A stretch of DNA of 48,430 nt. Source: Asticcacaulis biprosthecium C19. Its GTDB lineage: Bacteria > Pseudomonadota > Alphaproteobacteria > Caulobacterales > Caulobacteraceae. The notes below the pieces were generated by a model that searched no databases, was not told the DNA's origin, and saw nothing but the letters and a program-made list of their open reading frames with translations. Each line of letters begins with the position of its first letter. Position 1 is the stretch's first letter. The position numbers were made by a program, and so were the translations under genes. Positions 1 through 48,430 of this stretch are shown here, piece by piece. The stretch lies in contig NZ_GL883078.1 in assembly GCF_000204015.1 (NCBI RefSeq), positions 841,814-890,243 on the forward strand, written 5' to 3'.

Positions 1-42
1 GTCGGTCTTCGACCTCAGGCTTCCACTCACTCGAGCGGTCCC

Positions 43-63
43 CCTCCCCGACAAGCGGGGAGG
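43..63. repeat. GC-rich REP-like palindrome, copy R1
   Basis: An 8 bp perfect stem (CCTCCCCG / CGGGGAGG) with a 5 nt loop. It is preceded by the phrase CGAGCGGTCCCCCTCCCC, which recurs in reverse orientation next to the DUF559 gene at 22.9 kb. This suggests that the right flank of another such unit lies at the window edge. It belongs to the palindrome family also seen at 4116, 5713, 22786, 23327, 25188, 39094, 39211 and 47947. Confidence 0.7.
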
Positions 64-375
64 AGCAAGAAATTAGCGCTCTTGAAAACAAAGCCTATGG
101 TTTTTAAATAGCTTTTCCCCACGCACGATGTCGTGACAGGGGCAATTATGTGCGCGTTCGCACTATTTTTGTGCTATGCAGCATGATTGTCCGCTTACTG
201 TAAATTCCGTCTTCCCTACTGCTTTTTTATGGGCTGACGGGCAGTATGCCTACATTCCGCAAGGTTTTCAGAGCCTTAGCACAATTCCGTGATCAGTCCA
301 AACAAAGGCGTGAGAAGCATTGACGGCTTTTTCCGCGCGAGAGGACGTGCGTTCCAAGCTCATCGAGGTAAGAAT
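64..375. other. Upstream region of the GT4 gene, no gene seen
   Basis: About 310 nt, more AT-rich than the surroundings, with no tRNA fold and no convincing ORF. It must hold the promoter of the GT4/GH130 genes, but I could not assign -35 and -10 boxes with confidence. The glycosyltransferase frame is open back to a GTG at 289, but the Shine-Dalgarno sequence at 365-368 favours the ATG at 376. Confidence 0.5.
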
Positions 376-2682
376 ATGCTGCAGTCCAACAGTTTCCAGG
401 CCGCCAATCGGATCGAAGACGAAGACTTCAGCGTAATCGATATTCCCTTTCTAAATGACGCCAAGTCCGGTGCCGTCCGCCTGACCCGGCCGGCGATTAT
501 CGGCAACTTCCCGCCGCGCCAATGCGGCCTGGCCACCTTCACGCGCGACATGTACGCCTGCCTGTCCATGGCCCTGCCGAAGGCGCAGTGGAGCGTGGTC
601 GCCATGAATGACCCCGGCGCGTCATACGACTATCCGGCAGAGGTGACGCACCAACTTCCGCAGAACGACATCGAAGCCTACCGCGCCCTGGCCGACGAAC
701 TGAACACCGCCGGCAACGACGTGGTCTTCGTCCAGCATGAATTCGGCATCTATGGCGGGCCGTCCGGCCGCTATCTGCTGGCCATGCTGGAGCGGCTCAA
801 CATGCCGATCGTCACCACCTTGCACACCATTCTGGAAAAGCCCAACGCCGAACAGCGCCTGGTTATGGATGCCCTGATCCGCCTGTCCGACACCCTGGTC
901 ACCATGGCACAGAAGGGCAAGGACATCCTGATGCGCGTCTATCAGGTGCCGGAAGCCCGCATCGCCGTCATCCCGCACGGCGCCCCGTCGCGGCCGCTTC
1001 GCGACACCACCAGCTTCAAGGCCGAACTGGGCCTGACCAACAAGAAAACCCTGACCACCTTTGGGCTGCTGTCGCCCAACAAGGGGATCGAGACCGTTAT
1101 CCAGGCGCTGCCCGATATCGTCCGCGGCTGCCCCAACCTAATCTATCTGGTCATCGGGGCCACCCATCCGCACCTGATCCGCAACGAAGGCGAAAAGTAC
1201 CGCGACAGCCTCAAGCAGATGGCGCGCGATCTCGGCGTCGAACGCCATGTCCACTTCATCAACAGCTTCGTCAATGATGCCGAACTGGTCGACATCCTGC
1301 AGGCCACTGACGTCTATGTCACGCCCTACCTGACCGAGACCCAGATCACGTCGGGCACACTCTCCTATGCCCTGGCGCTGGGCCGGCCGATCGTCTCGAC
1401 GCCCTACTGGCATGCTCAGGAAGTCCTGGCCGGCGGCGTCGGCGCCCTCTGCCCCTTCAAGGATGTCCACGCCTTTACCCTGGCCATCTCCAACCTGCTG
1501 GCCTCGGACACGGCGCGCACCGCCATGTCGCAGCGTGCCTATCAGGCCGGGCTGTCGTCGCGCTGGTCGGCTGTGGCCAACGCCTATGTCACCCGCGCCG
1601 AGGCTGACGCCGAACGCCGTACCGAAGAGCCCGGCATCCGCGCCAAGGTCATCGGCGATGCGCCGGCCTGGGGCGCGATCGAGCGTATGACCGATAGCTG
1701 TGGTATTTTCCAGCACGGCAAGTACGGCCTGCCCGACCGCGAGCATGGCTATTGTGCCGACGACAATTGCCGCGCCCTGTCGCTGGCAGCGCGCCTGTCG
1801 AACATCTCGCCCCTGACGCCGCGCCAGATTGAACTGACGCGCATCTATGCTGCCTTCATGAACCATGCCTGGAACCATGATACGCGTTTCCGCAACTTCA
1901 TGTCGTTTGGCCGGCAGTGGCTGGACGACGGCGGTTCAGACGACTGCTGCGCCCGGTCTTTCGAGTGTTTGGTCGATGTCGCCCGCTCGAACCTGCCCGA
2001 AGACCTGCGCACCTGGGCCGTTAGCCTGGCCAATGACGTTCTCGGCAAGACAACGCAATGGCAATCCCTGCGCGCCCGCGCCATCCTGATCCGCTGCCTG
2101 GTCCGCGGTTTCGGCGTCATCGGCGATCCTCAGGAAGTACAGGTTCTGGTCCGCAAGCTCGGCCAATCGGTGCATGGCGCCTACCGGCATCATGCCCGCG
2201 CGGGCCACAAGTGGTTCGAACCTTATCTCGCCTATGACAATGCGCGCCTCAGCGAAGGGCTGATCCTGGCCGGTCAGTTCCTGGTCGACAATGCCATGCT
2301 GAACGACGGCATCGACTCCCTGCGCTGGCTGATGCAGCGCCAGACCGATGACGCCAGTGGCTGTTTCGTGCCGGTGCCGACCTCGCATTTTAAAGAGGAC
2401 AGCCAGGGTCGCAACCTGTTCGACCAGCAGCCGATAGAGGTCGTCGCCACCGTCGAGGCCTGCCTCACCGCCTGGACCGTGACCACCGACTCGCTGTGGC
2501 GCAATGAAGCCCTGCGCAGCTATGCTTGGTTCCATGGTGAAAACGTCCACAGCCTGCCGATGGTGACCGCGGATGGCGGTTGCTACGACGGTTTGAACCC
2601 GAATGGCTTCAACCAGAACCAGGGCGCCGAGTCGATCCTGGCCTATCCGTTGAGCTGGACAGCCCTTAAGGCCGGTCTCTGA
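376..2682 (+). CDS. GT4 glycosyltransferase fused to a C-terminal (alpha/alpha)-barrel-like domain
   Basis: 768 aa, probably cytoplasmic. Residues about 40-410 are a GT-B glycosyltransferase of family 4: a glycine-containing N-terminal turn (FPPRQCGLATF), QHEFGIYGG near 120, FGLLSPNKGI near 230 and the donor-binding TPYLTETQITSGTLSYALA stretch near 317. From about residue 430 a second helical domain begins (HGYCADDNCRAL near 457, WFEPYLAYDNARLSEG later), resembling six-hairpin glycosidase-like folds. ATG 376 is chosen because GAGG lies 7 nt upstream; an in-frame GTG at 289 would add 29 residues of unconvincing sequence. A GH130 gene follows 96 nt later on the same strand, so the pair probably makes and trims, or recycles, the same mannose-type glycan. 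GT4 is firm; the acceptor and the role of the C-terminal domain are unknown. Confidence 0.85.
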   Translation: MLQSNSFQAANRIEDEDFSVIDIPFLNDAKSGAVRLTRPAIIGNFPPRQCGLATFTRDMYACLSMALPKAQWSVVAMNDPGASYDYPAEVTHQLPQNDIEAYRALADELNTAGNDVVFVQHEFGIYGGPSGRYLLAMLERLNMPIVTTLHTILEKPNAEQRLVMDALIRLSDTLVTMAQKGKDILMRVYQVPEARIAVIPHGAPSRPLRDTTSFKAELGLTNKKTLTTFGLLSPNKGIETVIQALPDIVRGCPNLIYLVIGATHPHLIRNEGEKYRDSLKQMARDLGVERHVHFINSFVNDAELVDILQATDVYVTPYLTETQITSGTLSYALALGRPIVSTPYWHAQEVLAGGVGALCPFKDVHAFTLAISNLLASDTARTAMSQRAYQAGLSSRWSAVANAYVTRAEADAERRTEEPGIRAKVIGDAPAWGAIERMTDSCGIFQHGKYGLPDREHGYCADDNCRALSLAARLSNISPLTPRQIELTRIYAAFMNHAWNHDTRFRNFMSFGRQWLDDGGSDDCCARSFECLVDVARSNLPEDLRTWAVSLANDVLGKTTQWQSLRARAILIRCLVRGFGVIGDPQEVQVLVRKLGQSVHGAYRHHARAGHKWFEPYLAYDNARLSEGLILAGQFLVDNAMLNDGIDSLRWLMQRQTDDASGCFVPVPTSHFKEDSQGRNLFDQQPIEVVATVEACLTAWTVTTDSLWRNEALRSYAWFHGENVHSLPMVTADGGCYDGLNPNGFNQNQGAESILAYPLSWTALKAGL

Positions 2683-2714
2683 GCCCGAAGCTGCGCGTAT
2701 AACAACACCGTGAT

Positions 2715-2744
2715 CACCCTCTCTCCGTACAAGGACAGAGGGTG
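2715..2744 (+). terminator. Intercistronic hairpin between GT4 and GH130 genes
   Basis: A 12 bp stem with one mismatch (CACCCTCTCTCC / GGACAGAGGGTG) and a 6 nt loop, followed by CAAACTTTTTG. It may attenuate transcription or mark an mRNA processing site between the two genes. The T-run is short and offset, so full termination is uncertain. Confidence 0.45.
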
Positions 2745-2778
2745 TCAAACTTTTTGCAACAGACTATAGGAGGCGGCA

Positions 2779-4104
2779 ATGGACGGATCCGTTCGCACGA
2801 CACACGGGGAACGCACCTTGACCGAGATGATCATCAGTCCAACGACCCTGCACGCCAACCCCGAGCGCGTCGTTATCCTGCCCTTTTCGATTTCGATCAG
2901 CGCGCACAACAGCGCCATGGGCGCCATGTCGCGCGTCGCGCGGATTTGCGCCGCCATCGTCGACATGCCGAACGACGTCGTCAAGGCCGAGCTGGAGATC
3001 GTCAATCGCGACTTCACCGGTCGCCACTGGCAGACGCGCGGCATCTTCCTGGAGCGCTTCCGTCAGATCCAGGCGATGCAGGGCGGCATGGATGCGCTGG
3101 ATGAGGACCATCAGGCGCTGATCGGCGCCTATTTCTGTCACGAGTATAGCTATCAGGCCGCCGCGGTGATGAACCCATCGGTCGTGCCCCACCCAGACCA
3201 GACAGGCGCCCCTGTCGGCGCCACCAACTTCATCATGTCGACGCGCACCGTCGGTGAAGGCCATATCTCGACCATTTCTTTCCGCGAAGGCACCTTCCAT
3301 CCTGACGGCAAGGTCGAGTTGAAACCCGATGCCCAGATCGCGGTGGCCGCCAAGCCCCACGGCAATGCCCCGCTGGACGGCGTGGTGACCGTGCATGGCC
3401 ACCAGGGCTGCCCGGTGTCAGAGACTGTCTTGTTTCCGGTAACACGCAACCAGAGCAACGGCCTGGAAGACCTGCGCATGGTCAAGTTTACCGACGACAA
3501 CGGCGCCTCGACCTTTATGGGCACCTACACCGCCTATAATGGCCGCGAGACGGCCTGCGAATGTCTCGAAACCAGCGACTTCCGCTCCTTCAAGCTGACC
3601 CCGTTTCGCGGAGCTGCGTCACAGCACAAGGGCCTCGCCCTGTTCCCGCGCCGCATCAATGGCCGCTATGCCGCCGTCGGCCGGCTGGATCATGAAAGCA
3701 TCTTCTATCTTGAAAGCGACGACCGGCTGACCTGGAACAATGGCGATTTCCTGGCGGGACCGGTGGAACCGTGGGAACTCATCCAGATGGGCAATTGCGG
3801 TTCGCCGATCGAGCTGGACGAAGGCTGGCTGGTCCTGACCCACGGTGTCGGCGCGGTGCGGCGCTATTCTCTGGGGGCGATGCTGCTGGACAAGGACGAT
3901 CCGCGCAAGGTTCTGGGCCGGTCCAAGGTGCCGCTGCTGTCGCCGTCCGAGGACAATCGTGAGGGCTACGTGCCGAACGTGATCTATACCTGTGGCGCCA
4001 TGCGCTGCGGCGAGTGGGTGTTCCTGCCTTATGGCGTGGCGGATTCGAGCATTCATTTTGCCTCGATCAAGGTCGCGGATTTGCTCAAGCATTTGAGTGT
4101 GTAG
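2779..4104 (+). CDS. GH130 family glycosidase/phosphorylase (COG2152-like)
   Basis: 441 aa, no signal peptide, so cytoplasmic. The five-bladed propeller hallmarks of GH130 are visible: an EDLR motif near 230 in place of the usual EDPR, GNCGSPIE near 338 followed by THGVG, VPNVIYTCGA near 398 and YGVADS near 418. GH130 members are either phosphorylases releasing mannose-1-phosphate or beta-1,2-mannosidases; the residues I can see do not decide which. ATG 2779 has an excellent Shine-Dalgarno sequence (AGGAGG, 5 nt spacing). Its partner is the upstream GT4 gene. It is clearly different from the second GH130 at 43.9 kb, which resembles the mannosyl-glucose phosphorylase group, so the window holds two GH130 genes with different jobs. 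Confidence 0.85.
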   Translation: MDGSVRTTHGERTLTEMIISPTTLHANPERVVILPFSISISAHNSAMGAMSRVARICAAIVDMPNDVVKAELEIVNRDFTGRHWQTRGIFLERFRQIQAMQGGMDALDEDHQALIGAYFCHEYSYQAAAVMNPSVVPHPDQTGAPVGATNFIMSTRTVGEGHISTISFREGTFHPDGKVELKPDAQIAVAAKPHGNAPLDGVVTVHGHQGCPVSETVLFPVTRNQSNGLEDLRMVKFTDDNGASTFMGTYTAYNGRETACECLETSDFRSFKLTPFRGAASQHKGLALFPRRINGRYAAVGRLDHESIFYLESDDRLTWNNGDFLAGPVEPWELIQMGNCGSPIELDEGWLVLTHGVGAVRRYSLGAMLLDKDDPRKVLGRSKVPLLSPSEDNREGYVPNVIYTCGAMRCGEWVFLPYGVADSSIHFASIKVADLLKHLSV

Positions 4105-4115
4105 GCTTTCTTTCA

Positions 4116-4139
4116 CCTCTCCCCGCTCGCGGGGAGAGG
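4116..4139. repeat. GC-rich REP-like palindrome, copy R2
   Basis: A perfect 11 bp palindromic arm pair (CCTCTCCCCGC / GCGGGGAGAGG) just 12 nt after the GH130 stop. The position suits transcript-end stabilisation. It is the same family as R3, R7 and R8, which use CCTCTCCCC arms. Confidence 0.7.
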
Positions 4140-4220
4140 GGTTTCTACAGCGATCTTGCCGTTTGTGCCGTAACCGCCTAAAGGAGCGGCTCATTTACGG
4201 CTGTAACGAAAGACTGCACA

Positions 4221-5699
4221 ATGTCCTCTCCGGTTCGCGTCCGCATCGCTCCGTCCCCGACGGGCGAGCCCCACATCGGAACCATGTACACCGCGCTTCT
4301 CAACGAAGCCTTTGCGCGCCGCAACAACGGCACCTTCATCCTGCGCATCGAGGACACCGACCAGAGCCGCTCGACCCCCGATTCCGAACGCAAGATCATG
4401 GAGGCCTTCACCTGGATGGGCCTGCATTGGGAAGAAGGCCCCGACAAGGGCGGCCCCCACGCCCCCTACCGCCAGAGCGAGCGCAAGGACATCTATCACC
4501 GCTTTGCCGGCCAGCTCCTGGAGTCGGGCCACGCCTTTCGCTGCTTCTGTTCGGCCGAGCGCCTGGATCTGATGCGCAAGACCCAGCGCATGAAGGGCGA
4601 AGCGCCGAAATATGACGGCCGCTGCCTGACCTTGCCCAAGGCCGAGGCCGAAGCGCGCGCCCAGACCGAGCCGCACGTGCTGCGCATGGTGGTGCCGACC
4701 GAAGGCAATTGCGAGTTCACCGACGGCGTCTATGGCGATATCTCCATGCCGTGGTCGAACATCGACATGCAGGTGTTGATGAAGTCGGACGGCATGCCGA
4801 CCTACCACCTGGCCAATGTCGTCGACGACCATGTCATGGAAATCAGCCACGTCATCCGCGGCGAAGAGTGGATGTCGTCGACGCCCAAGCATATTCTGCT
4901 GTACCGCCATTTCGGCTGGACTCCGCCGCAGTACCTGCACCTGCCGCTGATGCGCCAGCTCGATCGCTCCAAGCTGTCGAAACGCCGTAACCCAACCTCG
5001 ATGTCGTGGTTCGAAGCCCAGGGCTACCTGCCGGAGGCCCTGGCCAACTTCCTGGGTCACTACTTTGTCCGCTTCGAAGAGGGCGAGGACGAGCTGATGA
5101 CGCGCGACGAATTCATCCAGCGCTTCGATATCGCCCAGGTGTCCAAGGCCGGCGCTGTGTTCGACGTCAAGAAGCTGGACTGGATGAACGCGCGCTGGAT
5201 CCGCGAACGCAAGACGCCGGAGCAGTTCCGCGCGGACGTCATGAAATGGGCGGCACGCGAGAGCCGCGCCGACCGCGTTCTGGACCTGGCCCAGTCGCGG
5301 GTCGAAAAGCTGGCCGACCTGGCGCCGCTGATCGCCTTCATGTTCGTCGGCCATATTGACCTGAAGGCCGAGGCTTTCGACGGGCTGAAGGCGACGAAAG
5401 AGCAACTGCGCGAGATCCTGACGCGCTCCTATGCGCTGATCGATACCCTGACCGAGTTTACCGGTGAGTCGATCTTCAACGCCGTAGCGGCCATCGCAAA
5501 AGAGATAGGCCTGAAGACCAAGGACGCCGCGCCGATCCTGTTCGTGGCGATTACCGGCACGACGCGGTCGCTGCCGGTGTTCCAGGCGATGGAAGTGCTG
5601 GGCCGATCGGTCTGCCGCGAACGCCTGCGCGCGGCGGTCAAGCTGGTGTCGGACGAGGAAGAGACGGTCGCCGAAGAAGCTGAAGCGACGGACGCGTAA
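4221..5699 (+). CDS. gltX: Glutamate--tRNA ligase
   Basis: 492 aa cytoplasmic class I aminoacyl-tRNA synthetase that charges tRNA-Glu, and in many alphaproteobacteria also tRNA-Gln for later transamidation. The signature HIGT is at residues 18-21 within PSPTGEPHIGT, and the KMSKS-equivalent KLSKR is at 251-255. The IEDTD motif in the catalytic core is also present. The length matches bacterial GluRS. The ATG at 4221 has no strong Shine-Dalgarno sequence, but the protein begins exactly where the family does. The gene stands alone between two REP-like palindromes (R2 and R3), so it is probably its own transcription unit. The C-terminus is acidic and rich in Glu/Ala, which is not part of the catalytic domain. 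Confidence 0.95.
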   Translation: MSSPVRVRIAPSPTGEPHIGTMYTALLNEAFARRNNGTFILRIEDTDQSRSTPDSERKIMEAFTWMGLHWEEGPDKGGPHAPYRQSERKDIYHRFAGQLLESGHAFRCFCSAERLDLMRKTQRMKGEAPKYDGRCLTLPKAEAEARAQTEPHVLRMVVPTEGNCEFTDGVYGDISMPWSNIDMQVLMKSDGMPTYHLANVVDDHVMEISHVIRGEEWMSSTPKHILLYRHFGWTPPQYLHLPLMRQLDRSKLSKRRNPTSMSWFEAQGYLPEALANFLGHYFVRFEEGEDELMTRDEFIQRFDIAQVSKAGAVFDVKKLDWMNARWIRERKTPEQFRADVMKWAARESRADRVLDLAQSRVEKLADLAPLIAFMFVGHIDLKAEAFDGLKATKEQLREILTRSYALIDTLTEFTGESIFNAVAAIAKEIGLKTKDAAPILFVAITGTTRSLPVFQAMEVLGRSVCRERLRAAVKLVSDEEETVAEEAEATDA

Positions 5700-5712
5700 C
5701 GCTGTAGAATCC

Positions 5713-5864
5713 CCTCTCCCCGTTTACGGGGAGAGGTTAGGGTGAGGGGCATGCTGTACCGCCCGGTGTATAAGCGTCTTCGGAAGGCCCGTCAGGCTCG
5801 CCGCCCCGCGCCGATCGCGTTCACTTCGTTCCGCTCTCGTCCTCTCACCGCAAGCGGTGGAGGA
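5713..5864. repeat. Pair of GC-rich palindromes after gltX (R3 plus a variant)
   Basis: R3 has a perfect 10 bp stem (CCTCTCCCCG / CGGGGAGAGG, 5713-5736), followed by TTAGGGTGAGGGG. About 105 nt later a variant palindrome (CCTCTCACCGC ... GCGGTGGAGG) ends near 5864, preceded by CGCTCTCGTCCTCTC, a phrase also found beside R8 at 39.2 kb. Two inverted units around a short spacer resemble a BIME-type mosaic element. Confidence 0.6.
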
Positions 5865-5947
5865 TAATTTTATACGCTTCTCCATCTCCCGCGCTGAGAA
5901 CTTATGCGTCCGGATGCAGACTGTCTCTTTCTGCAGAGGAGACAGCC

Positions 5948-6169
5948 ATGCTCGACGACAAAAATCCCGAAACCGACCTCGATCTCGATGAACACGCCGG
6001 CGACGAAGTCGGCGACAACATCCTGAACGAGGACGAGGACCAAGACCTCGACGACGACGTGGATGACGAAAACGACGAAGGCGAAACTGGCATCGGCGTG
6101 ATCGACGATCTGTCCAACGGCGACACCGACAGCGAAAACGAAACCGGTACGATAACACCGGCTCTGTAA
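5948..6169 (+). CDS. Small, extremely acidic hypothetical protein
   Basis: 73 aa, dominated by Asp and Glu (close to half of all residues) with almost no Lys or Arg and no hydrophobic segment. It is likely intrinsically disordered and soluble. The start is supported by a strong Shine-Dalgarno sequence (AGAGGAG, 5935-5941) at good spacing, and a rho-independent terminator follows at 6219, so it looks like a real single-gene unit despite the low-complexity composition. I recognise no family. Possible roles such as cation buffering or nucleic-acid mimicry are speculation. Confidence 0.65.
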   Translation: MLDDKNPETDLDLDEHAGDEVGDNILNEDEDQDLDDDVDDENDEGETGIGVIDDLSNGDTDSENETGTITPAL

Positions 6170-6218
6170 AGGTTTACACGACATCGCATTGTAAAGGATT
6201 ACAATCTTTGCGCATCAA

Positions 6219-6249
6219 GGGACCTGCTCAACCCAGCAGGTCCCTTTTT
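6219..6249 (+). terminator. Rho-independent terminator
   Basis: A perfect 10 bp stem (GGGACCTGCT / AGCAGGTCCC) with loop CAACCC, then five T. It ends the acidic-protein transcript and separates it from the sugar dehydrogenase genes. Confidence 0.85.
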
Positions 6250-6342
6250 CGTGACAAAATTTTGCATTGTCGGATCGAATTTTCCGTGTCTACATGGCGT
6301 CGTCTCAACACCCCGCAAGAGGGCAAAAGACAGGAGAGAAAC

Positions 6343-6918
6343 ATGGACCATCTCAGCATGAACCGCCGCATGGCTCTGGGCGCGATCGCCGGCGCCTTCG
6401 GTATGACGCTGATTCCCGCCCTTGCCAGAGCCGCCGACCTTGCCGCAGACCCGACGGCGTCGGAACTCGGCTTTCAGCCCACCACGACCGTCTTCACCGC
6501 GGCTCAACGCGCCTTTGTCGCCGCCTACAGCGAGCGCATTGTGCCGACCACCGACACACCTGGGGCGATTGCCGCCGGCGTACCCGCCTATATAGAAATG
6601 ATGCTGGGCGATTGGTTCACCGGCAACGAACGCGCCGACTTCATCAAGGGCATCGACGCGGTCGAGGCGCACGCCAAAACCAGCCGCAAGAAAAGCTTCG
6701 CCAAGCTGAAGGCCGCCATACAGGATGAGGTTATCACCGAGGTGATGAACGGCAAGGTGCCCGGCGCCGGAACCGAGTTTTTCTATGCCTCACGCCAGTT
6801 GGTGGTGTCGGGCTATTACAGCTCCGAAATCGGCATGACAGTCGAGCGAGTCTACCTGCCCGTCCCCGGCCGCTATGACGGCGATTACAAGTACGAAGGC
6901 CGCGTCTTCACCGGCTGA
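6343..6918 (+). CDS. Gluconate 2-dehydrogenase subunit 3 family protein (sugar dehydrogenase small subunit)
   Basis: 191 aa with a twin-arginine-type export signal (NRRMALGAIAG at residues 7-17, then a hydrophobic stretch ending ALARA). The mature part (TAAQRAFVAAYSERIVPTTD and onward) matches the gluconate_2-dh3 family. In known FAD-dependent glucose and gluconate dehydrogenases this small subunit carries the Tat signal that brings the signal-less catalytic subunit across the membrane. ATG 6343 has AGGAGA at good spacing; longer in-frame starts would run through the upstream terminator. The catalytic GMC subunit follows 54 nt downstream, so the two proteins are expected to form one periplasmic complex. 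Confidence 0.85.
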   Translation: MDHLSMNRRMALGAIAGAFGMTLIPALARAADLAADPTASELGFQPTTTVFTAAQRAFVAAYSERIVPTTDTPGAIAAGVPAYIEMMLGDWFTGNERADFIKGIDAVEAHAKTSRKKSFAKLKAAIQDEVITEVMNGKVPGAGTEFFYASRQLVVSGYYSSEIGMTVERVYLPVPGRYDGDYKYEGRVFTG

Positions 6919-6972
6919 TGGCATACAGCCGCGGGTCTGCGCAGACGGACGGCGGCACCAGGAGAGAAACAA

Positions 6973-8664
6973 ATGCAAGACGCGTCCTATGAGTTCGACG
7001 CCATCGTCATCGGTTCGGGGGTCAGTGGCGGCTGGGCCGCCAAGGAACTGACCGAAAAGGGCATGAAGGTGCTGATGCTCGACCGCGGTTACATGGTCGA
7101 ACACGGCGATTATCCGGGCGAAGGCAAAGGTGCCTGGGAACTGCCCTTCCGCGGCCAGACACAAAAGGCCAAGGTCGAGAGCGACCATTTCAAAGCCCGG
7201 TTCGGCGGCGCCGAAGGCTCCGACAAGGCGCATTATTTTAACAACGACCGGCTGAACCCCTATGCCTATGACGAAGGCAAGGATTTCCGCTGGGTCCGAC
7301 CGGCCATTGTCGGCGGCAAGTCGATCCTGTGGGGCCGGGTGTCGCTGCGCTGGAACGCCACCGACTTCGAAGCCAACAAGAAAGACGGCAACGGCAATGA
7401 CTGGCCGATCCGTTATGACGACATCGCGCCGTGGTATGACTATGTCGAATCCTATGCCGGCATTGCCGGCAACAAGGACGGGCTGGACGAACTGCCCGAC
7501 GGCCAGTTCCAACCGCCGCACCCGATGAACGTGGCCGAGCGCTGGGTCCAGGACCAGTTCAAGTCGAATGTGCCGGGCCGTCACTTCATCCATAACCGCG
7601 TCGCCAACATGACCGAGGACAAGCCCGAACAGGGCCGGTCGCGTTGCCAGAGCCGAAGCCAGTGTGCGCGCGGCTGTTCGTTCGGTGCCTATTTCTCGAC
7701 CCAAGCGGTGACCCTGCCGGCGGCGCGCGCCACCGGCAACCTGACCCTGATCCCCGACTCCGTGGTGACGTCGCTGGAATATGATGAGGCCAAGAAGCGC
7801 GTCACCGGCGTGCGCGTCATCGATGCCAACACCAAAGAAGCCAAGACCTATCGCTCACGCATCGTCTTCCTGTGCGCCTCGACCCTGGCTTCGGTGCAGA
7901 TCCTGCTGAATTCGCGCGCCGAAGGCCGTTCCGACAGCTTCGCCAATCAGAGCGGGACCCTTGGCCGTTATGTCATGGACCACATCTTCCGGGTCAGCAT
8001 TTCGGGCGAGGTCCCGGGCTTCAATGACATGATCGAATATGGCCGGCGGCCGGGTGGGATCTACATCCCGCGCTTCCGCAACCTGCGCGACGACCAGAAA
8101 AACGAAGTCGACTTCGTGCGCGGGTATGGCTACCAGGGCGGCGCCGGTCGCGGCCCCAAATGGCCGGAAGGCTTTGGTGCCGACATGAAGGAGCAGATGC
8201 GTGAATACGGAGCGTGGCGGATGGGCATGATGGCGTTCGGTGAATGCCTGCCCTATCGCGACAACACCCTGACCCTGTCGCCGACCAAGGTCGACCGCTT
8301 TGGCGTGCCCCTGGCTGTGTTCAATGTCACCTTCCACGACAACGAATACAAGATGATGGCCGACGCCAAGCAGGAAGGCATCCGGATGCTGACCGCGGCG
8401 GGCCTGAAAAACGTCAAGGCCGAGCAGCGCGAACACGTGCCGGGTGACGCCATCCACGAAATGGGCGGCGCGCGCATGGGCCACAGTCCGCAGGAGTCGG
8501 TCGTCAACAAGTGGAGCCAGGCGCACGACGCGCCGAACCTGTTCATTACCGACGGCGCCCAGATGGCGTCGACCTCGTGCGTCAATCCCTCGATCACCTT
8601 CATGGCCTTGACGGCGCGCGCCGCCGACTATGCCGTGAAGCAGGTCAAAGCCAATATTATTTAA
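6973..8664 (+). CDS. GMC-family FAD sugar dehydrogenase, catalytic subunit
   Basis: 563 aa. The FAD dinucleotide-binding loop is GSGVSGG at 14-20; the C-terminal GMC signature contains HEMGGARMG (His495) and NPSITFMALTARAAD from about 538. Three cysteines are arranged C225-x5-C231-x3-C235, the spacing described for the 3Fe-4S cluster of bacterial FAD-glucose dehydrogenase catalytic subunits, so intramolecular electron transfer through an Fe-S cluster is likely. It has no signal peptide of its own, consistent with hitch-hiking export on the small subunit upstream. No multihaem cytochrome c subunit gene lies nearby, so the electron acceptor is open. Related complexes oxidise C1 of glucose or C3 of glucosides; the substrate cannot be told from sequence alone. 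Confidence 0.88.
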   Translation: MQDASYEFDAIVIGSGVSGGWAAKELTEKGMKVLMLDRGYMVEHGDYPGEGKGAWELPFRGQTQKAKVESDHFKARFGGAEGSDKAHYFNNDRLNPYAYDEGKDFRWVRPAIVGGKSILWGRVSLRWNATDFEANKKDGNGNDWPIRYDDIAPWYDYVESYAGIAGNKDGLDELPDGQFQPPHPMNVAERWVQDQFKSNVPGRHFIHNRVANMTEDKPEQGRSRCQSRSQCARGCSFGAYFSTQAVTLPAARATGNLTLIPDSVVTSLEYDEAKKRVTGVRVIDANTKEAKTYRSRIVFLCASTLASVQILLNSRAEGRSDSFANQSGTLGRYVMDHIFRVSISGEVPGFNDMIEYGRRPGGIYIPRFRNLRDDQKNEVDFVRGYGYQGGAGRGPKWPEGFGADMKEQMREYGAWRMGMMAFGECLPYRDNTLTLSPTKVDRFGVPLAVFNVTFHDNEYKMMADAKQEGIRMLTAAGLKNVKAEQREHVPGDAIHEMGGARMGHSPQESVVNKWSQAHDAPNLFITDGAQMASTSCVNPSITFMALTARAADYAVKQVKANII

Positions 8665-8676
8665 GGAAAATTCGTC

Positions 8677-9492
8677 ATGAACGCCTTTACCCCTTCGCGC
8701 CGCGGATTCCTGATGGGCGCCGCTGCGCTCGGCCTGGCCAGCGCCGGTTCTGCCCAGGCCCACGCCTATCATCATCTGGGCATGCAACTATACACCGTAC
8801 GTGATGCCTTCAACGCCGACCCCTTGGCCGCGCTGACAAAGGTCAAGGCGATCGGATTTGCCGAGGTCGAGACCGCCGGCCTGGCCGGACGGACCGCGAA
8901 AGAGATCCGCGGCTTCTTGGATCAGGCTGGGCTGAAAGCTGTATCGAGCCATGTGCCGCACGACGACTGGTTCACCCGCCCCGAGGCGGCACTGGACGAG
9001 GTCGCGACGCTTGGCGGCAGCTATGCCGTCCTGGCCTGGCTCTCGCCGGAGCGGCGCAAGGACTGGGCCAAGCTGGGCGAACAGATGAACGGCTGGGCCG
9101 ACCTGGCCAAGGCGCGCGGCATCACGGTGGCCTATCACAACCACGACTTCGAGTTCGTGAAGACGGCCGAAGGCATGCCGTTTCATATCCTGATGGAAAC
9201 GACCGACCCGGCCAAGGTGGCGATCGAGCTCGACTGTTACTGGGCCAGCTTCGCCGGCCACGATCCGCTCCATGTCCTGCATGAGCATGGCGACCGCATC
9301 AAGCTGCTGCACCTGAAGGACAAGGCGGCTGACGGCAAGATGACTTCGGTCGGTTCGGGCGTGATCGACTACACGGCGGTGTTGAAAGCGGCCAAGGAAA
9401 AGGGCGTGACGAATGTGTTTGTCGAGCACGATAACCCGACGGACGCCTTTGCCAGCCTGCAGGCGAGCTATGCGTATCTGACCAAGACCTAG
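8677..9492 (+). CDS. Tat-exported sugar phosphate isomerase/epimerase-like TIM-barrel protein
   Basis: 271 aa, xylose-isomerase-like TIM barrel. The N-terminus has a twin-arginine motif (SRRGFLMG, residues 7-14), a hydrophobic core and an AQA cleavage site, so it is predicted to be periplasmic. Barrel landmarks include QLYTVRD, YHNHDFEF, ELDCYW, HLKDK and VEHDNPTD; their His, Glu and Asp residues are the usual metal ligands. It starts 12 nt after the GMC gene and is surely co-transcribed. Exported members beside GMC dehydrogenases have been linked to 3-keto-glycoside processing, so the module may oxidise a glycoside and then cleave or isomerise the keto sugar. That role is inferred. A clear paralogue lies at 23362-24171. 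Confidence 0.85.
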   Translation: MNAFTPSRRGFLMGAAALGLASAGSAQAHAYHHLGMQLYTVRDAFNADPLAALTKVKAIGFAEVETAGLAGRTAKEIRGFLDQAGLKAVSSHVPHDDWFTRPEAALDEVATLGGSYAVLAWLSPERRKDWAKLGEQMNGWADLAKARGITVAYHNHDFEFVKTAEGMPFHILMETTDPAKVAIELDCYWASFAGHDPLHVLHEHGDRIKLLHLKDKAADGKMTSVGSGVIDYTAVLKAAKEKGVTNVFVEHDNPTDAFASLQASYAYLTKT

Positions 9493-9505
9493 GTTCTGCT
9501 CGGCC

Positions 9506-9918
9506 GGTGGAATCAAAAGACGGAAAGAGCGGAAAGAAACGGAATTCCGGTCGTGGCAACTCGCGCGCGAAGCGCCTTCATTCTATGTGTTTGGGGTTTT
9601 GCGCCAGCCGGCTTGAAACCCTGAATTCCGTGTCTTCAGTTTGCGACGCCGCAGGCGGTGCTTCAGTGTTTTTGGTGTTCCACTTAAATGCCGGCGACAG
9701 GCCGGCTGGCGGAGATATCTCTGAGATGAAGAAGAGGAACACGGACCACACGGAGGCCGCTACGCGGCGACACTGAAAACACGGAATTCAGGGTGTGTAG
9801 GGCTTGGGTGCAAAACGTCATCGTTTTCGGGAATGAAGGCGCTTCGCGCGGGAGGTGCCACGACCGGAACTCCGTTTCTTTCCGCCTCTTTCCGTCTTTT
9901 CCGTCGTTTGATTCTACC
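9506..9918. repeat. Nested long inverted repeat, family A copy 1
   Basis: About 410 nt folding back on itself. The outer arms are roughly 9506-9583 and 9831-9918, sharing words such as GAATCAAA, GACGGAAAGAG and GCGAAGCGCCTTCATTC in inverted form. The inner arms are roughly 9619-9687 and 9731-9792 (CCCTGAATTCCGTGT against ACACGGAATTCAGGG). It contains the small GC dyad GCCGCTACGCGGC followed by a TTCAG-like word, also present in families B and C. It fills the convergent junction between the TIM-barrel gene (+) and the csbD-like gene (-). Short ORFs inside it are by-products of the repeat. Confidence 0.8.
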
Positions 9919-9930
9919 AGCCTTTCATGC

Positions 9931-9966
9931 AAAAAAACGCCCCCGGCCAGGGAGCGGCCGAAGGGC
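9931..9966 (-). terminator. Rho-independent terminator of the csbD-like gene
   Basis: Read on the minus strand: an imperfect GC stem (GCCCTTCGGCC / GGCCGGGGGC) with a 7 nt loop, then GTTTTTTT. It sits about 40 nt after the stop codon of the CsbD protein. Confidence 0.7.
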
Positions 9967-10007
9967 GAGTCATGCGGGAGGTGGATACGCTTGACGACGG
10001 ACTAATC

Positions 10008-10175
10008 TTACTTTTCCGTGCCCGGAACCGACGTCTTGGGCAGCTTGCCGTTGCCGATACGGCCTTCATTGCGAAGTGCGCGACCCTTATCGGCCATCTT
10101 GTCGTTGTGAACGGCTTCGCCCAGCTCTTCTTCGGCGGCGCCGACGGTTTCCTTGATGCTCGACTTGATCGACAT
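10008..10175 (-). CDS. CsbD family stress-response protein
   Basis: 55 aa, soluble and highly charged. The sequence opens MSIKSSIKETVGAAEEELG and continues with the ADKGRALRNEG region that typifies CsbD-like proteins, small general-stress proteins of unknown biochemical function. The start at 10175 is preferred over a longer frame (from 10211) because AGGAGA sits 8 nt before it. The gene is transcribed away from the ElaB-like gene across a 413 nt divergent region, which suggests shared stress control. Confidence 0.8.
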   Translation of the reverse strand: MSIKSSIKETVGAAEEELGEAVHNDKMADKGRALRNEGRIGNGKLPKTSVPGTEK

Positions 10176-10588
10176 GGTCAGTCTCCTGATGAAATGATCA
10201 TCGCCCGCCATCCTGGCTGCGATTGAACCAAGCCTATCAGCCGCCGCATAAGTTTGATGCGCGCAGCCGTCGCCGATGACGTAAAAATCGGATCAAGGGT
10301 GCGCACGTGCCGTCCAGCCTGTGGACAATTCCTTTATATTATAGGCATTCGCCGTATCTTTATGCCGCCTTTATAATATCCGCTGACGTCCACATGGCTT
10401 CCTTAAACGCGATGCACCAATCTAGGATTATCACGTCCACGGTTTCCGGCGCGGCACAGTCCGGGGCTCTTTACCGCCCCCCCTAGCCTAAGACCTCGGA
10501 TTATACGCCGTGCAAGCAATCCGTGGACGTGAGCCCTTTTCCTCCCCCGAAAAATTGACCTCCCTTTTGTTTGTACAGGAGACGAACC
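10176..10588. promoter_or_regulatory. Divergent control region between csbD-like and elaB-like genes
   Basis: No gene is seen in these 413 nt. The octamer ACGTCCAC occurs near 10386 and 10433 and, inverted as GTGGACGT, near 10523; the two inner copies extend to an 11 bp perfect inverted pair (CACGTCCACGG at 10432-10442, CCGTGGACGTG at 10521-10531). An AT-rich dyad (ATATTATA 10336-10343 / TATAATAT 10372-10379) lies upstream. These are candidate operator sites for co-regulating the two stress genes. I could not place a confident sigma-factor promoter. Confidence 0.45.
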
Positions 10589-10882
10589 ATGCTTTCTTCC
10601 GCGACCAAGGCCGCCGCCAATGTTACCAAGACCCTGGCTGAAAACGACATCCGCAACGCTGCCCGCGACACCGAAAACACCGGCCGTGACATCTTGCACA
10701 ATGTCAGCGATTACGCTCAGGATGCCGGTCAGAAGGTTCGCGGCTTCGTCGACAAGACCGTCGATCAGACGCGCAGCACGACCGACAAGCTGACGACCGA
10801 AATCAAGTCCAATCCCATTCGCTCCAGTGCCATTGCGCTGGGGGCCGGTTTCATCCTCGGCGCCCTGCTGGCGCGCCGCTAA
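10589..10882 (+). CDS. ElaB/YqjD-like (DUF883) membrane-anchored protein
   Basis: 97 aa. A long amphipathic, probably coiled N-terminal helix rich in Thr, Asp and Lys is followed by one C-terminal transmembrane segment with the family ending (SAIALGAGFILGALLARR). In E. coli the ElaB/YqjD family are inner-membrane proteins induced in stationary phase that bind ribosomes. ATG 10589 is preceded by AGGAGA. The YqjE-like gene follows after a palindromic spacer, mirroring the E. coli yqjD-yqjE order. Confidence 0.8.
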   Translation: MLSSATKAAANVTKTLAENDIRNAARDTENTGRDILHNVSDYAQDAGQKVRGFVDKTVDQTRSTTDKLTTEIKSNPIRSSAIALGAGFILGALLARR

Positions 10883-10936
10883 GCTTATTCGTTCGCATCG
10901 GGTCATCAAGCCCCCCCCGAGTGATGATCAGATGCC

Positions 10937-10982
10937 GGAGCGGAGCATGGTGTCCTGGCCATGCTCCGCTCCCGAAGTTTTT
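10937..10982 (+). terminator. Strong hairpin terminator after the elaB-like gene
   Basis: A perfect 14 bp stem (GGAGCGGAGCATGG / CCATGCTCCGCTCC) with an 8 nt loop, then CGAAG and five T. Its arms share GGAGCGGAGC with the palindrome that follows at 10987-11097. Confidence 0.75.
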
Positions 10983-10986
10983 GGAA

Positions 10987-11097
10987 GCCGCCAGGCTGGC
11001 CTGCAAAGAGCCGTTTTCTGCGCTTCCGGTGCTCACGTACTTAAGTACGCTCCGCTCCGGTTCTCGAAACCAGCCCTTTTCGGCTCAGCCTGACGGC
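10987..11097. repeat. Imperfect palindromic element, family D
   Basis: About 110 nt with matching ends (GCCGCCAGGCTG against CAGCCTGACGGC) and the perfect centre CGTACTTAAGTACG at 11036-11049, followed by CTCCGCTCCGG. It lies between the ElaB-like and YqjE-like genes and, with the terminator before it, fills almost the whole 247 nt gap. Only one copy is in this window. Confidence 0.6.
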
Positions 11098-11129
11098 CTC
11101 CCTGTAATTAACCTCATTGAGAGAACACG

Positions 11130-11534
11130 ATGTCGGTCATTTTGCGGCTTCTGGATCTGCTTTCGGCCAGCCATAAACTGAAAGATTCCAAGCCGTACGT
11201 CATGCGCGCCCTGGCTGGCATGGCCGTGTTCCTCATGCTCAGCGTCTTCGCCACCTTGATGACAGCCTTGCTGTTCGCCTCCCTGCTTTGGCTGATTTAT
11301 GCCGAAATGCTGGCCGCCGGCGTCGGCAGCGCCTTTGCCGGTACTCTGGTTGCTGGCCTGGGTCTGATCACCATTGGCCTGACGGCCTTCGCCGCCCTGC
11401 GCACCTGGGCTGCCGTCCGCACGGACATCGACCTTGTATTCAATGCCCAGACGCCGGTTGTCAGCAAGGTCGCCGACCGCGTCAGCAACATCGCCGGCGC
11501 CTTTATCTCCGGCCTTCGCAGCCGCAGAGCCTGA
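11130..11534 (+). CDS. YqjE-like membrane protein (DUF1469 / holin superfamily III-like)
   Basis: 134 aa with two transmembrane helices in a hairpin (about residues 28-52 and 60-86) flanked by short cytoplasmic tails. This layout is shared by the YqjE/DUF1469 family, sometimes annotated as a holin-like superfamily. There are no phage genes nearby, so a lysis role is unlikely. Pairing with the ElaB/YqjD-like gene upstream supports an envelope-stress function. The C-terminal tail is basic (ISGLRSRRA). Confidence 0.75.
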   Translation: MSVILRLLDLLSASHKLKDSKPYVMRALAGMAVFLMLSVFATLMTALLFASLLWLIYAEMLAAGVGSAFAGTLVAGLGLITIGLTAFAALRTWAAVRTDIDLVFNAQTPVVSKVADRVSNIAGAFISGLRSRRA

Positions 11535-11726
11535 AATTCCCTATAAAATTTTAGCTCTTACCGCGTTTTTACATTCAACATGGCCCCGCTTATTGTCCGT
11601 TTACACCCCGCCCGATAGGGTGCAGGGTGGCTGGGTGATGCCGCCGTTTCATCCCGGCGGCGGGCCGGACGCTTGAGCCGTCAGGCCGGGCATGCCACAA
11701 TCAAGAAAAAAGCTGGCCGGTTAATT

Positions 11727-13589
11727 ATGCGCTTGCCCTGGGGAATTACCGTCAAAGAGGTCTATCTGGCCTTCTTCGCCGTGATCGCCATTGCCTTGTG
11801 CGGCTTCATCATGGTCATCTACGGTCAATACGAGCGCGTCCAGCAATCGCACAAATACACGATCTACCAGTATGAAAATATCCGTCAGAGCCGGATGATC
11901 CTGAGTGACGTCATCGACATGGAAACCGGCGTGCGCGGCTTCGTCCTGTCGGGCCAAACCCGCTTCCTGCAACCTTATGACCGGGCCAATGCCCGTCTGC
12001 GCGACGAAATCTTCGCCCTGCGCAACCAGACCTATTACGAACCCACCTCCTTTGCCGAAACCAATGCCTGGCTGGAACAGATCGAGGCCATCCAGACCTT
12101 GCTGGCCAAACAGGTTACCCGGGTCAAGTCCCAGGGCCGCAGCGTCATTTCGTCGGCCGAAATGGAGGAGGAGGTCCAGCAGATGGACCGCCTGCGCACG
12201 ACGGTGGAGGCTGCCGTCGACAAGCGGCTGATCATGCTGCGCCAACAGGTCGAACTCGTCGACAAGCAGCGCAACAATTTCCTCTATATCCTCGTTTTTG
12301 GCGCCGTCCTGGGGGTTGGGATCCTGCTGGCCGGCACGGTGCTGATCATCCGGCTGGAAAGCGAGAAGGAAAAGGCCGAGGACGAGAATCGCCGCGCCGA
12401 ATCGCGCTTCCTGGCCGTGATGAACGGGGTCAATGACGGTCTGTATGAGCTCAACTTCGTCAATGACTCCATGTTCATGTCGCACGAGTTCAAGGCCATG
12501 CTGGGCTATGACGACGATGAACTGGAGGAAACGGCCGAGACTGCCATCGCCCTGATTCACCCAGACGACGTCGAAGCCTCGCTGGAGGTCCGCCGCGACT
12601 ACATCACCAAGAAGGTGCCCTTCTACAGCAATGTGTTCCGCATGAAGCACAAGGACGGCACCTGGCGCTGGATCCTGTCGCGCGGCATCGGCACCTGGGA
12701 CAAATTCGGCCAGATCCGCAGCCTGATCGGTACCCATACCGATATCAGCGAACAAAAGGCGCGCGAAGAAGACCTGCGCCAGCTCAATGCCGACATGGAA
12801 GCTTTCACCTACATCACCTCGCACGACATGCGCTCGCCACTGGTCAACCTGAAAGGCTTTTCGCACGAACTGGCTATTGCGGTGCATGAGGTCAACGAAC
12901 TGCTGGAACCGAAGAAGGACCAGATCGGCGCCCCGACGTGGGACAAGCTGGAAACCATCCTCAAGCGCGATGTACCGGAGGCCCTGGGCTTTATCGGTAA
13001 CGCCGTCGACCGCATGGACACCCTGACCACGGCCATCCTGGACCTGTCGCGTATCGGCAAGTACGTCTATCAAGACGAGAAGGTCAATGCGCGTGACGTG
13101 GTCGACACCTGCCTGGGCGCCCAAAGCTACGAAATCAGCAACAAGGGGGTCGAGGTCAAGGTCGGCGCCCTGCCGGAACTGGTCACCGACCGCACGGCCC
13201 TGGAGCAGATCTTCTCCAACCTGATCGACAATGCCGTCAAATATCTGCGCGCCGATGAACCGGGTAAAATCGAGATCACCTGCCACGAAACCGGCCGCGA
13301 TTATATCTTCTCCGTTCGGGACAATGGTCGCGGCATTGCGCCGGAGGACAGCGACCGGGTGTTCAACATCTTCCGCCGCGCCCGCAACACCGGCGATGTG
13401 CGCGGTCTCGGGATCGGCATGGCCTTCGTCAAGGCGTCGCTGCGGCGCATGTCCGGCGCCATCTGGTTCGAATCGGCGCTGAACAGCGGCACGACCTTCT
13501 TTTTCAGCCTGCCCAAGAAGACGCTGGAGGCACTGCGGCCGGCCGTCGAAAACCGCAGGACCGCCTCGACCCGCGGAGGGCGCGGATGA
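11727..13589 (+). CDS. CHASE3-PAS sensor histidine kinase
   Basis: 620 aa inner-membrane kinase. TM1 is at about 7-32, a CHASE3-like extracytoplasmic sensor domain at 35-180 (contains METGVRGFVLSG), TM2 at about 190-215 and a PAS domain at 230-350 ending with the PAC-type phrase LIGTHTDISEQKAREEDL. The phospho-acceptor is His366 in TSHDMRSPL, followed by N-box NLIDNAVKYL and G-boxes DNGRGI and GLGIGMAFVK. The kinase core resembles the phytochrome-like group that pairs with Rcp1-type regulators. ATG 11727 places TM1 at the N-terminus; a TTG at 11673 would add 18 residues and neither has a good Shine-Dalgarno. The stop overlaps the next start by 4 nt (ATGA), so kinase and regulator are translationally coupled. 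Confidence 0.88.
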   Translation: MRLPWGITVKEVYLAFFAVIAIALCGFIMVIYGQYERVQQSHKYTIYQYENIRQSRMILSDVIDMETGVRGFVLSGQTRFLQPYDRANARLRDEIFALRNQTYYEPTSFAETNAWLEQIEAIQTLLAKQVTRVKSQGRSVISSAEMEEEVQQMDRLRTTVEAAVDKRLIMLRQQVELVDKQRNNFLYILVFGAVLGVGILLAGTVLIIRLESEKEKAEDENRRAESRFLAVMNGVNDGLYELNFVNDSMFMSHEFKAMLGYDDDELEETAETAIALIHPDDVEASLEVRRDYITKKVPFYSNVFRMKHKDGTWRWILSRGIGTWDKFGQIRSLIGTHTDISEQKAREEDLRQLNADMEAFTYITSHDMRSPLVNLKGFSHELAIAVHEVNELLEPKKDQIGAPTWDKLETILKRDVPEALGFIGNAVDRMDTLTTAILDLSRIGKYVYQDEKVNARDVVDTCLGAQSYEISNKGVEVKVGALPELVTDRTALEQIFSNLIDNAVKYLRADEPGKIEITCHETGRDYIFSVRDNGRGIAPEDSDRVFNIFRRARNTGDVRGLGIGMAFVKASLRRMSGAIWFESALNSGTTFFFSLPKKTLEALRPAVENRRTASTRGGRG

Positions 13590-14059
13590 TGGAGCCCTTT
13601 GCCCAGCCCTTCACCGTGGTGATGATCGAGGACGATCCCGGCCACGCGGCCCTGATCCGGCGCAACCTCCAGCGCGGCGGCGTCATGAACCCGATCACCC
13701 TGCTCACCACAGGGACCGAGGCGGTAGACTATTTCTTCCCCGAAACGGGCGCGGCCGGATCGCATATTCCCGATGCCCATGAGCCCTGCGTTGTCATGCT
13801 GGACCTGAATCTGCCGGATATCGACGGGTTTGAGATCTTGCGCCGCCTGAAGGCAGATGACCGTACCCGCCTGATCCCGGTCGTGGTGCTGACCACCACC
13901 GATCATCCGAAAGATATTGACCGGTGCTATGCTTTGGGGTGCAATGGGTTTATGACCAAGCCGGTCGGCTATGAGGCCTTTTCTGACGCGATTCGTAAAC
14001 TGGGGCTGATGCTGACCGTCGTGCGCGTACCCCACATTCCCGACAATCGTCATGGCTAA
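13586..14059 (+). CDS. Rcp1-type single-domain response regulator
   Basis: 157 aa receiver-only protein. The acidic pocket is EDD near 12-14, the phospho-acceptor is Asp73 in MLDLNLPDIDG, the conserved Thr lies in VVVLTTTDHP, and Lys in MTKPV. The extra loop after alpha-2 and the wording of the N-terminus are typical of regulators partnered with phytochrome-like kinases. It has no output domain, so it probably relays phosphate or acts by protein contact, plausibly with the hybrid kinase encoded next. It overlaps the upstream kinase by 4 nt and the downstream gene by 8 nt. Confidence 0.9.
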   Translation: MMEPFAQPFTVVMIEDDPGHAALIRRNLQRGGVMNPITLLTTGTEAVDYFFPETGAAGSHIPDAHEPCVVMLDLNLPDIDGFEILRRLKADDRTRLIPVVVLTTTDHPKDIDRCYALGCNGFMTKPVGYEAFSDAIRKLGLMLTVVRVPHIPDNRHG

Positions 14060-15710
14060 TACAACAGACCCCTCTGGAAACCCCTCAGGAAAACCTCCAG
14101 GCGCCGCATCCGGCAACGCGTCCGGACGTGCCACGACGCACCACGCCATGCACCGCATCCTTTATGTCGAGGACGATGCGGCGCTGAGCCGTCTGTTGCA
14201 GCGGCGCATGGAGCGCGCTGGCCTGACGGTCGATACCGTGGAAACCGCCGAGGCGGGCCTTGAGGCGCTGAAGGCCACCACCTACGACCTGGTCCTGGTT
14301 GACTACAACCTGCCGGGCATGAACGGTCTGGAGTTGCTGGATCATCTCAGCCGGATGCCCCAGCCGCCACCCGCCGTCATCCTGACCACCGGCGGCGATG
14401 AGCGCATCGCGCTGGAGGCCCTGGAAAAGGGCGCCGCCGACTATGCGGTCAAGGACGTCAACCAGACCTATCTCGACCTGTTGCCGGCCATCATGACCTC
14501 GGCCTTCACCAAGGAGCGGCTGCTGCGCGAGAACGCCCAGCAGCGCGACGAACTGCAGCACGCCAAGGAACGCGCCGAGGCGGCCAGCCAGGCCAAGAGC
14601 CGCTTCCTGGCGACCATGAGCCACGAAATCCGCACGCCGATGAACGTGGTCACCGGCCTGGCCAGCGTCCTGGCCAAGTCGCCGCTGAACGACGAGCAGA
14701 AGAAGATCGTCGACACGCTGCGCACCAATGCTGACCTGCTGCTGAAGCTGATCAACGATCTGCTCGACATCAGCCGCATCGAGGACGATCACATCGACCT
14801 GGAGCAGTTGCCGTTCGAGGTCTCGGCCATCCTGCGCGATATCCGCGTCATGTTCGAACAGGATATCGCCCGCAAGGGGCTGACACTCCAGTTGGAGGAC
14901 AAGACGCACGGAACGGTGTTGCAGGGCGACCGGACGCGGCTGCAGCAGGTGTTGATGAACCTGGTCAGCAACGCCTTGAAGTTTACCGATTCGGGCGAGA
15001 TTACCCTGCGCGCCGAGGTCACGCCCGACGGCGACGATCACACCATCCTGCACATGAGCGTCAGCGATTCCGGCATCGGCATCGAGCGCGAAAAGCTGCC
15101 GCTGATTTTTGAGAAGTTTACCCAGGCGGATGAAACCATCACCCGGCGCTATGGCGGTTCGGGCCTCGGCCTGTCGATCGCGCGTTCGCTGGTCGAACTG
15201 ATGGGCGGCGATATCCGCGTCGAAAGCCGGCCGGGCGAAGGCTCGGTCTTCCACGTCACGCTGCGTCTGCCGCGCGGCTTTGCCCGTGAAGCGGTGACCG
15301 AACCCGAACTGCCGCGCCGTCGTCCAATGGAGGGCGAGGCCAAGCCGATGGTGCTGATCGTCGAAGACTATGCGCCGAACATCATGGTGCTGTCGCTGAT
15401 GCTGGAGGAGCTCGGCTACGACGCTCTGGCCGCGGCGTCGGGCGTCGAGGCCATCCACATGGTGCGTGAGCGCGACCATCCCTTCCATGCCATCCTGATG
15501 GACGTCCAGATGCACGGCATGGATGGGCTGGAGACCACCGGCTGCATCCGCGAACTGGAAGACGAGGATGCGCGCAATATCATTATCGGGGTGACGGCGC
15601 ACGCCCTGGCGGGCGACCGCGAACGCTGCCTGGCGGCGGGGATGGACGACTATATTTCCAAGCCGGTGTTGCCGGATATCCTGGCGATGAAACTGGGCCA
15701 GATCCGGTAA
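14052..15710 (+). CDS. Hybrid histidine kinase (REC-HisKA-HATPase-REC)
   Basis: 552 aa, no membrane segment, cytoplasmic. Order: a Gly/Ser/Pro-rich leader (1-32), receiver 1 with Asp84 (LVDYNLPGMNG), a coiled linker, HisKA with His191 in MSHEIRTPMN, an ATPase domain with NLVSNALKF, DSGIGI and GGSGLGLSI, then receiver 2 with Asp484 in MDVQMHGMDG. It is the third gene of the kinase/regulator/hybrid operon. The architecture suggests a phosphorelay in which the CHASE3 kinase signals through the single-domain regulator to this soluble hybrid. No histidine phosphotransfer protein or output regulator is encoded in the operon, so the final output lies elsewhere. Confidence 0.9.
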   Translation: MANTTDPSGNPSGKPPGAASGNASGRATTHHAMHRILYVEDDAALSRLLQRRMERAGLTVDTVETAEAGLEALKATTYDLVLVDYNLPGMNGLELLDHLSRMPQPPPAVILTTGGDERIALEALEKGAADYAVKDVNQTYLDLLPAIMTSAFTKERLLRENAQQRDELQHAKERAEAASQAKSRFLATMSHEIRTPMNVVTGLASVLAKSPLNDEQKKIVDTLRTNADLLLKLINDLLDISRIEDDHIDLEQLPFEVSAILRDIRVMFEQDIARKGLTLQLEDKTHGTVLQGDRTRLQQVLMNLVSNALKFTDSGEITLRAEVTPDGDDHTILHMSVSDSGIGIEREKLPLIFEKFTQADETITRRYGGSGLGLSIARSLVELMGGDIRVESRPGEGSVFHVTLRLPRGFAREAVTEPELPRRRPMEGEAKPMVLIVEDYAPNIMVLSLMLEELGYDALAAASGVEAIHMVRERDHPFHAILMDVQMHGMDGLETTGCIRELEDEDARNIIIGVTAHALAGDRERCLAAGMDDYISKPVLPDILAMKLGQIR

Positions 15711-15720
15711 GGCAACAAAC

Positions 15721-16077
15721 GGAATTCCGATAGCCGAATCTCCCGCGCGAAGCGCTTTGACGGCTTGATGGTTCAAGTGATGCACTGGCGTATTTTCACC
15801 TGGAATTCCGTGACTTCCGTGCACGCCGCCACAGGCGGCACTTCAGTGTTTTCCGTGTTCCTCTTAAAAATCTTCGGTTTACCTGAGGCTTTTAAGAGGA
15901 ACACGGAAAACACTGAGGCCGCTGCGCGGCGACACTGAAAACACGGAATTCAGGACGACCGACATCTTTCAGAACAGCTAATATCTGTCAGGAAGTAAGG
16001 CGCTTCGCGCGCAAAGTGCCGCACCCGGAATTCCGCTTCTTTCCGTTTCTGTCCGGGTGTTCCGTCGTTTGAGTCTA
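15721..16077. repeat. Nested long inverted repeat, family A copy 2
   Basis: Same plan as copy 1 at 9.5 kb. The central arms are a perfect 25 bp pair (15845-15869 and 15890-15914, built on GTGTTTTCCGTGTTCCTC). Around them are the GC dyads GCCGCCACAGGCGGC and GGCCGCTGCGCGGC and the outer arms carrying GGAATTCCG, GCGCGAAGCG and TTTCCGT words. It occupies most of the gap between the hybrid kinase and the next plus-strand gene, the only long hairpin in this window not between convergent genes. No coding sequence is supported in 15711-16190. Confidence 0.8.
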
Positions 16078-16208
16078 AGAACCTGTCCGAACCTTACCGG
16101 CTCCTTACGGGGCCGAAGCGGCTTCGGCACTGCGACCTTGCAAGCCTTGGCATAACGTCACCTTCAACCGGGGGCGCTCATGGCCCCGAAATGGAGGCGA
16201 TGAACGTC

Positions 16209-16766
16209 ATGCCCGATCAAAGCGATCAAACCCTGAATGCCGCAGCGCCCGCCACCTCCCATCTCGAGCAGGTCGAAAAGGTCTCCCGCGACCTGCGCAA
16301 GCTGCTCAACGGCTGCGAAGGCGCCCGGCTGAAGACCGACGTCAAGGCCCAGATCGAAAGCCTTAACGCCTGGACCGAAACCTATCTCGACGGCCTCAAC
16401 GCCGTTCAGAAGCTGACCGAACAGGGTCTTGGCACCTTGCATGACGCCCAGAAGGAACTCGCACTCTGCCTGGAAGAATATCTGCGCCTGGAAGACGAAG
16501 GCGGTAACCCCGCCACGGCCGACCAGCAGTACCGCACCGACGAAGTGTCGCGCGCCCTGCGCCGGATCAACATGCTGATCCCCGCCTTCGATACGACCTT
16601 TGCCGATCCCACGCTTGCAGAGCCCGGCGAACCGACGCCCGATACGGCGCCGGAACCGGCCCAGCCCGAGATTCCCGATCAACCGGACCAGCCGGAGACC
16701 TCTCCGGATTTGCAGCCCGACATTCCCCCCGTCACGCAACCCGAAATGCGCAGTCACGCTGCCTGA
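16209..16766 (+). CDS. Hypothetical protein with helical N-domain and proline-rich tail
   Basis: 185 aa from this start. Residues up to about 125 look helical and possibly coiled-coil (HLEQVEKVSRDLRKLLNG and onward). The last 60 are a disordered tail full of Pro, Glu and Gln repeats (PEIPDQPDQPETSP). No signal peptide, membrane segment or known domain is recognised. GGAGG at 16193-16197 suits ATG 16209 (11 nt spacing) better than ATG 16200; ATG 16191 is a third option. It leads a run of four closely spaced small genes ending at 17373. Confidence 0.6.
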   Translation: MPDQSDQTLNAAAPATSHLEQVEKVSRDLRKLLNGCEGARLKTDVKAQIESLNAWTETYLDGLNAVQKLTEQGLGTLHDAQKELALCLEEYLRLEDEGGNPATADQQYRTDEVSRALRRINMLIPAFDTTFADPTLAEPGEPTPDTAPEPAQPEIPDQPDQPETSPDLQPDIPPVTQPEMRSHAA

Positions 16767-16778
16767 GCCGAGGACCCC

Positions 16779-16955
16779 ATGATGAACGCTCATGTCGCCC
16801 CTTTCCCGACCCGCCGGCCGTCACCCCCGATCCACCAATCGACGATCGACGGGGACGTCTATGACGAAGACCTGCCGCCGGAACTGTTCGACGAGGATGA
16901 GGACCGCGAAGATTTGGTCACTTATCTGCATATCGCTGAACACGTCGAAGATTGA
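16779..16955 (+). CDS. Small acidic hypothetical protein (58 aa)
   Basis: Opens MMNAHVAPFPTRRPSPPIHQ and ends with a strongly acidic stretch (DEDLPPELFDEDEDREDL) then TYLHIAEHVED. GAGG lies 5 nt before the ATG. It begins 13 nt after the upstream stop, and the next gene starts 9 nt after its own stop, so it is embedded in a tight operon, the best evidence that it is real. No family recognised. Confidence 0.6.
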   Translation: MMNAHVAPFPTRRPSPPIHQSTIDGDVYDEDLPPELFDEDEDREDLVTYLHIAEHVED

Positions 16956-16963
16956 GGCAAGAA

Positions 16964-17278
16964 ATGAGCACGACACGCGGTTCGCCACTCGGCCGGATTC
17001 TGGTGATCATTCTGGTGATCGTCCTGATCATCGCCGGCATCTGGTACTTCAACAAGAACAACTCGACCACGATCGGCGAGCATGTCGGTGAGGCTATTGA
17101 CGCCGTGCCCGCGGCCGCCAACAAGGCCATTGAAGAGGTCAAGGACAGCGACACCCTGTCCAGCGTTGGCGAAAATCTCGAAGAAGCCGGCGAAAACGCC
17201 GGCAAGGGCCTGGAAAAGGCCGGCAAGTCGACCTCCAGCGCCGTCTCCAAGGCCACCGACGGCGACGACAGAACCTGA
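16964..17278 (+). CDS. Single-pass membrane protein, hypothetical
   Basis: 104 aa. There is one N-terminal transmembrane helix (about residues 10-29, ILVIILVIVLIIAGIWYF). The rest is a hydrophilic Ala/Lys/Glu-rich region with amphipathic repeat character (EAGENAGKGLEKAGKSTSS), reminiscent of stress-related apolipoprotein-like or ElaB-type tails. ATG 16964 has GAGG at 6 nt spacing, formed partly by the stop codon region of the preceding gene. Expected topology is N-in with a periplasmic tail or the reverse; sequence alone does not settle it. Confidence 0.65.
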   Translation: MSTTRGSPLGRILVIILVIVLIIAGIWYFNKNNSTTIGEHVGEAIDAVPAAANKAIEEVKDSDTLSSVGENLEEAGENAGKGLEKAGKSTSSAVSKATDGDDRT

Positions 17279-17292
17279 GAAAGGAACGATCG

Positions 17293-17373
17293 ATGAAAGG
17301 CATTTTACTGTGGCTGGTGGGCATACCGATCCCCATCATCATCCTCCTCTATCTGTTTGGCGTCATGCGGTAG
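17293..17373 (+). CDS. Tiny hydrophobic membrane peptide (26 aa)
   Basis: MKGILLWLVGIPIPIIILLY followed by LFGVMR: almost entirely one transmembrane helix containing a Pro-Ile-Pro kink, with a basic residue at each end. AAGGA lies 7 nt upstream. It begins 14 nt after the previous gene and is followed by a strong terminator at 17431. I recall near-identical tiny membrane peptides from other proteobacteria but cannot verify that here. Confidence 0.6.
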   Translation: MKGILLWLVGIPIPIIILLYLFGVMR

Positions 17374-17430
17374 TACTGGACCGATCACGGCTTCGATCTT
17401 TCCCCGGGTCGAGGCCCTGATCCATGACGC

Positions 17431-17462
17431 GGAGCAAGGCGTAAACCTTGCTCCCTCTTTTT
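17431..17462 (+). terminator. Rho-independent terminator
   Basis: A perfect 9 bp stem (GGAGCAAGG / CCTTGCTCC), loop CGTAAA, then CTCTTTTTC. It ends the four-gene small-protein operon before the kinase at 17512. Confidence 0.8.
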
Positions 17463-17511
17463 CATTTTTGTGTTTGCGGTGGCGCGGACCGCATATTCGA
17501 GTTAGACAATT

Positions 17512-18261
17512 ATGATGCCCGCCAACGACATGTCCTCGCCTTCGCACGATCAAATCCGCGAATATCTGCACCGCCAGATGCTGTCGTCGGTGTCGCACGA
17601 CCTGAAGACGCCGCTGGCGACCATTATCGGGTCACTGGAAGTGATGACGCTGCTGGATGCCAAGCTGTCCGAGGACAAGCGCCGCGCCCTGGTCAGTTCC
17701 GCCCTCACCGAAGCCTTCCGGCTCGACTATTTCATCACCAACATCCTGGACATGGCCAAGTTCGAAGCCGACGCCGTGCGGCCGCGTTTTGAATCGGCGC
17801 GGCTGAGCCAGATGATCCAGGATTCGCTGTCACGGCTAGGGCCTTTGAAGACGCGTGGCGAGTTGGAGATTACCCAGGTGGGTACCCAAGACGAGATTGT
17901 TACCGATCCGATGCTGGGCGCCCGGGCGATCGGCTTGGTGCTGCATAATGCCTTCAAATTCGGTGGCCGCAAGGCCGGCAAGGAAACGCCTCGGGTCGAG
18001 GTCGCCTACGGCATGAAGGACGGTTACGGCTTCGTCCGCATCCGGGACCATGGCGAAGGCATTCCCGACGATCAGCAGGTGGCGGTGTTCGACAAATACA
18101 CCCGCCTGCAAAAGTCCGATCAGCAGGCCGCCGGCACGGGTCTGGGCCTGACCATCTGCCAGCATATCATGCGGCTGCTGCATGGACGGATCGAGCTGAC
18201 CAACCACTCCGAAGGCGGAGCGGTGTTTACGCTAATCTATTCCGATAACCGCAAGTCGTAA
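17512..18261 (+). CDS. KdpD-like soluble histidine kinase core
   Basis: 249 aa, consisting only of a dimerisation/phospho-acceptor domain (His29 in SVSHDLKTPLATI) and an ATPase domain (HNAFKFGG, DHGEGIPD, GTGLGLTI). The HDLKTPLATIIGS wording is typical of the KdpD C-terminal half. The usual KdpD N-terminal UspA/KdpD domains and four membrane helices are absent, so any signal must come from a partner protein or the cytoplasm. The likely partner is the KdpE-like regulator encoded on the opposite strand at 18846-19568, separated only by a DUF1328 gene. No kdpFABC potassium pump genes are in the window. Confidence 0.85.
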   Translation: MMPANDMSSPSHDQIREYLHRQMLSSVSHDLKTPLATIIGSLEVMTLLDAKLSEDKRRALVSSALTEAFRLDYFITNILDMAKFEADAVRPRFESARLSQMIQDSLSRLGPLKTRGELEITQVGTQDEIVTDPMLGARAIGLVLHNAFKFGGRKAGKETPRVEVAYGMKDGYGFVRIRDHGEGIPDDQQVAVFDKYTRLQKSDQQAAGTGLGLTICQHIMRLLHGRIELTNHSEGGAVFTLIYSDNRKS

Positions 18262-18293
18262 TCCTGCTTATTCTACGGAGCGGAAATAGTTTT

Positions 18294-18377
18294 AAAGCGG
18301 ATCCACAGATTAGACAGATTTCACAGATTAAGCCTCTGAATAATCTGTGAAATCTGTCTAATCTGTGGACCCACTTT
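18294..18377. repeat. Long inverted repeat, family B copy 1 (CACAGATTA type)
   Basis: A perfect 29 bp stem (18302-18330 / 18341-18369) with a 10 nt loop, extending by eight more pairs with two mismatches. Each arm is a 9 nt word in tandem (AATCTGTGA, AATCTGTCT, AATCTGTGG). The GC dyad GCCGCTACGCGGC plus GGTTCAGG follows near 18388. It lies between the kinase (+) and DUF1328 (-) genes, a convergent junction. Copies 2 and 3 are at 31283 and 36964. Confidence 0.9.
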
Positions 18378-18418
18378 AACGCAATTGCCGCTACGCGGCC
18401 GGTTCAGGTCCGACACAT

Positions 18419-18445
18419 AAAAAAAACCGGCCGCGAGGGCCGGTT
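18419..18445 (-). terminator. Rho-independent terminator of the DUF1328 gene
   Basis: A perfect 8 bp stem AACCGGCC / GGCCGGTT with a 5 nt loop. On the minus strand it is followed by a run of eight T; on the plus strand by CTTTATTT, so it may act in both directions. Confidence 0.8.
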
Positions 18446-18467
18446 CTTTATTTGGATTTTACTGCCG

Positions 18468-18650
18468 TCACAGTGGGGGATTGGCGCTGCGGCCGGTGAT
18501 CATGCGGTACACCAGGCTGGCGATAAACAGCACCACAAAGATCACGGCGATGAACTTGGCGATTTCGGCGAAGGTGCCGGCCAGGCCGGTGAAACCGAAG
18601 AAGGCGGCAACCACCGCCAGAATAAAGAAAGTCACAATCCAGTTTAACAT
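18468..18650 (-). CDS. DUF1328 small membrane protein
   Basis: 60 aa with two transmembrane helices joined by a short turn (FFGFTGLAGTFAEIAK). This matches the DUF1328/YtjA family, small inner-membrane proteins often found among general-stress genes. AGGAGA lies 6 nt before the ATG. Upstream on the same strand there is a 9 bp inverted repeat (GAGCGACGA 18705-18713 / TCGTCGCTC 18732-18740) that could be an operator. It sits between the KdpD-like kinase and the KdpE-like regulator. Confidence 0.8.
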   Translation of the reverse strand: MLNWIVTFFILAVVAAFFGFTGLAGTFAEIAKFIAVIFVVLFIASLVYRMITGRSANPPL

Positions 18651-18785
18651 GGTCTTCTCCTGTCAGGCTCCGGCCTGGAGCCGGGCGTCATCCTGAGCGT
18701 AGGTGAGCGACGATAAATATACAAAGACGAGTCGTCGCTCCGAAATAAGGAAAACGTCAAAGGCCATTATCCGAAACAGAGATAC

Positions 18786-18820
18786 AAAAAACCAGGGCCG
18801 GCACGCGCCAACCCTGGTTT
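18786..18820 (-). terminator. Rho-independent terminator of the KdpE-like gene
   Basis: On the minus strand, stem ACCAGGG / CCCTGGT extended by A/T pairs with a GC-rich loop, then six T. It ends about 25 nt after the regulator stop codon. Confidence 0.75.
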
Positions 18821-18845
18821 TCCACCATCACGTTTTTTATAGACC

Positions 18846-19568
18846 TTAAGCCTGCTGGATCTTTTCCGGCTCCGGATTGATCAGGTCCATGCGGTAGCCG
18901 ATGCCGGATTCCGACACGATCGACTTGCCCAGGCCCGGCCGGGTTTCCAGCTTGTCGCGCACCTGGCCGATATAGACGCGCAGATACTGCGTATCCTCCA
19001 GGTGGGCAGGGCCCCAGACTTCCTTCAGGATCTGCTTGTGCGTCAGCATGCGGCCACGGTTGACCAGGAAGAAGCGCAGCAGGTCGTATTCCTTGGGCGT
19101 AAAGCCGATACGCTCGCCATCGATAAAGACTTCATGGCGTACGAGGTCCATGCGGATCGGGCCATGGACGATTTCTGGCTCGCCGACTTCCTTGACCGCC
19201 GATTTGCGCAGATTGGCATTGATACGGGCCAGCAGAACCTCAGCCGAAAAAGGTTTGGTAACATAGTCATCGGCACCGCAGTTCAACGCCGGCGCAGCGT
19301 CGGCGTCTTCCGAGCGCGCAGTCAGCACGACGATCGGCACATTCGACCACTCACGGATCTTGGCGATGACCTCCTTGCCGTCAATGTCCGGCAAGCCCAG
19401 GTCAAGCAGGATCAAATCGGGGCGAACCGAGGCCGACAGGCGCAAGGCCTGCTTGCCGCTGTCGCATTCGCACACCTTGAAATCCGCGGCTTCCAGAAAA
19501 ATGCTCAGCATTTTGCGGATTTCGTCTTCGTCATCCACAATCAGAACTGTGTTTTTCTTTTCCAGCAT
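18846..19568 (-). CDS. KdpE-like OmpR/PhoB-family response regulator
   Basis: 240 aa. Receiver domain at 1-120 with acidic pocket DDE (12-14), phospho-acceptor Asp56 in LLDLGLPDIDG, VLTARS and the KPF lysine. A winged-helix DNA-binding domain follows at about 140-232 (FTPKEYDLLRFFLVNRGRML, then YLRVYIGQVRDKLE). Sequence style is that of KdpE. The start at 19568 aligns with the family; longer in-frame extensions upstream are low-complexity read-through. The predicted kinase partner is at 17512-18261. A 280 nt gap upstream holds AT-rich DNA and imperfect inverted repeats, probably its promoter. Confidence 0.88.
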   Translation of the reverse strand: MLEKKNTVLIVDDEDEIRKMLSIFLEAADFKVCECDSGKQALRLSASVRPDLILLDLGLPDIDGKEVIAKIREWSNVPIVVLTARSEDADAAPALNCGADDYVTKPFSAEVLLARINANLRKSAVKEVGEPEIVHGPIRMDLVRHEVFIDGERIGFTPKEYDLLRFFLVNRGRMLTHKQILKEVWGPAHLEDTQYLRVYIGQVRDKLETRPGLGKSIVSESGIGYRMDLINPEPEKIQQA

Positions 19569-19789
19569 TTGACGTCCCAAAGAGGTAAAATTTGCACACC
19601 CCCGGATGACGGAAAATGGATAGAACCGCCCCAGAGATATCGTAACATGTAGGAGGTCAAAAATAAAAAATAAATGCGAGACGAATACCATCCTGCAAAG
19701 CGGCCGACAAACAGGTGCGGGTTGGTATTCGCATTTTTTTAGCTCAAACGCCGCATGGCGCGCCGCATATGCGGCGGCGCGCAGTCGCG

Positions 19790-19830
19790 CTTGCCAGATG
19801 CGATGAGTGAAGGTCATCGCATCTGGCAAG
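19790..19830. repeat. Perfect 17 bp inverted repeat near phhB
   Basis: CTTGCCAGATGCGATGA and its exact complement flank a 7 nt loop, 20 nt after the dehydratase stop codon on the minus strand. A second GC palindrome centred on CCGCATATGCGG lies just beyond, near 19766. No T-run follows, so it is either a rho-dependent mRNA 3' stabiliser or a protein site. Confidence 0.65.
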
Positions 19831-19849
19831 TAGGTTTTACCGCCGGCTA

Positions 19850-20170
19850 CTATGCCAAAATTGCTGCCGGCTGGACGCCGCTGGCCTGGGCCGCCAGTTC
19901 GATAAAACGCGCCAGGGTGTGGTCACGTTCTGTGACCGCATCGGCATCGTGCGTCGTCAGGCGAATCTGCACACGGTTATAGACGTTGAACCATTCGGGA
20001 TGGTGGTCGATGCGATCAGCCTCGGCCGCTACCGACGCCATAAAGGCAAAGGCCGCCTTAAAATCGGCAAAAGTAAAGTCGGCGCGGATGGCCTTACCGT
20101 CCGGATCGATTTTCCAATGCGGGTAATCCTGGGTCAGGGCCAGCAGTTCGTTTTCCTTGAGCTTATGCAC
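19850..20170 (-). CDS. phhB: Pterin-4-alpha-carbinolamine dehydratase
   Basis: 106 aa cytoplasmic enzyme that dehydrates 4a-hydroxytetrahydrobiopterin, regenerating the pterin cofactor after phenylalanine hydroxylation. The catalytic signature is [13 protein letters not shown] from about residue 55 (His56, His57, Pro58), with a third His at 74 in LTTHD. The length is normal for the family. Its metabolic partner phhA lies 4 kb away on the same strand, not in an operon. In Pseudomonas the two genes are usually adjacent, so the separation here suggests rearrangement or independent expression. Confidence 0.93.
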
Positions 20171-20311
20171 GGCGGTCGCCTCCGATTTTGGCGCATCATG
20201 AACCCAAAGCTATCAAACGCCAATGGCCTTGGAACCCTCAGACGGTAAAGCCGTTGTCAGGCGTTGAACGGCGGGTTAAGTCGAGTGCAAATAAAAACAC
20301 GGGAGGTCATC

Positions 20312-22215
20312 ATGAAGGTACTGAAACAATGGGTTCTGGCTTTTGTGATGGCGACGGCGCCCCTGGGTGCACCCTTGGCCGCCCTGGCGAACCCGGCGCC
20401 CCCGCGGATAAGGCAGCCTATGCCGACGTGACGCCGCAATACATCCTGGTCAATGGCGATCTGCGCACGGGTGTCAGCCTGTCCGGCCCGTGGCACTGGT
20501 CGCTCGACCCCTACCGCGATGGCCTCTACGACTTTCACGGCAAGCCCTACGACCCAACAAAGGGCCGCGCCATGGACATCAGCGTTGCCGACGCCATGGC
20601 CAAGAATCCCAACGCGCTGTTCGAACACGACATCCACCGCGCGCCGGTGACCCAGGTGCCAGGCTCGTGGATCGGTTATGATCCGGAGACGCGTCACTAT
20701 GACGGGCTGATGTGGTATCTGAAGACCTTCGACGCACCCGCGCGCTCAGCCAAGCGGGTGTTTCTGCGTTTTGGCGCCGCCGATTACCGCGCCGATGTCT
20801 ATCTCAATGGACAGAAGGTCGGCAGCCACGAAGGCGGCTTCACCCCCTTCAGCTTCGAGGTGACGGATATCCTGCGCGAAAAGGGCAACAATCTGATCGT
20901 CGCTGTCGATTCCAAGCGTTCGGCCGACACGGTGCCGCCGACCATCACCGACTGGGAAACCTATGGCGGCATCACCCGCGATGTCCGCCTGGTCATCACG
21001 CCGCAGACCTTTGTCGATGACGACTTTATCCGCCTCACAAAGGACGGCCGCATCGCCGCCGATGTCGCCCTGGAAGGCGCCGGCAAGGCTGGAACCGCGG
21101 TCGAGGTGGCCATTCCGGCGCTGAAACTGACCCTGAAGGGCACGACCGACGCCCAGGGCCGCGTGTCGCTGAGCGCCGCCGCGCCGAAAAGCCTCAAGCG
21201 CTGGTCGCCGGATACGCCGGTGCTGTACGACGTCACCGTCAAGGCCGGAGAAGATACCGTCAGCGACCGCATCGGCTTTCGCACCATCGAGGTCCGCGGC
21301 GCCGACATCCTGCTGAACGGCGAACCCATCTATCTGCGCGGCATCTCGCTGCACGAGGAAGAGTTCGGCACCTCGCCCCAGCGCATCATCACGCAATCGG
21401 CGGCGCGCGCGCTTCTGGGCGAGATCAAGTACGGGCTGAACGGCAACTATGTCCGACTGTCGCACTATCCGCACTCGGAGGTGATGACGCGCATGGCCGA
21501 TGAAATAGGCCTGCTGGTGTGGTCCGAGGTTCCCGTCTATTGGACCGTTAAGTTCGACAGCCCGACCGTGCTGAAGGCCGCGCAGCGCATGCAGGCGGAG
21601 AACATCCTGCGTGACCGTAACCGCGCCTCGATCATCATCTGGAGCATCGGCAACGAAACTCCGGTCAGCGATGCCCGCAACAGCTTCTACACGGCCATGG
21701 CGCAACACGCGCGCGCCATCGACGGCACCCGACTGGTCTCGGCGGCATTGCTGAGCCACCGCCAGATCGTTGACGGCCGCATCGACATCACCATCGATGA
21801 CCCGATCGTGCCGGAACTGGATGTGCTGGCGGTCAATACCTACAACGGCTGGTACGGCAACGACAAGATCGAGGACGTGCCCAACACCGTCTGGCACAGC
21901 GCTTCGGGCAAGCCTTTGCTGCTGTCGGAGTTCGGCGCCGATGCGCAGTACGGCCATTTCGATTCCGAGCATCACAGCCGTTTCAGCGAGGACTACCAGG
22001 TCGATTTCTATAATGGCACCCTGGCCATGGCGGACAAGATCCCGTTCCTGCGCGGCATGTCGCCGTGGATTCTGAAGGACTTCCGCTCACCGCGCCGCCA
22101 GACCACCTGGCAGGAGGGTTGGAACCGCAAGGGGCTGGTGTCGGAAACCGGCCAGCGGAAAAGGGCGTTTTTTGTGCTGAGCGACTATTATAAGAAAAAG
22201 GCGGCGGAGGAATAA
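20312..22215 (+). CDS. GH2 family glycosidase, apparent frameshift after the signal peptide
   Basis: Exported beta-glycosidase (galactosidase/glucuronidase/mannosidase clan). The mature part shows the sugar-binding jelly roll (FLRFGAADYRADVYLNGQKV), the Ig-like domain and a TIM barrel with acid/base Glu in IIIWSIGNETP and nucleophile Glu in LLLSEFGAD. A textbook Sec signal (MKVLKQWVLAFVMATAPLGA, ending ALA|NP) starts at ATG 20312 with GGGAGG upstream, but in a frame one base off from the mature protein. Adding one C to the C5 run at 20399-20403 would join them as ANPAPPADKAAYADV. As read, the catalytic frame has only a signal-less start (ATG 20329). So this is a sequencing error, a recent mutation or a phase-variable tract. 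Substrate undetermined. Confidence 0.8.
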
Positions 22216-22265
22216 AGCGCCGAGCTCTTGTACCGCAGTTTTTGGAAGTTGCTCCGAGGAGACCA

Positions 22266-22643
22266 ATGAATTTTACGCCTGTCAACAATCTTGAAGCAGA
22301 ATTGGTGAGCGTTCGGAGTGGTCACGTCCCGATGACCAGTTTCCTGCGCTTGCTTTGTGCATCTGATTTATATGTGCCGAGTGCGAATGAAGTCGGGCAA
22401 GATTGGTCAGGGCTCCAACCTGTCATCTTCGACAAGGAAGGTGTACAAATGGTCGCCTGCTTTACCGCTTTGGAGCGCATTGCTGATGCTTCAAAATTGG
22501 CCCCCTATTGCCTAACGATACGCGGCGGCGAATTTCTGAGACGCATTCCGCACGAGTTTGGGCTGGTTGTTAATCCCGGGCATGAGGTCGGTTTTGACGT
22601 GCCGCCCATAGGCCTGCGAAAAATCATATCCGAATTCGCCTAA
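22266..22643 (+). CDS. SseB family protein
   Basis: 125 aa, soluble. The pattern SFLRLLCASDLYVPS near the N-terminus, the central ACFTALERI and the terminal FGLVVNPGHEVGF are those of the SseB N-terminal domain, first described for serine sensitivity in E. coli and often found with secretion-associated proteins; the biochemical role is unclear. ATG 22266 has GAGGAG at good spacing. Base composition is visibly lower in GC than its neighbours. It lies between the GH2 gene and a displaced copy of a GH2 3' end, which suggests arrival by insertion or rearrangement. Confidence 0.8.
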   Translation: MNFTPVNNLEAELVSVRSGHVPMTSFLRLLCASDLYVPSANEVGQDWSGLQPVIFDKEGVQMVACFTALERIADASKLAPYCLTIRGGEFLRRIPHEFGLVVNPGHEVGFDVPPIGLRKIISEFA

Positions 22644-22667
22644 GTCCATTCATGTCGACGCGCGGCT

Positions 22668-22774
22668 TGGCAAGAGGGGCGAACTGCAAGGGCCTTGCCT
22701 CGGAAACCGGTCAGCGCAAGCGGGCATTCTTTGTGCTGAGCGAGTATTACCAAACGAAGGCGGCGGAGCACTGA
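22668..22774 (+). pseudogene. Remnant of a GH2 gene 3' end
   Basis: Encodes KGLASETGQRKRAFFVLSEY then YQTKAAEH and a stop. This is unmistakably related to the last 35 residues of the GH2 protein at 20312-22215 (KGLVSETGQRKRAFFVLSDY). There is no start codon, and a 1 nt deletion breaks the frame further upstream. By eye roughly three quarters of the bases match, so it is the diverged tail of a second GH2 gene, or an old duplication, not a fresh repeat. Confidence 0.8.
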
Positions 22775-22778
22775 CACT

Positions 22779-22876
22779 TTCTTATACCTCCCCGCGCCTC
22801 TTCGCGTGGGGAGGGGGACCGCTCGAACGAAACGTAGCCAAAGGCGGAGTGAGTGAGGTGCGGTGGTGGGGCGACT
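22779..22876. repeat. Left inverted flank of the DUF559 pseudogene (R4)
   Basis: CTTATACCTCCCC, palindrome with CCTCCCCGCG / CGTGGGGAGG arms, GGGGGACCGC, then a GGTGGTGGGGCGAC end. The same landmarks occur in reverse complement at 23265-23360, so the two form a roughly 95 bp imperfect inverted repeat around the nuclease gene. Confidence 0.75.
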
Positions 22877-23229
22877 TACTTTTGGCTCAACCGCGCCTGG
22901 ACAGTCAGCCAAATACCGTCCGCTGCTCCATCTGGATCGCGGAATACCTCTCCGGCCGGAATTCGATACACTTCGATACCCTATTCATTCAGCCAGCGGT
23001 CTCGTCGTTCGTCTCGGTCGGAATCGTGAAGGGCTCCGTCAACTTCCACGTATAGCTTTACCTTGTGGCAGTAGAAATCGAGAATATACGGCCCCTTCGG
23101 ATGTTGGCGACGAAAAGCGATTCCGTCGCCATCCCTGTGCTTCAGTCTATCCCATAGAAGGAATTCCGGCGTCGTAAGCTCACGCCGCATTTCCTTGGCG
23201 AGGGCCAGTTTTCGGATGTCCCTTTTCAT
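22876..23229 (-). pseudogene. DUF559 (PD-(D/E)XK) endonuclease-domain protein, in-frame amber
   Basis: A 118-codon frame, exactly the length of the intact homologue at 48007-48360, interrupted by one TAG at codon 83 (plus-strand positions 22981-22983). Before it: RRELTTPEFLLWDRLK, FRRQHPKGPYILDFYC and VEVDGALHDSD, with the nuclease-core residues Asp51, Glu62 and Asp64 present. After it the homology continues without a shift: GIEVYRIPAGEVFRDPDGAA aligns with GLDVYRVPAADVFRDADGVA of the other copy. The other copy has Gln at the stop position, so a single CAG to TAG change explains it. The catalytic core lies before the stop, so an 82 aa product might keep some activity, but pseudogenisation is the simpler reading. 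Confidence 0.85.
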
Positions 23230-23264
23230 GGTTTCAAACTATCAATCTACGGCATTTTCGTAAA

Positions 23265-23360
23265 GTCGCCCCCCCACCACATCTCACGCGCTGGCGGCCT
23301 ACGGCCTGGCTCGCTCGTGCGGTCCCCCTCCCCACGCAAAGAGGCGTGGGGAGGTATAAG
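23265..23360. repeat. Right inverted flank of the DUF559 pseudogene (R5)
   Basis: Reverse-complement counterpart of 22779-22876: GTCGCCCCCCCACCAC at the inner end, GCGGTCCCCCTCCCC, then a palindrome with CCTCCCCACGC / GCGTGGGGAGG arms and GGTATAAG at the outer end. Confidence 0.75.
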
Positions 23361-23361
23361 A

Positions 23362-24171
23362 TTAAACGCCCTTCAGATACTTATAGCTGCTCGCTAAGCT
23401 CACAAACCCATCCGTCGGGTTGTCGTGCTCGACATAGACCTGTTCGACGCCCTTGGCCTTGGCGACCTTCAGCACCTTGTCCCAGGGGATTATGCCTTCA
23501 CCGACCGGCGCCATGTCACCTGACGGCGTCTTATCCTTCAGGTGCAGGGTCTTGATGCGATCGCCGTGTTCTTCCAGCACATGGACAGGATCGTGGCCCG
23601 CTAGGCTGCACCAGTAGCAATCGAGCTCGATTATCACCAACTCAGGATCGGTGCGCTCCAGCAGGATATGGAACGGCATCTCCGGCCCTTTCCCCACAAA
23701 CTCGAAATCGTGGTTGTGATAGCCGAAGACGACCCCGCGTTCCTTGGCCAGTTCGCCCCAGTGATTCATCCGATCGGCCCACATGGCCCAGTCACCGCGC
23801 TGATCCTGCGGGATCCACGCCATGACGGCGTACTTGGCGCCCAGCACCAGATTATCATCTAGGGTGGCTTCCGGATTGGACATCAGATCAGCCAGGCCGA
23901 CATGGGTTGCCGTCGCCTTCATATCGGCTTCGTCGAGTGCCGCCTTGAAAGCCTGCGCCGTCATCCCGGCCAGGTTGGACGTCTCGATATGGCGATAGCC
24001 GATGGCGTGAAGCTTCTTGAACGTCCCGACCGGATCGGCCTTCAGCGCATCGCGGACGGTGTAGAGCTCGACACCCGGATCATAGAGAGTTTGCGCGGCG
24101 CGGGCGGTCCCGGCAAGCGCCCCAGAAACAACTAGGCCCGACAGGCCGAGCAGCAGATGACGGCGATTCAT
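23362..24171 (-). CDS. Exported sugar phosphate isomerase/epimerase-like TIM-barrel protein (paralogue)
   Basis: 269 aa. A signal peptide (MNRRHLLLGLSGLVVSGALA, ending ARA) precedes a xylose-isomerase-like barrel with VELYTVRD, YHNHDFEF, ELDCYW, HLKDK and VEHDNPTD, all shared with the protein at 8677-9492. The start at 24171 is fixed by AAGGAGA 6 nt upstream and by the signal; a longer frame reaches back to 24225. Unlike its paralogue it has no dehydrogenase beside it, and it sits about 50 nt after phhA on the same strand. It may act on keto-sugars produced by the dehydrogenase at 6973; this is inference. Confidence 0.85.
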   Translation of the reverse strand: MNRRHLLLGLSGLVVSGALAGTARAAQTLYDPGVELYTVRDALKADPVGTFKKLHAIGYRHIETSNLAGMTAQAFKAALDEADMKATATHVGLADLMSNPEATLDDNLVLGAKYAVMAWIPQDQRGDWAMWADRMNHWGELAKERGVVFGYHNHDFEFVGKGPEMPFHILLERTDPELVIIELDCYWCSLAGHDPVHVLEEHGDRIKTLHLKDKTPSGDMAPVGEGIIPWDKVLKVAKAKGVEQVYVEHDNPTDGFVSLASSYKYLKGV

Positions 24172-24221
24172 GAGGCGTCTCCTTATGGTTTTCGCCATAG
24201 GAGCACCCGAATAGCCGGCTG

Positions 24222-25103
24222 TCAAAGCGCCTTGTGATAGGCGCCGGTGCCGTGATGGAAGACCCGGTCGCTTTCCAGCACATCCGAGGCCCGCAAATCG
24301 GCCTGGCCGCTCAGTTCGTCATAGATCGGTCCGAAATCGGTTTGCGCCAGTTCAAACAGGCTGTCGATCGACGGCAGGACGAAGTAGCTCTCCTGGAACT
24401 CGTCGATGCGGTAGTGCGTCCGCATCACCCGCCTCAGATCAAAGCCGATACGATTGGGCGAGGCATCGTCGAGCGCAAACACCGTCTCGGTAAAGGACGA
24501 CAGGATGCCCGCGCCGAAGATGCGCAGGCCCTCGGGCTGTTCGACCAGGCCAAACTCTACCGTGTACCAGTACAAACGCGCCAGCCGGTCCAGCACACCC
24601 AGCTTTTCGGCGCGAAGGCCTCCCTCGCCATAGGCCTGCATGAAGTCGGCCATGACCGGGTTCATCATCATCGGCACATGGCCGAAGATGTCGTGGAAAA
24701 CGTCAGGTTCCTGGAGATAGTCGAGTTGATGGCGCTTGCGGATGAACTGACCGGCCGGGAAACGGCGGTTGGCCAGGTGGTCGAAGAAGACGTCATTGGG
24801 CACCATGCCCGGCACGGCCACCACCTGCCAGCCGGTCTTGGCGGTCAGGACCTCGGACAGGGCGTCGAAGTTCGGGATGGCGGCATCGGTAATCGGCAGG
24901 TCGTTCAGCCCGTCGAGATAGGCCTGGCAGGCGCGGCCCCTGACGCGCTCCATCTGGCGGTCGAACAGGACTTTCCAGGTGCCGTGTTCGTCGGCGGTAT
25001 AGGCCTGCCAGTTCTGTGGAATGGTCCAGTCCGGCCGTTCGGGGACATAGCCGCCGACAATGCCGTGTTTTTCATCTGCAATGTTGAAGGACGGGTCATC
25101 CAT
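24222..25103 (-). CDS. phhA: Phenylalanine 4-monooxygenase
   Basis: 293 aa, single catalytic domain as in other bacterial enzymes; hydroxylates phenylalanine to tyrosine using tetrahydropterin and non-haem iron. The iron ligands are His137 and His142 (VFHDIFGHVP) and Glu183 (YWYTVEFGL). GGAGA precedes the ATG. Upstream there is a dyad CAAATG-N7-CATTTG (25144-25162) that could bind a regulator. The pterin-recycling enzyme is encoded at 19850-20170. The C-terminal 70 residues are more variable than the core, as usual for the family. Confidence 0.95.
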   Translation of the reverse strand: MDDPSFNIADEKHGIVGGYVPERPDWTIPQNWQAYTADEHGTWKVLFDRQMERVRGRACQAYLDGLNDLPITDAAIPNFDALSEVLTAKTGWQVVAVPGMVPNDVFFDHLANRRFPAGQFIRKRHQLDYLQEPDVFHDIFGHVPMMMNPVMADFMQAYGEGGLRAEKLGVLDRLARLYWYTVEFGLVEQPEGLRIFGAGILSSFTETVFALDDASPNRIGFDLRRVMRTHYRIDEFQESYFVLPSIDSLFELAQTDFGPIYDELSGQADLRASDVLESDRVFHHGTGAYHKAL

Positions 25104-25143
25104 GGCGCATCTCCGTTGGAGATAGTGTGCCGTTAAATGGTTT

Positions 25144-25162
25144 CAAATGCAATTATCATTTG
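25144..25162. promoter_or_regulatory. Candidate operator upstream of phhA
   Basis: CAAATG and CATTTG separated by CAATTAT, 41 nt before the phhA start. A perfect 6 bp dyad with an AT spacer in otherwise GC-rich DNA suggests a dimeric regulator site. No regulator is assigned. Confidence 0.35.
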
Positions 25163-25187
25163 CGTGAGTGGAAATGGGCCGTCCTTT

Positions 25188-25218
25188 CTTCTCCTCCCCA
25201 CTTCGTAGGGAGGAGAAG
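25188..25218. repeat. GC-rich palindrome R6, transcript end of the HTH/membrane operon
   Basis: A perfect 11 bp stem (CTTCTCCTCCC / GGGAGGAGAAG) with a 9 nt loop, 14 nt after the winged-helix gene stop (minus strand). Read on minus it is followed by AAAGGACGG, so it is not a classical T-run terminator; it resembles the REP-like family. Confidence 0.6.
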
Positions 25219-25231
25219 TATAGACCGCGTT

Positions 25232-25537
25232 CTATCCCCCCGCGTCGGCGATCAGCTTCTTCATCGCGTCGAGATAGGCGATATAGGCTTTGCGCCCGGT
25301 GTCGGTCAGGGTGACCGTGGTCTGCGGCTTCTTGCCGACAAAGGCCTTGTCGATCGACACATAGGCTGCCTCTTCCAGCTTGCGCAGTTGCACCGACAGG
25401 TTGCCGTCGCTGGCCTGGAGCCGCTGTTTCAGGACAGTGAACTCCGCGGCACCCGCCGTCGAGAGGTAGGCCATAATCCCCAGACGCAACCGGCCGTGGA
25501 TCACGTCGTCTATGGATTCGATGTTGAACTCGTCCAT
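25232..25537 (-). CDS. Winged-helix transcriptional regulator (HTH_34 type)
   Basis: 101 aa. One winged-helix domain: DVIHGRLRLGIMAYLSTAGA (helix 1), FTVLKQRLQASDGNLSVQLRK in the position of the recognition helix region, and the wing KKPQTTVTLTDTGRKAY. This matches the small MarR/ArsR-like group that binds DNA without extra domains. It is the last gene of a three-gene minus-strand operon behind two paralogous membrane proteins, so it probably senses or controls those proteins and its own operon. No cysteine cluster for metal sensing is visible. Confidence 0.8.
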   Translation of the reverse strand: MDEFNIESIDDVIHGRLRLGIMAYLSTAGAAEFTVLKQRLQASDGNLSVQLRKLEEAAYVSIDKAFVGKKPQTTVTLTDTGRKAYIAYLDAMKKLIADAGG

Positions 25538-25542
25538 GGCGC

Positions 25543-26136
25543 TCAGGCCTTCTCAGCCTTCATCAGGATGTAGCCCGGCAAGCTGGCCAGCAGCAGCAGG
25601 CAACCGGCATAGGCCAGCATCTGCTCCGGCATGGCGGCCATAAGGCCTAGCACCGGCGCTGCCACAAAACAGCCCAGCGCCACCAGCTTCAGCCAGGCCA
25701 GGCCTGACATACGAGCATCGACCCACCAGCCTACGCCATACAAAACGATCAGGATCGGCGCGATGAAGGACAGGGCCATGGTCTCATGCGTCTGGTAAAC
25801 CACCAGGATCACCGTGATGAGGGAGGCGCCTATCCCTAAGCCTACCGCCGACCAAACCGAACTGGAGGCCTTGCCGGTGGCCGTGATGGCGCGGCATTGA
25901 CGGTTACGCAGCCAGGCAATGACGCCGAACAGGCCGCCCAGGCCGAACCAGATGGCGAAACTGACCCAGGCTTGCTGGGGCAGGACACCCGTCATCAGAA
26001 GATACTGGCCGATTGAGGCCAGGCTGAAGATAATCCCGGCCCACATCAGGATGTAACCGCTCCTCAGCGGGCCGGCATTGCCGGCCTCCGCCAGGGCTTT
26101 CATGTAGGCGATATCGTCTTGCAGGTTTGAGGACAT
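25543..26136 (-). CDS. Polytopic membrane protein, paralogue 2
   Basis: 197 aa with about six predicted transmembrane helices (for example YILMWAGIIFSLASIGQYLL, then VGLGIGASLITVILVVY). MSSNLQDD at 26136 is chosen as start because AAGGA lies 7 nt before it; the frame is open to 26232. It is the same length and general layout as the membrane protein encoded just upstream (26169-26762), with shared features around the GVGWW/GIGWR helix, so the pair arose by duplication. It ends 5 nt before the winged-helix gene. No transporter family recognised. Confidence 0.7.
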   Translation of the reverse strand: MSSNLQDDIAYMKALAEAGNAGPLRSGYILMWAGIIFSLASIGQYLLMTGVLPQQAWVSFAIWFGLGGLFGVIAWLRNRQCRAITATGKASSSVWSAVGLGIGASLITVILVVYQTHETMALSFIAPILIVLYGVGWWVDARMSGLAWLKLVALGCFVAAPVLGLMAAMPEQMLAYAGCLLLLASLPGYILMKAEKA

Positions 26137-26168
26137 GGCTGATTCCTTGAGATTGGTGACAACAGACA

Positions 26169-26762
26169 TCAGACGGCCGGCTTGCGCAACATCAGGGTCA
26201 GGCCGGGCAGGACGGCGAAGACGGCGACGCACACGGTATGGACCAGGTATTGCTGCGCCGTGCCGGCCAGGGTGGCGGTATAGATCGCGCAGAGGAAGGC
26301 GCCGATGGCCAGAAGGTTAGGCCATTTGCGGCCCGACATGACCGCCGTCAGGCGCCAGCCGATGCCGTAGATACAGAGTGTGATCGGCGACGATATGAAG
26401 GCCGCCTTATCGCCGACGCCGAACTGTATCAGCATGGCGATAATCGCGCCGACCAGGAACAGGGCGCCCAGGATCAGACTGCCCCAGATGGCGCGGTAGC
26501 GGCGAAAGCCCGGGTGAACCTTCACCAGCGGATCGACCCCCACCTTCAGGATGACGCCGAACAGCAGGAAGGCCGCCGTGGCGCCCATCCACACCAGGCC
26601 GATCATGCCGGGATGCGGCAAATGGACGGCACCCGACAGCACCAGATAATTAACGAAGCTGGCAGTACCAAAGGACAGCCCGGCCCAGAAGGGCATGCTG
26701 CCGTCGATGATAACGGTGTCGGTCTCCAACTCTTGAGAAGCGGTCATGGCGAGGGTGGACAT
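26169..26762 (-). CDS. Polytopic membrane protein, paralogue 1
   Basis: 197 aa with about six transmembrane helices and a short acidic N-terminal tail (QELETDTVIIDG). It contains IYGIGWRLTAVMSG, the counterpart of LYGVGWWVDARMSG in the following gene. It leads the membrane/membrane/HTH operon and starts back-to-back with the peptidase gene at 26932. Function unknown; with a dedicated small regulator it might belong to a stress or drug response. Confidence 0.7.
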   Translation of the reverse strand: MSTLAMTASQELETDTVIIDGSMPFWAGLSFGTASFVNYLVLSGAVHLPHPGMIGLVWMGATAAFLLFGVILKVGVDPLVKVHPGFRRYRAIWGSLILGALFLVGAIIAMLIQFGVGDKAAFISSPITLCIYGIGWRLTAVMSGRKWPNLLAIGAFLCAIYTATLAGTAQQYLVHTVCVAVFAVLPGLTLMLRKPAV

Positions 26763-26931
26763 CTGAGGTCTCCGGGTTGTGATAAGCCATGCCTATATGA
26801 AGTACTTTATTTTGTAAAGTTCTTTTTCGTTGGCGCAATGTGACTCTTTTGTAATGCGACAGGCGATGAAAGTCGGGTAGTTTCACCGGAAATCTTTTTG
26901 GTCGAACGCAAGTTTATTTGAGGTGGGGCAC

Positions 26932-29103
26932 ATGACACGGACTTCCCTGACGGCACTGGCATTGGTATGGGCGCTGAGCACAATCGCCGCTTCACCAGGT
27001 TTCACCCAACCCATGACCACTGTCGCCAAATCCACCGCGTCCAATCCCGCCGACCTCCCCAATGACGCCCCCGATCCGCGCGGCTTCCTCGATGAGATTG
27101 ATGGCGAGGCCGCCATGGCCTGGGTCCATGCCCATAATGCCGCGAGCCTGGCTCAGTTGGGCCAGAACCCGCTGTTCGAGCAATACCGCACCGAAGCGCT
27201 GAAGATCCTGGAAGCGACCGATCGGGTGCCGGCGCCGAACTTCGCCACCGGCGGCTTCGTCGACAACTTCTGGCAGGACAAGGACCACGTCCAGGGCCTG
27301 TGGCGGCGAACGAACTGGGACGCCTACAAGAGCGGCCAACCGGACTGGCAGACTATCCTTGATATCGACGCACTGGCCAAGGCGGACGGCAAGACCTGGG
27401 TCTATGGCGGGTCATCTTGTCTGCCGCCGGCCAATACCCGCTGCCTGATCTCGCTGTCCGACGGCGGCACCGACGCCGACGAAATCCGCGAATTCGACGT
27501 AACCACAAAAAGCTTCGTCAAGGATGGCTTTTTCCTGCCGGCCGGCAAGCAGAACGCCAGTTGGCGCGACGCCGACACGATCTATGTTTCGCGCGAGTTC
27601 ACGCCCGGCGAGTTGACCGAGTCCGGCTATGCCTATGTGACCAAGGTGCTGAAGCGCGGCCAAACCCTGGACCAGGCGGTTGAGATCCACCGCGGCGAAA
27701 AGACCGATGTCTCCGCCGGGCGCTATCCGGTGCGCGACATTACCGGCGCCTATGTCGCTGATGCGTCGTACCGCTATCTCGACTATTACCATTCGCAATA
27801 CAGCTTCCACGATGGCGACCGCACCGTCACCTTCCCGCTACCGACGACCTCGAGCTTCTCGGCACTGCATGAGGGTCAGATCGTGTGGTGGCTGAAGGAG
27901 GATTGGACCAGCGCCTCGGGCAGGACCTTCACCTCCGGCTCGGTGATTGCGTTCGACTTTAAGCAAGGGATGGCCAATCCAACGGCCATCGAACCTGCCC
28001 TGCTGTTCCAACCCAGTGCTCACGAATCCGTCGAAGGCATCAGCCAGACGCGCAACCGCCTGATCCTGACCCTGTCGGCTAATGTCGTCGGCGAAATCCG
28101 CGCCTACAGCTTGAAAGACGGCCAGTGGTCGTCGATCCGCATCGAACTGCCGGAAAACTCGACCCTGTCGGTCGGCTCGGCCGACGATGAAAGCGACCGT
28201 GTCTTCGCCTGGTCGAGCGGCTTTTTGCAGCCTTCGACCCTGTACCTGGCCGACGCCGCCACCGGTAAGGTCGAGAAACTGCGCACCGCGCCATCGCGTT
28301 TCAATGCCGAAGGCCTGCAGGTGCAGCAGCACTGGGCGACGTCAAAGGACGGCACGCGCGTGCCCTACTTCCTGGTTGCCCGCAAGGACATCAAGCTGGA
28401 CGGCACGACGCCGACCCTGCTCTACGCCTATGGCGGCTTCGAAGTGTCGATGCAGCCGTCCTATTCGGGCAGTCTGGGCAAGCTGTGGCTGGAACAGGGC
28501 GGCGCCTATGCCCTGGCCAATATCCGCGGTGGCGGCGAGTTTGGACCGAAGTGGCACGAGGCTGGGATGAAGACCAACCGCCAGCGGATCTATGACGATT
28601 TCGCTGCGGTCGGCGAAGACCTGATCGCGCGCAAGGTGACGACGCCGGAACATCTCGGTATCATGGGTGGGTCCAACGGTGGCCTCCTGATGGGCGTGCA
28701 ACTGACTCAACGGCCGGACCTGTGGAACGCCGTGGTGGTCCAGGTGCCACTGCTCGACATGGTCAACTATACCCGCATGTCGGCCGGCGCCTCGTGGCAA
28801 GGCGAATACGGCAATCCCGACGATCCGGTCGAGGGCGCCTTCCTGCGCTCGATCTCGCCCTATCATAACGTGAAGGCGGGCGTGGCCTATCCGGAACCTC
28901 TGTTCGAAACCTCGACCAAGGACGACCGTGTCGGCCCGGTTCATGCCCGCAAGATGGCAGCGCTGTTCGAAGACATGAGCCTGCCGTTCTACTATTATGA
29001 GAACACCGAGGGCGGCCACAACGCCGCCGCCAACCTGCAGGAAACCGCCCGGCGCTATGCCATCGAGTATACCTATCTGGCTGAAAAGCTGATGAAGAAG
29101 TGA
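26932..29103 (+). CDS. Prolyl oligopeptidase family (S9A) serine peptidase, exported
   Basis: 723 aa. An N-terminal signal peptide (LTALALVWALSTIAASPGF) is followed by a beta-propeller gate and an alpha/beta-hydrolase domain. The catalytic triad is visible: Ser581 in GGSNGG, Asp in TSTKDDRVGP and His in EGGHNAAA. ANIRGGGEFG is the usual loop before the nucleophile. Members cleave short proline-containing peptides; here probably in the periplasm. ATG 26932 is chosen because GAGG lies 8 nt upstream; a GTG at 26923 would add three residues. It is divergent from the membrane-protein operon, with a 169 nt shared promoter region. Confidence 0.92.
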   Translation: MTRTSLTALALVWALSTIAASPGFTQPMTTVAKSTASNPADLPNDAPDPRGFLDEIDGEAAMAWVHAHNAASLAQLGQNPLFEQYRTEALKILEATDRVPAPNFATGGFVDNFWQDKDHVQGLWRRTNWDAYKSGQPDWQTILDIDALAKADGKTWVYGGSSCLPPANTRCLISLSDGGTDADEIREFDVTTKSFVKDGFFLPAGKQNASWRDADTIYVSREFTPGELTESGYAYVTKVLKRGQTLDQAVEIHRGEKTDVSAGRYPVRDITGAYVADASYRYLDYYHSQYSFHDGDRTVTFPLPTTSSFSALHEGQIVWWLKEDWTSASGRTFTSGSVIAFDFKQGMANPTAIEPALLFQPSAHESVEGISQTRNRLILTLSANVVGEIRAYSLKDGQWSSIRIELPENSTLSVGSADDESDRVFAWSSGFLQPSTLYLADAATGKVEKLRTAPSRFNAEGLQVQQHWATSKDGTRVPYFLVARKDIKLDGTTPTLLYAYGGFEVSMQPSYSGSLGKLWLEQGGAYALANIRGGGEFGPKWHEAGMKTNRQRIYDDFAAVGEDLIARKVTTPEHLGIMGGSNGGLLMGVQLTQRPDLWNAVVVQVPLLDMVNYTRMSAGASWQGEYGNPDDPVEGAFLRSISPYHNVKAGVAYPEPLFETSTKDDRVGPVHARKMAALFEDMSLPFYYYENTEGGHNAAANLQETARRYAIEYTYLAEKLMKK

Positions 29104-29110
29104 GTTTTCA

Positions 29111-29342
29111 ACCACGAACCACACCAACAGACACGAACTTCAGGCACATCTTGACGCCGCGCAGCGGCTGAAAACTATTGAAGTTTTGGAACCGCGAATG
29201 GACGCAAATAAACGCGAATAGATCGGCTTCACCATTCGCGTTTATTCGCGTCCATTCGCGGTTCCTGAAATACGTAAAAAGGGCGCTACGCGGCGGGTTC
29301 AAGCACATCCTGAAGTTCGTGTCGGTTCGTGTCGTTCGTGGT
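29111..29342. repeat. Doubly nested long inverted repeat, family C
   Basis: Outer arms 29111-29144 / 29309-29342 (34 nt, few mismatches; words TTCGTGT, TTCGTGTC, TTCGTGG in tandem). Inner arms 29188-29219 / 29234-29265 (32 nt, one mismatch; ATTCGCG repeated three times every 10 nt). GC dyads GCCGCGCAGCGGC and GCGCTACGCGGC with TTCA-type words lie between the two hairpins, exactly as in families A and B. It fills the junction of the convergent peptidase (+) and LytTR (-) genes. Confidence 0.9.
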
Positions 29343-29354
29343 AAAAAATCTTAC

Positions 29355-30200
29355 CTACGCCGGCGTCACCGTCTCCAGCCATTGGTCGAACGCCTTGCGG
29401 CGGTGGCGGCTTAGCGGCAGGGCCAGGCCGGTGACCAGTTCCACCTTGTCGCCCGACGTCTTGCGGATCGCCTCACCCGACACCCAGTGCGAGCGATGAA
29501 TCTGGAATCCACCCAGCAGCAAAGCTTGCGCCTGTGCCAGGGTCATATGGATCAGCGCCTCACCCTTCGGCGTATGGACGCGCAGATAATGGTCCTCCGA
29601 TGACAGGGCCAGCACCGGCTGGCCGCGCAGTTCGCGCGGCAGCTTCGCCCGGAAATCCGCCGTACCGTCTACCACCGGCGGCGCCTCGACCTGGCTACCG
29701 TCGCGGATGCGCTCCCACGATAAGACCAGACTGACCGCCCGGAAAATCAGGGTCATGATGAGGTTCTGCCATACCAGGCTCACCGGATCGATCTGGCCAG
29801 CGACCGCCGGGGCGAACACCGCCAGGCTCAGATAGACCACCACCGCGCCCGGCACGGCCAGGGCGACATCGACGCACAAGGCCGCCCATAGGGGCCAGTA
29901 GCCCTGGAACCAGCGCCGCGCCACGGCATAGGAAAAGCCGAGAGATCCGGCGCCGATCACGCTGACGCACAGCGTGAAATGCGCCAGGCGTTCAGCCAGG
30001 GTCATGCCGGTATAACTGCCGAAAGGCCCGATCAACCCTAGGGCCAGGCCGATCACCGGCAGGCTGGCCAGGATCTGCCAGCGCAACAGCGGCGCCGAAT
30101 GAAAGCTCAGGAAGGACGGACCCAGGCGTAGCGCTCCATCGGCGAAAGACGGCTGCCAGTGGCGAAAACTACCTGCCATTGGCGAAACACCGCGAGACAT
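29355..30200 (-). CDS. Membrane-bound LytTR-domain transcriptional regulator
   Basis: 281 aa. Four or more transmembrane helices at about 38-160 (including LASLPVIGLALGLIGPF and WPLWAALCVDVALAVPGAVV) lead into a cytoplasmic C-terminal LytTR DNA-binding domain at about 185-278 (ALSSEDHYLRVHTPKGEALI, FQIHRSHWV, LPLSRHRRKAFDQWL). Regulators of this layout bind DNA from the membrane without a separate kinase and often autoregulate with a partner membrane protein. ATG 30200 has no clear Shine-Dalgarno; Met8 at 30179 is an alternative. It is divergent from the hydrolase gene at 30254, with only 53 nt between, so it may control it. Confidence 0.82.
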   Translation of the reverse strand: MSRGVSPMAGSFRHWQPSFADGALRLGPSFLSFHSAPLLRWQILASLPVIGLALGLIGPFGSYTGMTLAERLAHFTLCVSVIGAGSLGFSYAVARRWFQGYWPLWAALCVDVALAVPGAVVVYLSLAVFAPAVAGQIDPVSLVWQNLIMTLIFRAVSLVLSWERIRDGSQVEAPPVVDGTADFRAKLPRELRGQPVLALSSEDHYLRVHTPKGEALIHMTLAQAQALLLGGFQIHRSHWVSGEAIRKTSGDKVELVTGLALPLSRHRRKAFDQWLETVTPA

Positions 30201-30253
30201 AGAACGGCGCTATCCCGTAGGCAAGAGACCTCAACTCACCTCAGGGGATACCC

Positions 30254-31246
30254 GTGCTCAAGACCGTTGTTACCACCCTTATCGCCGTGCCCGTCATTGT
30301 CGCCATCGCCATCGGCGGCGTCCTGACCTTTACCGGCCCGAAAACGCCGCCGCCCATCGAGGCCATCGAAAGCGCCAACGCGCCCCTGTCGGTTTTCGCC
30401 CGGGAACAGCCAGCGCCGCAATATCTGACGGCGCGCGACGGCGAGAAACTGTCTTACCGCTTCTTTCCCGGCAAACCCGGCGGCGGGGTCGCAGTTGTCG
30501 TCCATGGTTCATCCGGCACCACGGTGGCCATGCAGGGCATTTCCAAGACTTTGTCGCAGCGCGGCGTGACCGTCTACTCCGTCGACCTGCGCGGGCACGG
30601 CCTCAGCAAGGGCCCGGAGGGGCGCTTGGGTGATATCGACCACCGCGGCCAGTACGAGGAAGACCTGGCCGATTTCGCCGCCCTGGCGGAACGTGAGCAC
30701 CCCGCCGAAAAGCGCCTGCTGCTGGGTCATTCCATGGGGGGCGCGATCGTCCTGCGTACGGCGGGCTTTCCTGCCTATGCCAGGAACTTCGACGCCTACC
30801 TGGCCCTGTCGCCGGTCATCGCACCAGGATCGGCCCTGGACCAGCCAAAACAGGGCTGGGTTGCGGTCAGCATCCCGCGCATCGTGACCTTGAGCATCCT
30901 GAACGGTTTCGGCATTTCTGCGCTGGACCATCTGCCGGTCCTGGCCATGGCGGTGCCGCCGAGTGACAACAATATGCGGCCGAAAACCTATAGCCATGCC
31001 CTTCTCTCTTCGGCCAACCCGCCGCGCGAGTGGCAACCGGCCTATGCGGCGATCAAGGCGCCGACGCGCGTCCTGATCGGCAGCAAGGACGAACTGTTCC
31101 GCGCCGAAATGTATCCTGGTGAACTGGGCAAGGCGAATCCGAACATCCCGGTGACCCTGCTGCCCGACGTCACCCATATGGGCATTGTCTATCAGCCGGC
31201 CGCTTTGGATGCCGTGGCGATGACGGCGGAGGATCTGCTGCAGTAA
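30254..31246 (+). CDS. Alpha/beta hydrolase, lysophospholipase-like
   Basis: 330 aa. An N-terminal hydrophobic segment (VVTTLIAVPVIVAIAIGGVL) anchors or exports the protein. The hydrolase fold has VHGSSG as the oxyanion loop region, DLRGHGLS after strand 4, the nucleophile Ser160 in GHSMGG, the acid in IGSKDELF and the base His in DVTHMGI. The sequence style is that of monoglyceride lipase/lysophospholipase-like proteins (Hydrolase_4). The start is GTG 30254 with AGGGGA 5 nt upstream. Substrate unknown; likely membrane lipid or ester turnover. Divergent from the LytTR regulator. Confidence 0.85.
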   Translation: MLKTVVTTLIAVPVIVAIAIGGVLTFTGPKTPPPIEAIESANAPLSVFAREQPAPQYLTARDGEKLSYRFFPGKPGGGVAVVVHGSSGTTVAMQGISKTLSQRGVTVYSVDLRGHGLSKGPEGRLGDIDHRGQYEEDLADFAALAEREHPAEKRLLLGHSMGGAIVLRTAGFPAYARNFDAYLALSPVIAPGSALDQPKQGWVAVSIPRIVTLSILNGFGISALDHLPVLAMAVPPSDNNMRPKTYSHALLSSANPPREWQPAYAAIKAPTRVLIGSKDELFRAEMYPGELGKANPNIPVTLLPDVTHMGIVYQPAALDAVAMTAEDLLQ

Positions 31247-31282
31247 CGTCCTGAACGCACCGCTTAGCGGCATCAGATATCA

Positions 31283-31393
31283 AAGTGGGTCCACAGATTA
31301 CACAGATTAGAAGGATTTAAGACGCGCTTCGCGCAAGACTATCCCGGAAACACCTCTTAATCCCTTTAATCTGTGTAATCTGTGGACCCACTT
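31283..31393. repeat. Long inverted repeat, family B copy 2
   Basis: A perfect 27 bp stem (31283-31309 / 31367-31393; arms contain CCACAGATTACACAGATTA), continuing inward with a weaker match (GAAGGATTTAAGA / TCTTAATCCCTTT). The loop carries GCGCTTCGCGC. Outside it are AGCGGCAT on the left and ATGCCGCTGAGCGGCGG on the right. Lies between the hydrolase (+) and hypothetical (-) gene ends. Confidence 0.9.
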
Positions 31394-31437
31394 AAGGTAA
31401 AATGCCGCTGAGCGGCGGCGTCAGGACAGACTGAAAA

Positions 31438-32622
31438 TTAAGCGGCCGTCCGGTCGTCGTTATGCAGGCACGCCGCCAGGCTGGCTTCGAAATCGACCAA
31501 GATATCGGCGAATTCGATGCTTTCCAGCGGCCGGGAATTGTTCTCGATCACCTTGGCCATCCGGAAGCGCCAGAAGGATACCATGTGGTTCAGCACGCCG
31601 ATTTTCTCGCCCAGGCGCAGGAACAGGTGCGAACCGTGTTGCAGAAAATGGCGGAACGGCTCCGGGTTGCGATCGCGCGCCAGGGCCGTATAGACGTCGT
31701 CGTACGACTCAAGCGTCTGGGCGATTTCCTTCAGGGTCTTGACGATCGCCCGGGCCAGGCGCGGACGCACCTTGCGCAGATAGCCCCGCAGGATGTCGTC
31801 GTGCGTCACATTGGGCTTGTAGTGGGCCAGGCCCGTCAGCACTTCACGCACCCCGTTCTGAAGTTCCCTGTGGCACCACAGGTAATAGAGGAAACCCCGC
31901 CAGCACATGACGCCTTCGTAAAACGCCTCGGGCGTCATATCCAAGGCACCACGCAATGGCAGAAGTTCCTGGTCCAGCTTGTCCGACAGAATCTTGTTGC
32001 CCAGCTTGTCGGCCTTCTTGCCGTCCTCAGCGTCGAAGTCGTCACCCAGAGCCGCCCGCACCAGATCCTCAACCTTCTGCGCCGTGTAGGCTGCCATTTC
32101 GGTCAGGTCGGCGTGCGAAATCTGGAAATAGATCCCGGCCGGCCGGATGCCGATCCGGCCCAGATGCTCACGGACCAAGAACGGATCCAACGACGGCAAG
32201 CTGTCCAGGATATGCAGGATGCGGACGTCACGGTTCTTGGCCAGACTGTCGATGCCCAGGTAGTTGGACATCAGCCCGTCAAACCCGATCTGGCGATAAT
32301 AGATCGACCGGCCACCCAGGCGCAGGTCGAACGGGTCATAGGGCAAGATGATCTTGGTCACCGTGGCGCGGCCGTTGTTGAACAACTGGCGTTCGTCGGC
32401 ACGCAGGGTATGTTTCAGGATGATGGCGCGGTTGAGCTGCGAATTCTCGAACAGCGGCCGCTCCGCCCAGGCGTTCTCTTCGCGGTGATGCACGAAGACC
32501 TTGGTCAGATTCATGACCCGGCTGGACGCTGCCGTCCGGTTCAGATGGGCCAGGTTGCGGATTTCCCGGGCCGCGGTGAACTGGCTTTCACCGGACGTGC
32601 CGGATACCTGCAACAAGGCCAT
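31438..32622 (-). CDS. Uncharacterised protein, tandem paralogue B
   Basis: 394 aa from Met at 32622 (frame open to 32649). Soluble, no signal or transmembrane helix, no domain I recognise. It is clearly homologous over its whole length to the protein encoded just upstream (32725-33888): shared phrases include LGGRSI, LDPFLVREHLGRIG, RGFLYYLWCHRE, RPRLARAIV and FADILVDFEASL. About 75 nt separate the two genes, and both follow a response-regulator gene on the same strand, so the trio is probably an operon. A role in the output or modulation of that regulator is inferred from context only. Confidence 0.7.
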   Translation of the reverse strand: MALLQVSGTSGESQFTAAREIRNLAHLNRTAASSRVMNLTKVFVHHREENAWAERPLFENSQLNRAIILKHTLRADERQLFNNGRATVTKIILPYDPFDLRLGGRSIYYRQIGFDGLMSNYLGIDSLAKNRDVRILHILDSLPSLDPFLVREHLGRIGIRPAGIYFQISHADLTEMAAYTAQKVEDLVRAALGDDFDAEDGKKADKLGNKILSDKLDQELLPLRGALDMTPEAFYEGVMCWRGFLYYLWCHRELQNGVREVLTGLAHYKPNVTHDDILRGYLRKVRPRLARAIVKTLKEIAQTLESYDDVYTALARDRNPEPFRHFLQHGSHLFLRLGEKIGVLNHMVSFWRFRMAKVIENNSRPLESIEFADILVDFEASLAACLHNDDRTAA

Positions 32623-32724
32623 GCGGCGGTTACTCCAAACAAGCCTCATACCAAAACGTGCCAGAAAGCCTCCCGCGCACGTTTTGGCCAGGTAACGTTC
32701 TTTGGCAAGAGGCGCCTTAAACTA

Positions 32725-33888
32725 TCAGTCGCTGAGGGGGCGTGACACGCAGGTCAGCGAATCCTCGAAATCCATCAGGATGTCGGCATATTCCCCTGGC
32801 GTCAGACGCTGGTTCATCATCTGCTGGCCCATGCGGTAGCCCCAGAACGAACCGATGTGCGACAGAATGCCGATGTTCTCGCCCAGTTCGTAGAACAACC
32901 CCGGCCCATCCAACAGGAAGCGGCGGAACGGTCCCGGATTCTCCCCCTCGACCAGGGCGTGATAGGCCTGATCGTAGACATTGAGCGTACGGCCGACATT
33001 GGCGATCGCGTTGACGATGCTGCGCGCCAGACGTGGCCGGCACTCCTTGAGATATTCGCGCAGGTTTTCGTCGGACGCGCCGATCGGTTGATAGGTGGCC
33101 AGGCCTTCCAGGACACGGCGCATCTCTTCCTGAAGCTCCAGGTGACGCCATTTGAAGTACAGGAAGCCGCGCCACGAGAAGATGCCGTCGGAGAATTCCT
33201 CGTCCGACATGCGCAGGGTCTTTTTGAGCGGCCACAGCTCCTTGTCGAGCTCATTCGCCAGGATCTTGCCGGCCAGCTTGAGCGAAGCGCCGCCGACCGT
33301 GGCGTCACCGAAGGCCGTCGCCACCAGGCGCTCGATTTCCTCGTTGGCGAAGCCGATCATGCGCTGAACGTCAAAGGGCGAGATCTTCAGATAGCAGGCT
33401 GCGGGCTTGAAGCCGTTGCGCGACAGGTGCTCGCGCACCAGGAAGGGATCCAGCGACGGTGAGGAATCGAGCAGGCGCAGGACCTGGACGTCGGAATTGC
33501 CACTGATGTCGTCGGTGTTGAAATAGTTGCGGCAGAAGCTGTCGAAACCCATCTGGTTGACGAAGATCGAGCGGCCGCCCAACTTCAGGTCCAGCGGGTC
33601 GAACGGCAGGATGACCTTGGTCGCCGTGCGGCGCGAACGGGCGAACTGATCGCGTTCATTGGCGCGCAGCGTGTGCTTGACCAGGATCGCCTTGTTCAGC
33701 TGCGAATCGCGGAAGAACGGCCGGAGCTGGTATTCCTTTTCCTTGGACGAGTTCAGATAGATCTGGGACAGGTTCAGCACGCGCGACGTCGAGGCGGTTT
33801 CGCCCAGATTGGCCAGATTGCGGACATCGCGGTTGGTCGCATTGCCTATGGTGCCATTCTTGGCATCAGCCGGAGCAAAGGCGTTCAT
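32725..33888 (-). CDS. Uncharacterised protein, tandem paralogue A
   Basis: 387 aa, soluble, no recognised domain. Homologous to the downstream protein (LGGRSI, LDPFLVREHLSRNG, WRGFLYFKWRHLELQ, RPRLARSIV, YADILMDFEDSL). It begins with ATGA overlapping the stop of the response-regulator gene (33885-33888), so the two are translationally coupled, strong evidence for joint function. The conserved Phe-Leu-Val-Arg-Glu-His and Arg-Leu-Ala-Arg motifs, kept between paralogues, are the best candidate functional sites. Confidence 0.72.
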   Translation of the reverse strand: MNAFAPADAKNGTIGNATNRDVRNLANLGETASTSRVLNLSQIYLNSSKEKEYQLRPFFRDSQLNKAILVKHTLRANERDQFARSRRTATKVILPFDPLDLKLGGRSIFVNQMGFDSFCRNYFNTDDISGNSDVQVLRLLDSSPSLDPFLVREHLSRNGFKPAACYLKISPFDVQRMIGFANEEIERLVATAFGDATVGGASLKLAGKILANELDKELWPLKKTLRMSDEEFSDGIFSWRGFLYFKWRHLELQEEMRRVLEGLATYQPIGASDENLREYLKECRPRLARSIVNAIANVGRTLNVYDQAYHALVEGENPGPFRRFLLDGPGLFYELGENIGILSHIGSFWGYRMGQQMMNQRLTPGEYADILMDFEDSLTCVSRPLSD

Positions 33889-34778
33889 GACACCTTCCTT
33901 TTGCGGCGCTGGTCAACCAGACGGTTCAGTTGCGACACGATGTTCACAGCCTCTTCATGCTCACTGTAGGGGACATCGTTCAGCCGGATCAGGGCGTCAA
34001 GATGCACATCCAAAACTTCGGCTTCTGCCTTGTTCCCAAAGTGTCGCACATACTCGTTTAAAGAGTGTGTAGCTTGTTCCAGCAGTTTTAACCGCATACC
34101 GTGGGCCTCGGTTTGGACCTCAAGCAAGCGGCCGGTCAGGTTGTCCAGGACCCTGGGGTCGATCCGTTCGTGACGCAGCAAGGCCTGGCGCAGGACGTCC
34201 GCCTCACCCGACAGCCGTTCACGAAGGGTACCATCGTCGGCGCGGCGCAAAATGCCCGGAAACAGGCCGGCGCGGCGTCTGCGGCGGTCGGGCCCCGTGA
34301 AGCCGGCGGAGACAATAAAACGTTGTTTGCGCGTCAGGGAATGGGTCACGGCCTTCAGCAGCGAGGTGGTCGAAAACGGCTTGACGACAAAGTCGTTGAT
34401 GCCGGCCTTTTGCGCCGTCGTCACATCGTGCTGCCGCTGACGCCCGGTCAGCATGACGATCGGGACCTGTGGATTGGGAAATTCGGGCTTTTCGCTGTGG
34501 GCCGCCTGGCGGATCTCGCGCACCAGATCAATCCCCGACTTGCCCGGCAACTCCCAGTCCATCAGGATCAGGTCGGGATGGTGCGCGTGGATCTGCTCGA
34601 CCGCCTCCTCCGCCGATCGGGCATAGTGCAGTTTGACGAAGCCGGTGGCGCGCAGCAGTTCCTGGACCAGACGGCGCGAGGCGTCGTTATCTTCGACGAT
34701 CAGGATGCCAACCGACTCGCAATCGATTTTCCGCAGCCATTTCTGCGTCTGTGAATGCGCCGTCGCCATTCGAACCAT
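33885..34778 (-). CDS. Response regulator with novel helical C-terminal region
   Basis: 297 aa. Receiver domain at about 22-150: acidic pocket EDND, phospho-acceptor Asp74 in LMDWELPGKSG, Thr in VMLTGRQ, Lys in VVKPF. After a basic linker (GPDRRRRRAGLF) comes a helical stretch of about 110 residues ending in a very basic tail (RRKRKVS) with no DNA-binding domain that I recognise. It heads the operon with the two uncharacterised paralogues and is coupled to the first by a 4 nt overlap. GGGGGG lies 9 nt before the ATG. The kinase is not encoded nearby. It is divergent from the exported protein gene at 34926. Confidence 0.82.
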   Translation of the reverse strand: MVRMATAHSQTQKWLRKIDCESVGILIVEDNDASRRLVQELLRATGFVKLHYARSAEEAVEQIHAHHPDLILMDWELPGKSGIDLVREIRQAAHSEKPEFPNPQVPIVMLTGRQRQHDVTTAQKAGINDFVVKPFSTTSLLKAVTHSLTRKQRFIVSAGFTGPDRRRRRAGLFPGILRRADDGTLRERLSGEADVLRQALLRHERIDPRVLDNLTGRLLEVQTEAHGMRLKLLEQATHSLNEYVRHFGNKAEAEVLDVHLDALIRLNDVPYSEHEEAVNIVSQLNRLVDQRRKRKVS

Positions 34779-34925
34779 CTGTTGTCGCCCCCCAATGAAT
34801 ACTGCAGCGCAAACTAGAGGGAATACCTAAATTATTGGTAATTAAGCCATTGATTTCATGGTTAATTTTATTTGAATTTCGACCGTGAACCGAACTTTAA
34901 CGGTGACGCCGCATACTGGAAAGCT

Positions 34926-35330
34926 ATGGAACGCCGTCATCTTCTTTCCGCCCTGTGCGCCGCCGCTGCGACCACGTTTGCCGCCGTGCCGGCCCTTGCC
35001 AGTGCGCCCAAGAAAAAGGGCGGCGGACTGGGCTATACTCAGTTCCCGATGATAAGCGTCTTTACCAAGGGGGCCGGCCACCGCCACGGCTCGATGAGCG
35101 TCGAAATCGGGCTGTACTGCGACGATGCCAAGCTGACCGAGCAGGTCAAGCTGTACCGCCCCCGGCTGATGGATGCCTATGTCACCAAGTTGCAGGGCTA
35201 TGCGGCCAATCTGACGGCAGCGTCGCTGATCGACACCGACTATGTCGCCAATCAATTGCAGGCGACCACCGACAAGATCCTGGGCCGTCCCGGCGCCAGG
35301 GTGCTGCTGGGCTCCATCCTGCTCAACTAG
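34926..35330 (+). CDS. Exported FliL-like hypothetical protein
   Basis: 134 aa. The N-terminus MERRHLLSALCAAAATTF with an ALA cleavage site is a signal peptide. The mature part (YTQFPMISVFTKG, SVEIGLYCDDAKLTEQVKLY, RPRLMDAYVTKL) has the layout of the FliL C-terminal domain, where a beta-rich region is followed by helices that count membrane insertion or ring assembly. No flagellar genes are adjacent, so a FliL-like domain in a non-flagellar exported protein is the cautious call. ATG 34926 is chosen by the signal; the frame is open from 34872. Confidence 0.6.
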   Translation: MERRHLLSALCAAAATTFAAVPALASAPKKKGGGLGYTQFPMISVFTKGAGHRHGSMSVEIGLYCDDAKLTEQVKLYRPRLMDAYVTKLQGYAANLTAASLIDTDYVANQLQATTDKILGRPGARVLLGSILLN

Positions 35331-35393
35331 GTTTTGCGTTGCACACAAGCCGGAAAGCCGCCATAAAGACAAGCGACACCGGAGCCTGTGCAG

Positions 35394-35732
35394 ATGACGT
35401 CATCGCCTTTCGAGAACGGCCTGAAGCTGATGGAGGCGCAGCAGCAACTGGCTGCGCGCAGCCTGATCAACCTGATCGAGATGATCAGCACCTCCTCGCA
35501 CCGTTACGCTTCCGAGACCACCTCCTTTACGAAGGAAGCCCTGGACCTGATGCGCGCCGCCGCCCAGACGCGTGATCCGGCGGCCCTGACGGAACTGCAA
35601 AAGACCTGGGCCCAAACCTGCGTGAAATACAGCCAGAACCAGAGCCGCGCCGCCATGACCTTTGTCGAACAGTGCGGCCTGCAGGCCCTGAACACCGCCG
35701 CGCGTTCGGCCAAGACCGACAAAAAGGACTGA
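35394..35732 (+). CDS. Phasin family protein (PHB granule-associated)
   Basis: 112 aa, all-helical and rich in Ala, Gln and Ser: the amphipathic pattern NGLKLMEAQQQLAARSLINL and QSRAAMTFVEQCGLQAL is typical of phasins that coat polyhydroxybutyrate granules. ATG 35394 is preferred over GTG 35388; both lie near GGAG. It ends 4 nt before the 3-hydroxybutyrate dehydrogenase gene, which strongly supports the PHB assignment and an operon. Confidence 0.8.
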   Translation: MTSSPFENGLKLMEAQQQLAARSLINLIEMISTSSHRYASETTSFTKEALDLMRAAAQTRDPAALTELQKTWAQTCVKYSQNQSRAAMTFVEQCGLQALNTAARSAKTDKKD

Positions 35733-35736
35733 GATC

Positions 35737-36525
35737 ATGACGGGTTTGGCGGGCAAGACGGCACTGGTCACGGGTTCCACCAGCGGCATAGGCCTGGCGA
35801 TTGCGAGTGGTCTGGCCGCCCAGGGCGTCAAAATCATGCTGAACGGTCTGGGTGATCCCGGCGAGATTGAGGCCCTGCGCGCCGAGATGGCCAGGACCTA
35901 CGGCATCGAGGTGCTATTCGACGGCGCCAACCTGCTGCGCGCGGATGAGATTGGCGGCCTGATCGGCGCCATCGACGCGAAACTGGGCGGGGTGGACATC
36001 CTGGTCAACAATGCCGGCATCCAGCACGTCTCTCCCATCGAAAGCTTCCCACCGGAAAAGTGGGATGCCATCATCGGGCTGAACCTGACCTCCAGCTTTC
36101 ATACGGTGCGCCTGACCTTCGAAAAGATGAAGACGCGCCGCTGGGGCCGGATCGTCAACATGGCCTCGGCGCATGCCCTGGTTGCCTCGCCGTTCAAGTC
36201 GGCCTATGTCGCGGCGAAACACGGCCTGCTGGGCTTTACCAAGACGATCGCGCTGGAAGGCGCTGAATTCGGCATCACCTGCAACGCCATCTGTCCGGGC
36301 TACGTCAAGACGCCGCTGGTCGAGAAACAGATCCCCGACACCGCGAAAGCGCGCGGCATGACCGAGGAACAGGTGATTCGCGACGTACTTTTGGCCGCCC
36401 AACCGACCAAGGAATTCGTCCATGTCGAAGACGTGGCGGCTTTGGCGGTTTTCCTGTGTTCGGACGCCGGCAAGGCGATCAATGGTGCGCCGATGTCGAT
36501 CGACGGCGGCTGGGTCGCGGCCTAA
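35737..36525 (+). CDS. bdhA: 3-hydroxybutyrate dehydrogenase (SDR family)
   Basis: 262 aa cytoplasmic short-chain dehydrogenase oxidising D-3-hydroxybutyrate to acetoacetate with NAD, the last step of PHB degradation. The cofactor motif is TGSTSGIG at 13-20, NNAG is near 92, and the catalytic SxnYxxxK is represented by SAHALVASPFKSAYVAAKHG. The phrases PGYVKTPLVEKQI and PTKEFVHVEDVAALAVFLCS are those of the hydroxybutyrate dehydrogenase group. Operonic with the phasin. A weak hairpin with a T-rich tail follows near 36538-36567. Confidence 0.92.
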   Translation: MTGLAGKTALVTGSTSGIGLAIASGLAAQGVKIMLNGLGDPGEIEALRAEMARTYGIEVLFDGANLLRADEIGGLIGAIDAKLGGVDILVNNAGIQHVSPIESFPPEKWDAIIGLNLTSSFHTVRLTFEKMKTRRWGRIVNMASAHALVASPFKSAYVAAKHGLLGFTKTIALEGAEFGITCNAICPGYVKTPLVEKQIPDTAKARGMTEEQVIRDVLLAAQPTKEFVHVEDVAALAVFLCSDAGKAINGAPMSIDGGWVAA

Positions 36526-36639
36526 CAGCTGCGCGGCCTGGTATTTACAGGTTTTTTATTTTTTTCTCCGCCTATCAGCAACGCTTCTCTATTTGTGCTA
36601 TGTCCATAGTCCCAGACCTCTGGTGAGAAGGACCTCCAC

Positions 36640-36855
36640 ATGATCAAATTGACCTATTCCAAAGTGCTGCCGCTTATCGCCGCAGCCGCCTGTCTGACTG
36701 TCGCTGCCTGCGAAAAGAAGACCGAAACGACCACGACGACGGAAACCACGACAACGGAAATGGCGCCTCCGGCCGATACCGGTACGGCGATGTCCGATAT
36801 GGCTATGTCGGACACCACGACGGTTACCAGCACCTCGACCTCAGTCGCACACTAA
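36640..36855 (+). CDS. Small threonine-rich lipoprotein
   Basis: 71 aa. A signal peptide with lipobox TVAAC (Cys at residue 24) predicts lipid attachment. The mature chain is low-complexity: TTTTTETTTTE, then MSDMAMSD and TSTSTS tracts, so probably disordered. AGAAGGA lies upstream of the ATG. The gene has its own strong terminator at 36899. Function unknown; charged EKK directly after the Cys may affect sorting to the outer membrane. Confidence 0.75.
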   Translation: MIKLTYSKVLPLIAAAACLTVAACEKKTETTTTTETTTTEMAPPADTGTAMSDMAMSDTTTVTSTSTSVAH

Positions 36856-36898
36856 GCGACCGCTGGATTGTTGGCGGGGGTCCACCCCCGAAAGGAAA

Positions 36899-36931
36899 AG
36901 CCCCGGAACCGCAAGGTCCGGGGCTTTTTTT
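36899..36931 (+). terminator. Rho-independent terminator of the lipoprotein gene
   Basis: Stem AGCCCCGGA / TCCGGGGCT plus inner CC/GG pairs around a GCAA loop, followed directly by seven T. Confidence 0.9.
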
Positions 36932-36963
36932 GCTGAGCCGACCACGCAGCGGCATTTTATATC

Positions 36964-37047
36964 AAGGGGATCCACAGATTACACAGATTAGAAGAGATTA
37001 AGCTGCTGAAAAATCTGCGAAAATCTGTGTAATCTGTGGATCCCTTT
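36964..37047. repeat. Long inverted repeat, family B copy 3
   Basis: A 27 bp stem with two mismatches (36964-36990 / 37021-37047; arms contain GGATCCACAGATTACACAGAT). Left outer word AGCGGCATTTTATATCAAG, right outer dyad CCCGCTATGCGGCGGGTTCAG, both matching copy 2. It lies between the lipoprotein (+) and ABC exporter (-) gene ends even though a normal terminator is already present. Confidence 0.9.
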
Positions 37048-37086
37048 AACGTAGGATCCCGCTATGCGGCGGGTTCAGAACCGGCC

Positions 37087-38940
37087 CTACTCCACCTCGG
37101 CCTCGACCTTGGCCAGGTTCTCACGGGCGGCGTCGGCGGCGCGCTGGCGCTCCCACATGGCGTAGTACAGGCCCTTGAGCTTCATCAGTTCGGCATGGCG
37201 GCCGCGTTCGGCGACGACCCCGTCCTTCAGCACCAGGATCTCGTCAGCGCCTACGACCGTGGACAAACGGTGCGCGATCACCAGGGTCGTGCGATTCTTC
37301 GACACATCGTCCAGCGACGCCTGGATCTCACGCTCAGTATGCGTATCCAGCGCCGAGGTCGCCTCGTCCAGGATCAGGATCGGCGGCGACTTCAACAGGG
37401 TGCGGGCAATCGCGACGCGCTGCTTTTCGCCACCCGACAGTTTCAAGCCGCGCTCGCCGACCTCGGTCTCGTAGCCCTTGGGCAGGGTCGAGATAAGGTG
37501 GGCGATCTGGGCGCGTTCAGCGGCATCCTCGACCTCGGCCTTACCGGCGGCGACATTGCCGTAGCCGATATTGTAGGCGATGGTATCATTGAACAGCACG
37601 GTATCCTGGGGCACCATGCCAATCACCTTGCGCAGCGAGGCCTGGGTGACATTGCGGATATCCTGGCCATCGATCTCGATACTGCCGGCTTTCACGTCAT
37701 AGAAGCGGTACAGCAGCCGCGACAGGGTCGACTTGCCGGCGCCCGAAGGACCGACCACGGCGACGGTCTTGCCGGCCGGCACCTCGAAGGTCACGCCCTT
37801 CAGGATCTCACGATCGGGATCATAGGAAAAATACACGTCCTTGAAGGCGATGGCGCCGTCGCTGACCACCAGTTCGGTGGCGGCCGGCGAATCGACTACC
37901 TCCTGCGGCTCGTCTAGAAGATTGAACATGGCCTCCATATCGATAAGGCCTGTCGAGATTTCACGATACAGGGTGCCGATGAAGTTCAGCGGGATCGACA
38001 ACTGCATCATGAAGGCGTTGATCATGACGAAGTGACCGACCGTCTGGCGACCGGCGGCGACTTCCATCGCCGACATCACCATCACGATGGCCATGCCGAT
38101 CGAGAAGATCACCGCCTGGCCGATATTGAGCCAGGCCAGGGAGGTGTAGGTCTTGATGGCCGCCTTTTCATACTTACCGGTGGCGCGATGATAGCGATCG
38201 GCTTCGAGTTGCTCGTTGCCGAAATATTTTACGGTTTCGAAATTGAGCAGGCTGTCGACCGCCTTGGACATCGAATCGGAGTCGGCCTCGTTCATATCCT
38301 TGCGGATGCTGATGCGCCAGTTGGAGGCGATGATCGAGAACCAGACATAGACGATCACGGTAACAACGACGACGACGACGTACCAGAAGCTGAACTGATA
38401 GGCCAGAATCACCGCCGTCAGAACGAACTCGATCACGGTGGGGATACCGACCATCATGGTCAGGCGAATGATGGTTTCGATACCGTTCTTGCCGCGTTCG
38501 ATCACCCGCGACAGCCCGCCGGTGCGGCGTTGCAGGTGGAAACGCAGGCTTAGGTTATGGAGGTGGATGAAGGCCCGGTTGGCCAGACCGCGCACAGCGT
38601 GCTGACCCACCGCGGCAAACAGAGCGTCGCGGACGTTGTTGAGCACCTGCGACAGCATCCGCGCCACGCCATAGGCGACGACCAGGATGATCGGACCGGC
38701 AGCCAGAAGCCCCCAGAACTGAACATCGCCGCCGCCGGTCAGGGCATTGGTCGCCCATTTGTACGTGTACGGAATAATGACTGTCAGGATCTTGCCGGCC
38801 AGCATGAACAGCAGGGCGAACACCACCTGGGCCTTCAGGTCAGCACGCTGCGCCGGCCAGAGATAGGGGGACAGGAAGTTGACCGTTTCGGCGAACTTGG
38901 CCTTGGGCTTGGGGAAGGGGGTGGTCGCCGGTGCGGACAT
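37087..38940 (-). CDS. Atm1/HMT1-type ABC exporter (fused permease and ATPase)
   Basis: 617 aa half-transporter working as a homodimer in the inner membrane. The N-terminal permease (about 25-340) has six membrane helices. The C-terminal nucleotide-binding domain has Walker A GPSGAGKST, the signature LSGGEKQRVAIART, Walker B ILILDEATSALD and the H-loop IAHRLST. The first segment (KILTVIIPYTYKWATNAL) and SLRFHLQRRTGGLSRVIERG are characteristic of the Atm1 group, which exports glutathione-linked iron-sulfur or heavy-metal species. It stands alone. The 318 nt upstream hold only the R7/R8 palindrome pair and presumably the promoter. Confidence 0.9.
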   Translation of the reverse strand: MSAPATTPFPKPKAKFAETVNFLSPYLWPAQRADLKAQVVFALLFMLAGKILTVIIPYTYKWATNALTGGGDVQFWGLLAAGPIILVVAYGVARMLSQVLNNVRDALFAAVGQHAVRGLANRAFIHLHNLSLRFHLQRRTGGLSRVIERGKNGIETIIRLTMMVGIPTVIEFVLTAVILAYQFSFWYVVVVVVTVIVYVWFSIIASNWRISIRKDMNEADSDSMSKAVDSLLNFETVKYFGNEQLEADRYHRATGKYEKAAIKTYTSLAWLNIGQAVIFSIGMAIVMVMSAMEVAAGRQTVGHFVMINAFMMQLSIPLNFIGTLYREISTGLIDMEAMFNLLDEPQEVVDSPAATELVVSDGAIAFKDVYFSYDPDREILKGVTFEVPAGKTVAVVGPSGAGKSTLSRLLYRFYDVKAGSIEIDGQDIRNVTQASLRKVIGMVPQDTVLFNDTIAYNIGYGNVAAGKAEVEDAAERAQIAHLISTLPKGYETEVGERGLKLSGGEKQRVAIARTLLKSPPILILDEATSALDTHTEREIQASLDDVSKNRTTLVIAHRLSTVVGADEILVLKDGVVAERGRHAELMKLKGLYYAMWERQRAADAARENLAKVEAEVE

Positions 38941-39093
38941 TCAGGAAGGCTTTCTGGGGGACTTTCGAGTCGTTTCGTCGGCCCTATATAGGCGGCGCCT
39001 TCCCCTGCGCCAATTGTGGCAAAAATAATTTTGTCCGAGGCCGCAGGAATTACTGTCGATTCAGAACCAGATCTTGGAAACTCTGCCCTAACT

Positions 39094-39232
39094 CCCTCTC
39101 CCCACTCGAGGGGAGAGGGTGGGGGTGAGGGGTTGGTTCGGTCGACAACTGTAAGAGCCGATCCCCCTCAACCCCTCACCCGATCGCCCACGCGTCGCTC
39201 GGCTCTCGTCCTCTCCCCTCAAGTGGGGAGAG
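39094..39232. repeat. Paired REP-like palindromes R7 and R8
   Basis: R7: CCCTCTCCCC / GGGGAGAGGG, 39094-39119. R8: CTCTCCCC / GGGGAGAG, 39211-39232. Between them GGGTGAGGGGTTGG (about 39122) is complementary to CAACCCCTCACCC (about 39168), so the whole is one larger fold. It occupies the 38941-39258 gap between the ABC exporter and DsbA-like genes, where no coding sequence is seen. Confidence 0.7.
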
Positions 39233-39258
39233 GGAAATATTGCCTAATTCCCAAAGAC

Positions 39259-39882
39259 TTACGGCGCCGCGTGATTATCCGCTATAGCCTTGAACGCCTT
39301 CAGGAAGGCTGAGGGCGGGTGGGCGCCCGACACCGCCGTGCGGTCGTCAAACACGAAGAAGGGCACGCCCTTCACGCCAAACCCTTGCGCCTGTTTCTGG
39401 TCGGCCTCGACCCGGGCCTTCAGGCTGGTAAAATCAAACGCCCCTTCCGACAGGAGGCGATCCAGCCCCACCTCGACCGCCAGTTCCACCAGGACCTCAC
39501 GGTCAAACAGGTTACGGCCCTGGGTGAAATAGGCGAAATACATCCGCTGAAGCAGGTCCGGCGCCTTTTCCCCGGCAAAGGCCAACAGGGTATGGGCGTC
39601 AGCCGTATCGCCCACCAGCGTACCCTGCAAGCGGAAGGTCAGACCGGCCTGAGCTGCGGCGGCTTCTGTACCGGCGATGGTCGCCTGCGCCTGCTGCGGC
39701 GTCTGGCCGTAGCGGCGAACGAACATCTCCTCGACCGGATAGGGCGCCTCACCCGGCATCAGCCGGAAGGCATGATGCACGATAACAGGCTCCAGGCCGG
39801 CTTCGCGGATGGCGGTTTCCAGATTGACCCTGCCGATATAACAGAAGGGACAAATGACGTCGGACCAGATATCTATTTTCAT
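39259..39882 (-). CDS. DsbA-family oxidoreductase (FrnE-like)
   Basis: 207 aa, thioredoxin fold with the redox motif CPFC at residues 11-14 in IWSDVICPFCYIG, a long helical insertion, and a cis-Pro region GVKGVPFFVFD. Matches the FrnE/2-hydroxychromene-2-carboxylate isomerase-like subgroup, cytoplasmic and without a signal peptide. The start at 39882 coincides with the family N-terminus; an open frame beyond it is the antisense of the neighbouring esterase. Divergent from that esterase with 39 nt between starts. Confidence 0.88.
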   Translation of the reverse strand: MKIDIWSDVICPFCYIGRVNLETAIREAGLEPVIVHHAFRLMPGEAPYPVEEMFVRRYGQTPQQAQATIAGTEAAAAQAGLTFRLQGTLVGDTADAHTLLAFAGEKAPDLLQRMYFAYFTQGRNLFDREVLVELAVEVGLDRLLSEGAFDFTSLKARVEADQKQAQGFGVKGVPFFVFDDRTAVSGAHPPSAFLKAFKAIADNHAAP

Positions 39883-39921
39883 GAATCCGCATGTAATACG
39901 GTTACGGTTGAGGTCAAGCCT

Positions 39922-40719
39922 TTGAAGACGTTCGCAGCTCTCTTTACAGTCCTGGCGCTTTTGTCGCCCCTCCCCGCCATAGCCGCAGACCCGGTCCGCA
40001 TTATTGTGGTCGGCGATTCCACCATGACCGACAAATCGGGCTACGGCAAAGGCTTCTGCGCCCGGTTCACCCCCGACGTCACCTGCATCAACGCCGCGCG
40101 CGGTGGCCGCAGTTCTAAGAGTTACCGCGCTGAAGGCCTGTGGGACAAGGTCCTGGAGCAGTTGCGCGACGGCAAGGCCTATGCCAGAACCTATGTCTGG
40201 ATCGGCTTCGGCCACAATGACGGCTCGGCCAAACCCGAGCGCCATACCGACCTGGAAACCGAGTTTCCGGTCAATATGCGCCGCTATGCCCAGGACATCC
40301 AGGCCGCCGGTGCCATCCCCGTGATGGTCACGCCCCTGACCCAACGCTGGTTCCGCAACGGCACGCTCAAGGACGACCTGCGCCCATGGACCGCCGCCAT
40401 CCGCGTGGTGGCGACAGACGGCGACTATGACCTGGTCGATGTCTATGGCGTGACACGCACCGCCGTCCAGGCCATGGGGCCGGTGGCGGCGAATCGTACC
40501 GCCGGAGGTCCCATCCCGCAGAACATCCTCGACAGCGAAGGGGCCGGCACCTCGCTCCCGGCGGTATTCAGCGACGCCTCACAGGGCACGCCGGCCACCG
40601 CCCAGGCCTTCGACTACACGCACCTCGGGCCTGAAGGTTCGGCCCTGTTCGGCAAGATCATTGTCGACGCCTGGGCGGCGCACGAACCGGGCATACGACC
40701 CTATTTAAAAGCGAATTAG
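39922..40719 (+). CDS. Exported SGNH hydrolase, rhamnogalacturonan acetylesterase-like
   Basis: 265 aa. Starts with TTG at 39922 (MKTFAALFTVLALLSPLPAI when initiated), supported by GAGG 8 nt upstream and by the signal peptide beginning exactly there. SGNH blocks: Ser in VVGDSTMTD, Gly/Asn in GFGHNDG, and Asp/His in DYTHLGPEG. The phrase NAARGGRSSKSY and the DLETEFPVNMRRY region resemble pectin/rhamnogalacturonan acetylesterases, which remove acetyl groups from plant cell-wall polymers in the periplasm. It runs convergent with the symporter gene, only 19 nt between stops. Confidence 0.85.
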   Translation: MKTFAALFTVLALLSPLPAIAADPVRIIVVGDSTMTDKSGYGKGFCARFTPDVTCINAARGGRSSKSYRAEGLWDKVLEQLRDGKAYARTYVWIGFGHNDGSAKPERHTDLETEFPVNMRRYAQDIQAAGAIPVMVTPLTQRWFRNGTLKDDLRPWTAAIRVVATDGDYDLVDVYGVTRTAVQAMGPVAANRTAGGPIPQNILDSEGAGTSLPAVFSDASQGTPATAQAFDYTHLGPEGSALFGKIIVDAWAAHEPGIRPYLKAN

Positions 40720-40738
40720 GTCGGGACTGCCGTGATCC

Positions 40739-42634
40739 TCACGCCGGCTCGTCGCGCAAGCGGTCCCACCAGGTGAACTTCATCACCACTGTGCACACCA
40801 CGATGACGGCCAGGGTGATCAAGAACTTGTCCATCTCGCGGATCATCAGGAAGATCGCCGACGCCGTCAAAGCCGTCTGCCACACCACGCCCACCAAACA
40901 GTTGAACATGTCACGGCCGAAGTCGCGGTTCGGCTGCGCCGCCGGTTCATCTTCCTGAAGGGCCTTCAGCACCGGCCCCCAGAAACCCCACGGCCGGGTC
41001 TTTTTGTAGAAGGCCTTGAGCGTCTCCATATCGGTCGGTTTGGTCACCAGCGACCCGATCACCGCCACGGCCAGACAGGCAGCGAACAGCCAGGGGAAGG
41101 CTGCCAGCCCGTCGATCGCCGCGCCGGTCACAGGGTCCTTATAAACCGCCATCCACATGGCCGCGACCACCCCCAGCGCCATCGACGCCGCATAGCCTGT
41201 ACCGTTCAGCCGCCACCAATACCATTTGACGACATTGGCGACCGTATAACCACCGTACAGCCCTGTTGTGATCCAGGTGACGACGTCGTTGATCGAGGTC
41301 AGCTGCCAGCCGATAAAGGCCGCAATGACCGCGAATAGGAACGACGTCAGATAGCTCAGGCGCATCAGCGATTTCTGGTCGGCTTCCGGCTTGATATATT
41401 TGCGGTAGATGTCGTTGACAACGTAGGCCGGCGCAGCGTTCAGTGACGCCGAATAGGTCGCCATGAAGGCCGACAACAAGCCGGCGAGCGCAATACCCAG
41501 CAGACCTGGCGGCATGTAGTTATGCACCACCCACGGCAGGATGGCGTCGAAATCGGCGACGAATGGCTTGCCGGCGGCCGCCGCATTGGCCTGGAGCTGG
41601 CTCCAGTACGGCCCGATAAAGACGAGGGCCAGCACGGCCATGCCGGCGATCATCAGGTAGCGCGGGAACAGCAGGACCAGGTTGACGAATCCGGAAATCT
41701 TGGCGGCTTCGGTCGGCGATTTGGCCGACAGCAGGCGCTGCATGTCGTAGTTCGGTGCCGGACCGGCCATGGCTTTGAAGAAGCCCTGGAAGACCATCAG
41801 CCCCATGAAGATGGCGAAATAGGAATGGCCCTCCTTGGCGATCGTATCGATGGCCGAGGTCGCCACCACCCTGTTCTCGGGCTTAGCCGTTTCCGCCACC
41901 CTCGCCCAATCGAGATCGAGGTTCCAGCCAAAGGCCAGCTTGTTCCATCCGTCCGGAATGGCGGCTTTCAGCGCTTCCGGCGAGACCAGGGTGAAGGCCA
42001 GCCAGGCGATGGCGATACAGACGATCAGCTTGATGAAGAACTGCAGGATTTCGGTCATCACCACCGAATACATCCCGCCCTTGACCGAATAGACGGTGGT
42101 CAGACCCACCACGATCAAACCATACAGCTTGTCGTTCAGCACGGGATCGGCTGCCAGCTTCCATGGGCTGAATTCGGCGACCAGCTTGCCGATACCCAGG
42201 AAACCAAAGGCCAGCATGCCGACCACCATGATCAGCGCGAACACGACATTGATCAGGTGTGAAGCGCGCGCGCCCAAACCGTCGCCGAAGCGGAAGGTGA
42301 TCCATTCGGCGCCGGTCAGCTTTCCCGAACGCCGCAGCCAGATGGCCAGGAACATCATCAGGAAGATCTGGTTGAACACCGGCCACAGCCACGGGATGAA
42401 GACTGACTTCAGGCCGTAGACGACCAGGAGCCCGACCATCCACATAGTGCCGGCGACGTCGAACATGCCGGACGCGTTGGACAGGCCAAGCACCCACCAC
42501 GGCAGCTTGTTCCCGGCCAGGAAATAGTTACTCAGGTTTCCCGACGACAGTTTCGCCACCCAGAAGCCCAGGCCTATGGTCAGCAGGACGTAACCGGCGA
42601 CAATGGCGATGTCGATCCCGTGCAGAGCGGTCAT
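40739..42634 (-). CDS. Sodium:solute symporter (SSS family), probable mannobiose/disaccharide carrier
   Basis: 631 aa with about 13-15 transmembrane helices. The SSS hallmarks are FLAGNKLPWWVLGLSNASGM near residue 39, GGMYSVVMTEILQFF and the conserved YSASLNAAPAYVVND segment. Sodium-driven sugar symporters of this subtype often flank GH130/epimerase genes. It is the third gene of the operon GH130, epimerase, symporter, 100 nt after the epimerase stop. GGGAGG precedes the ATG. Substrate inferred from the two enzymes: beta-1,4-mannobiose or a similar disaccharide crossing the inner membrane intact. Confidence 0.88.
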   Translation of the reverse strand: MTALHGIDIAIVAGYVLLTIGLGFWVAKLSSGNLSNYFLAGNKLPWWVLGLSNASGMFDVAGTMWMVGLLVVYGLKSVFIPWLWPVFNQIFLMMFLAIWLRRSGKLTGAEWITFRFGDGLGARASHLINVVFALIMVVGMLAFGFLGIGKLVAEFSPWKLAADPVLNDKLYGLIVVGLTTVYSVKGGMYSVVMTEILQFFIKLIVCIAIAWLAFTLVSPEALKAAIPDGWNKLAFGWNLDLDWARVAETAKPENRVVATSAIDTIAKEGHSYFAIFMGLMVFQGFFKAMAGPAPNYDMQRLLSAKSPTEAAKISGFVNLVLLFPRYLMIAGMAVLALVFIGPYWSQLQANAAAAGKPFVADFDAILPWVVHNYMPPGLLGIALAGLLSAFMATYSASLNAAPAYVVNDIYRKYIKPEADQKSLMRLSYLTSFLFAVIAAFIGWQLTSINDVVTWITTGLYGGYTVANVVKWYWWRLNGTGYAASMALGVVAAMWMAVYKDPVTGAAIDGLAAFPWLFAACLAVAVIGSLVTKPTDMETLKAFYKKTRPWGFWGPVLKALQEDEPAAQPNRDFGRDMFNCLVGVVWQTALTASAIFLMIREMDKFLITLAVIVVCTVVMKFTWWDRLRDEPA

Positions 42635-42685
42635 GTTTTCCCTCCCCTTGTTGTAAGGGTACTTATTTTGACGCGCATCTTTATC

Positions 42686-42724
42686 CGAAAACGGGGACGC
42701 CCGTGCGGTGCGTCACACTTTTCG
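42686..42724 (-). promoter_or_regulatory. Intercistronic hairpin between epimerase and symporter genes
   Basis: Nested pairing: CGAAAA / TTTTCG outside and GACGC / GCGTC inside, in the 100 nt between the epimerase stop and the symporter start. It could set the relative expression of carrier and enzymes by mRNA processing or partial termination. Confidence 0.4.
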
Positions 42725-42734
42725 GGATGCGCTT

Positions 42735-43925
42735 TTATTTTAAACGCCGATCGAGTTCGATCATTGCCCGTCCGTTATGGTACGGGCACTTCCACATGCC
42801 GGCGGCATAGACCGGCGGGCGGGCCGCATCGGCGCTATACCAGGTCCATTCGCTGCCCCTCGCTGCGCCATACTGATCCTTGAGATAGCGCCATAGCCGT
42901 CCGGCCGCGTCGAGAAAATCCTCGTCACCCGTCATCTGCCAGGCATTGACGAAACCAACCAGGCCCTCCGCCTGGCCCCACCATTCGCCATCCGGGTCGA
43001 GGTGGCCGTCGAAGCTCTTTTCGTAGCTCAGACCACCTTTCGCGCTGAAGCCTTCCTCGAGCGTGGCGCGCGACAGGCCAATCGTCAGTGTACGGATTCT
43101 CGTGGCCAAAGTGGCGTCGCTCAGGACTTCGGCACCTTCCCACATTAGCCAGGCGGCCTCGATATCATGGCCATAAGACACGGCCTGGCTATGATTGCTC
43201 CAGTCCATGCCGAAGAACAGCTTCAGATGCCGTCCGTCATCCGCGAATCGGTCGGCGAAGATCGTCAGGGCACGGCGTAAGGCGTGATGGCTGGCATCGT
43301 CGGGGGCGACGCGGTGCAGGTTGGCATAGGCCTCCAGGATATGGAGGTGGGTGTTCATGGTCTTGGGGCTGTCGGCGTCCTTGTCCGACAGGCGCGGATC
43401 GTCGATCGGATGCCAGTAGGCGCTCAACGCCTCGACATAGCCACGATACTGCGGGTCCCAGAAGCGGTCTTCGATGTCGCGTTGCAGGTGCCGCGCCAGG
43501 GTCAGAGCGCCCGGCTCACCCGTTGCCCCGTAATATTCTGCCAAGGCATAGACAGCGAAGGCCTGGGCGTAACCCTGCTTCTTGGCGTCAATAACCTGGC
43601 CCTTGGTATCGAGCAGCCAGTAAACCCCGCCGTGGTCCGGATCGAGGAAATGGTCGCGCAGATAGGCATAGGCGCGTTCGGCCAGGGCGCGCGCTTCATC
43701 CGACCCCAGATAAACGGCCGTGGCTGAGAAAAACCACAGCAGGCGGGTGTTGAGGATGATGCTTTTCGGCGCCTCGGCGACCGGCTGACCGGCAGCATCG
43801 ATCTCACCATGGAATCCGCCATTGACCTCATCCGGCGCCCTGTCCGCCCACCAGCGCATGAGGGTCTCCGCTTCCCGGCGGGCCTCGATGCGCAGGTTGT
43901 CGCGAATGTCGGCGGTAACGATCAT
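42735..43925 (-). CDS. AGE-family sugar 2-epimerase (mannobiose/cellobiose 2-epimerase-like)
   Basis: 396 aa, (alpha/alpha)6 barrel of the N-acylglucosamine 2-epimerase superfamily. Typical landmarks are [20 protein letters not shown] at the N-terminus, [40 protein letters not shown] (catalytic His region), [11 protein letters not shown] and [15 protein letters not shown] at the end. Cellobiose/mannobiose 2-epimerases convert the reducing-end mannose of mannobiose to glucose, feeding mannosyl-glucose phosphorylase. The start overlaps the stop of the GH130 gene by ATGA (43922-43925), so the two are coupled. Cytoplasmic. The pairing with GH130 makes this assignment stronger than sequence alone. 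Confidence 0.9.
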
Positions 43926-45127
43926 GAGTTTTCAGGAAAGGTTTGGCCCGAATAGGCTTGATTACGTGAAATCAGGTCCAGGCGCTGCTGGACGCAGGCC
44001 GCCGACGTCAGGGGATCGGACGGCGTGTTCTTGCAATAGTCGATCAGACGCGCCACCGACGACGTCGCGACATGCAGCCGCGTGTCCGAGGAGGCGTAGT
44101 AGATATAGACCTCGTCCTTGTCATTGACGATCCAGCCGTTGGAGAAGCAGACATTGGACACATCGCCGACTCGCTCGTCGCCCTGGGGCGCGATCAGGTG
44201 GCCGCCTGGCGCGTAGGTCACCTTCCACGGTGCGTTCAGGTCGGTCATGAACATGTACAGGACGTAGCGCAACCCGGCAGCCGTGTTGCGCACACCATGC
44301 GCCAAGTGCAGCCACCCGTCGGCCGTCCTGATCGGCGCGGGCCCCTGGCCGTTCTTCACTTCCTTGATGGTGTGATAGACCTTGGTGTCGACGATGACTT
44401 CCGACTCGATGACCGGGTTGGTCATGTCCCTGGTCAGGCCCCAGCCGATGCCGCCACCGCCGCCGACCGAAATGAAACCGTCCTGCGGCCGGGTATATAG
44501 CGCATACTGACCATCGACAAATTCCGGATGCAGAACAACATTGCGCTGCTGACCGGAGTTGGTTTTGAGGTCCGGCAGACGCTCCCAGGTGATCAGGTCC
44601 TTCGTGCGAGCAATGCCGCATTGGGCTGTCGCCGCCGACGTGTCGTGGGGCAGGCTCAGATCCTTGCGCTCGGTACAGAACAGGCCATAGATCCAGCCGT
44701 CAGCATGCTGCGTCAGGCGCATGTCGTAGACATTGGTGTCAGGTTCGTCAGTCTGCGGCAACACTACAGGCGCCGGCCAGAAACGGAAATTGTCGATGCC
44801 GTTGGCGCTTTCCGCGATCGCAAAGAACGACTTGCGATCATCGCCTTCGACCCGCACGACCACAATGTACTTAGCTTGTCCGTCTTTGGGCCATAACATA
44901 GCGCCGGCATTGAAAGTGGCGTTGATCCCCAGCCGTTCCTGCATGAAGGGATTGGTGTCGGAGTTAAAGTCGTAACGCCATTCCAGCGGCACATGGGCCG
45001 CGGTGACGACCGGATGCTGCCAGCGATGATAGACCCCGTTGCCGGTCGCGGCCGGCACATTGGCGCGCGTCAGCAAGGCTTCGTGGTCGGCGCGCAGGCG
45101 GCCCAGGCGCTCGGCAGCGTTCGTCAT
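43922..45127 (-). CDS. GH130 phosphorylase, 4-O-beta-mannosyl-glucose phosphorylase-like
   Basis: 401 aa cytoplasmic five-bladed propeller. Family wording: [40 protein letters not shown] (in place of EDPR), [20 protein letters not shown], then [12 protein letters not shown] and [14 protein letters not shown]. These are the features of the GH130 group that splits mannosyl-1,4-glucose with phosphate to mannose-1-phosphate and glucose. It is first in the operon. The start at 45127 (ATG) is preferred over a TTG two codons earlier. With the coupled epimerase and symporter it completes the established bacterial mannobiose pathway (known from Bacteroides and Ruminococcus). Confidence 0.9.
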
Positions 45128-45158
45128 CTTCAAAAAGTTTCCCTAGCAGTTTCCACGG

Positions 45159-45179
45159 ATTAAATAAATTTGATTTAAT
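45159..45179. promoter_or_regulatory. Candidate operator of the mannobiose operon
   Basis: A perfect dyad ATTAAAT-N7-ATTTAAT, 32 nt before the GH130 start, in a 65 nt AT-rich gap between that gene and the DNA glycosylase gene behind it. Position and symmetry suit a sugar-responsive repressor or activator site; none is encoded in the window. Confidence 0.4.
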
Positions 45180-45192
45180 AAATATGCAAGCC

Positions 45193-45861
45193 CTAATCCA
45201 CGCAGTAGGCCAGGATTTGACTCATCTGCGTCAAGCCACGCCCACCGTCTTCGTGCCACGCCGAAATGGCCGACTGCACAGCGGCGATATCCTTCTTCGA
45301 TGTCGGCTCTCCCGACACCACGGCCCAATGGTTCAGCGCCTTGATGACCGACGGCGACAGGAGAAGCGCATCGCGGCCCATCCGGCGCAGCGCGCGCTGA
45401 CCCGTCGCCCCACCCAAGCGCGAACCTCGGTTTTTGAGTTCACCGCATAATTCCATATAGCGATCGACCGGCCACGAGGCGAAATAGGCTCCTGCCGAAC
45501 CGTGCGACGTGGCGACATCCGACAGATACTGCGCATTGCCGGCCACCGACCGGATTTTCATGGCGTTGGCGACCAGGCCCGGCGCTTTCATCAGCGCGGA
45601 CAAGTCCTCGTCCGACATGAACAGCCAGCGCGTGACGTCAAAACCGTCGAAGGCGTCCTCGAACTGCGGCCAGCGTTTCTCGATCAGGTCCCAGTTAAAG
45701 CCGGCCTCGAAGATGCAGCGGGTAAATTGCGACAGCCAGCGGTCTTCCGGGATCGCCGCGATCTCATCCATGGATTTCGGCGTAATCAGCAAGGCTTCGA
45801 GCGCTTCGGCCCCGCCCTTGCGTTCGGCGGCACGCGCCTCTATCTCGGCAAAACGGATCAT
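45193..45861 (-). CDS. DNA-3-methyladenine glycosylase I-like protein
   Basis: 222 aa from ATG 45861 (GTG 45894 is possible and would add 11 residues). Helical HhH-superfamily glycosylase: SQFTRCIFEAGFNWDLIEKR and WPQFEDAFDGFD match the Tag-type core (the usual SFQVFQAGLSW equivalent), followed by IRSVAGNAQYLSDV. It lacks the obvious zinc-binding Cys/His set of E. coli Tag, so it belongs to the divergent alphaproteobacterial branch. Expected role is excision of alkylated adenine. It is divergent from the MerC-like gene, sharing the promoter region that holds a Zur-box-like palindrome. Confidence 0.75.
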   Translation of the reverse strand: MIRFAEIEARAAERKGGAEALEALLITPKSMDEIAAIPEDRWLSQFTRCIFEAGFNWDLIEKRWPQFEDAFDGFDVTRWLFMSDEDLSALMKAPGLVANAMKIRSVAGNAQYLSDVATSHGSAGAYFASWPVDRYMELCGELKNRGSRLGGATGQRALRRMGRDALLLSPSVIKALNHWAVVSGEPTSKKDIAAVQSAISAWHEDGGRGLTQMSQILAYCVD

Positions 45862-45900
45862 GCGGCGGTCCCCGGATCGACTTTTTTGACTCACGCGCCT

Positions 45901-45930
45901 TGCAAAAAGTTATGATATAACATATTTGCA
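45901..45930. promoter_or_regulatory. Zur-box-like palindrome
   Basis: Core GTTATGATATAAC at 45909-45921, flanked by TGCAAA on the left and TTTGCA on the right, giving an almost fully symmetric 30 nt site. The alphaproteobacterial Zur consensus, as I recall it, is GTTATnnnATAAC, which this fits exactly. It lies 38 nt before the MerC-like start and next to the glycosylase start. Confidence 0.65.
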
Positions 45931-45967
45931 GATCATCCTACTCTGGACGAAAAAGGCGCAACCCGCA

Positions 45968-46372
45968 ATGGTGCAACTTAAGGCAAGATGGCTCGATATC
46001 GCCTCTATGGTGCTGTCGGCCCTGTGCGTCGTGCACTGCATCGCCCTGCCTTTTATCGTTGCCGGCATACCCTTCCTGGGCGCTTTTACCGATGCCGACT
46101 GGGTGCATCAGGTTTTGGTCCTTATGGCCGCGCCACTGAGCCTGTGGGCCATCAGCTATTCGAAGGCCTGGCGCAAGTGGGCTGTCTCCCTCCCGATGTC
46201 CGGCGGCCTGTTGCTGCTGGCCCTGGCCGCCTTTGTCCCCGCCCTGCACGACGCCGAAGTGGCCCTGAGCCTTCTGGGCGCAGTGATGATCGCTGCTGCC
46301 CATGGCATCAACTACCTCAGCCAGCGCCCGGTGCACATCCACTCGGCAACCTGCGCCCACGGCGCCGATTGA
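45968..46372 (+). CDS. MerC-domain membrane protein, probably zinc-regulated
   Basis: 134 aa with four transmembrane helices. The MerC signature is LCVVHCIALPF in helix 1, with a paired Cys-x3-Cys/His metal site; the C-terminus HIHSATCAH adds further His and Cys ligands. Classical MerC imports mercuric ion, but no other mer genes are here and the upstream palindrome looks like a Zur box, so zinc homeostasis is the better guess. ATG 45968 is chosen; a TTG at 45926 lies inside the palindrome and is unlikely. Inner-membrane protein. Confidence 0.8.
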   Translation: MVQLKARWLDIASMVLSALCVVHCIALPFIVAGIPFLGAFTDADWVHQVLVLMAAPLSLWAISYSKAWRKWAVSLPMSGGLLLLALAAFVPALHDAEVALSLLGAVMIAAAHGINYLSQRPVHIHSATCAHGAD

Positions 46373-46416
46373 TCCGCTGCGGCTTGCGGTGCTAGGGTTG
46401 CTCCCGTTCAGGGGGC

Positions 46417-47544
46417 ACGACGACCGAAGCCGAGATTACAACACAACCTTTTCGTCTGAGCTTTGGCGACTACGCGCGTTTTTCGATCGTCAGCCACTTC
46501 CGGAACATGGTGCGCTGGCCCGGAGCCGCAATCTATGGCGTCCTGATCATCGGGCTTCCTCTCCTCGGCCATATAGCTGAGTTGATGCAGGGCCGGTATG
46601 TTGGGTTGATTGTCGGTATCGTCGTAATGGCGTTCCTTTGGAGCATTGTCGTCCCGGCATTTTGCCTGGCCGGCGTATGGTGGAATTTCCGACGCAATGT
46701 ATTGGCGGCAGGCACCCGATCGGCGCGGCTGACGAGTCGCAGCTTCATACTTGAAGGGCCAGGCCTGTTTTCCGAGCTCACTTGGGGTAACTTCCGGGAG
46801 GTCCGGCGCGGCAAACGTCATATTTACCTCCACCTGACCGGAGGTATGGCGCACATGGTTCCCGACTCTGCGTTCGATACGCCGCAGTCAGCCAGGATTT
46901 TCCTGGATCGCGCCCGACAGTTGGTCGCCCAATCCCGGCATGACCAAGCGACCGTTTTCGAAACGCCGGTAACGCCTGCTCCGATCCAGGGCGAGCTTCA
47001 ATCCCAGCCCTATCTCTATACCTTCGGACTTCATTTCCGACTCAATGTCGGCCTGTACTATCGGGCACTCAGGCCTATCTTTTTTGCCGGCTTAGCCGTG
47101 GTCTACCTTATTCTTCTCTGGCAAAACGGTTGGGGTCTAACCGAGTTCGACCGGGCGGAGCTGCTACCGCAACTGGGTGGGTTCACCGTGATTACAGGCG
47201 GCTTTGTGCTGATATTCCCGCTAATCCTTGTGCCGGCTGCCTGGCTGTTCGGGCGTCATCATCCATAAATCACCGGCACGCGCGTAGCCTCTCTGACTGG
47301 AGACCGGCTTATCATACATGGCCCGTCCTTTCACACCGAACTCACGTTGAGCGATCTGAGACAGGTACGGCGGACCCGGCACCTGATCCTGTTCATGGTC
47401 CAGCCCGGTTCCGCCGTGCCGGTTCCTTCTTCCGGTTTTGCGACCCCGGCAGATGCTGACGCGTTCTACGCCGCCGCCTTCTCCCGCTGGCAGGCAGCGC
47501 GCCCTGCGCCTGCGGCGAAAACGCATCTTGACGGAAAGTCCTGA
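46417..47544 (+). pseudogene. Two-repeat YcxB-like membrane protein, interrupted by an in-frame stop
   Basis: One continuous frame encodes two similar halves. Half 1: helices then GTRSARLTSRSFILEGPGLF, LTWGNFREVRRGKRHIYL and VPDSAFDTPQSA. Half 2: helices (FFAGLAVVYLILLW) then GTRVASLTGDRLIIHGPSFH, LTLSDLRQVRRTRHLILF and [16 protein letters not shown] at 47266-47268 separates half 2's helices from its soluble part without any frame change. The N-terminal homology also begins upstream of the first ATG (46507), at a pair of ACG codons behind AGGGGG (46410-46415), as if the original ATG was lost. A shorter product 46507-47268 (253 aa) could still be made. YcxB-like proteins are membrane proteins of unknown function. 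Confidence 0.7.
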
Positions 47545-47589
47545 GGCTTTAAGGGAGCGGGTAGTTTCCATAGTCGCGAATTCCCCCGA

Positions 47590-47916
47590 ATGATCCGTCA
47601 CATCGTTATGTTCAGTTGCAAGGACCGTGCGGACGTCGACGTCATCTATCGCGGCCTGTCGGTGCTGACCCAGATCCCGCAGGTCGCCCACCTGGAAGTC
47701 GCGCTGAACGAAAAGATCGACCAGATCGGCAACGATATCGATGTCGTGGTCTATGGCGAGTTCGCCTCGCTGGAAGATTTTCGTGCCTACAAGGTCCATC
47801 CTTTGTACGAAGAATCGATCCGCCGGGTGCGTCACCTGCGTGATATCCGTGTGGCAGCAGACTACACGGTCAGCAATGCCACCCGCGTCCAGTTGCCAGA
47901 ACTGGCGAAGGCGTAA
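47590..47916 (+). CDS. Dabb (stress-responsive A/B barrel) domain protein
   Basis: 108 aa, ferredoxin-like dimeric barrel: opens MIRHIVMFSCKD, the standard Dabb beginning, continues with HLEVALNEK and VVYGEFASLEDFRAYKVHPL, and ends ADYTV. Cytoplasmic, function not known for most members. No strong Shine-Dalgarno is visible before ATG 47590, but the family start is exact. Single gene. Confidence 0.85.
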   Translation: MIRHIVMFSCKDRADVDVIYRGLSVLTQIPQVAHLEVALNEKIDQIGNDIDVVVYGEFASLEDFRAYKVHPLYEESIRRVRHLRDIRVAADYTVSNATRVQLPELAKA

Positions 47917-47946
47917 GGACCTACCGAGGCGTCTTTTTTTCTTATA

Positions 47947-47967
47947 CTCCCCCGTTATACGGGGGAG
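47947..47967. repeat. GC-rich palindrome R9, left flank of the intact DUF559 gene
   Basis: CTCCCCCGT / ACGGGGGAG with a 3 nt loop, followed by GGCGGCGCGCGATAGCGAGC and CGTCGGAGGGGGGATTT. The last phrase returns in inverted form at 48411-48430, beyond the gene, so the nuclease gene is again bracketed by inverted copies. Confidence 0.75.
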
Positions 47968-48006
47968 GTGGCGGCGCGCGATAGCGAGCCGTCGGAGGGG
48001 GGATTT

Positions 48007-48360
48007 CTAGGCTCCCAACTTTCCAGCCGCCATTAGAACTATTCCGTCCGCGACGCCGTCCGCGTCCCTGAACACATCGGCAGCCGGAACGCGGTAGACG
48101 TCAAGGCCTTGCGCCATCAACCATGACTCCCGAACAGTGTCCCGCTGCACGGCCTCATCGCTATGATGATGGCTTCCGTCGACCTCAATGGCCAACTTCG
48201 CACGAACGCAATAGAAATCCAGAATGTAAGGGCCGTAAGCGTACTGCCGCCGGAATATAGGCATACCGGGAGTTCTGGACTTAAGCCGTTCCCAAAGAAG
48301 ATACTCCGGCGCAGTCAGGGCGCGACGCATTTGCCGAGCTTGAGCGTACTTGGGTTTCAT
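48007..48360 (-). CDS. DUF559 (PD-(D/E)XK) endonuclease-domain protein
   Basis: 117 aa, Vsr-like fold. Landmarks: MRRALTAPEYLLWERLKSR, FRRQYAYGPYILDFYC and AIEVDGSHHHSD; the likely catalytic residues are Asp48, Glu59 and Asp61. The C-terminal part (GLDVYRVPAADVFRDADGVA) matches the region lost behind the amber codon in the copy at 22876-23229, which has the same total length. The gene lies convergent to the Dabb gene and is flanked by inverted GC-rich repeats. DUF559 proteins are widespread but uncharacterised; single-strand or mismatch nicking is possible by analogy with Vsr. Confidence 0.85.
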   Translation of the reverse strand: MKPKYAQARQMRRALTAPEYLLWERLKSRTPGMPIFRRQYAYGPYILDFYCVRAKLAIEVDGSHHHSDEAVQRDTVRESWLMAQGLDVYRVPAADVFRDADGVADGIVLMAAGKLGA

Positions 48361-48410
48361 CTCAACAGACTAGCCTCAGATTTCGAAATTGGAAATTGGC
48401 TGGTGCCAGG

Positions 48411-48430
48411 AAATCCCCCCTCCGACTGCT
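48411..48430. repeat. Right inverted flank of the intact DUF559 gene (cut by window end)
   Basis: AATCCCCCCTCCGACTGCT is the reverse complement, with one mismatch, of the phrase at about 47988-48006 on the other side of the gene. The rest of this flank lies outside the window. Confidence 0.7.

Follow-up and report, generated by a model that had tools for sequence, protein, structure and literature searches.

The window, as we call the whole 48,430-nucleotide stretch of Asticcacaulis biprosthecium C19 DNA analysed here, contains six long inverted repeats, all of them found where the original prediction had placed them and far above chance expectation. A1 (9506–9908) is a concentric palindrome, with outer arms of the A2 type (9529–9583/9831–9885, 95% complementary) and inner arms at 9618–9640/9772–9794. 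A2 (15711–16056) is a concentric palindrome of the A family, with arms 15711–15758/15997–16044 and a core at 15843–15878/15881–15916 (89%). B1 (18276–18395; arms 18276–18330/18341–18395, 87%), B2 (31250–31438; arms 31283–31317/31359–31393, 94%, with outer arms CCGCTNAGCGGC/GTCCTGA), and B3 (36933–37078; arms 36933–36989/37022–37078, 77%) are hairpins of the B family. In C (29105–29348), outer arms of the D family (29105–29160/29293–29348) enclose a C-family core (29188–29219/29234–29265, 97%), both sharing a dyad at 29226.5. According to our own gene calls, each of A1, B1, C, B2, and B3 occupies a convergent junction, as had been claimed, and the exception, A2, lies between tandem genes. The claimed total of eight convergent junctions was checked in part, with the one of 19 nt located at 40719/40739; our gene caller missed some genes, namely the DUF559 genes and a DsbA-like gene near 39–40 kb.

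The arms of these hairpins, about 20–58 nt long, consist of tandem 9-10-mers, such as CCACAGATT ACACAGATT TCACAGATT. Since this single design is common to them, the families are not wholly unrelated, contrary to the earlier description of three families with unrelated arm sequence. In the host's own genome, the B word has 141 matches (68 + 73, with at most 2 mismatches) and the C word 49 (26 + 23, with at most 3 mismatches), whereas the reversed pattern of either has none. Only clusters free of N runs were used as leads from the de novo hairpin scan, and Rfam yielded no matches in the window at gathering thresholds. Two further palindromes, with G/C-rich arms, surround DUF559 genes on the minus strand: the one at 22780–23361 holds a gene with one in-frame TAG (22903–23208), and the one at the window edge (47987–48430) an intact gene (ORF 48007–48360). 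A CCCTCTCCCC-type palindrome at 39074–39254 resembles the DUF559 arms, with no DUF559 match inside.

Classification of 74 hairpin clusters gave 34 at convergent, 38 at tandem, and 2 at divergent junctions, compared with 12.6 expected from junction counts for the convergent class (binomial p 7e-9) and likewise 12.6 for the divergent one. A model based on 3' ends, in which a convergent junction of at least 60 nt offers two ends and a tandem one a single end, predicts 27.8 convergent clusters, not far from the 34 observed (p 0.085). The placement rule is "gene 3' ends" rather than "convergent only". Thus, the association with gene ends reaches beyond the window and is not proportional to junction frequency, but it is not confined to convergent junctions, as 38 of the 74 clusters are tandem. 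A similar distribution over junctions is described for REP elements in the accessible part of PMC3733652.

The analysis started from the idea that repeats of this kind flank GxxExxY genes, which was tested here. The host's own genome has six of these genes (PF13366, PD-(D/E)XK nuclease), five of which are enclosed by arms, of families D, E, B, A, and E, so that families A, B, D, and E each enclose nuclease genes in this genome. The sixth gene (L062) has no enclosing arms, and no GxxExxY gene of this genome belongs to families C and CACGGAT. A full-length element comprises two inverted arms of tandem 9-10-mers closely enclosing a single GxxExxY gene of ~125 codons, with the start codon abutting the arm in two of the elements (L061 and L065). 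Many gene-less hairpins bear the same arms. Within 1.06 Mb, the two arms of the B-type gene element (L064) matched 43 and 44 hairpin clusters, against 0 and 1 match outside such clusters, and the arms of the other gene elements matched 6 and 7 (D), 5 and 5 (A), and 4 and 4 (E) clusters, the B and E counts including gene elements that lie within the searched set. The hairpins are in this respect MITE-like, gene-less copies sharing their terminal repeats with the gene-bearing element. In an unbiased check of 169 called genes of 270–620 nt, taken from sample and window together (848 kb in all), two GxxExxY genes stood out with the strongest inverted repeats in their flanks.

The assignment of these proteins is supported by the family model PF13366/TIGR04256 (E 1.5e-39 and 6.3e-42) and by residues Glu30, Asp70, Glu80, and Lys82, invariant across 47 GxxExxY sequences, which correspond to the conserved PD-(D/E)XK residues. 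A structure model with pLDDT of 94.6 has as its best Foldseek match SSO0001, followed by RecE, LHK-Exo, and lambda exonuclease; the fold neighbours are mostly exonuclease-like rather than sequence-specific endonucleases. A sequence search of the PDB returned seven weak matches (E 0.16–0.46), all to unrelated proteins, and PADLOC gave no match for the one GxxExxY protein scanned.

Inverted arms also flank GxxExxY genes in other bacteria. Among 60 loci found across phyla, 3 of which were dropped for lacking 60 nt on both sides, the arms exceed the maximum of 211 shifted controls at 47 of the 57 usable loci, with no significant arms at the remaining 10. Under a harsher control, in which flanks were swapped between loci, 19 of 57 loci remain above the 99% level vs. 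2 of 171 controls; only 19 pass because distant elements share words. In the sample of the host's class (28 loci fetched, 7 of them truncated and dropped), the arms exceed all 105 controls at 13 of the 21 usable loci, and 8 have no significant arms. The class of the arm word tracks the protein tree more closely than it tracks the host phylum: 10 label changes were counted on the tree (50 rows) vs. a minimum of 21 in 300 shuffles, and 8 vs. a minimum of 10 when shuffling was confined to phyla (41 rows). Of 66 loci, 14 were dropped from this comparison because their arm word was unclear, and 5 were dropped from the tree because their proteins were short.

Across 385 genomes, the correlation between hairpins and gene is positive but incomplete. 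Strict three-unit arms are present in 7 of 26 genomes with PF13366 and in 18 of 359 without it (p 6e-4), although single matches are near noise, since 11 genomes have one match of the reversed pattern; with at least two matches, the proportions are 4 of 26 and 6 of 359 (p 0.003). The six PF13366-less genomes in the latter group are G133 (16 matches), G345 (10), G225 (4), and three with 2–3. Inspection of 18 stretches from G133 and G345 revealed no gene-bearing form, as neither these nor two stretches from G187 contain an arm pair 200–1600 nt apart. There was no GxxExxY match in phages, and 8 of 72,556 plasmid records matched. No description of these hairpins or of GxxExxY elements was found in the open-access library searched, where the accessible passages mention "GxxExxY" without any tie to repeats and where the four arm words were not found.

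DUF559 (PF04480) genes in the same genomes present a comparable arrangement. After 4 truncated loci out of 34 had been dropped, 24 of the 30 usable ones beat the maximum of 150 controls for palindromic arms. Like the GxxExxY elements, they have a small nuclease-like gene between palindromic arms, but those arms are mostly C/G-rich hairpins of the CCCTCTCCC..GGGAGAGGG type and the protein family is different. In the accessible passages of the open-access literature, DUF559 and hairpins appear together only in a methyltransferase context.

Comparison of nine sites, A1, A2, B1, B2, and C among them, with two close relatives of the host (G007 and G009) yielded 18 comparisons, of which 8 lack a hairpin, 3 show another family, 4 the same family, and 3 other DNA. 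A1, B1, and B2 are absent in both relatives. A2 is present in G007, whereas G009 has in its place a CACGGAT-type hairpin with 15-nt arms. In turn, C is the same in G009, and G007 has at that position an A-family hairpin with 58-nt arms. Site C3:174649 in G007, where the scan found no inverted repeat of at least 12 pairs, was counted as other DNA. G009 cleanly lacks the L064 gene element, whereas G007 has the L065 one in the same position as the host, indicating that some copies are old. No target-site duplication was seen by eye in filled and empty alignments, where the divergence of 10–15% may conceal a short one. The hairpins are not fixed parts of these junctions; presence or absence at orthologous sites is the mark of a mobile element.

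Where hairpins of different words are nested, their dyads lie no more than 2.5 nt apart in 10 of 12 clusters and no more than 6 nt apart in all 12 (two of 14 clusters, whose two words matched the same bases, were dropped). Four of the 12 combine A-type words only and the D/B combination was seen twice, so that perhaps only six of the nestings are independent. Flanks of the elements are palindromic (score of at least 10) in 14 of 57 cases vs. 22 of 228 controls; most flanks are not palindromic, and with so weak an excess we do not claim insertion at the dyads of native terminators.

We consider it probable, at roughly two chances in three, that the hairpins are MITE-like versions, lacking the gene, of a mobile palindrome that encodes the GxxExxY nuclease, and that they occupy gene ends in numerous bacteria. 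The original prediction was of a function for which selection acts where genes converge: the hairpins would serve as bidirectional terminators or insulators, stopping read-through or protecting RNA 3' ends. Their long stems, strong excess at the 3' ends of genes, and virtual absence between divergent genes agree with such a role, as does a terminator-like site on the minus strand (31404–31419) within the outer module of B2. However, a function selected at the junction would be expected to be conserved, whereas 8 of 18 comparisons with relatives are empty and 3 show another family; 38 of 74 clusters are tandem, and the same arms enclose nuclease genes. By eye, no T-run immediately follows the stems of B1, B2, B3, and C. 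The ordinary terminators said to stand beside B1 and B3 were recovered for B1, which adjoins a terminator-like site on both strands (18421–18449), but at B3 a terminator read by eye at about 36900–36932 is only a weak site in the scan. The scan does not report the long arms as terminators, although loops longer than 8 nt fall outside it, and terminator-like sites number 16 vs. 9.5 ± 3.2 and 11 vs. 10.0 ± 3.5 in shuffles. As the sites are polymorphic and the families switch, termination or insulation was rejected as the main cause and seems improbable. The functional reading of the junctions is thus borne out in part, namely for gene-end placement. The hairpins are probably not built-in transcription barriers, and insulation may be a side effect. 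Hairpins at gene ends are easily read as terminators, and position alone is a poor ground for a regulatory reading.

Mobilization by another enzyme, with GxxExxY a passenger that settled in the hairpins or a domesticated gene that targets them, would account for families C and CACGGAT, which have no such gene in this genome, as well as for G133, G345, G225, and the three other PF13366-less genomes with several three-unit hairpins. The close fit of the genes between the arms and the co-variation of arms with protein across phyla speak against it, and we regard it as rather unlikely. A host-side defence or addiction system, in which gene-less hairpins serve as decoys or antidote sites, is very hard to credit: arm–protein co-variation of a PD-(D/E)XK nuclease also fits an enzyme with protected sites, but the gene-less copies are polymorphic in presence and PADLOC gave no match for the protein scanned. 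Equally remote is a spread of REP/REPIN palindromes by a RAYT (Y1 HUH) transposase. The hairpins are palindromic, extragenic, and multi-copy, and their placement is of the kind that the accessible text of PMC3733652 describes for REPs; yet their arms are about 20–58 nt long and built of 9-10-mers, another gene occupies the space between them, and a search of this 98%-complete genome for Y1_Tnp at E ≤ 1e-3 returned nothing, whereas 5 of 14 control genomes gave a match. This last result in particular disfavours a RAYT origin.

For a mobile element carrying the GxxExxY nuclease, we infer that the nuclease moves the hairpins by cutting at palindrome centres. It would recognize the word of its own arms, as suggested by the change of arms with protein clade, and would cut a palindrome, perhaps extruded as a cruciform, at its dyad or close to it. 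Repair of the break might then copy the element into the cut, with full elements mobilized in cis and gene-less ones in trans. No target-site duplication would be expected from this mechanism, each new palindrome would come to lie precisely within an older one, and the bias toward gene 3' ends would need no host function, since insertion is tolerated there and promoters are spared. We can speculate, at somewhat less than even odds, that GxxExxY elements, whose arms were seen here in 13 named phyla, make up a class of mobile DNA in bacteria with a PD-(D/E)XK nuclease as its sole gene, and that this nuclease reads its own word and inserts palindromes precisely at existing dyads, leading to concentric growth at gene ends, the DUF559 palindromes being a second, independent branch with the same strategy. 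If correct, this would provide a function for the widespread, uncharacterized GxxExxY family and explain where such intergenic hairpins come from. A mobile palindrome that encodes only a nuclease, and whose arm words co-evolve with that protein, would be a new way for DNA to move, and would supply a naturally occurring set of sequence-specific PD-(D/E)XK enzymes, each encoded next to its own target sequence.

As described in the accessible parts of PMC3733652 and PMC3116915, REP/REPIN with RAYT (REPtron) and TIR/TIRYT (TIRtron) resemble the present system in being short extragenic palindromes with many gene-less and few gene-bearing copies that occupy tandem and convergent junctions. Here, in contrast, the gene encodes a PD-(D/E)XK protein instead of an HUH tyrosine transposase, tandem 9-10-mers make up the arms, nested families are centred on a common dyad, and the genome has no Y1_Tnp. 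REP/REPINs are defined by a 20–40 nt palindrome with a GTAG or CGTC tag, whereas the arms described here are longer and made of 9-10-mers (tags checked by eye only). IS-derived bacterial MITEs are likewise gene-less inverted-repeat copies of a gene-bearing element, but no target-site duplication was seen here at the sites read, and the gene between the arms encodes a nuclease, not a known transposase. I-Ssp6803I is a PD-(D/E)XK homing endonuclease; by analogy with such enzymes, GxxExxY may be a small selfish nuclease that would spread by break repair, differing from them in its many unlinked sites and palindromic arms, with no intron or intein.

The hairpins are read here as gene-less, MITE-like forms of a mobile palindromic element that carries a GxxExxY nuclease. 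The six long inverted repeats of the window (G000:C3:841814-890243, in a genome of 5.41 Mb and six contigs), A1, A2, B1, B2, B3 and C, are present as the original prediction described them, as verified on the window sequence, and our own gene calls place five of the six between converging genes, as it had also stated. Among the neighbouring genes with Pfam assignments are an AP_endonuc_2/xylose-isomerase-like protein next to A1, a histidine kinase and DUF1328 next to B1, an alpha/beta hydrolase next to B2, an ABC transporter next to B3, and a prolyl oligopeptidase together with a LytTR regulator next to C. Elsewhere in the window (39262-40716), long antisense ORFs overlap, one DsbA-like (minus strand) and the other GDSL lipase-like (plus strand); because the matched residues of the two domains do not overlap, these genes are probably divergent, with starts shorter than the ORFs.

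The arms of all families follow a common plan of 2-4 tandem copies of a 9-10-mer, exemplified by the units GGAACACGGAAAACACTGAAA (family A), TCCACAGATTACACAGATTTCACAGATT (B), AACCGCGAATGGACGCGAATGAACGCGAAT (C), CCACGAACCACACGAACAGACACGAAC (D), and TCCACAGATAAGCCAGATAAGCCAGAT (E). The B word has 141 matches in this genome and the C word 49, while the reversed words, used as a control, have none there. An outer-arm module, CTGAACCCGCCGCGTAGCGGC, surrounds several B hairpins (window 31250-31280 and 31395-31425, as well as L121, L122, and L135). One B element (L138:2004-3234) has arms ~1.2 kb apart and an interior that reads as N.

Six genes of the GxxExxY family (PF13366, PD-(D/E)XK) are found in this genome, and five of them are enclosed by inverted arms: D arms in L061, E arms in L063 and L066, B arms in L064, and A arms in L065, with the start codon abutting the arm in L061 and L065. 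The sixth, L062, has an A2-type hairpin alongside and no enclosing arms. The two arms of L064 match 43 and 44 clusters of hairpins, respectively, with no more than one match elsewhere in the 1.06 Mb searched. Among 169 unselected called genes of 270-620 nt, flanking inverted repeats score above 12.5 in four, the top two being GxxExxY genes. The closest named match of an own GxxExxY protein is from Asticcacaulis (83% identity). All of the 47 sequences aligned share residues E30, D70, E80, and K82, and AlphaFold2 models the protein with high confidence (pLDDT 94.6). In a Foldseek search of the PDB, only SSO0001 (four chains), which we take to be a Cas4-type protein, is matched at E<=0.001, and RecE, LHK-Exo, and lambda exonuclease come next; this supports a nuclease fold, with no particular cutting mode implied. 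PADLOC gave no match for the one GxxExxY protein scanned.

Nine sites (A1, A2, B1, B2, and C, as well as positions 168534, 171990, 174649, and 177261 of the same contig) were compared with two relatives of the same genus, G007 and G009, ~85-89% identical across the region. The hairpin, scored as missing when no inverted repeat of at least 12 pairs lies between the flanks, is missing in 8 of 18 comparisons (A1, B1, and B2 in both relatives, 171990 and 177261 in G007). Another family occupies the same place in three: an A hairpin with 58-nt perfect arms at the C site of G007, a D hairpin with 31-nt perfect arms at 171990 in G009, and, as the weakest of these switches, a CACGGAT type with 15-nt perfect arms at the A2 site of G009. 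The same family is kept in four (G007 at A2; G009 at C, 174649, and 177261), and other DNA is found in three (168534 in both, 174649 in G007). For three of the five gene-bearing elements (L064, L065, and L066), the state in the relatives could be read. L064 is missing from G009, with continuous flanks, and its flanks are far apart in G007; L065 is common to G007 (protein 94% identical), its place in G009 being taken by different DNA, near which a CACGGAT arm lies; L066 is missing from both, G009 being anchored by one flank only. No target-site duplication was seen at the compared sites, although a very short one could escape at this divergence.

One own GxxExxY protein, used as the query against species genomes, yielded 60 loci. 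Upstream and downstream inverted repeats exceed the highest of 211 shifted controls at 47 of 57 usable loci; when flanks are exchanged among the loci as the control, 19 of the 57 are above the 99% level, a lower result because unrelated loci have arm words in common. Of the 385 genomes in a class-wide sample, 26 contain PF13366; 13 of the 21 loci usable there score above every one of 105 controls. In two loci from other phyla, L190 and L201, the GxxExxY frames seem to extend into the arms, so that arm words show up as protein termini (NPQITQISQ in L201). The protein tree has 61 rows (six own), 52 of them with a named phylum, from 14 phyla in total. On this quick tree, where many forks are weakly supported (33 of 58 open), arm class (CAGAT, CGAAT, CGAAG, CGAA[AC], or CGGA) requires 10 changes, compared with at least 21 in 300 shuffles. 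In within-phylum shuffles (41 rows), it requires eight versus at least 10, and phylum on the same rows requires 19, with a shuffle minimum of 24, so host history is visible too. The arms thus move more with the protein than they do with the host.

Among PF13366-positive genomes, 7 of 26 have strict three-unit arms, versus 18 of 359 among the negative ones (p = 6e-4); these rates are lower bounds because 10-nt periods and other words escape the pattern. Single matches are near noise, as 11 genomes show one reversed-pattern match; two or more are found in 4 of 26 versus 6 of 359 (p = 0.003). The hairpin-rich negative genomes G133, G345, and G225 would either have lost the gene or rely on another enzyme. 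Many CACGGAG/CACAGAG hairpins are seen in G133 and G345 (L276-L293), possibly owing to gene loss or to a different family of enzymes. C/G-rich inverted arms surround four of five own DUF559 genes, and in this genome and the class sample together, 24 of 30 usable DUF559 genes beat all 150 controls. Two small nuclease-like families, GxxExxY and DUF559, thus reside inside palindromes. The DUF559 palindromes of the window, at 22.8 and 48 kb, belong to the C/G-rich-arm kind; the gene at 22903-23208 (minus strand) has one in-frame TAG, unlike the intact copy near 48 kb.

Twelve clusters carry two arm words, with outer spans of 147-355 nt and dyads no more than 2.5 nt apart in 10 and 6 nt in all 12; in the C element of the window both lie at 29226.5. 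Four contain A-type words only and may represent one composite element. Without them, the dyads are within 1 nt in six of eight, the eight comprising five combinations (CACGGAT/C, D/C, CACGGAT/B, D/B, and A2/B). Coinciding dyads would not result from random insertion into the loop; they suggest that the palindrome centre is the preferred target or that inter-arm repair restores symmetry. Native terminator dyads as insertion targets are not claimed, the flanks of 57 elements showing only a weak excess of palindromy. Two nested D/B hairpins lie side by side in L117:2411-2896.

For families A, A2, B, C, D, and E, placement relative to genes was assessed across a contiguous 800-kb sample, the window, and a further 40 loci surrounding word matches. 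Genes were called with a hexamer-based caller of our own that overlooks atypical ones. The 40 loci were picked by B and C words, the B places from among the matches listed, so other families are under-sampled outside this contig. The 74 hairpin clusters fall at 34 convergent, 38 tandem, and 2 divergent junctions, against a background (sample and window) of 110, 426, and 110. The claim that hairpins mark convergent junctions holds as a convergent excess (by junction count, p = 7e-9, with a divergent deficit at p = 1e-4) but not as a convergent-only rule, given the tandem clusters. The excess persists with the window left out (29 of 68, p = 6e-7) and in the sample and window alone (16 convergent, 13 tandem, and 2 divergent among 31; p = 1e-5 for convergent, 0.08 for divergent). 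If each convergent junction is taken to supply two 3' ends and each tandem junction one, at junctions of at least 60 nt, 27.8 convergent clusters are expected, not significantly below those observed, and 29 of the 38 tandem clusters are closer to the 3' end of the upstream gene; the placement rule is therefore gene 3' ends.

Searches of an open-access library (subscription papers and preprints being outside its scope) brought up no description of palindromic elements with GxxExxY or DUF559, nor of the arm words. There are published descriptions of RAYT-like genes with flanking TIRs, together with gene-less TIR families (PMC3116915). Like the hairpins described here, REPs are found preferentially at tandem and convergent junctions (PMC3733652).
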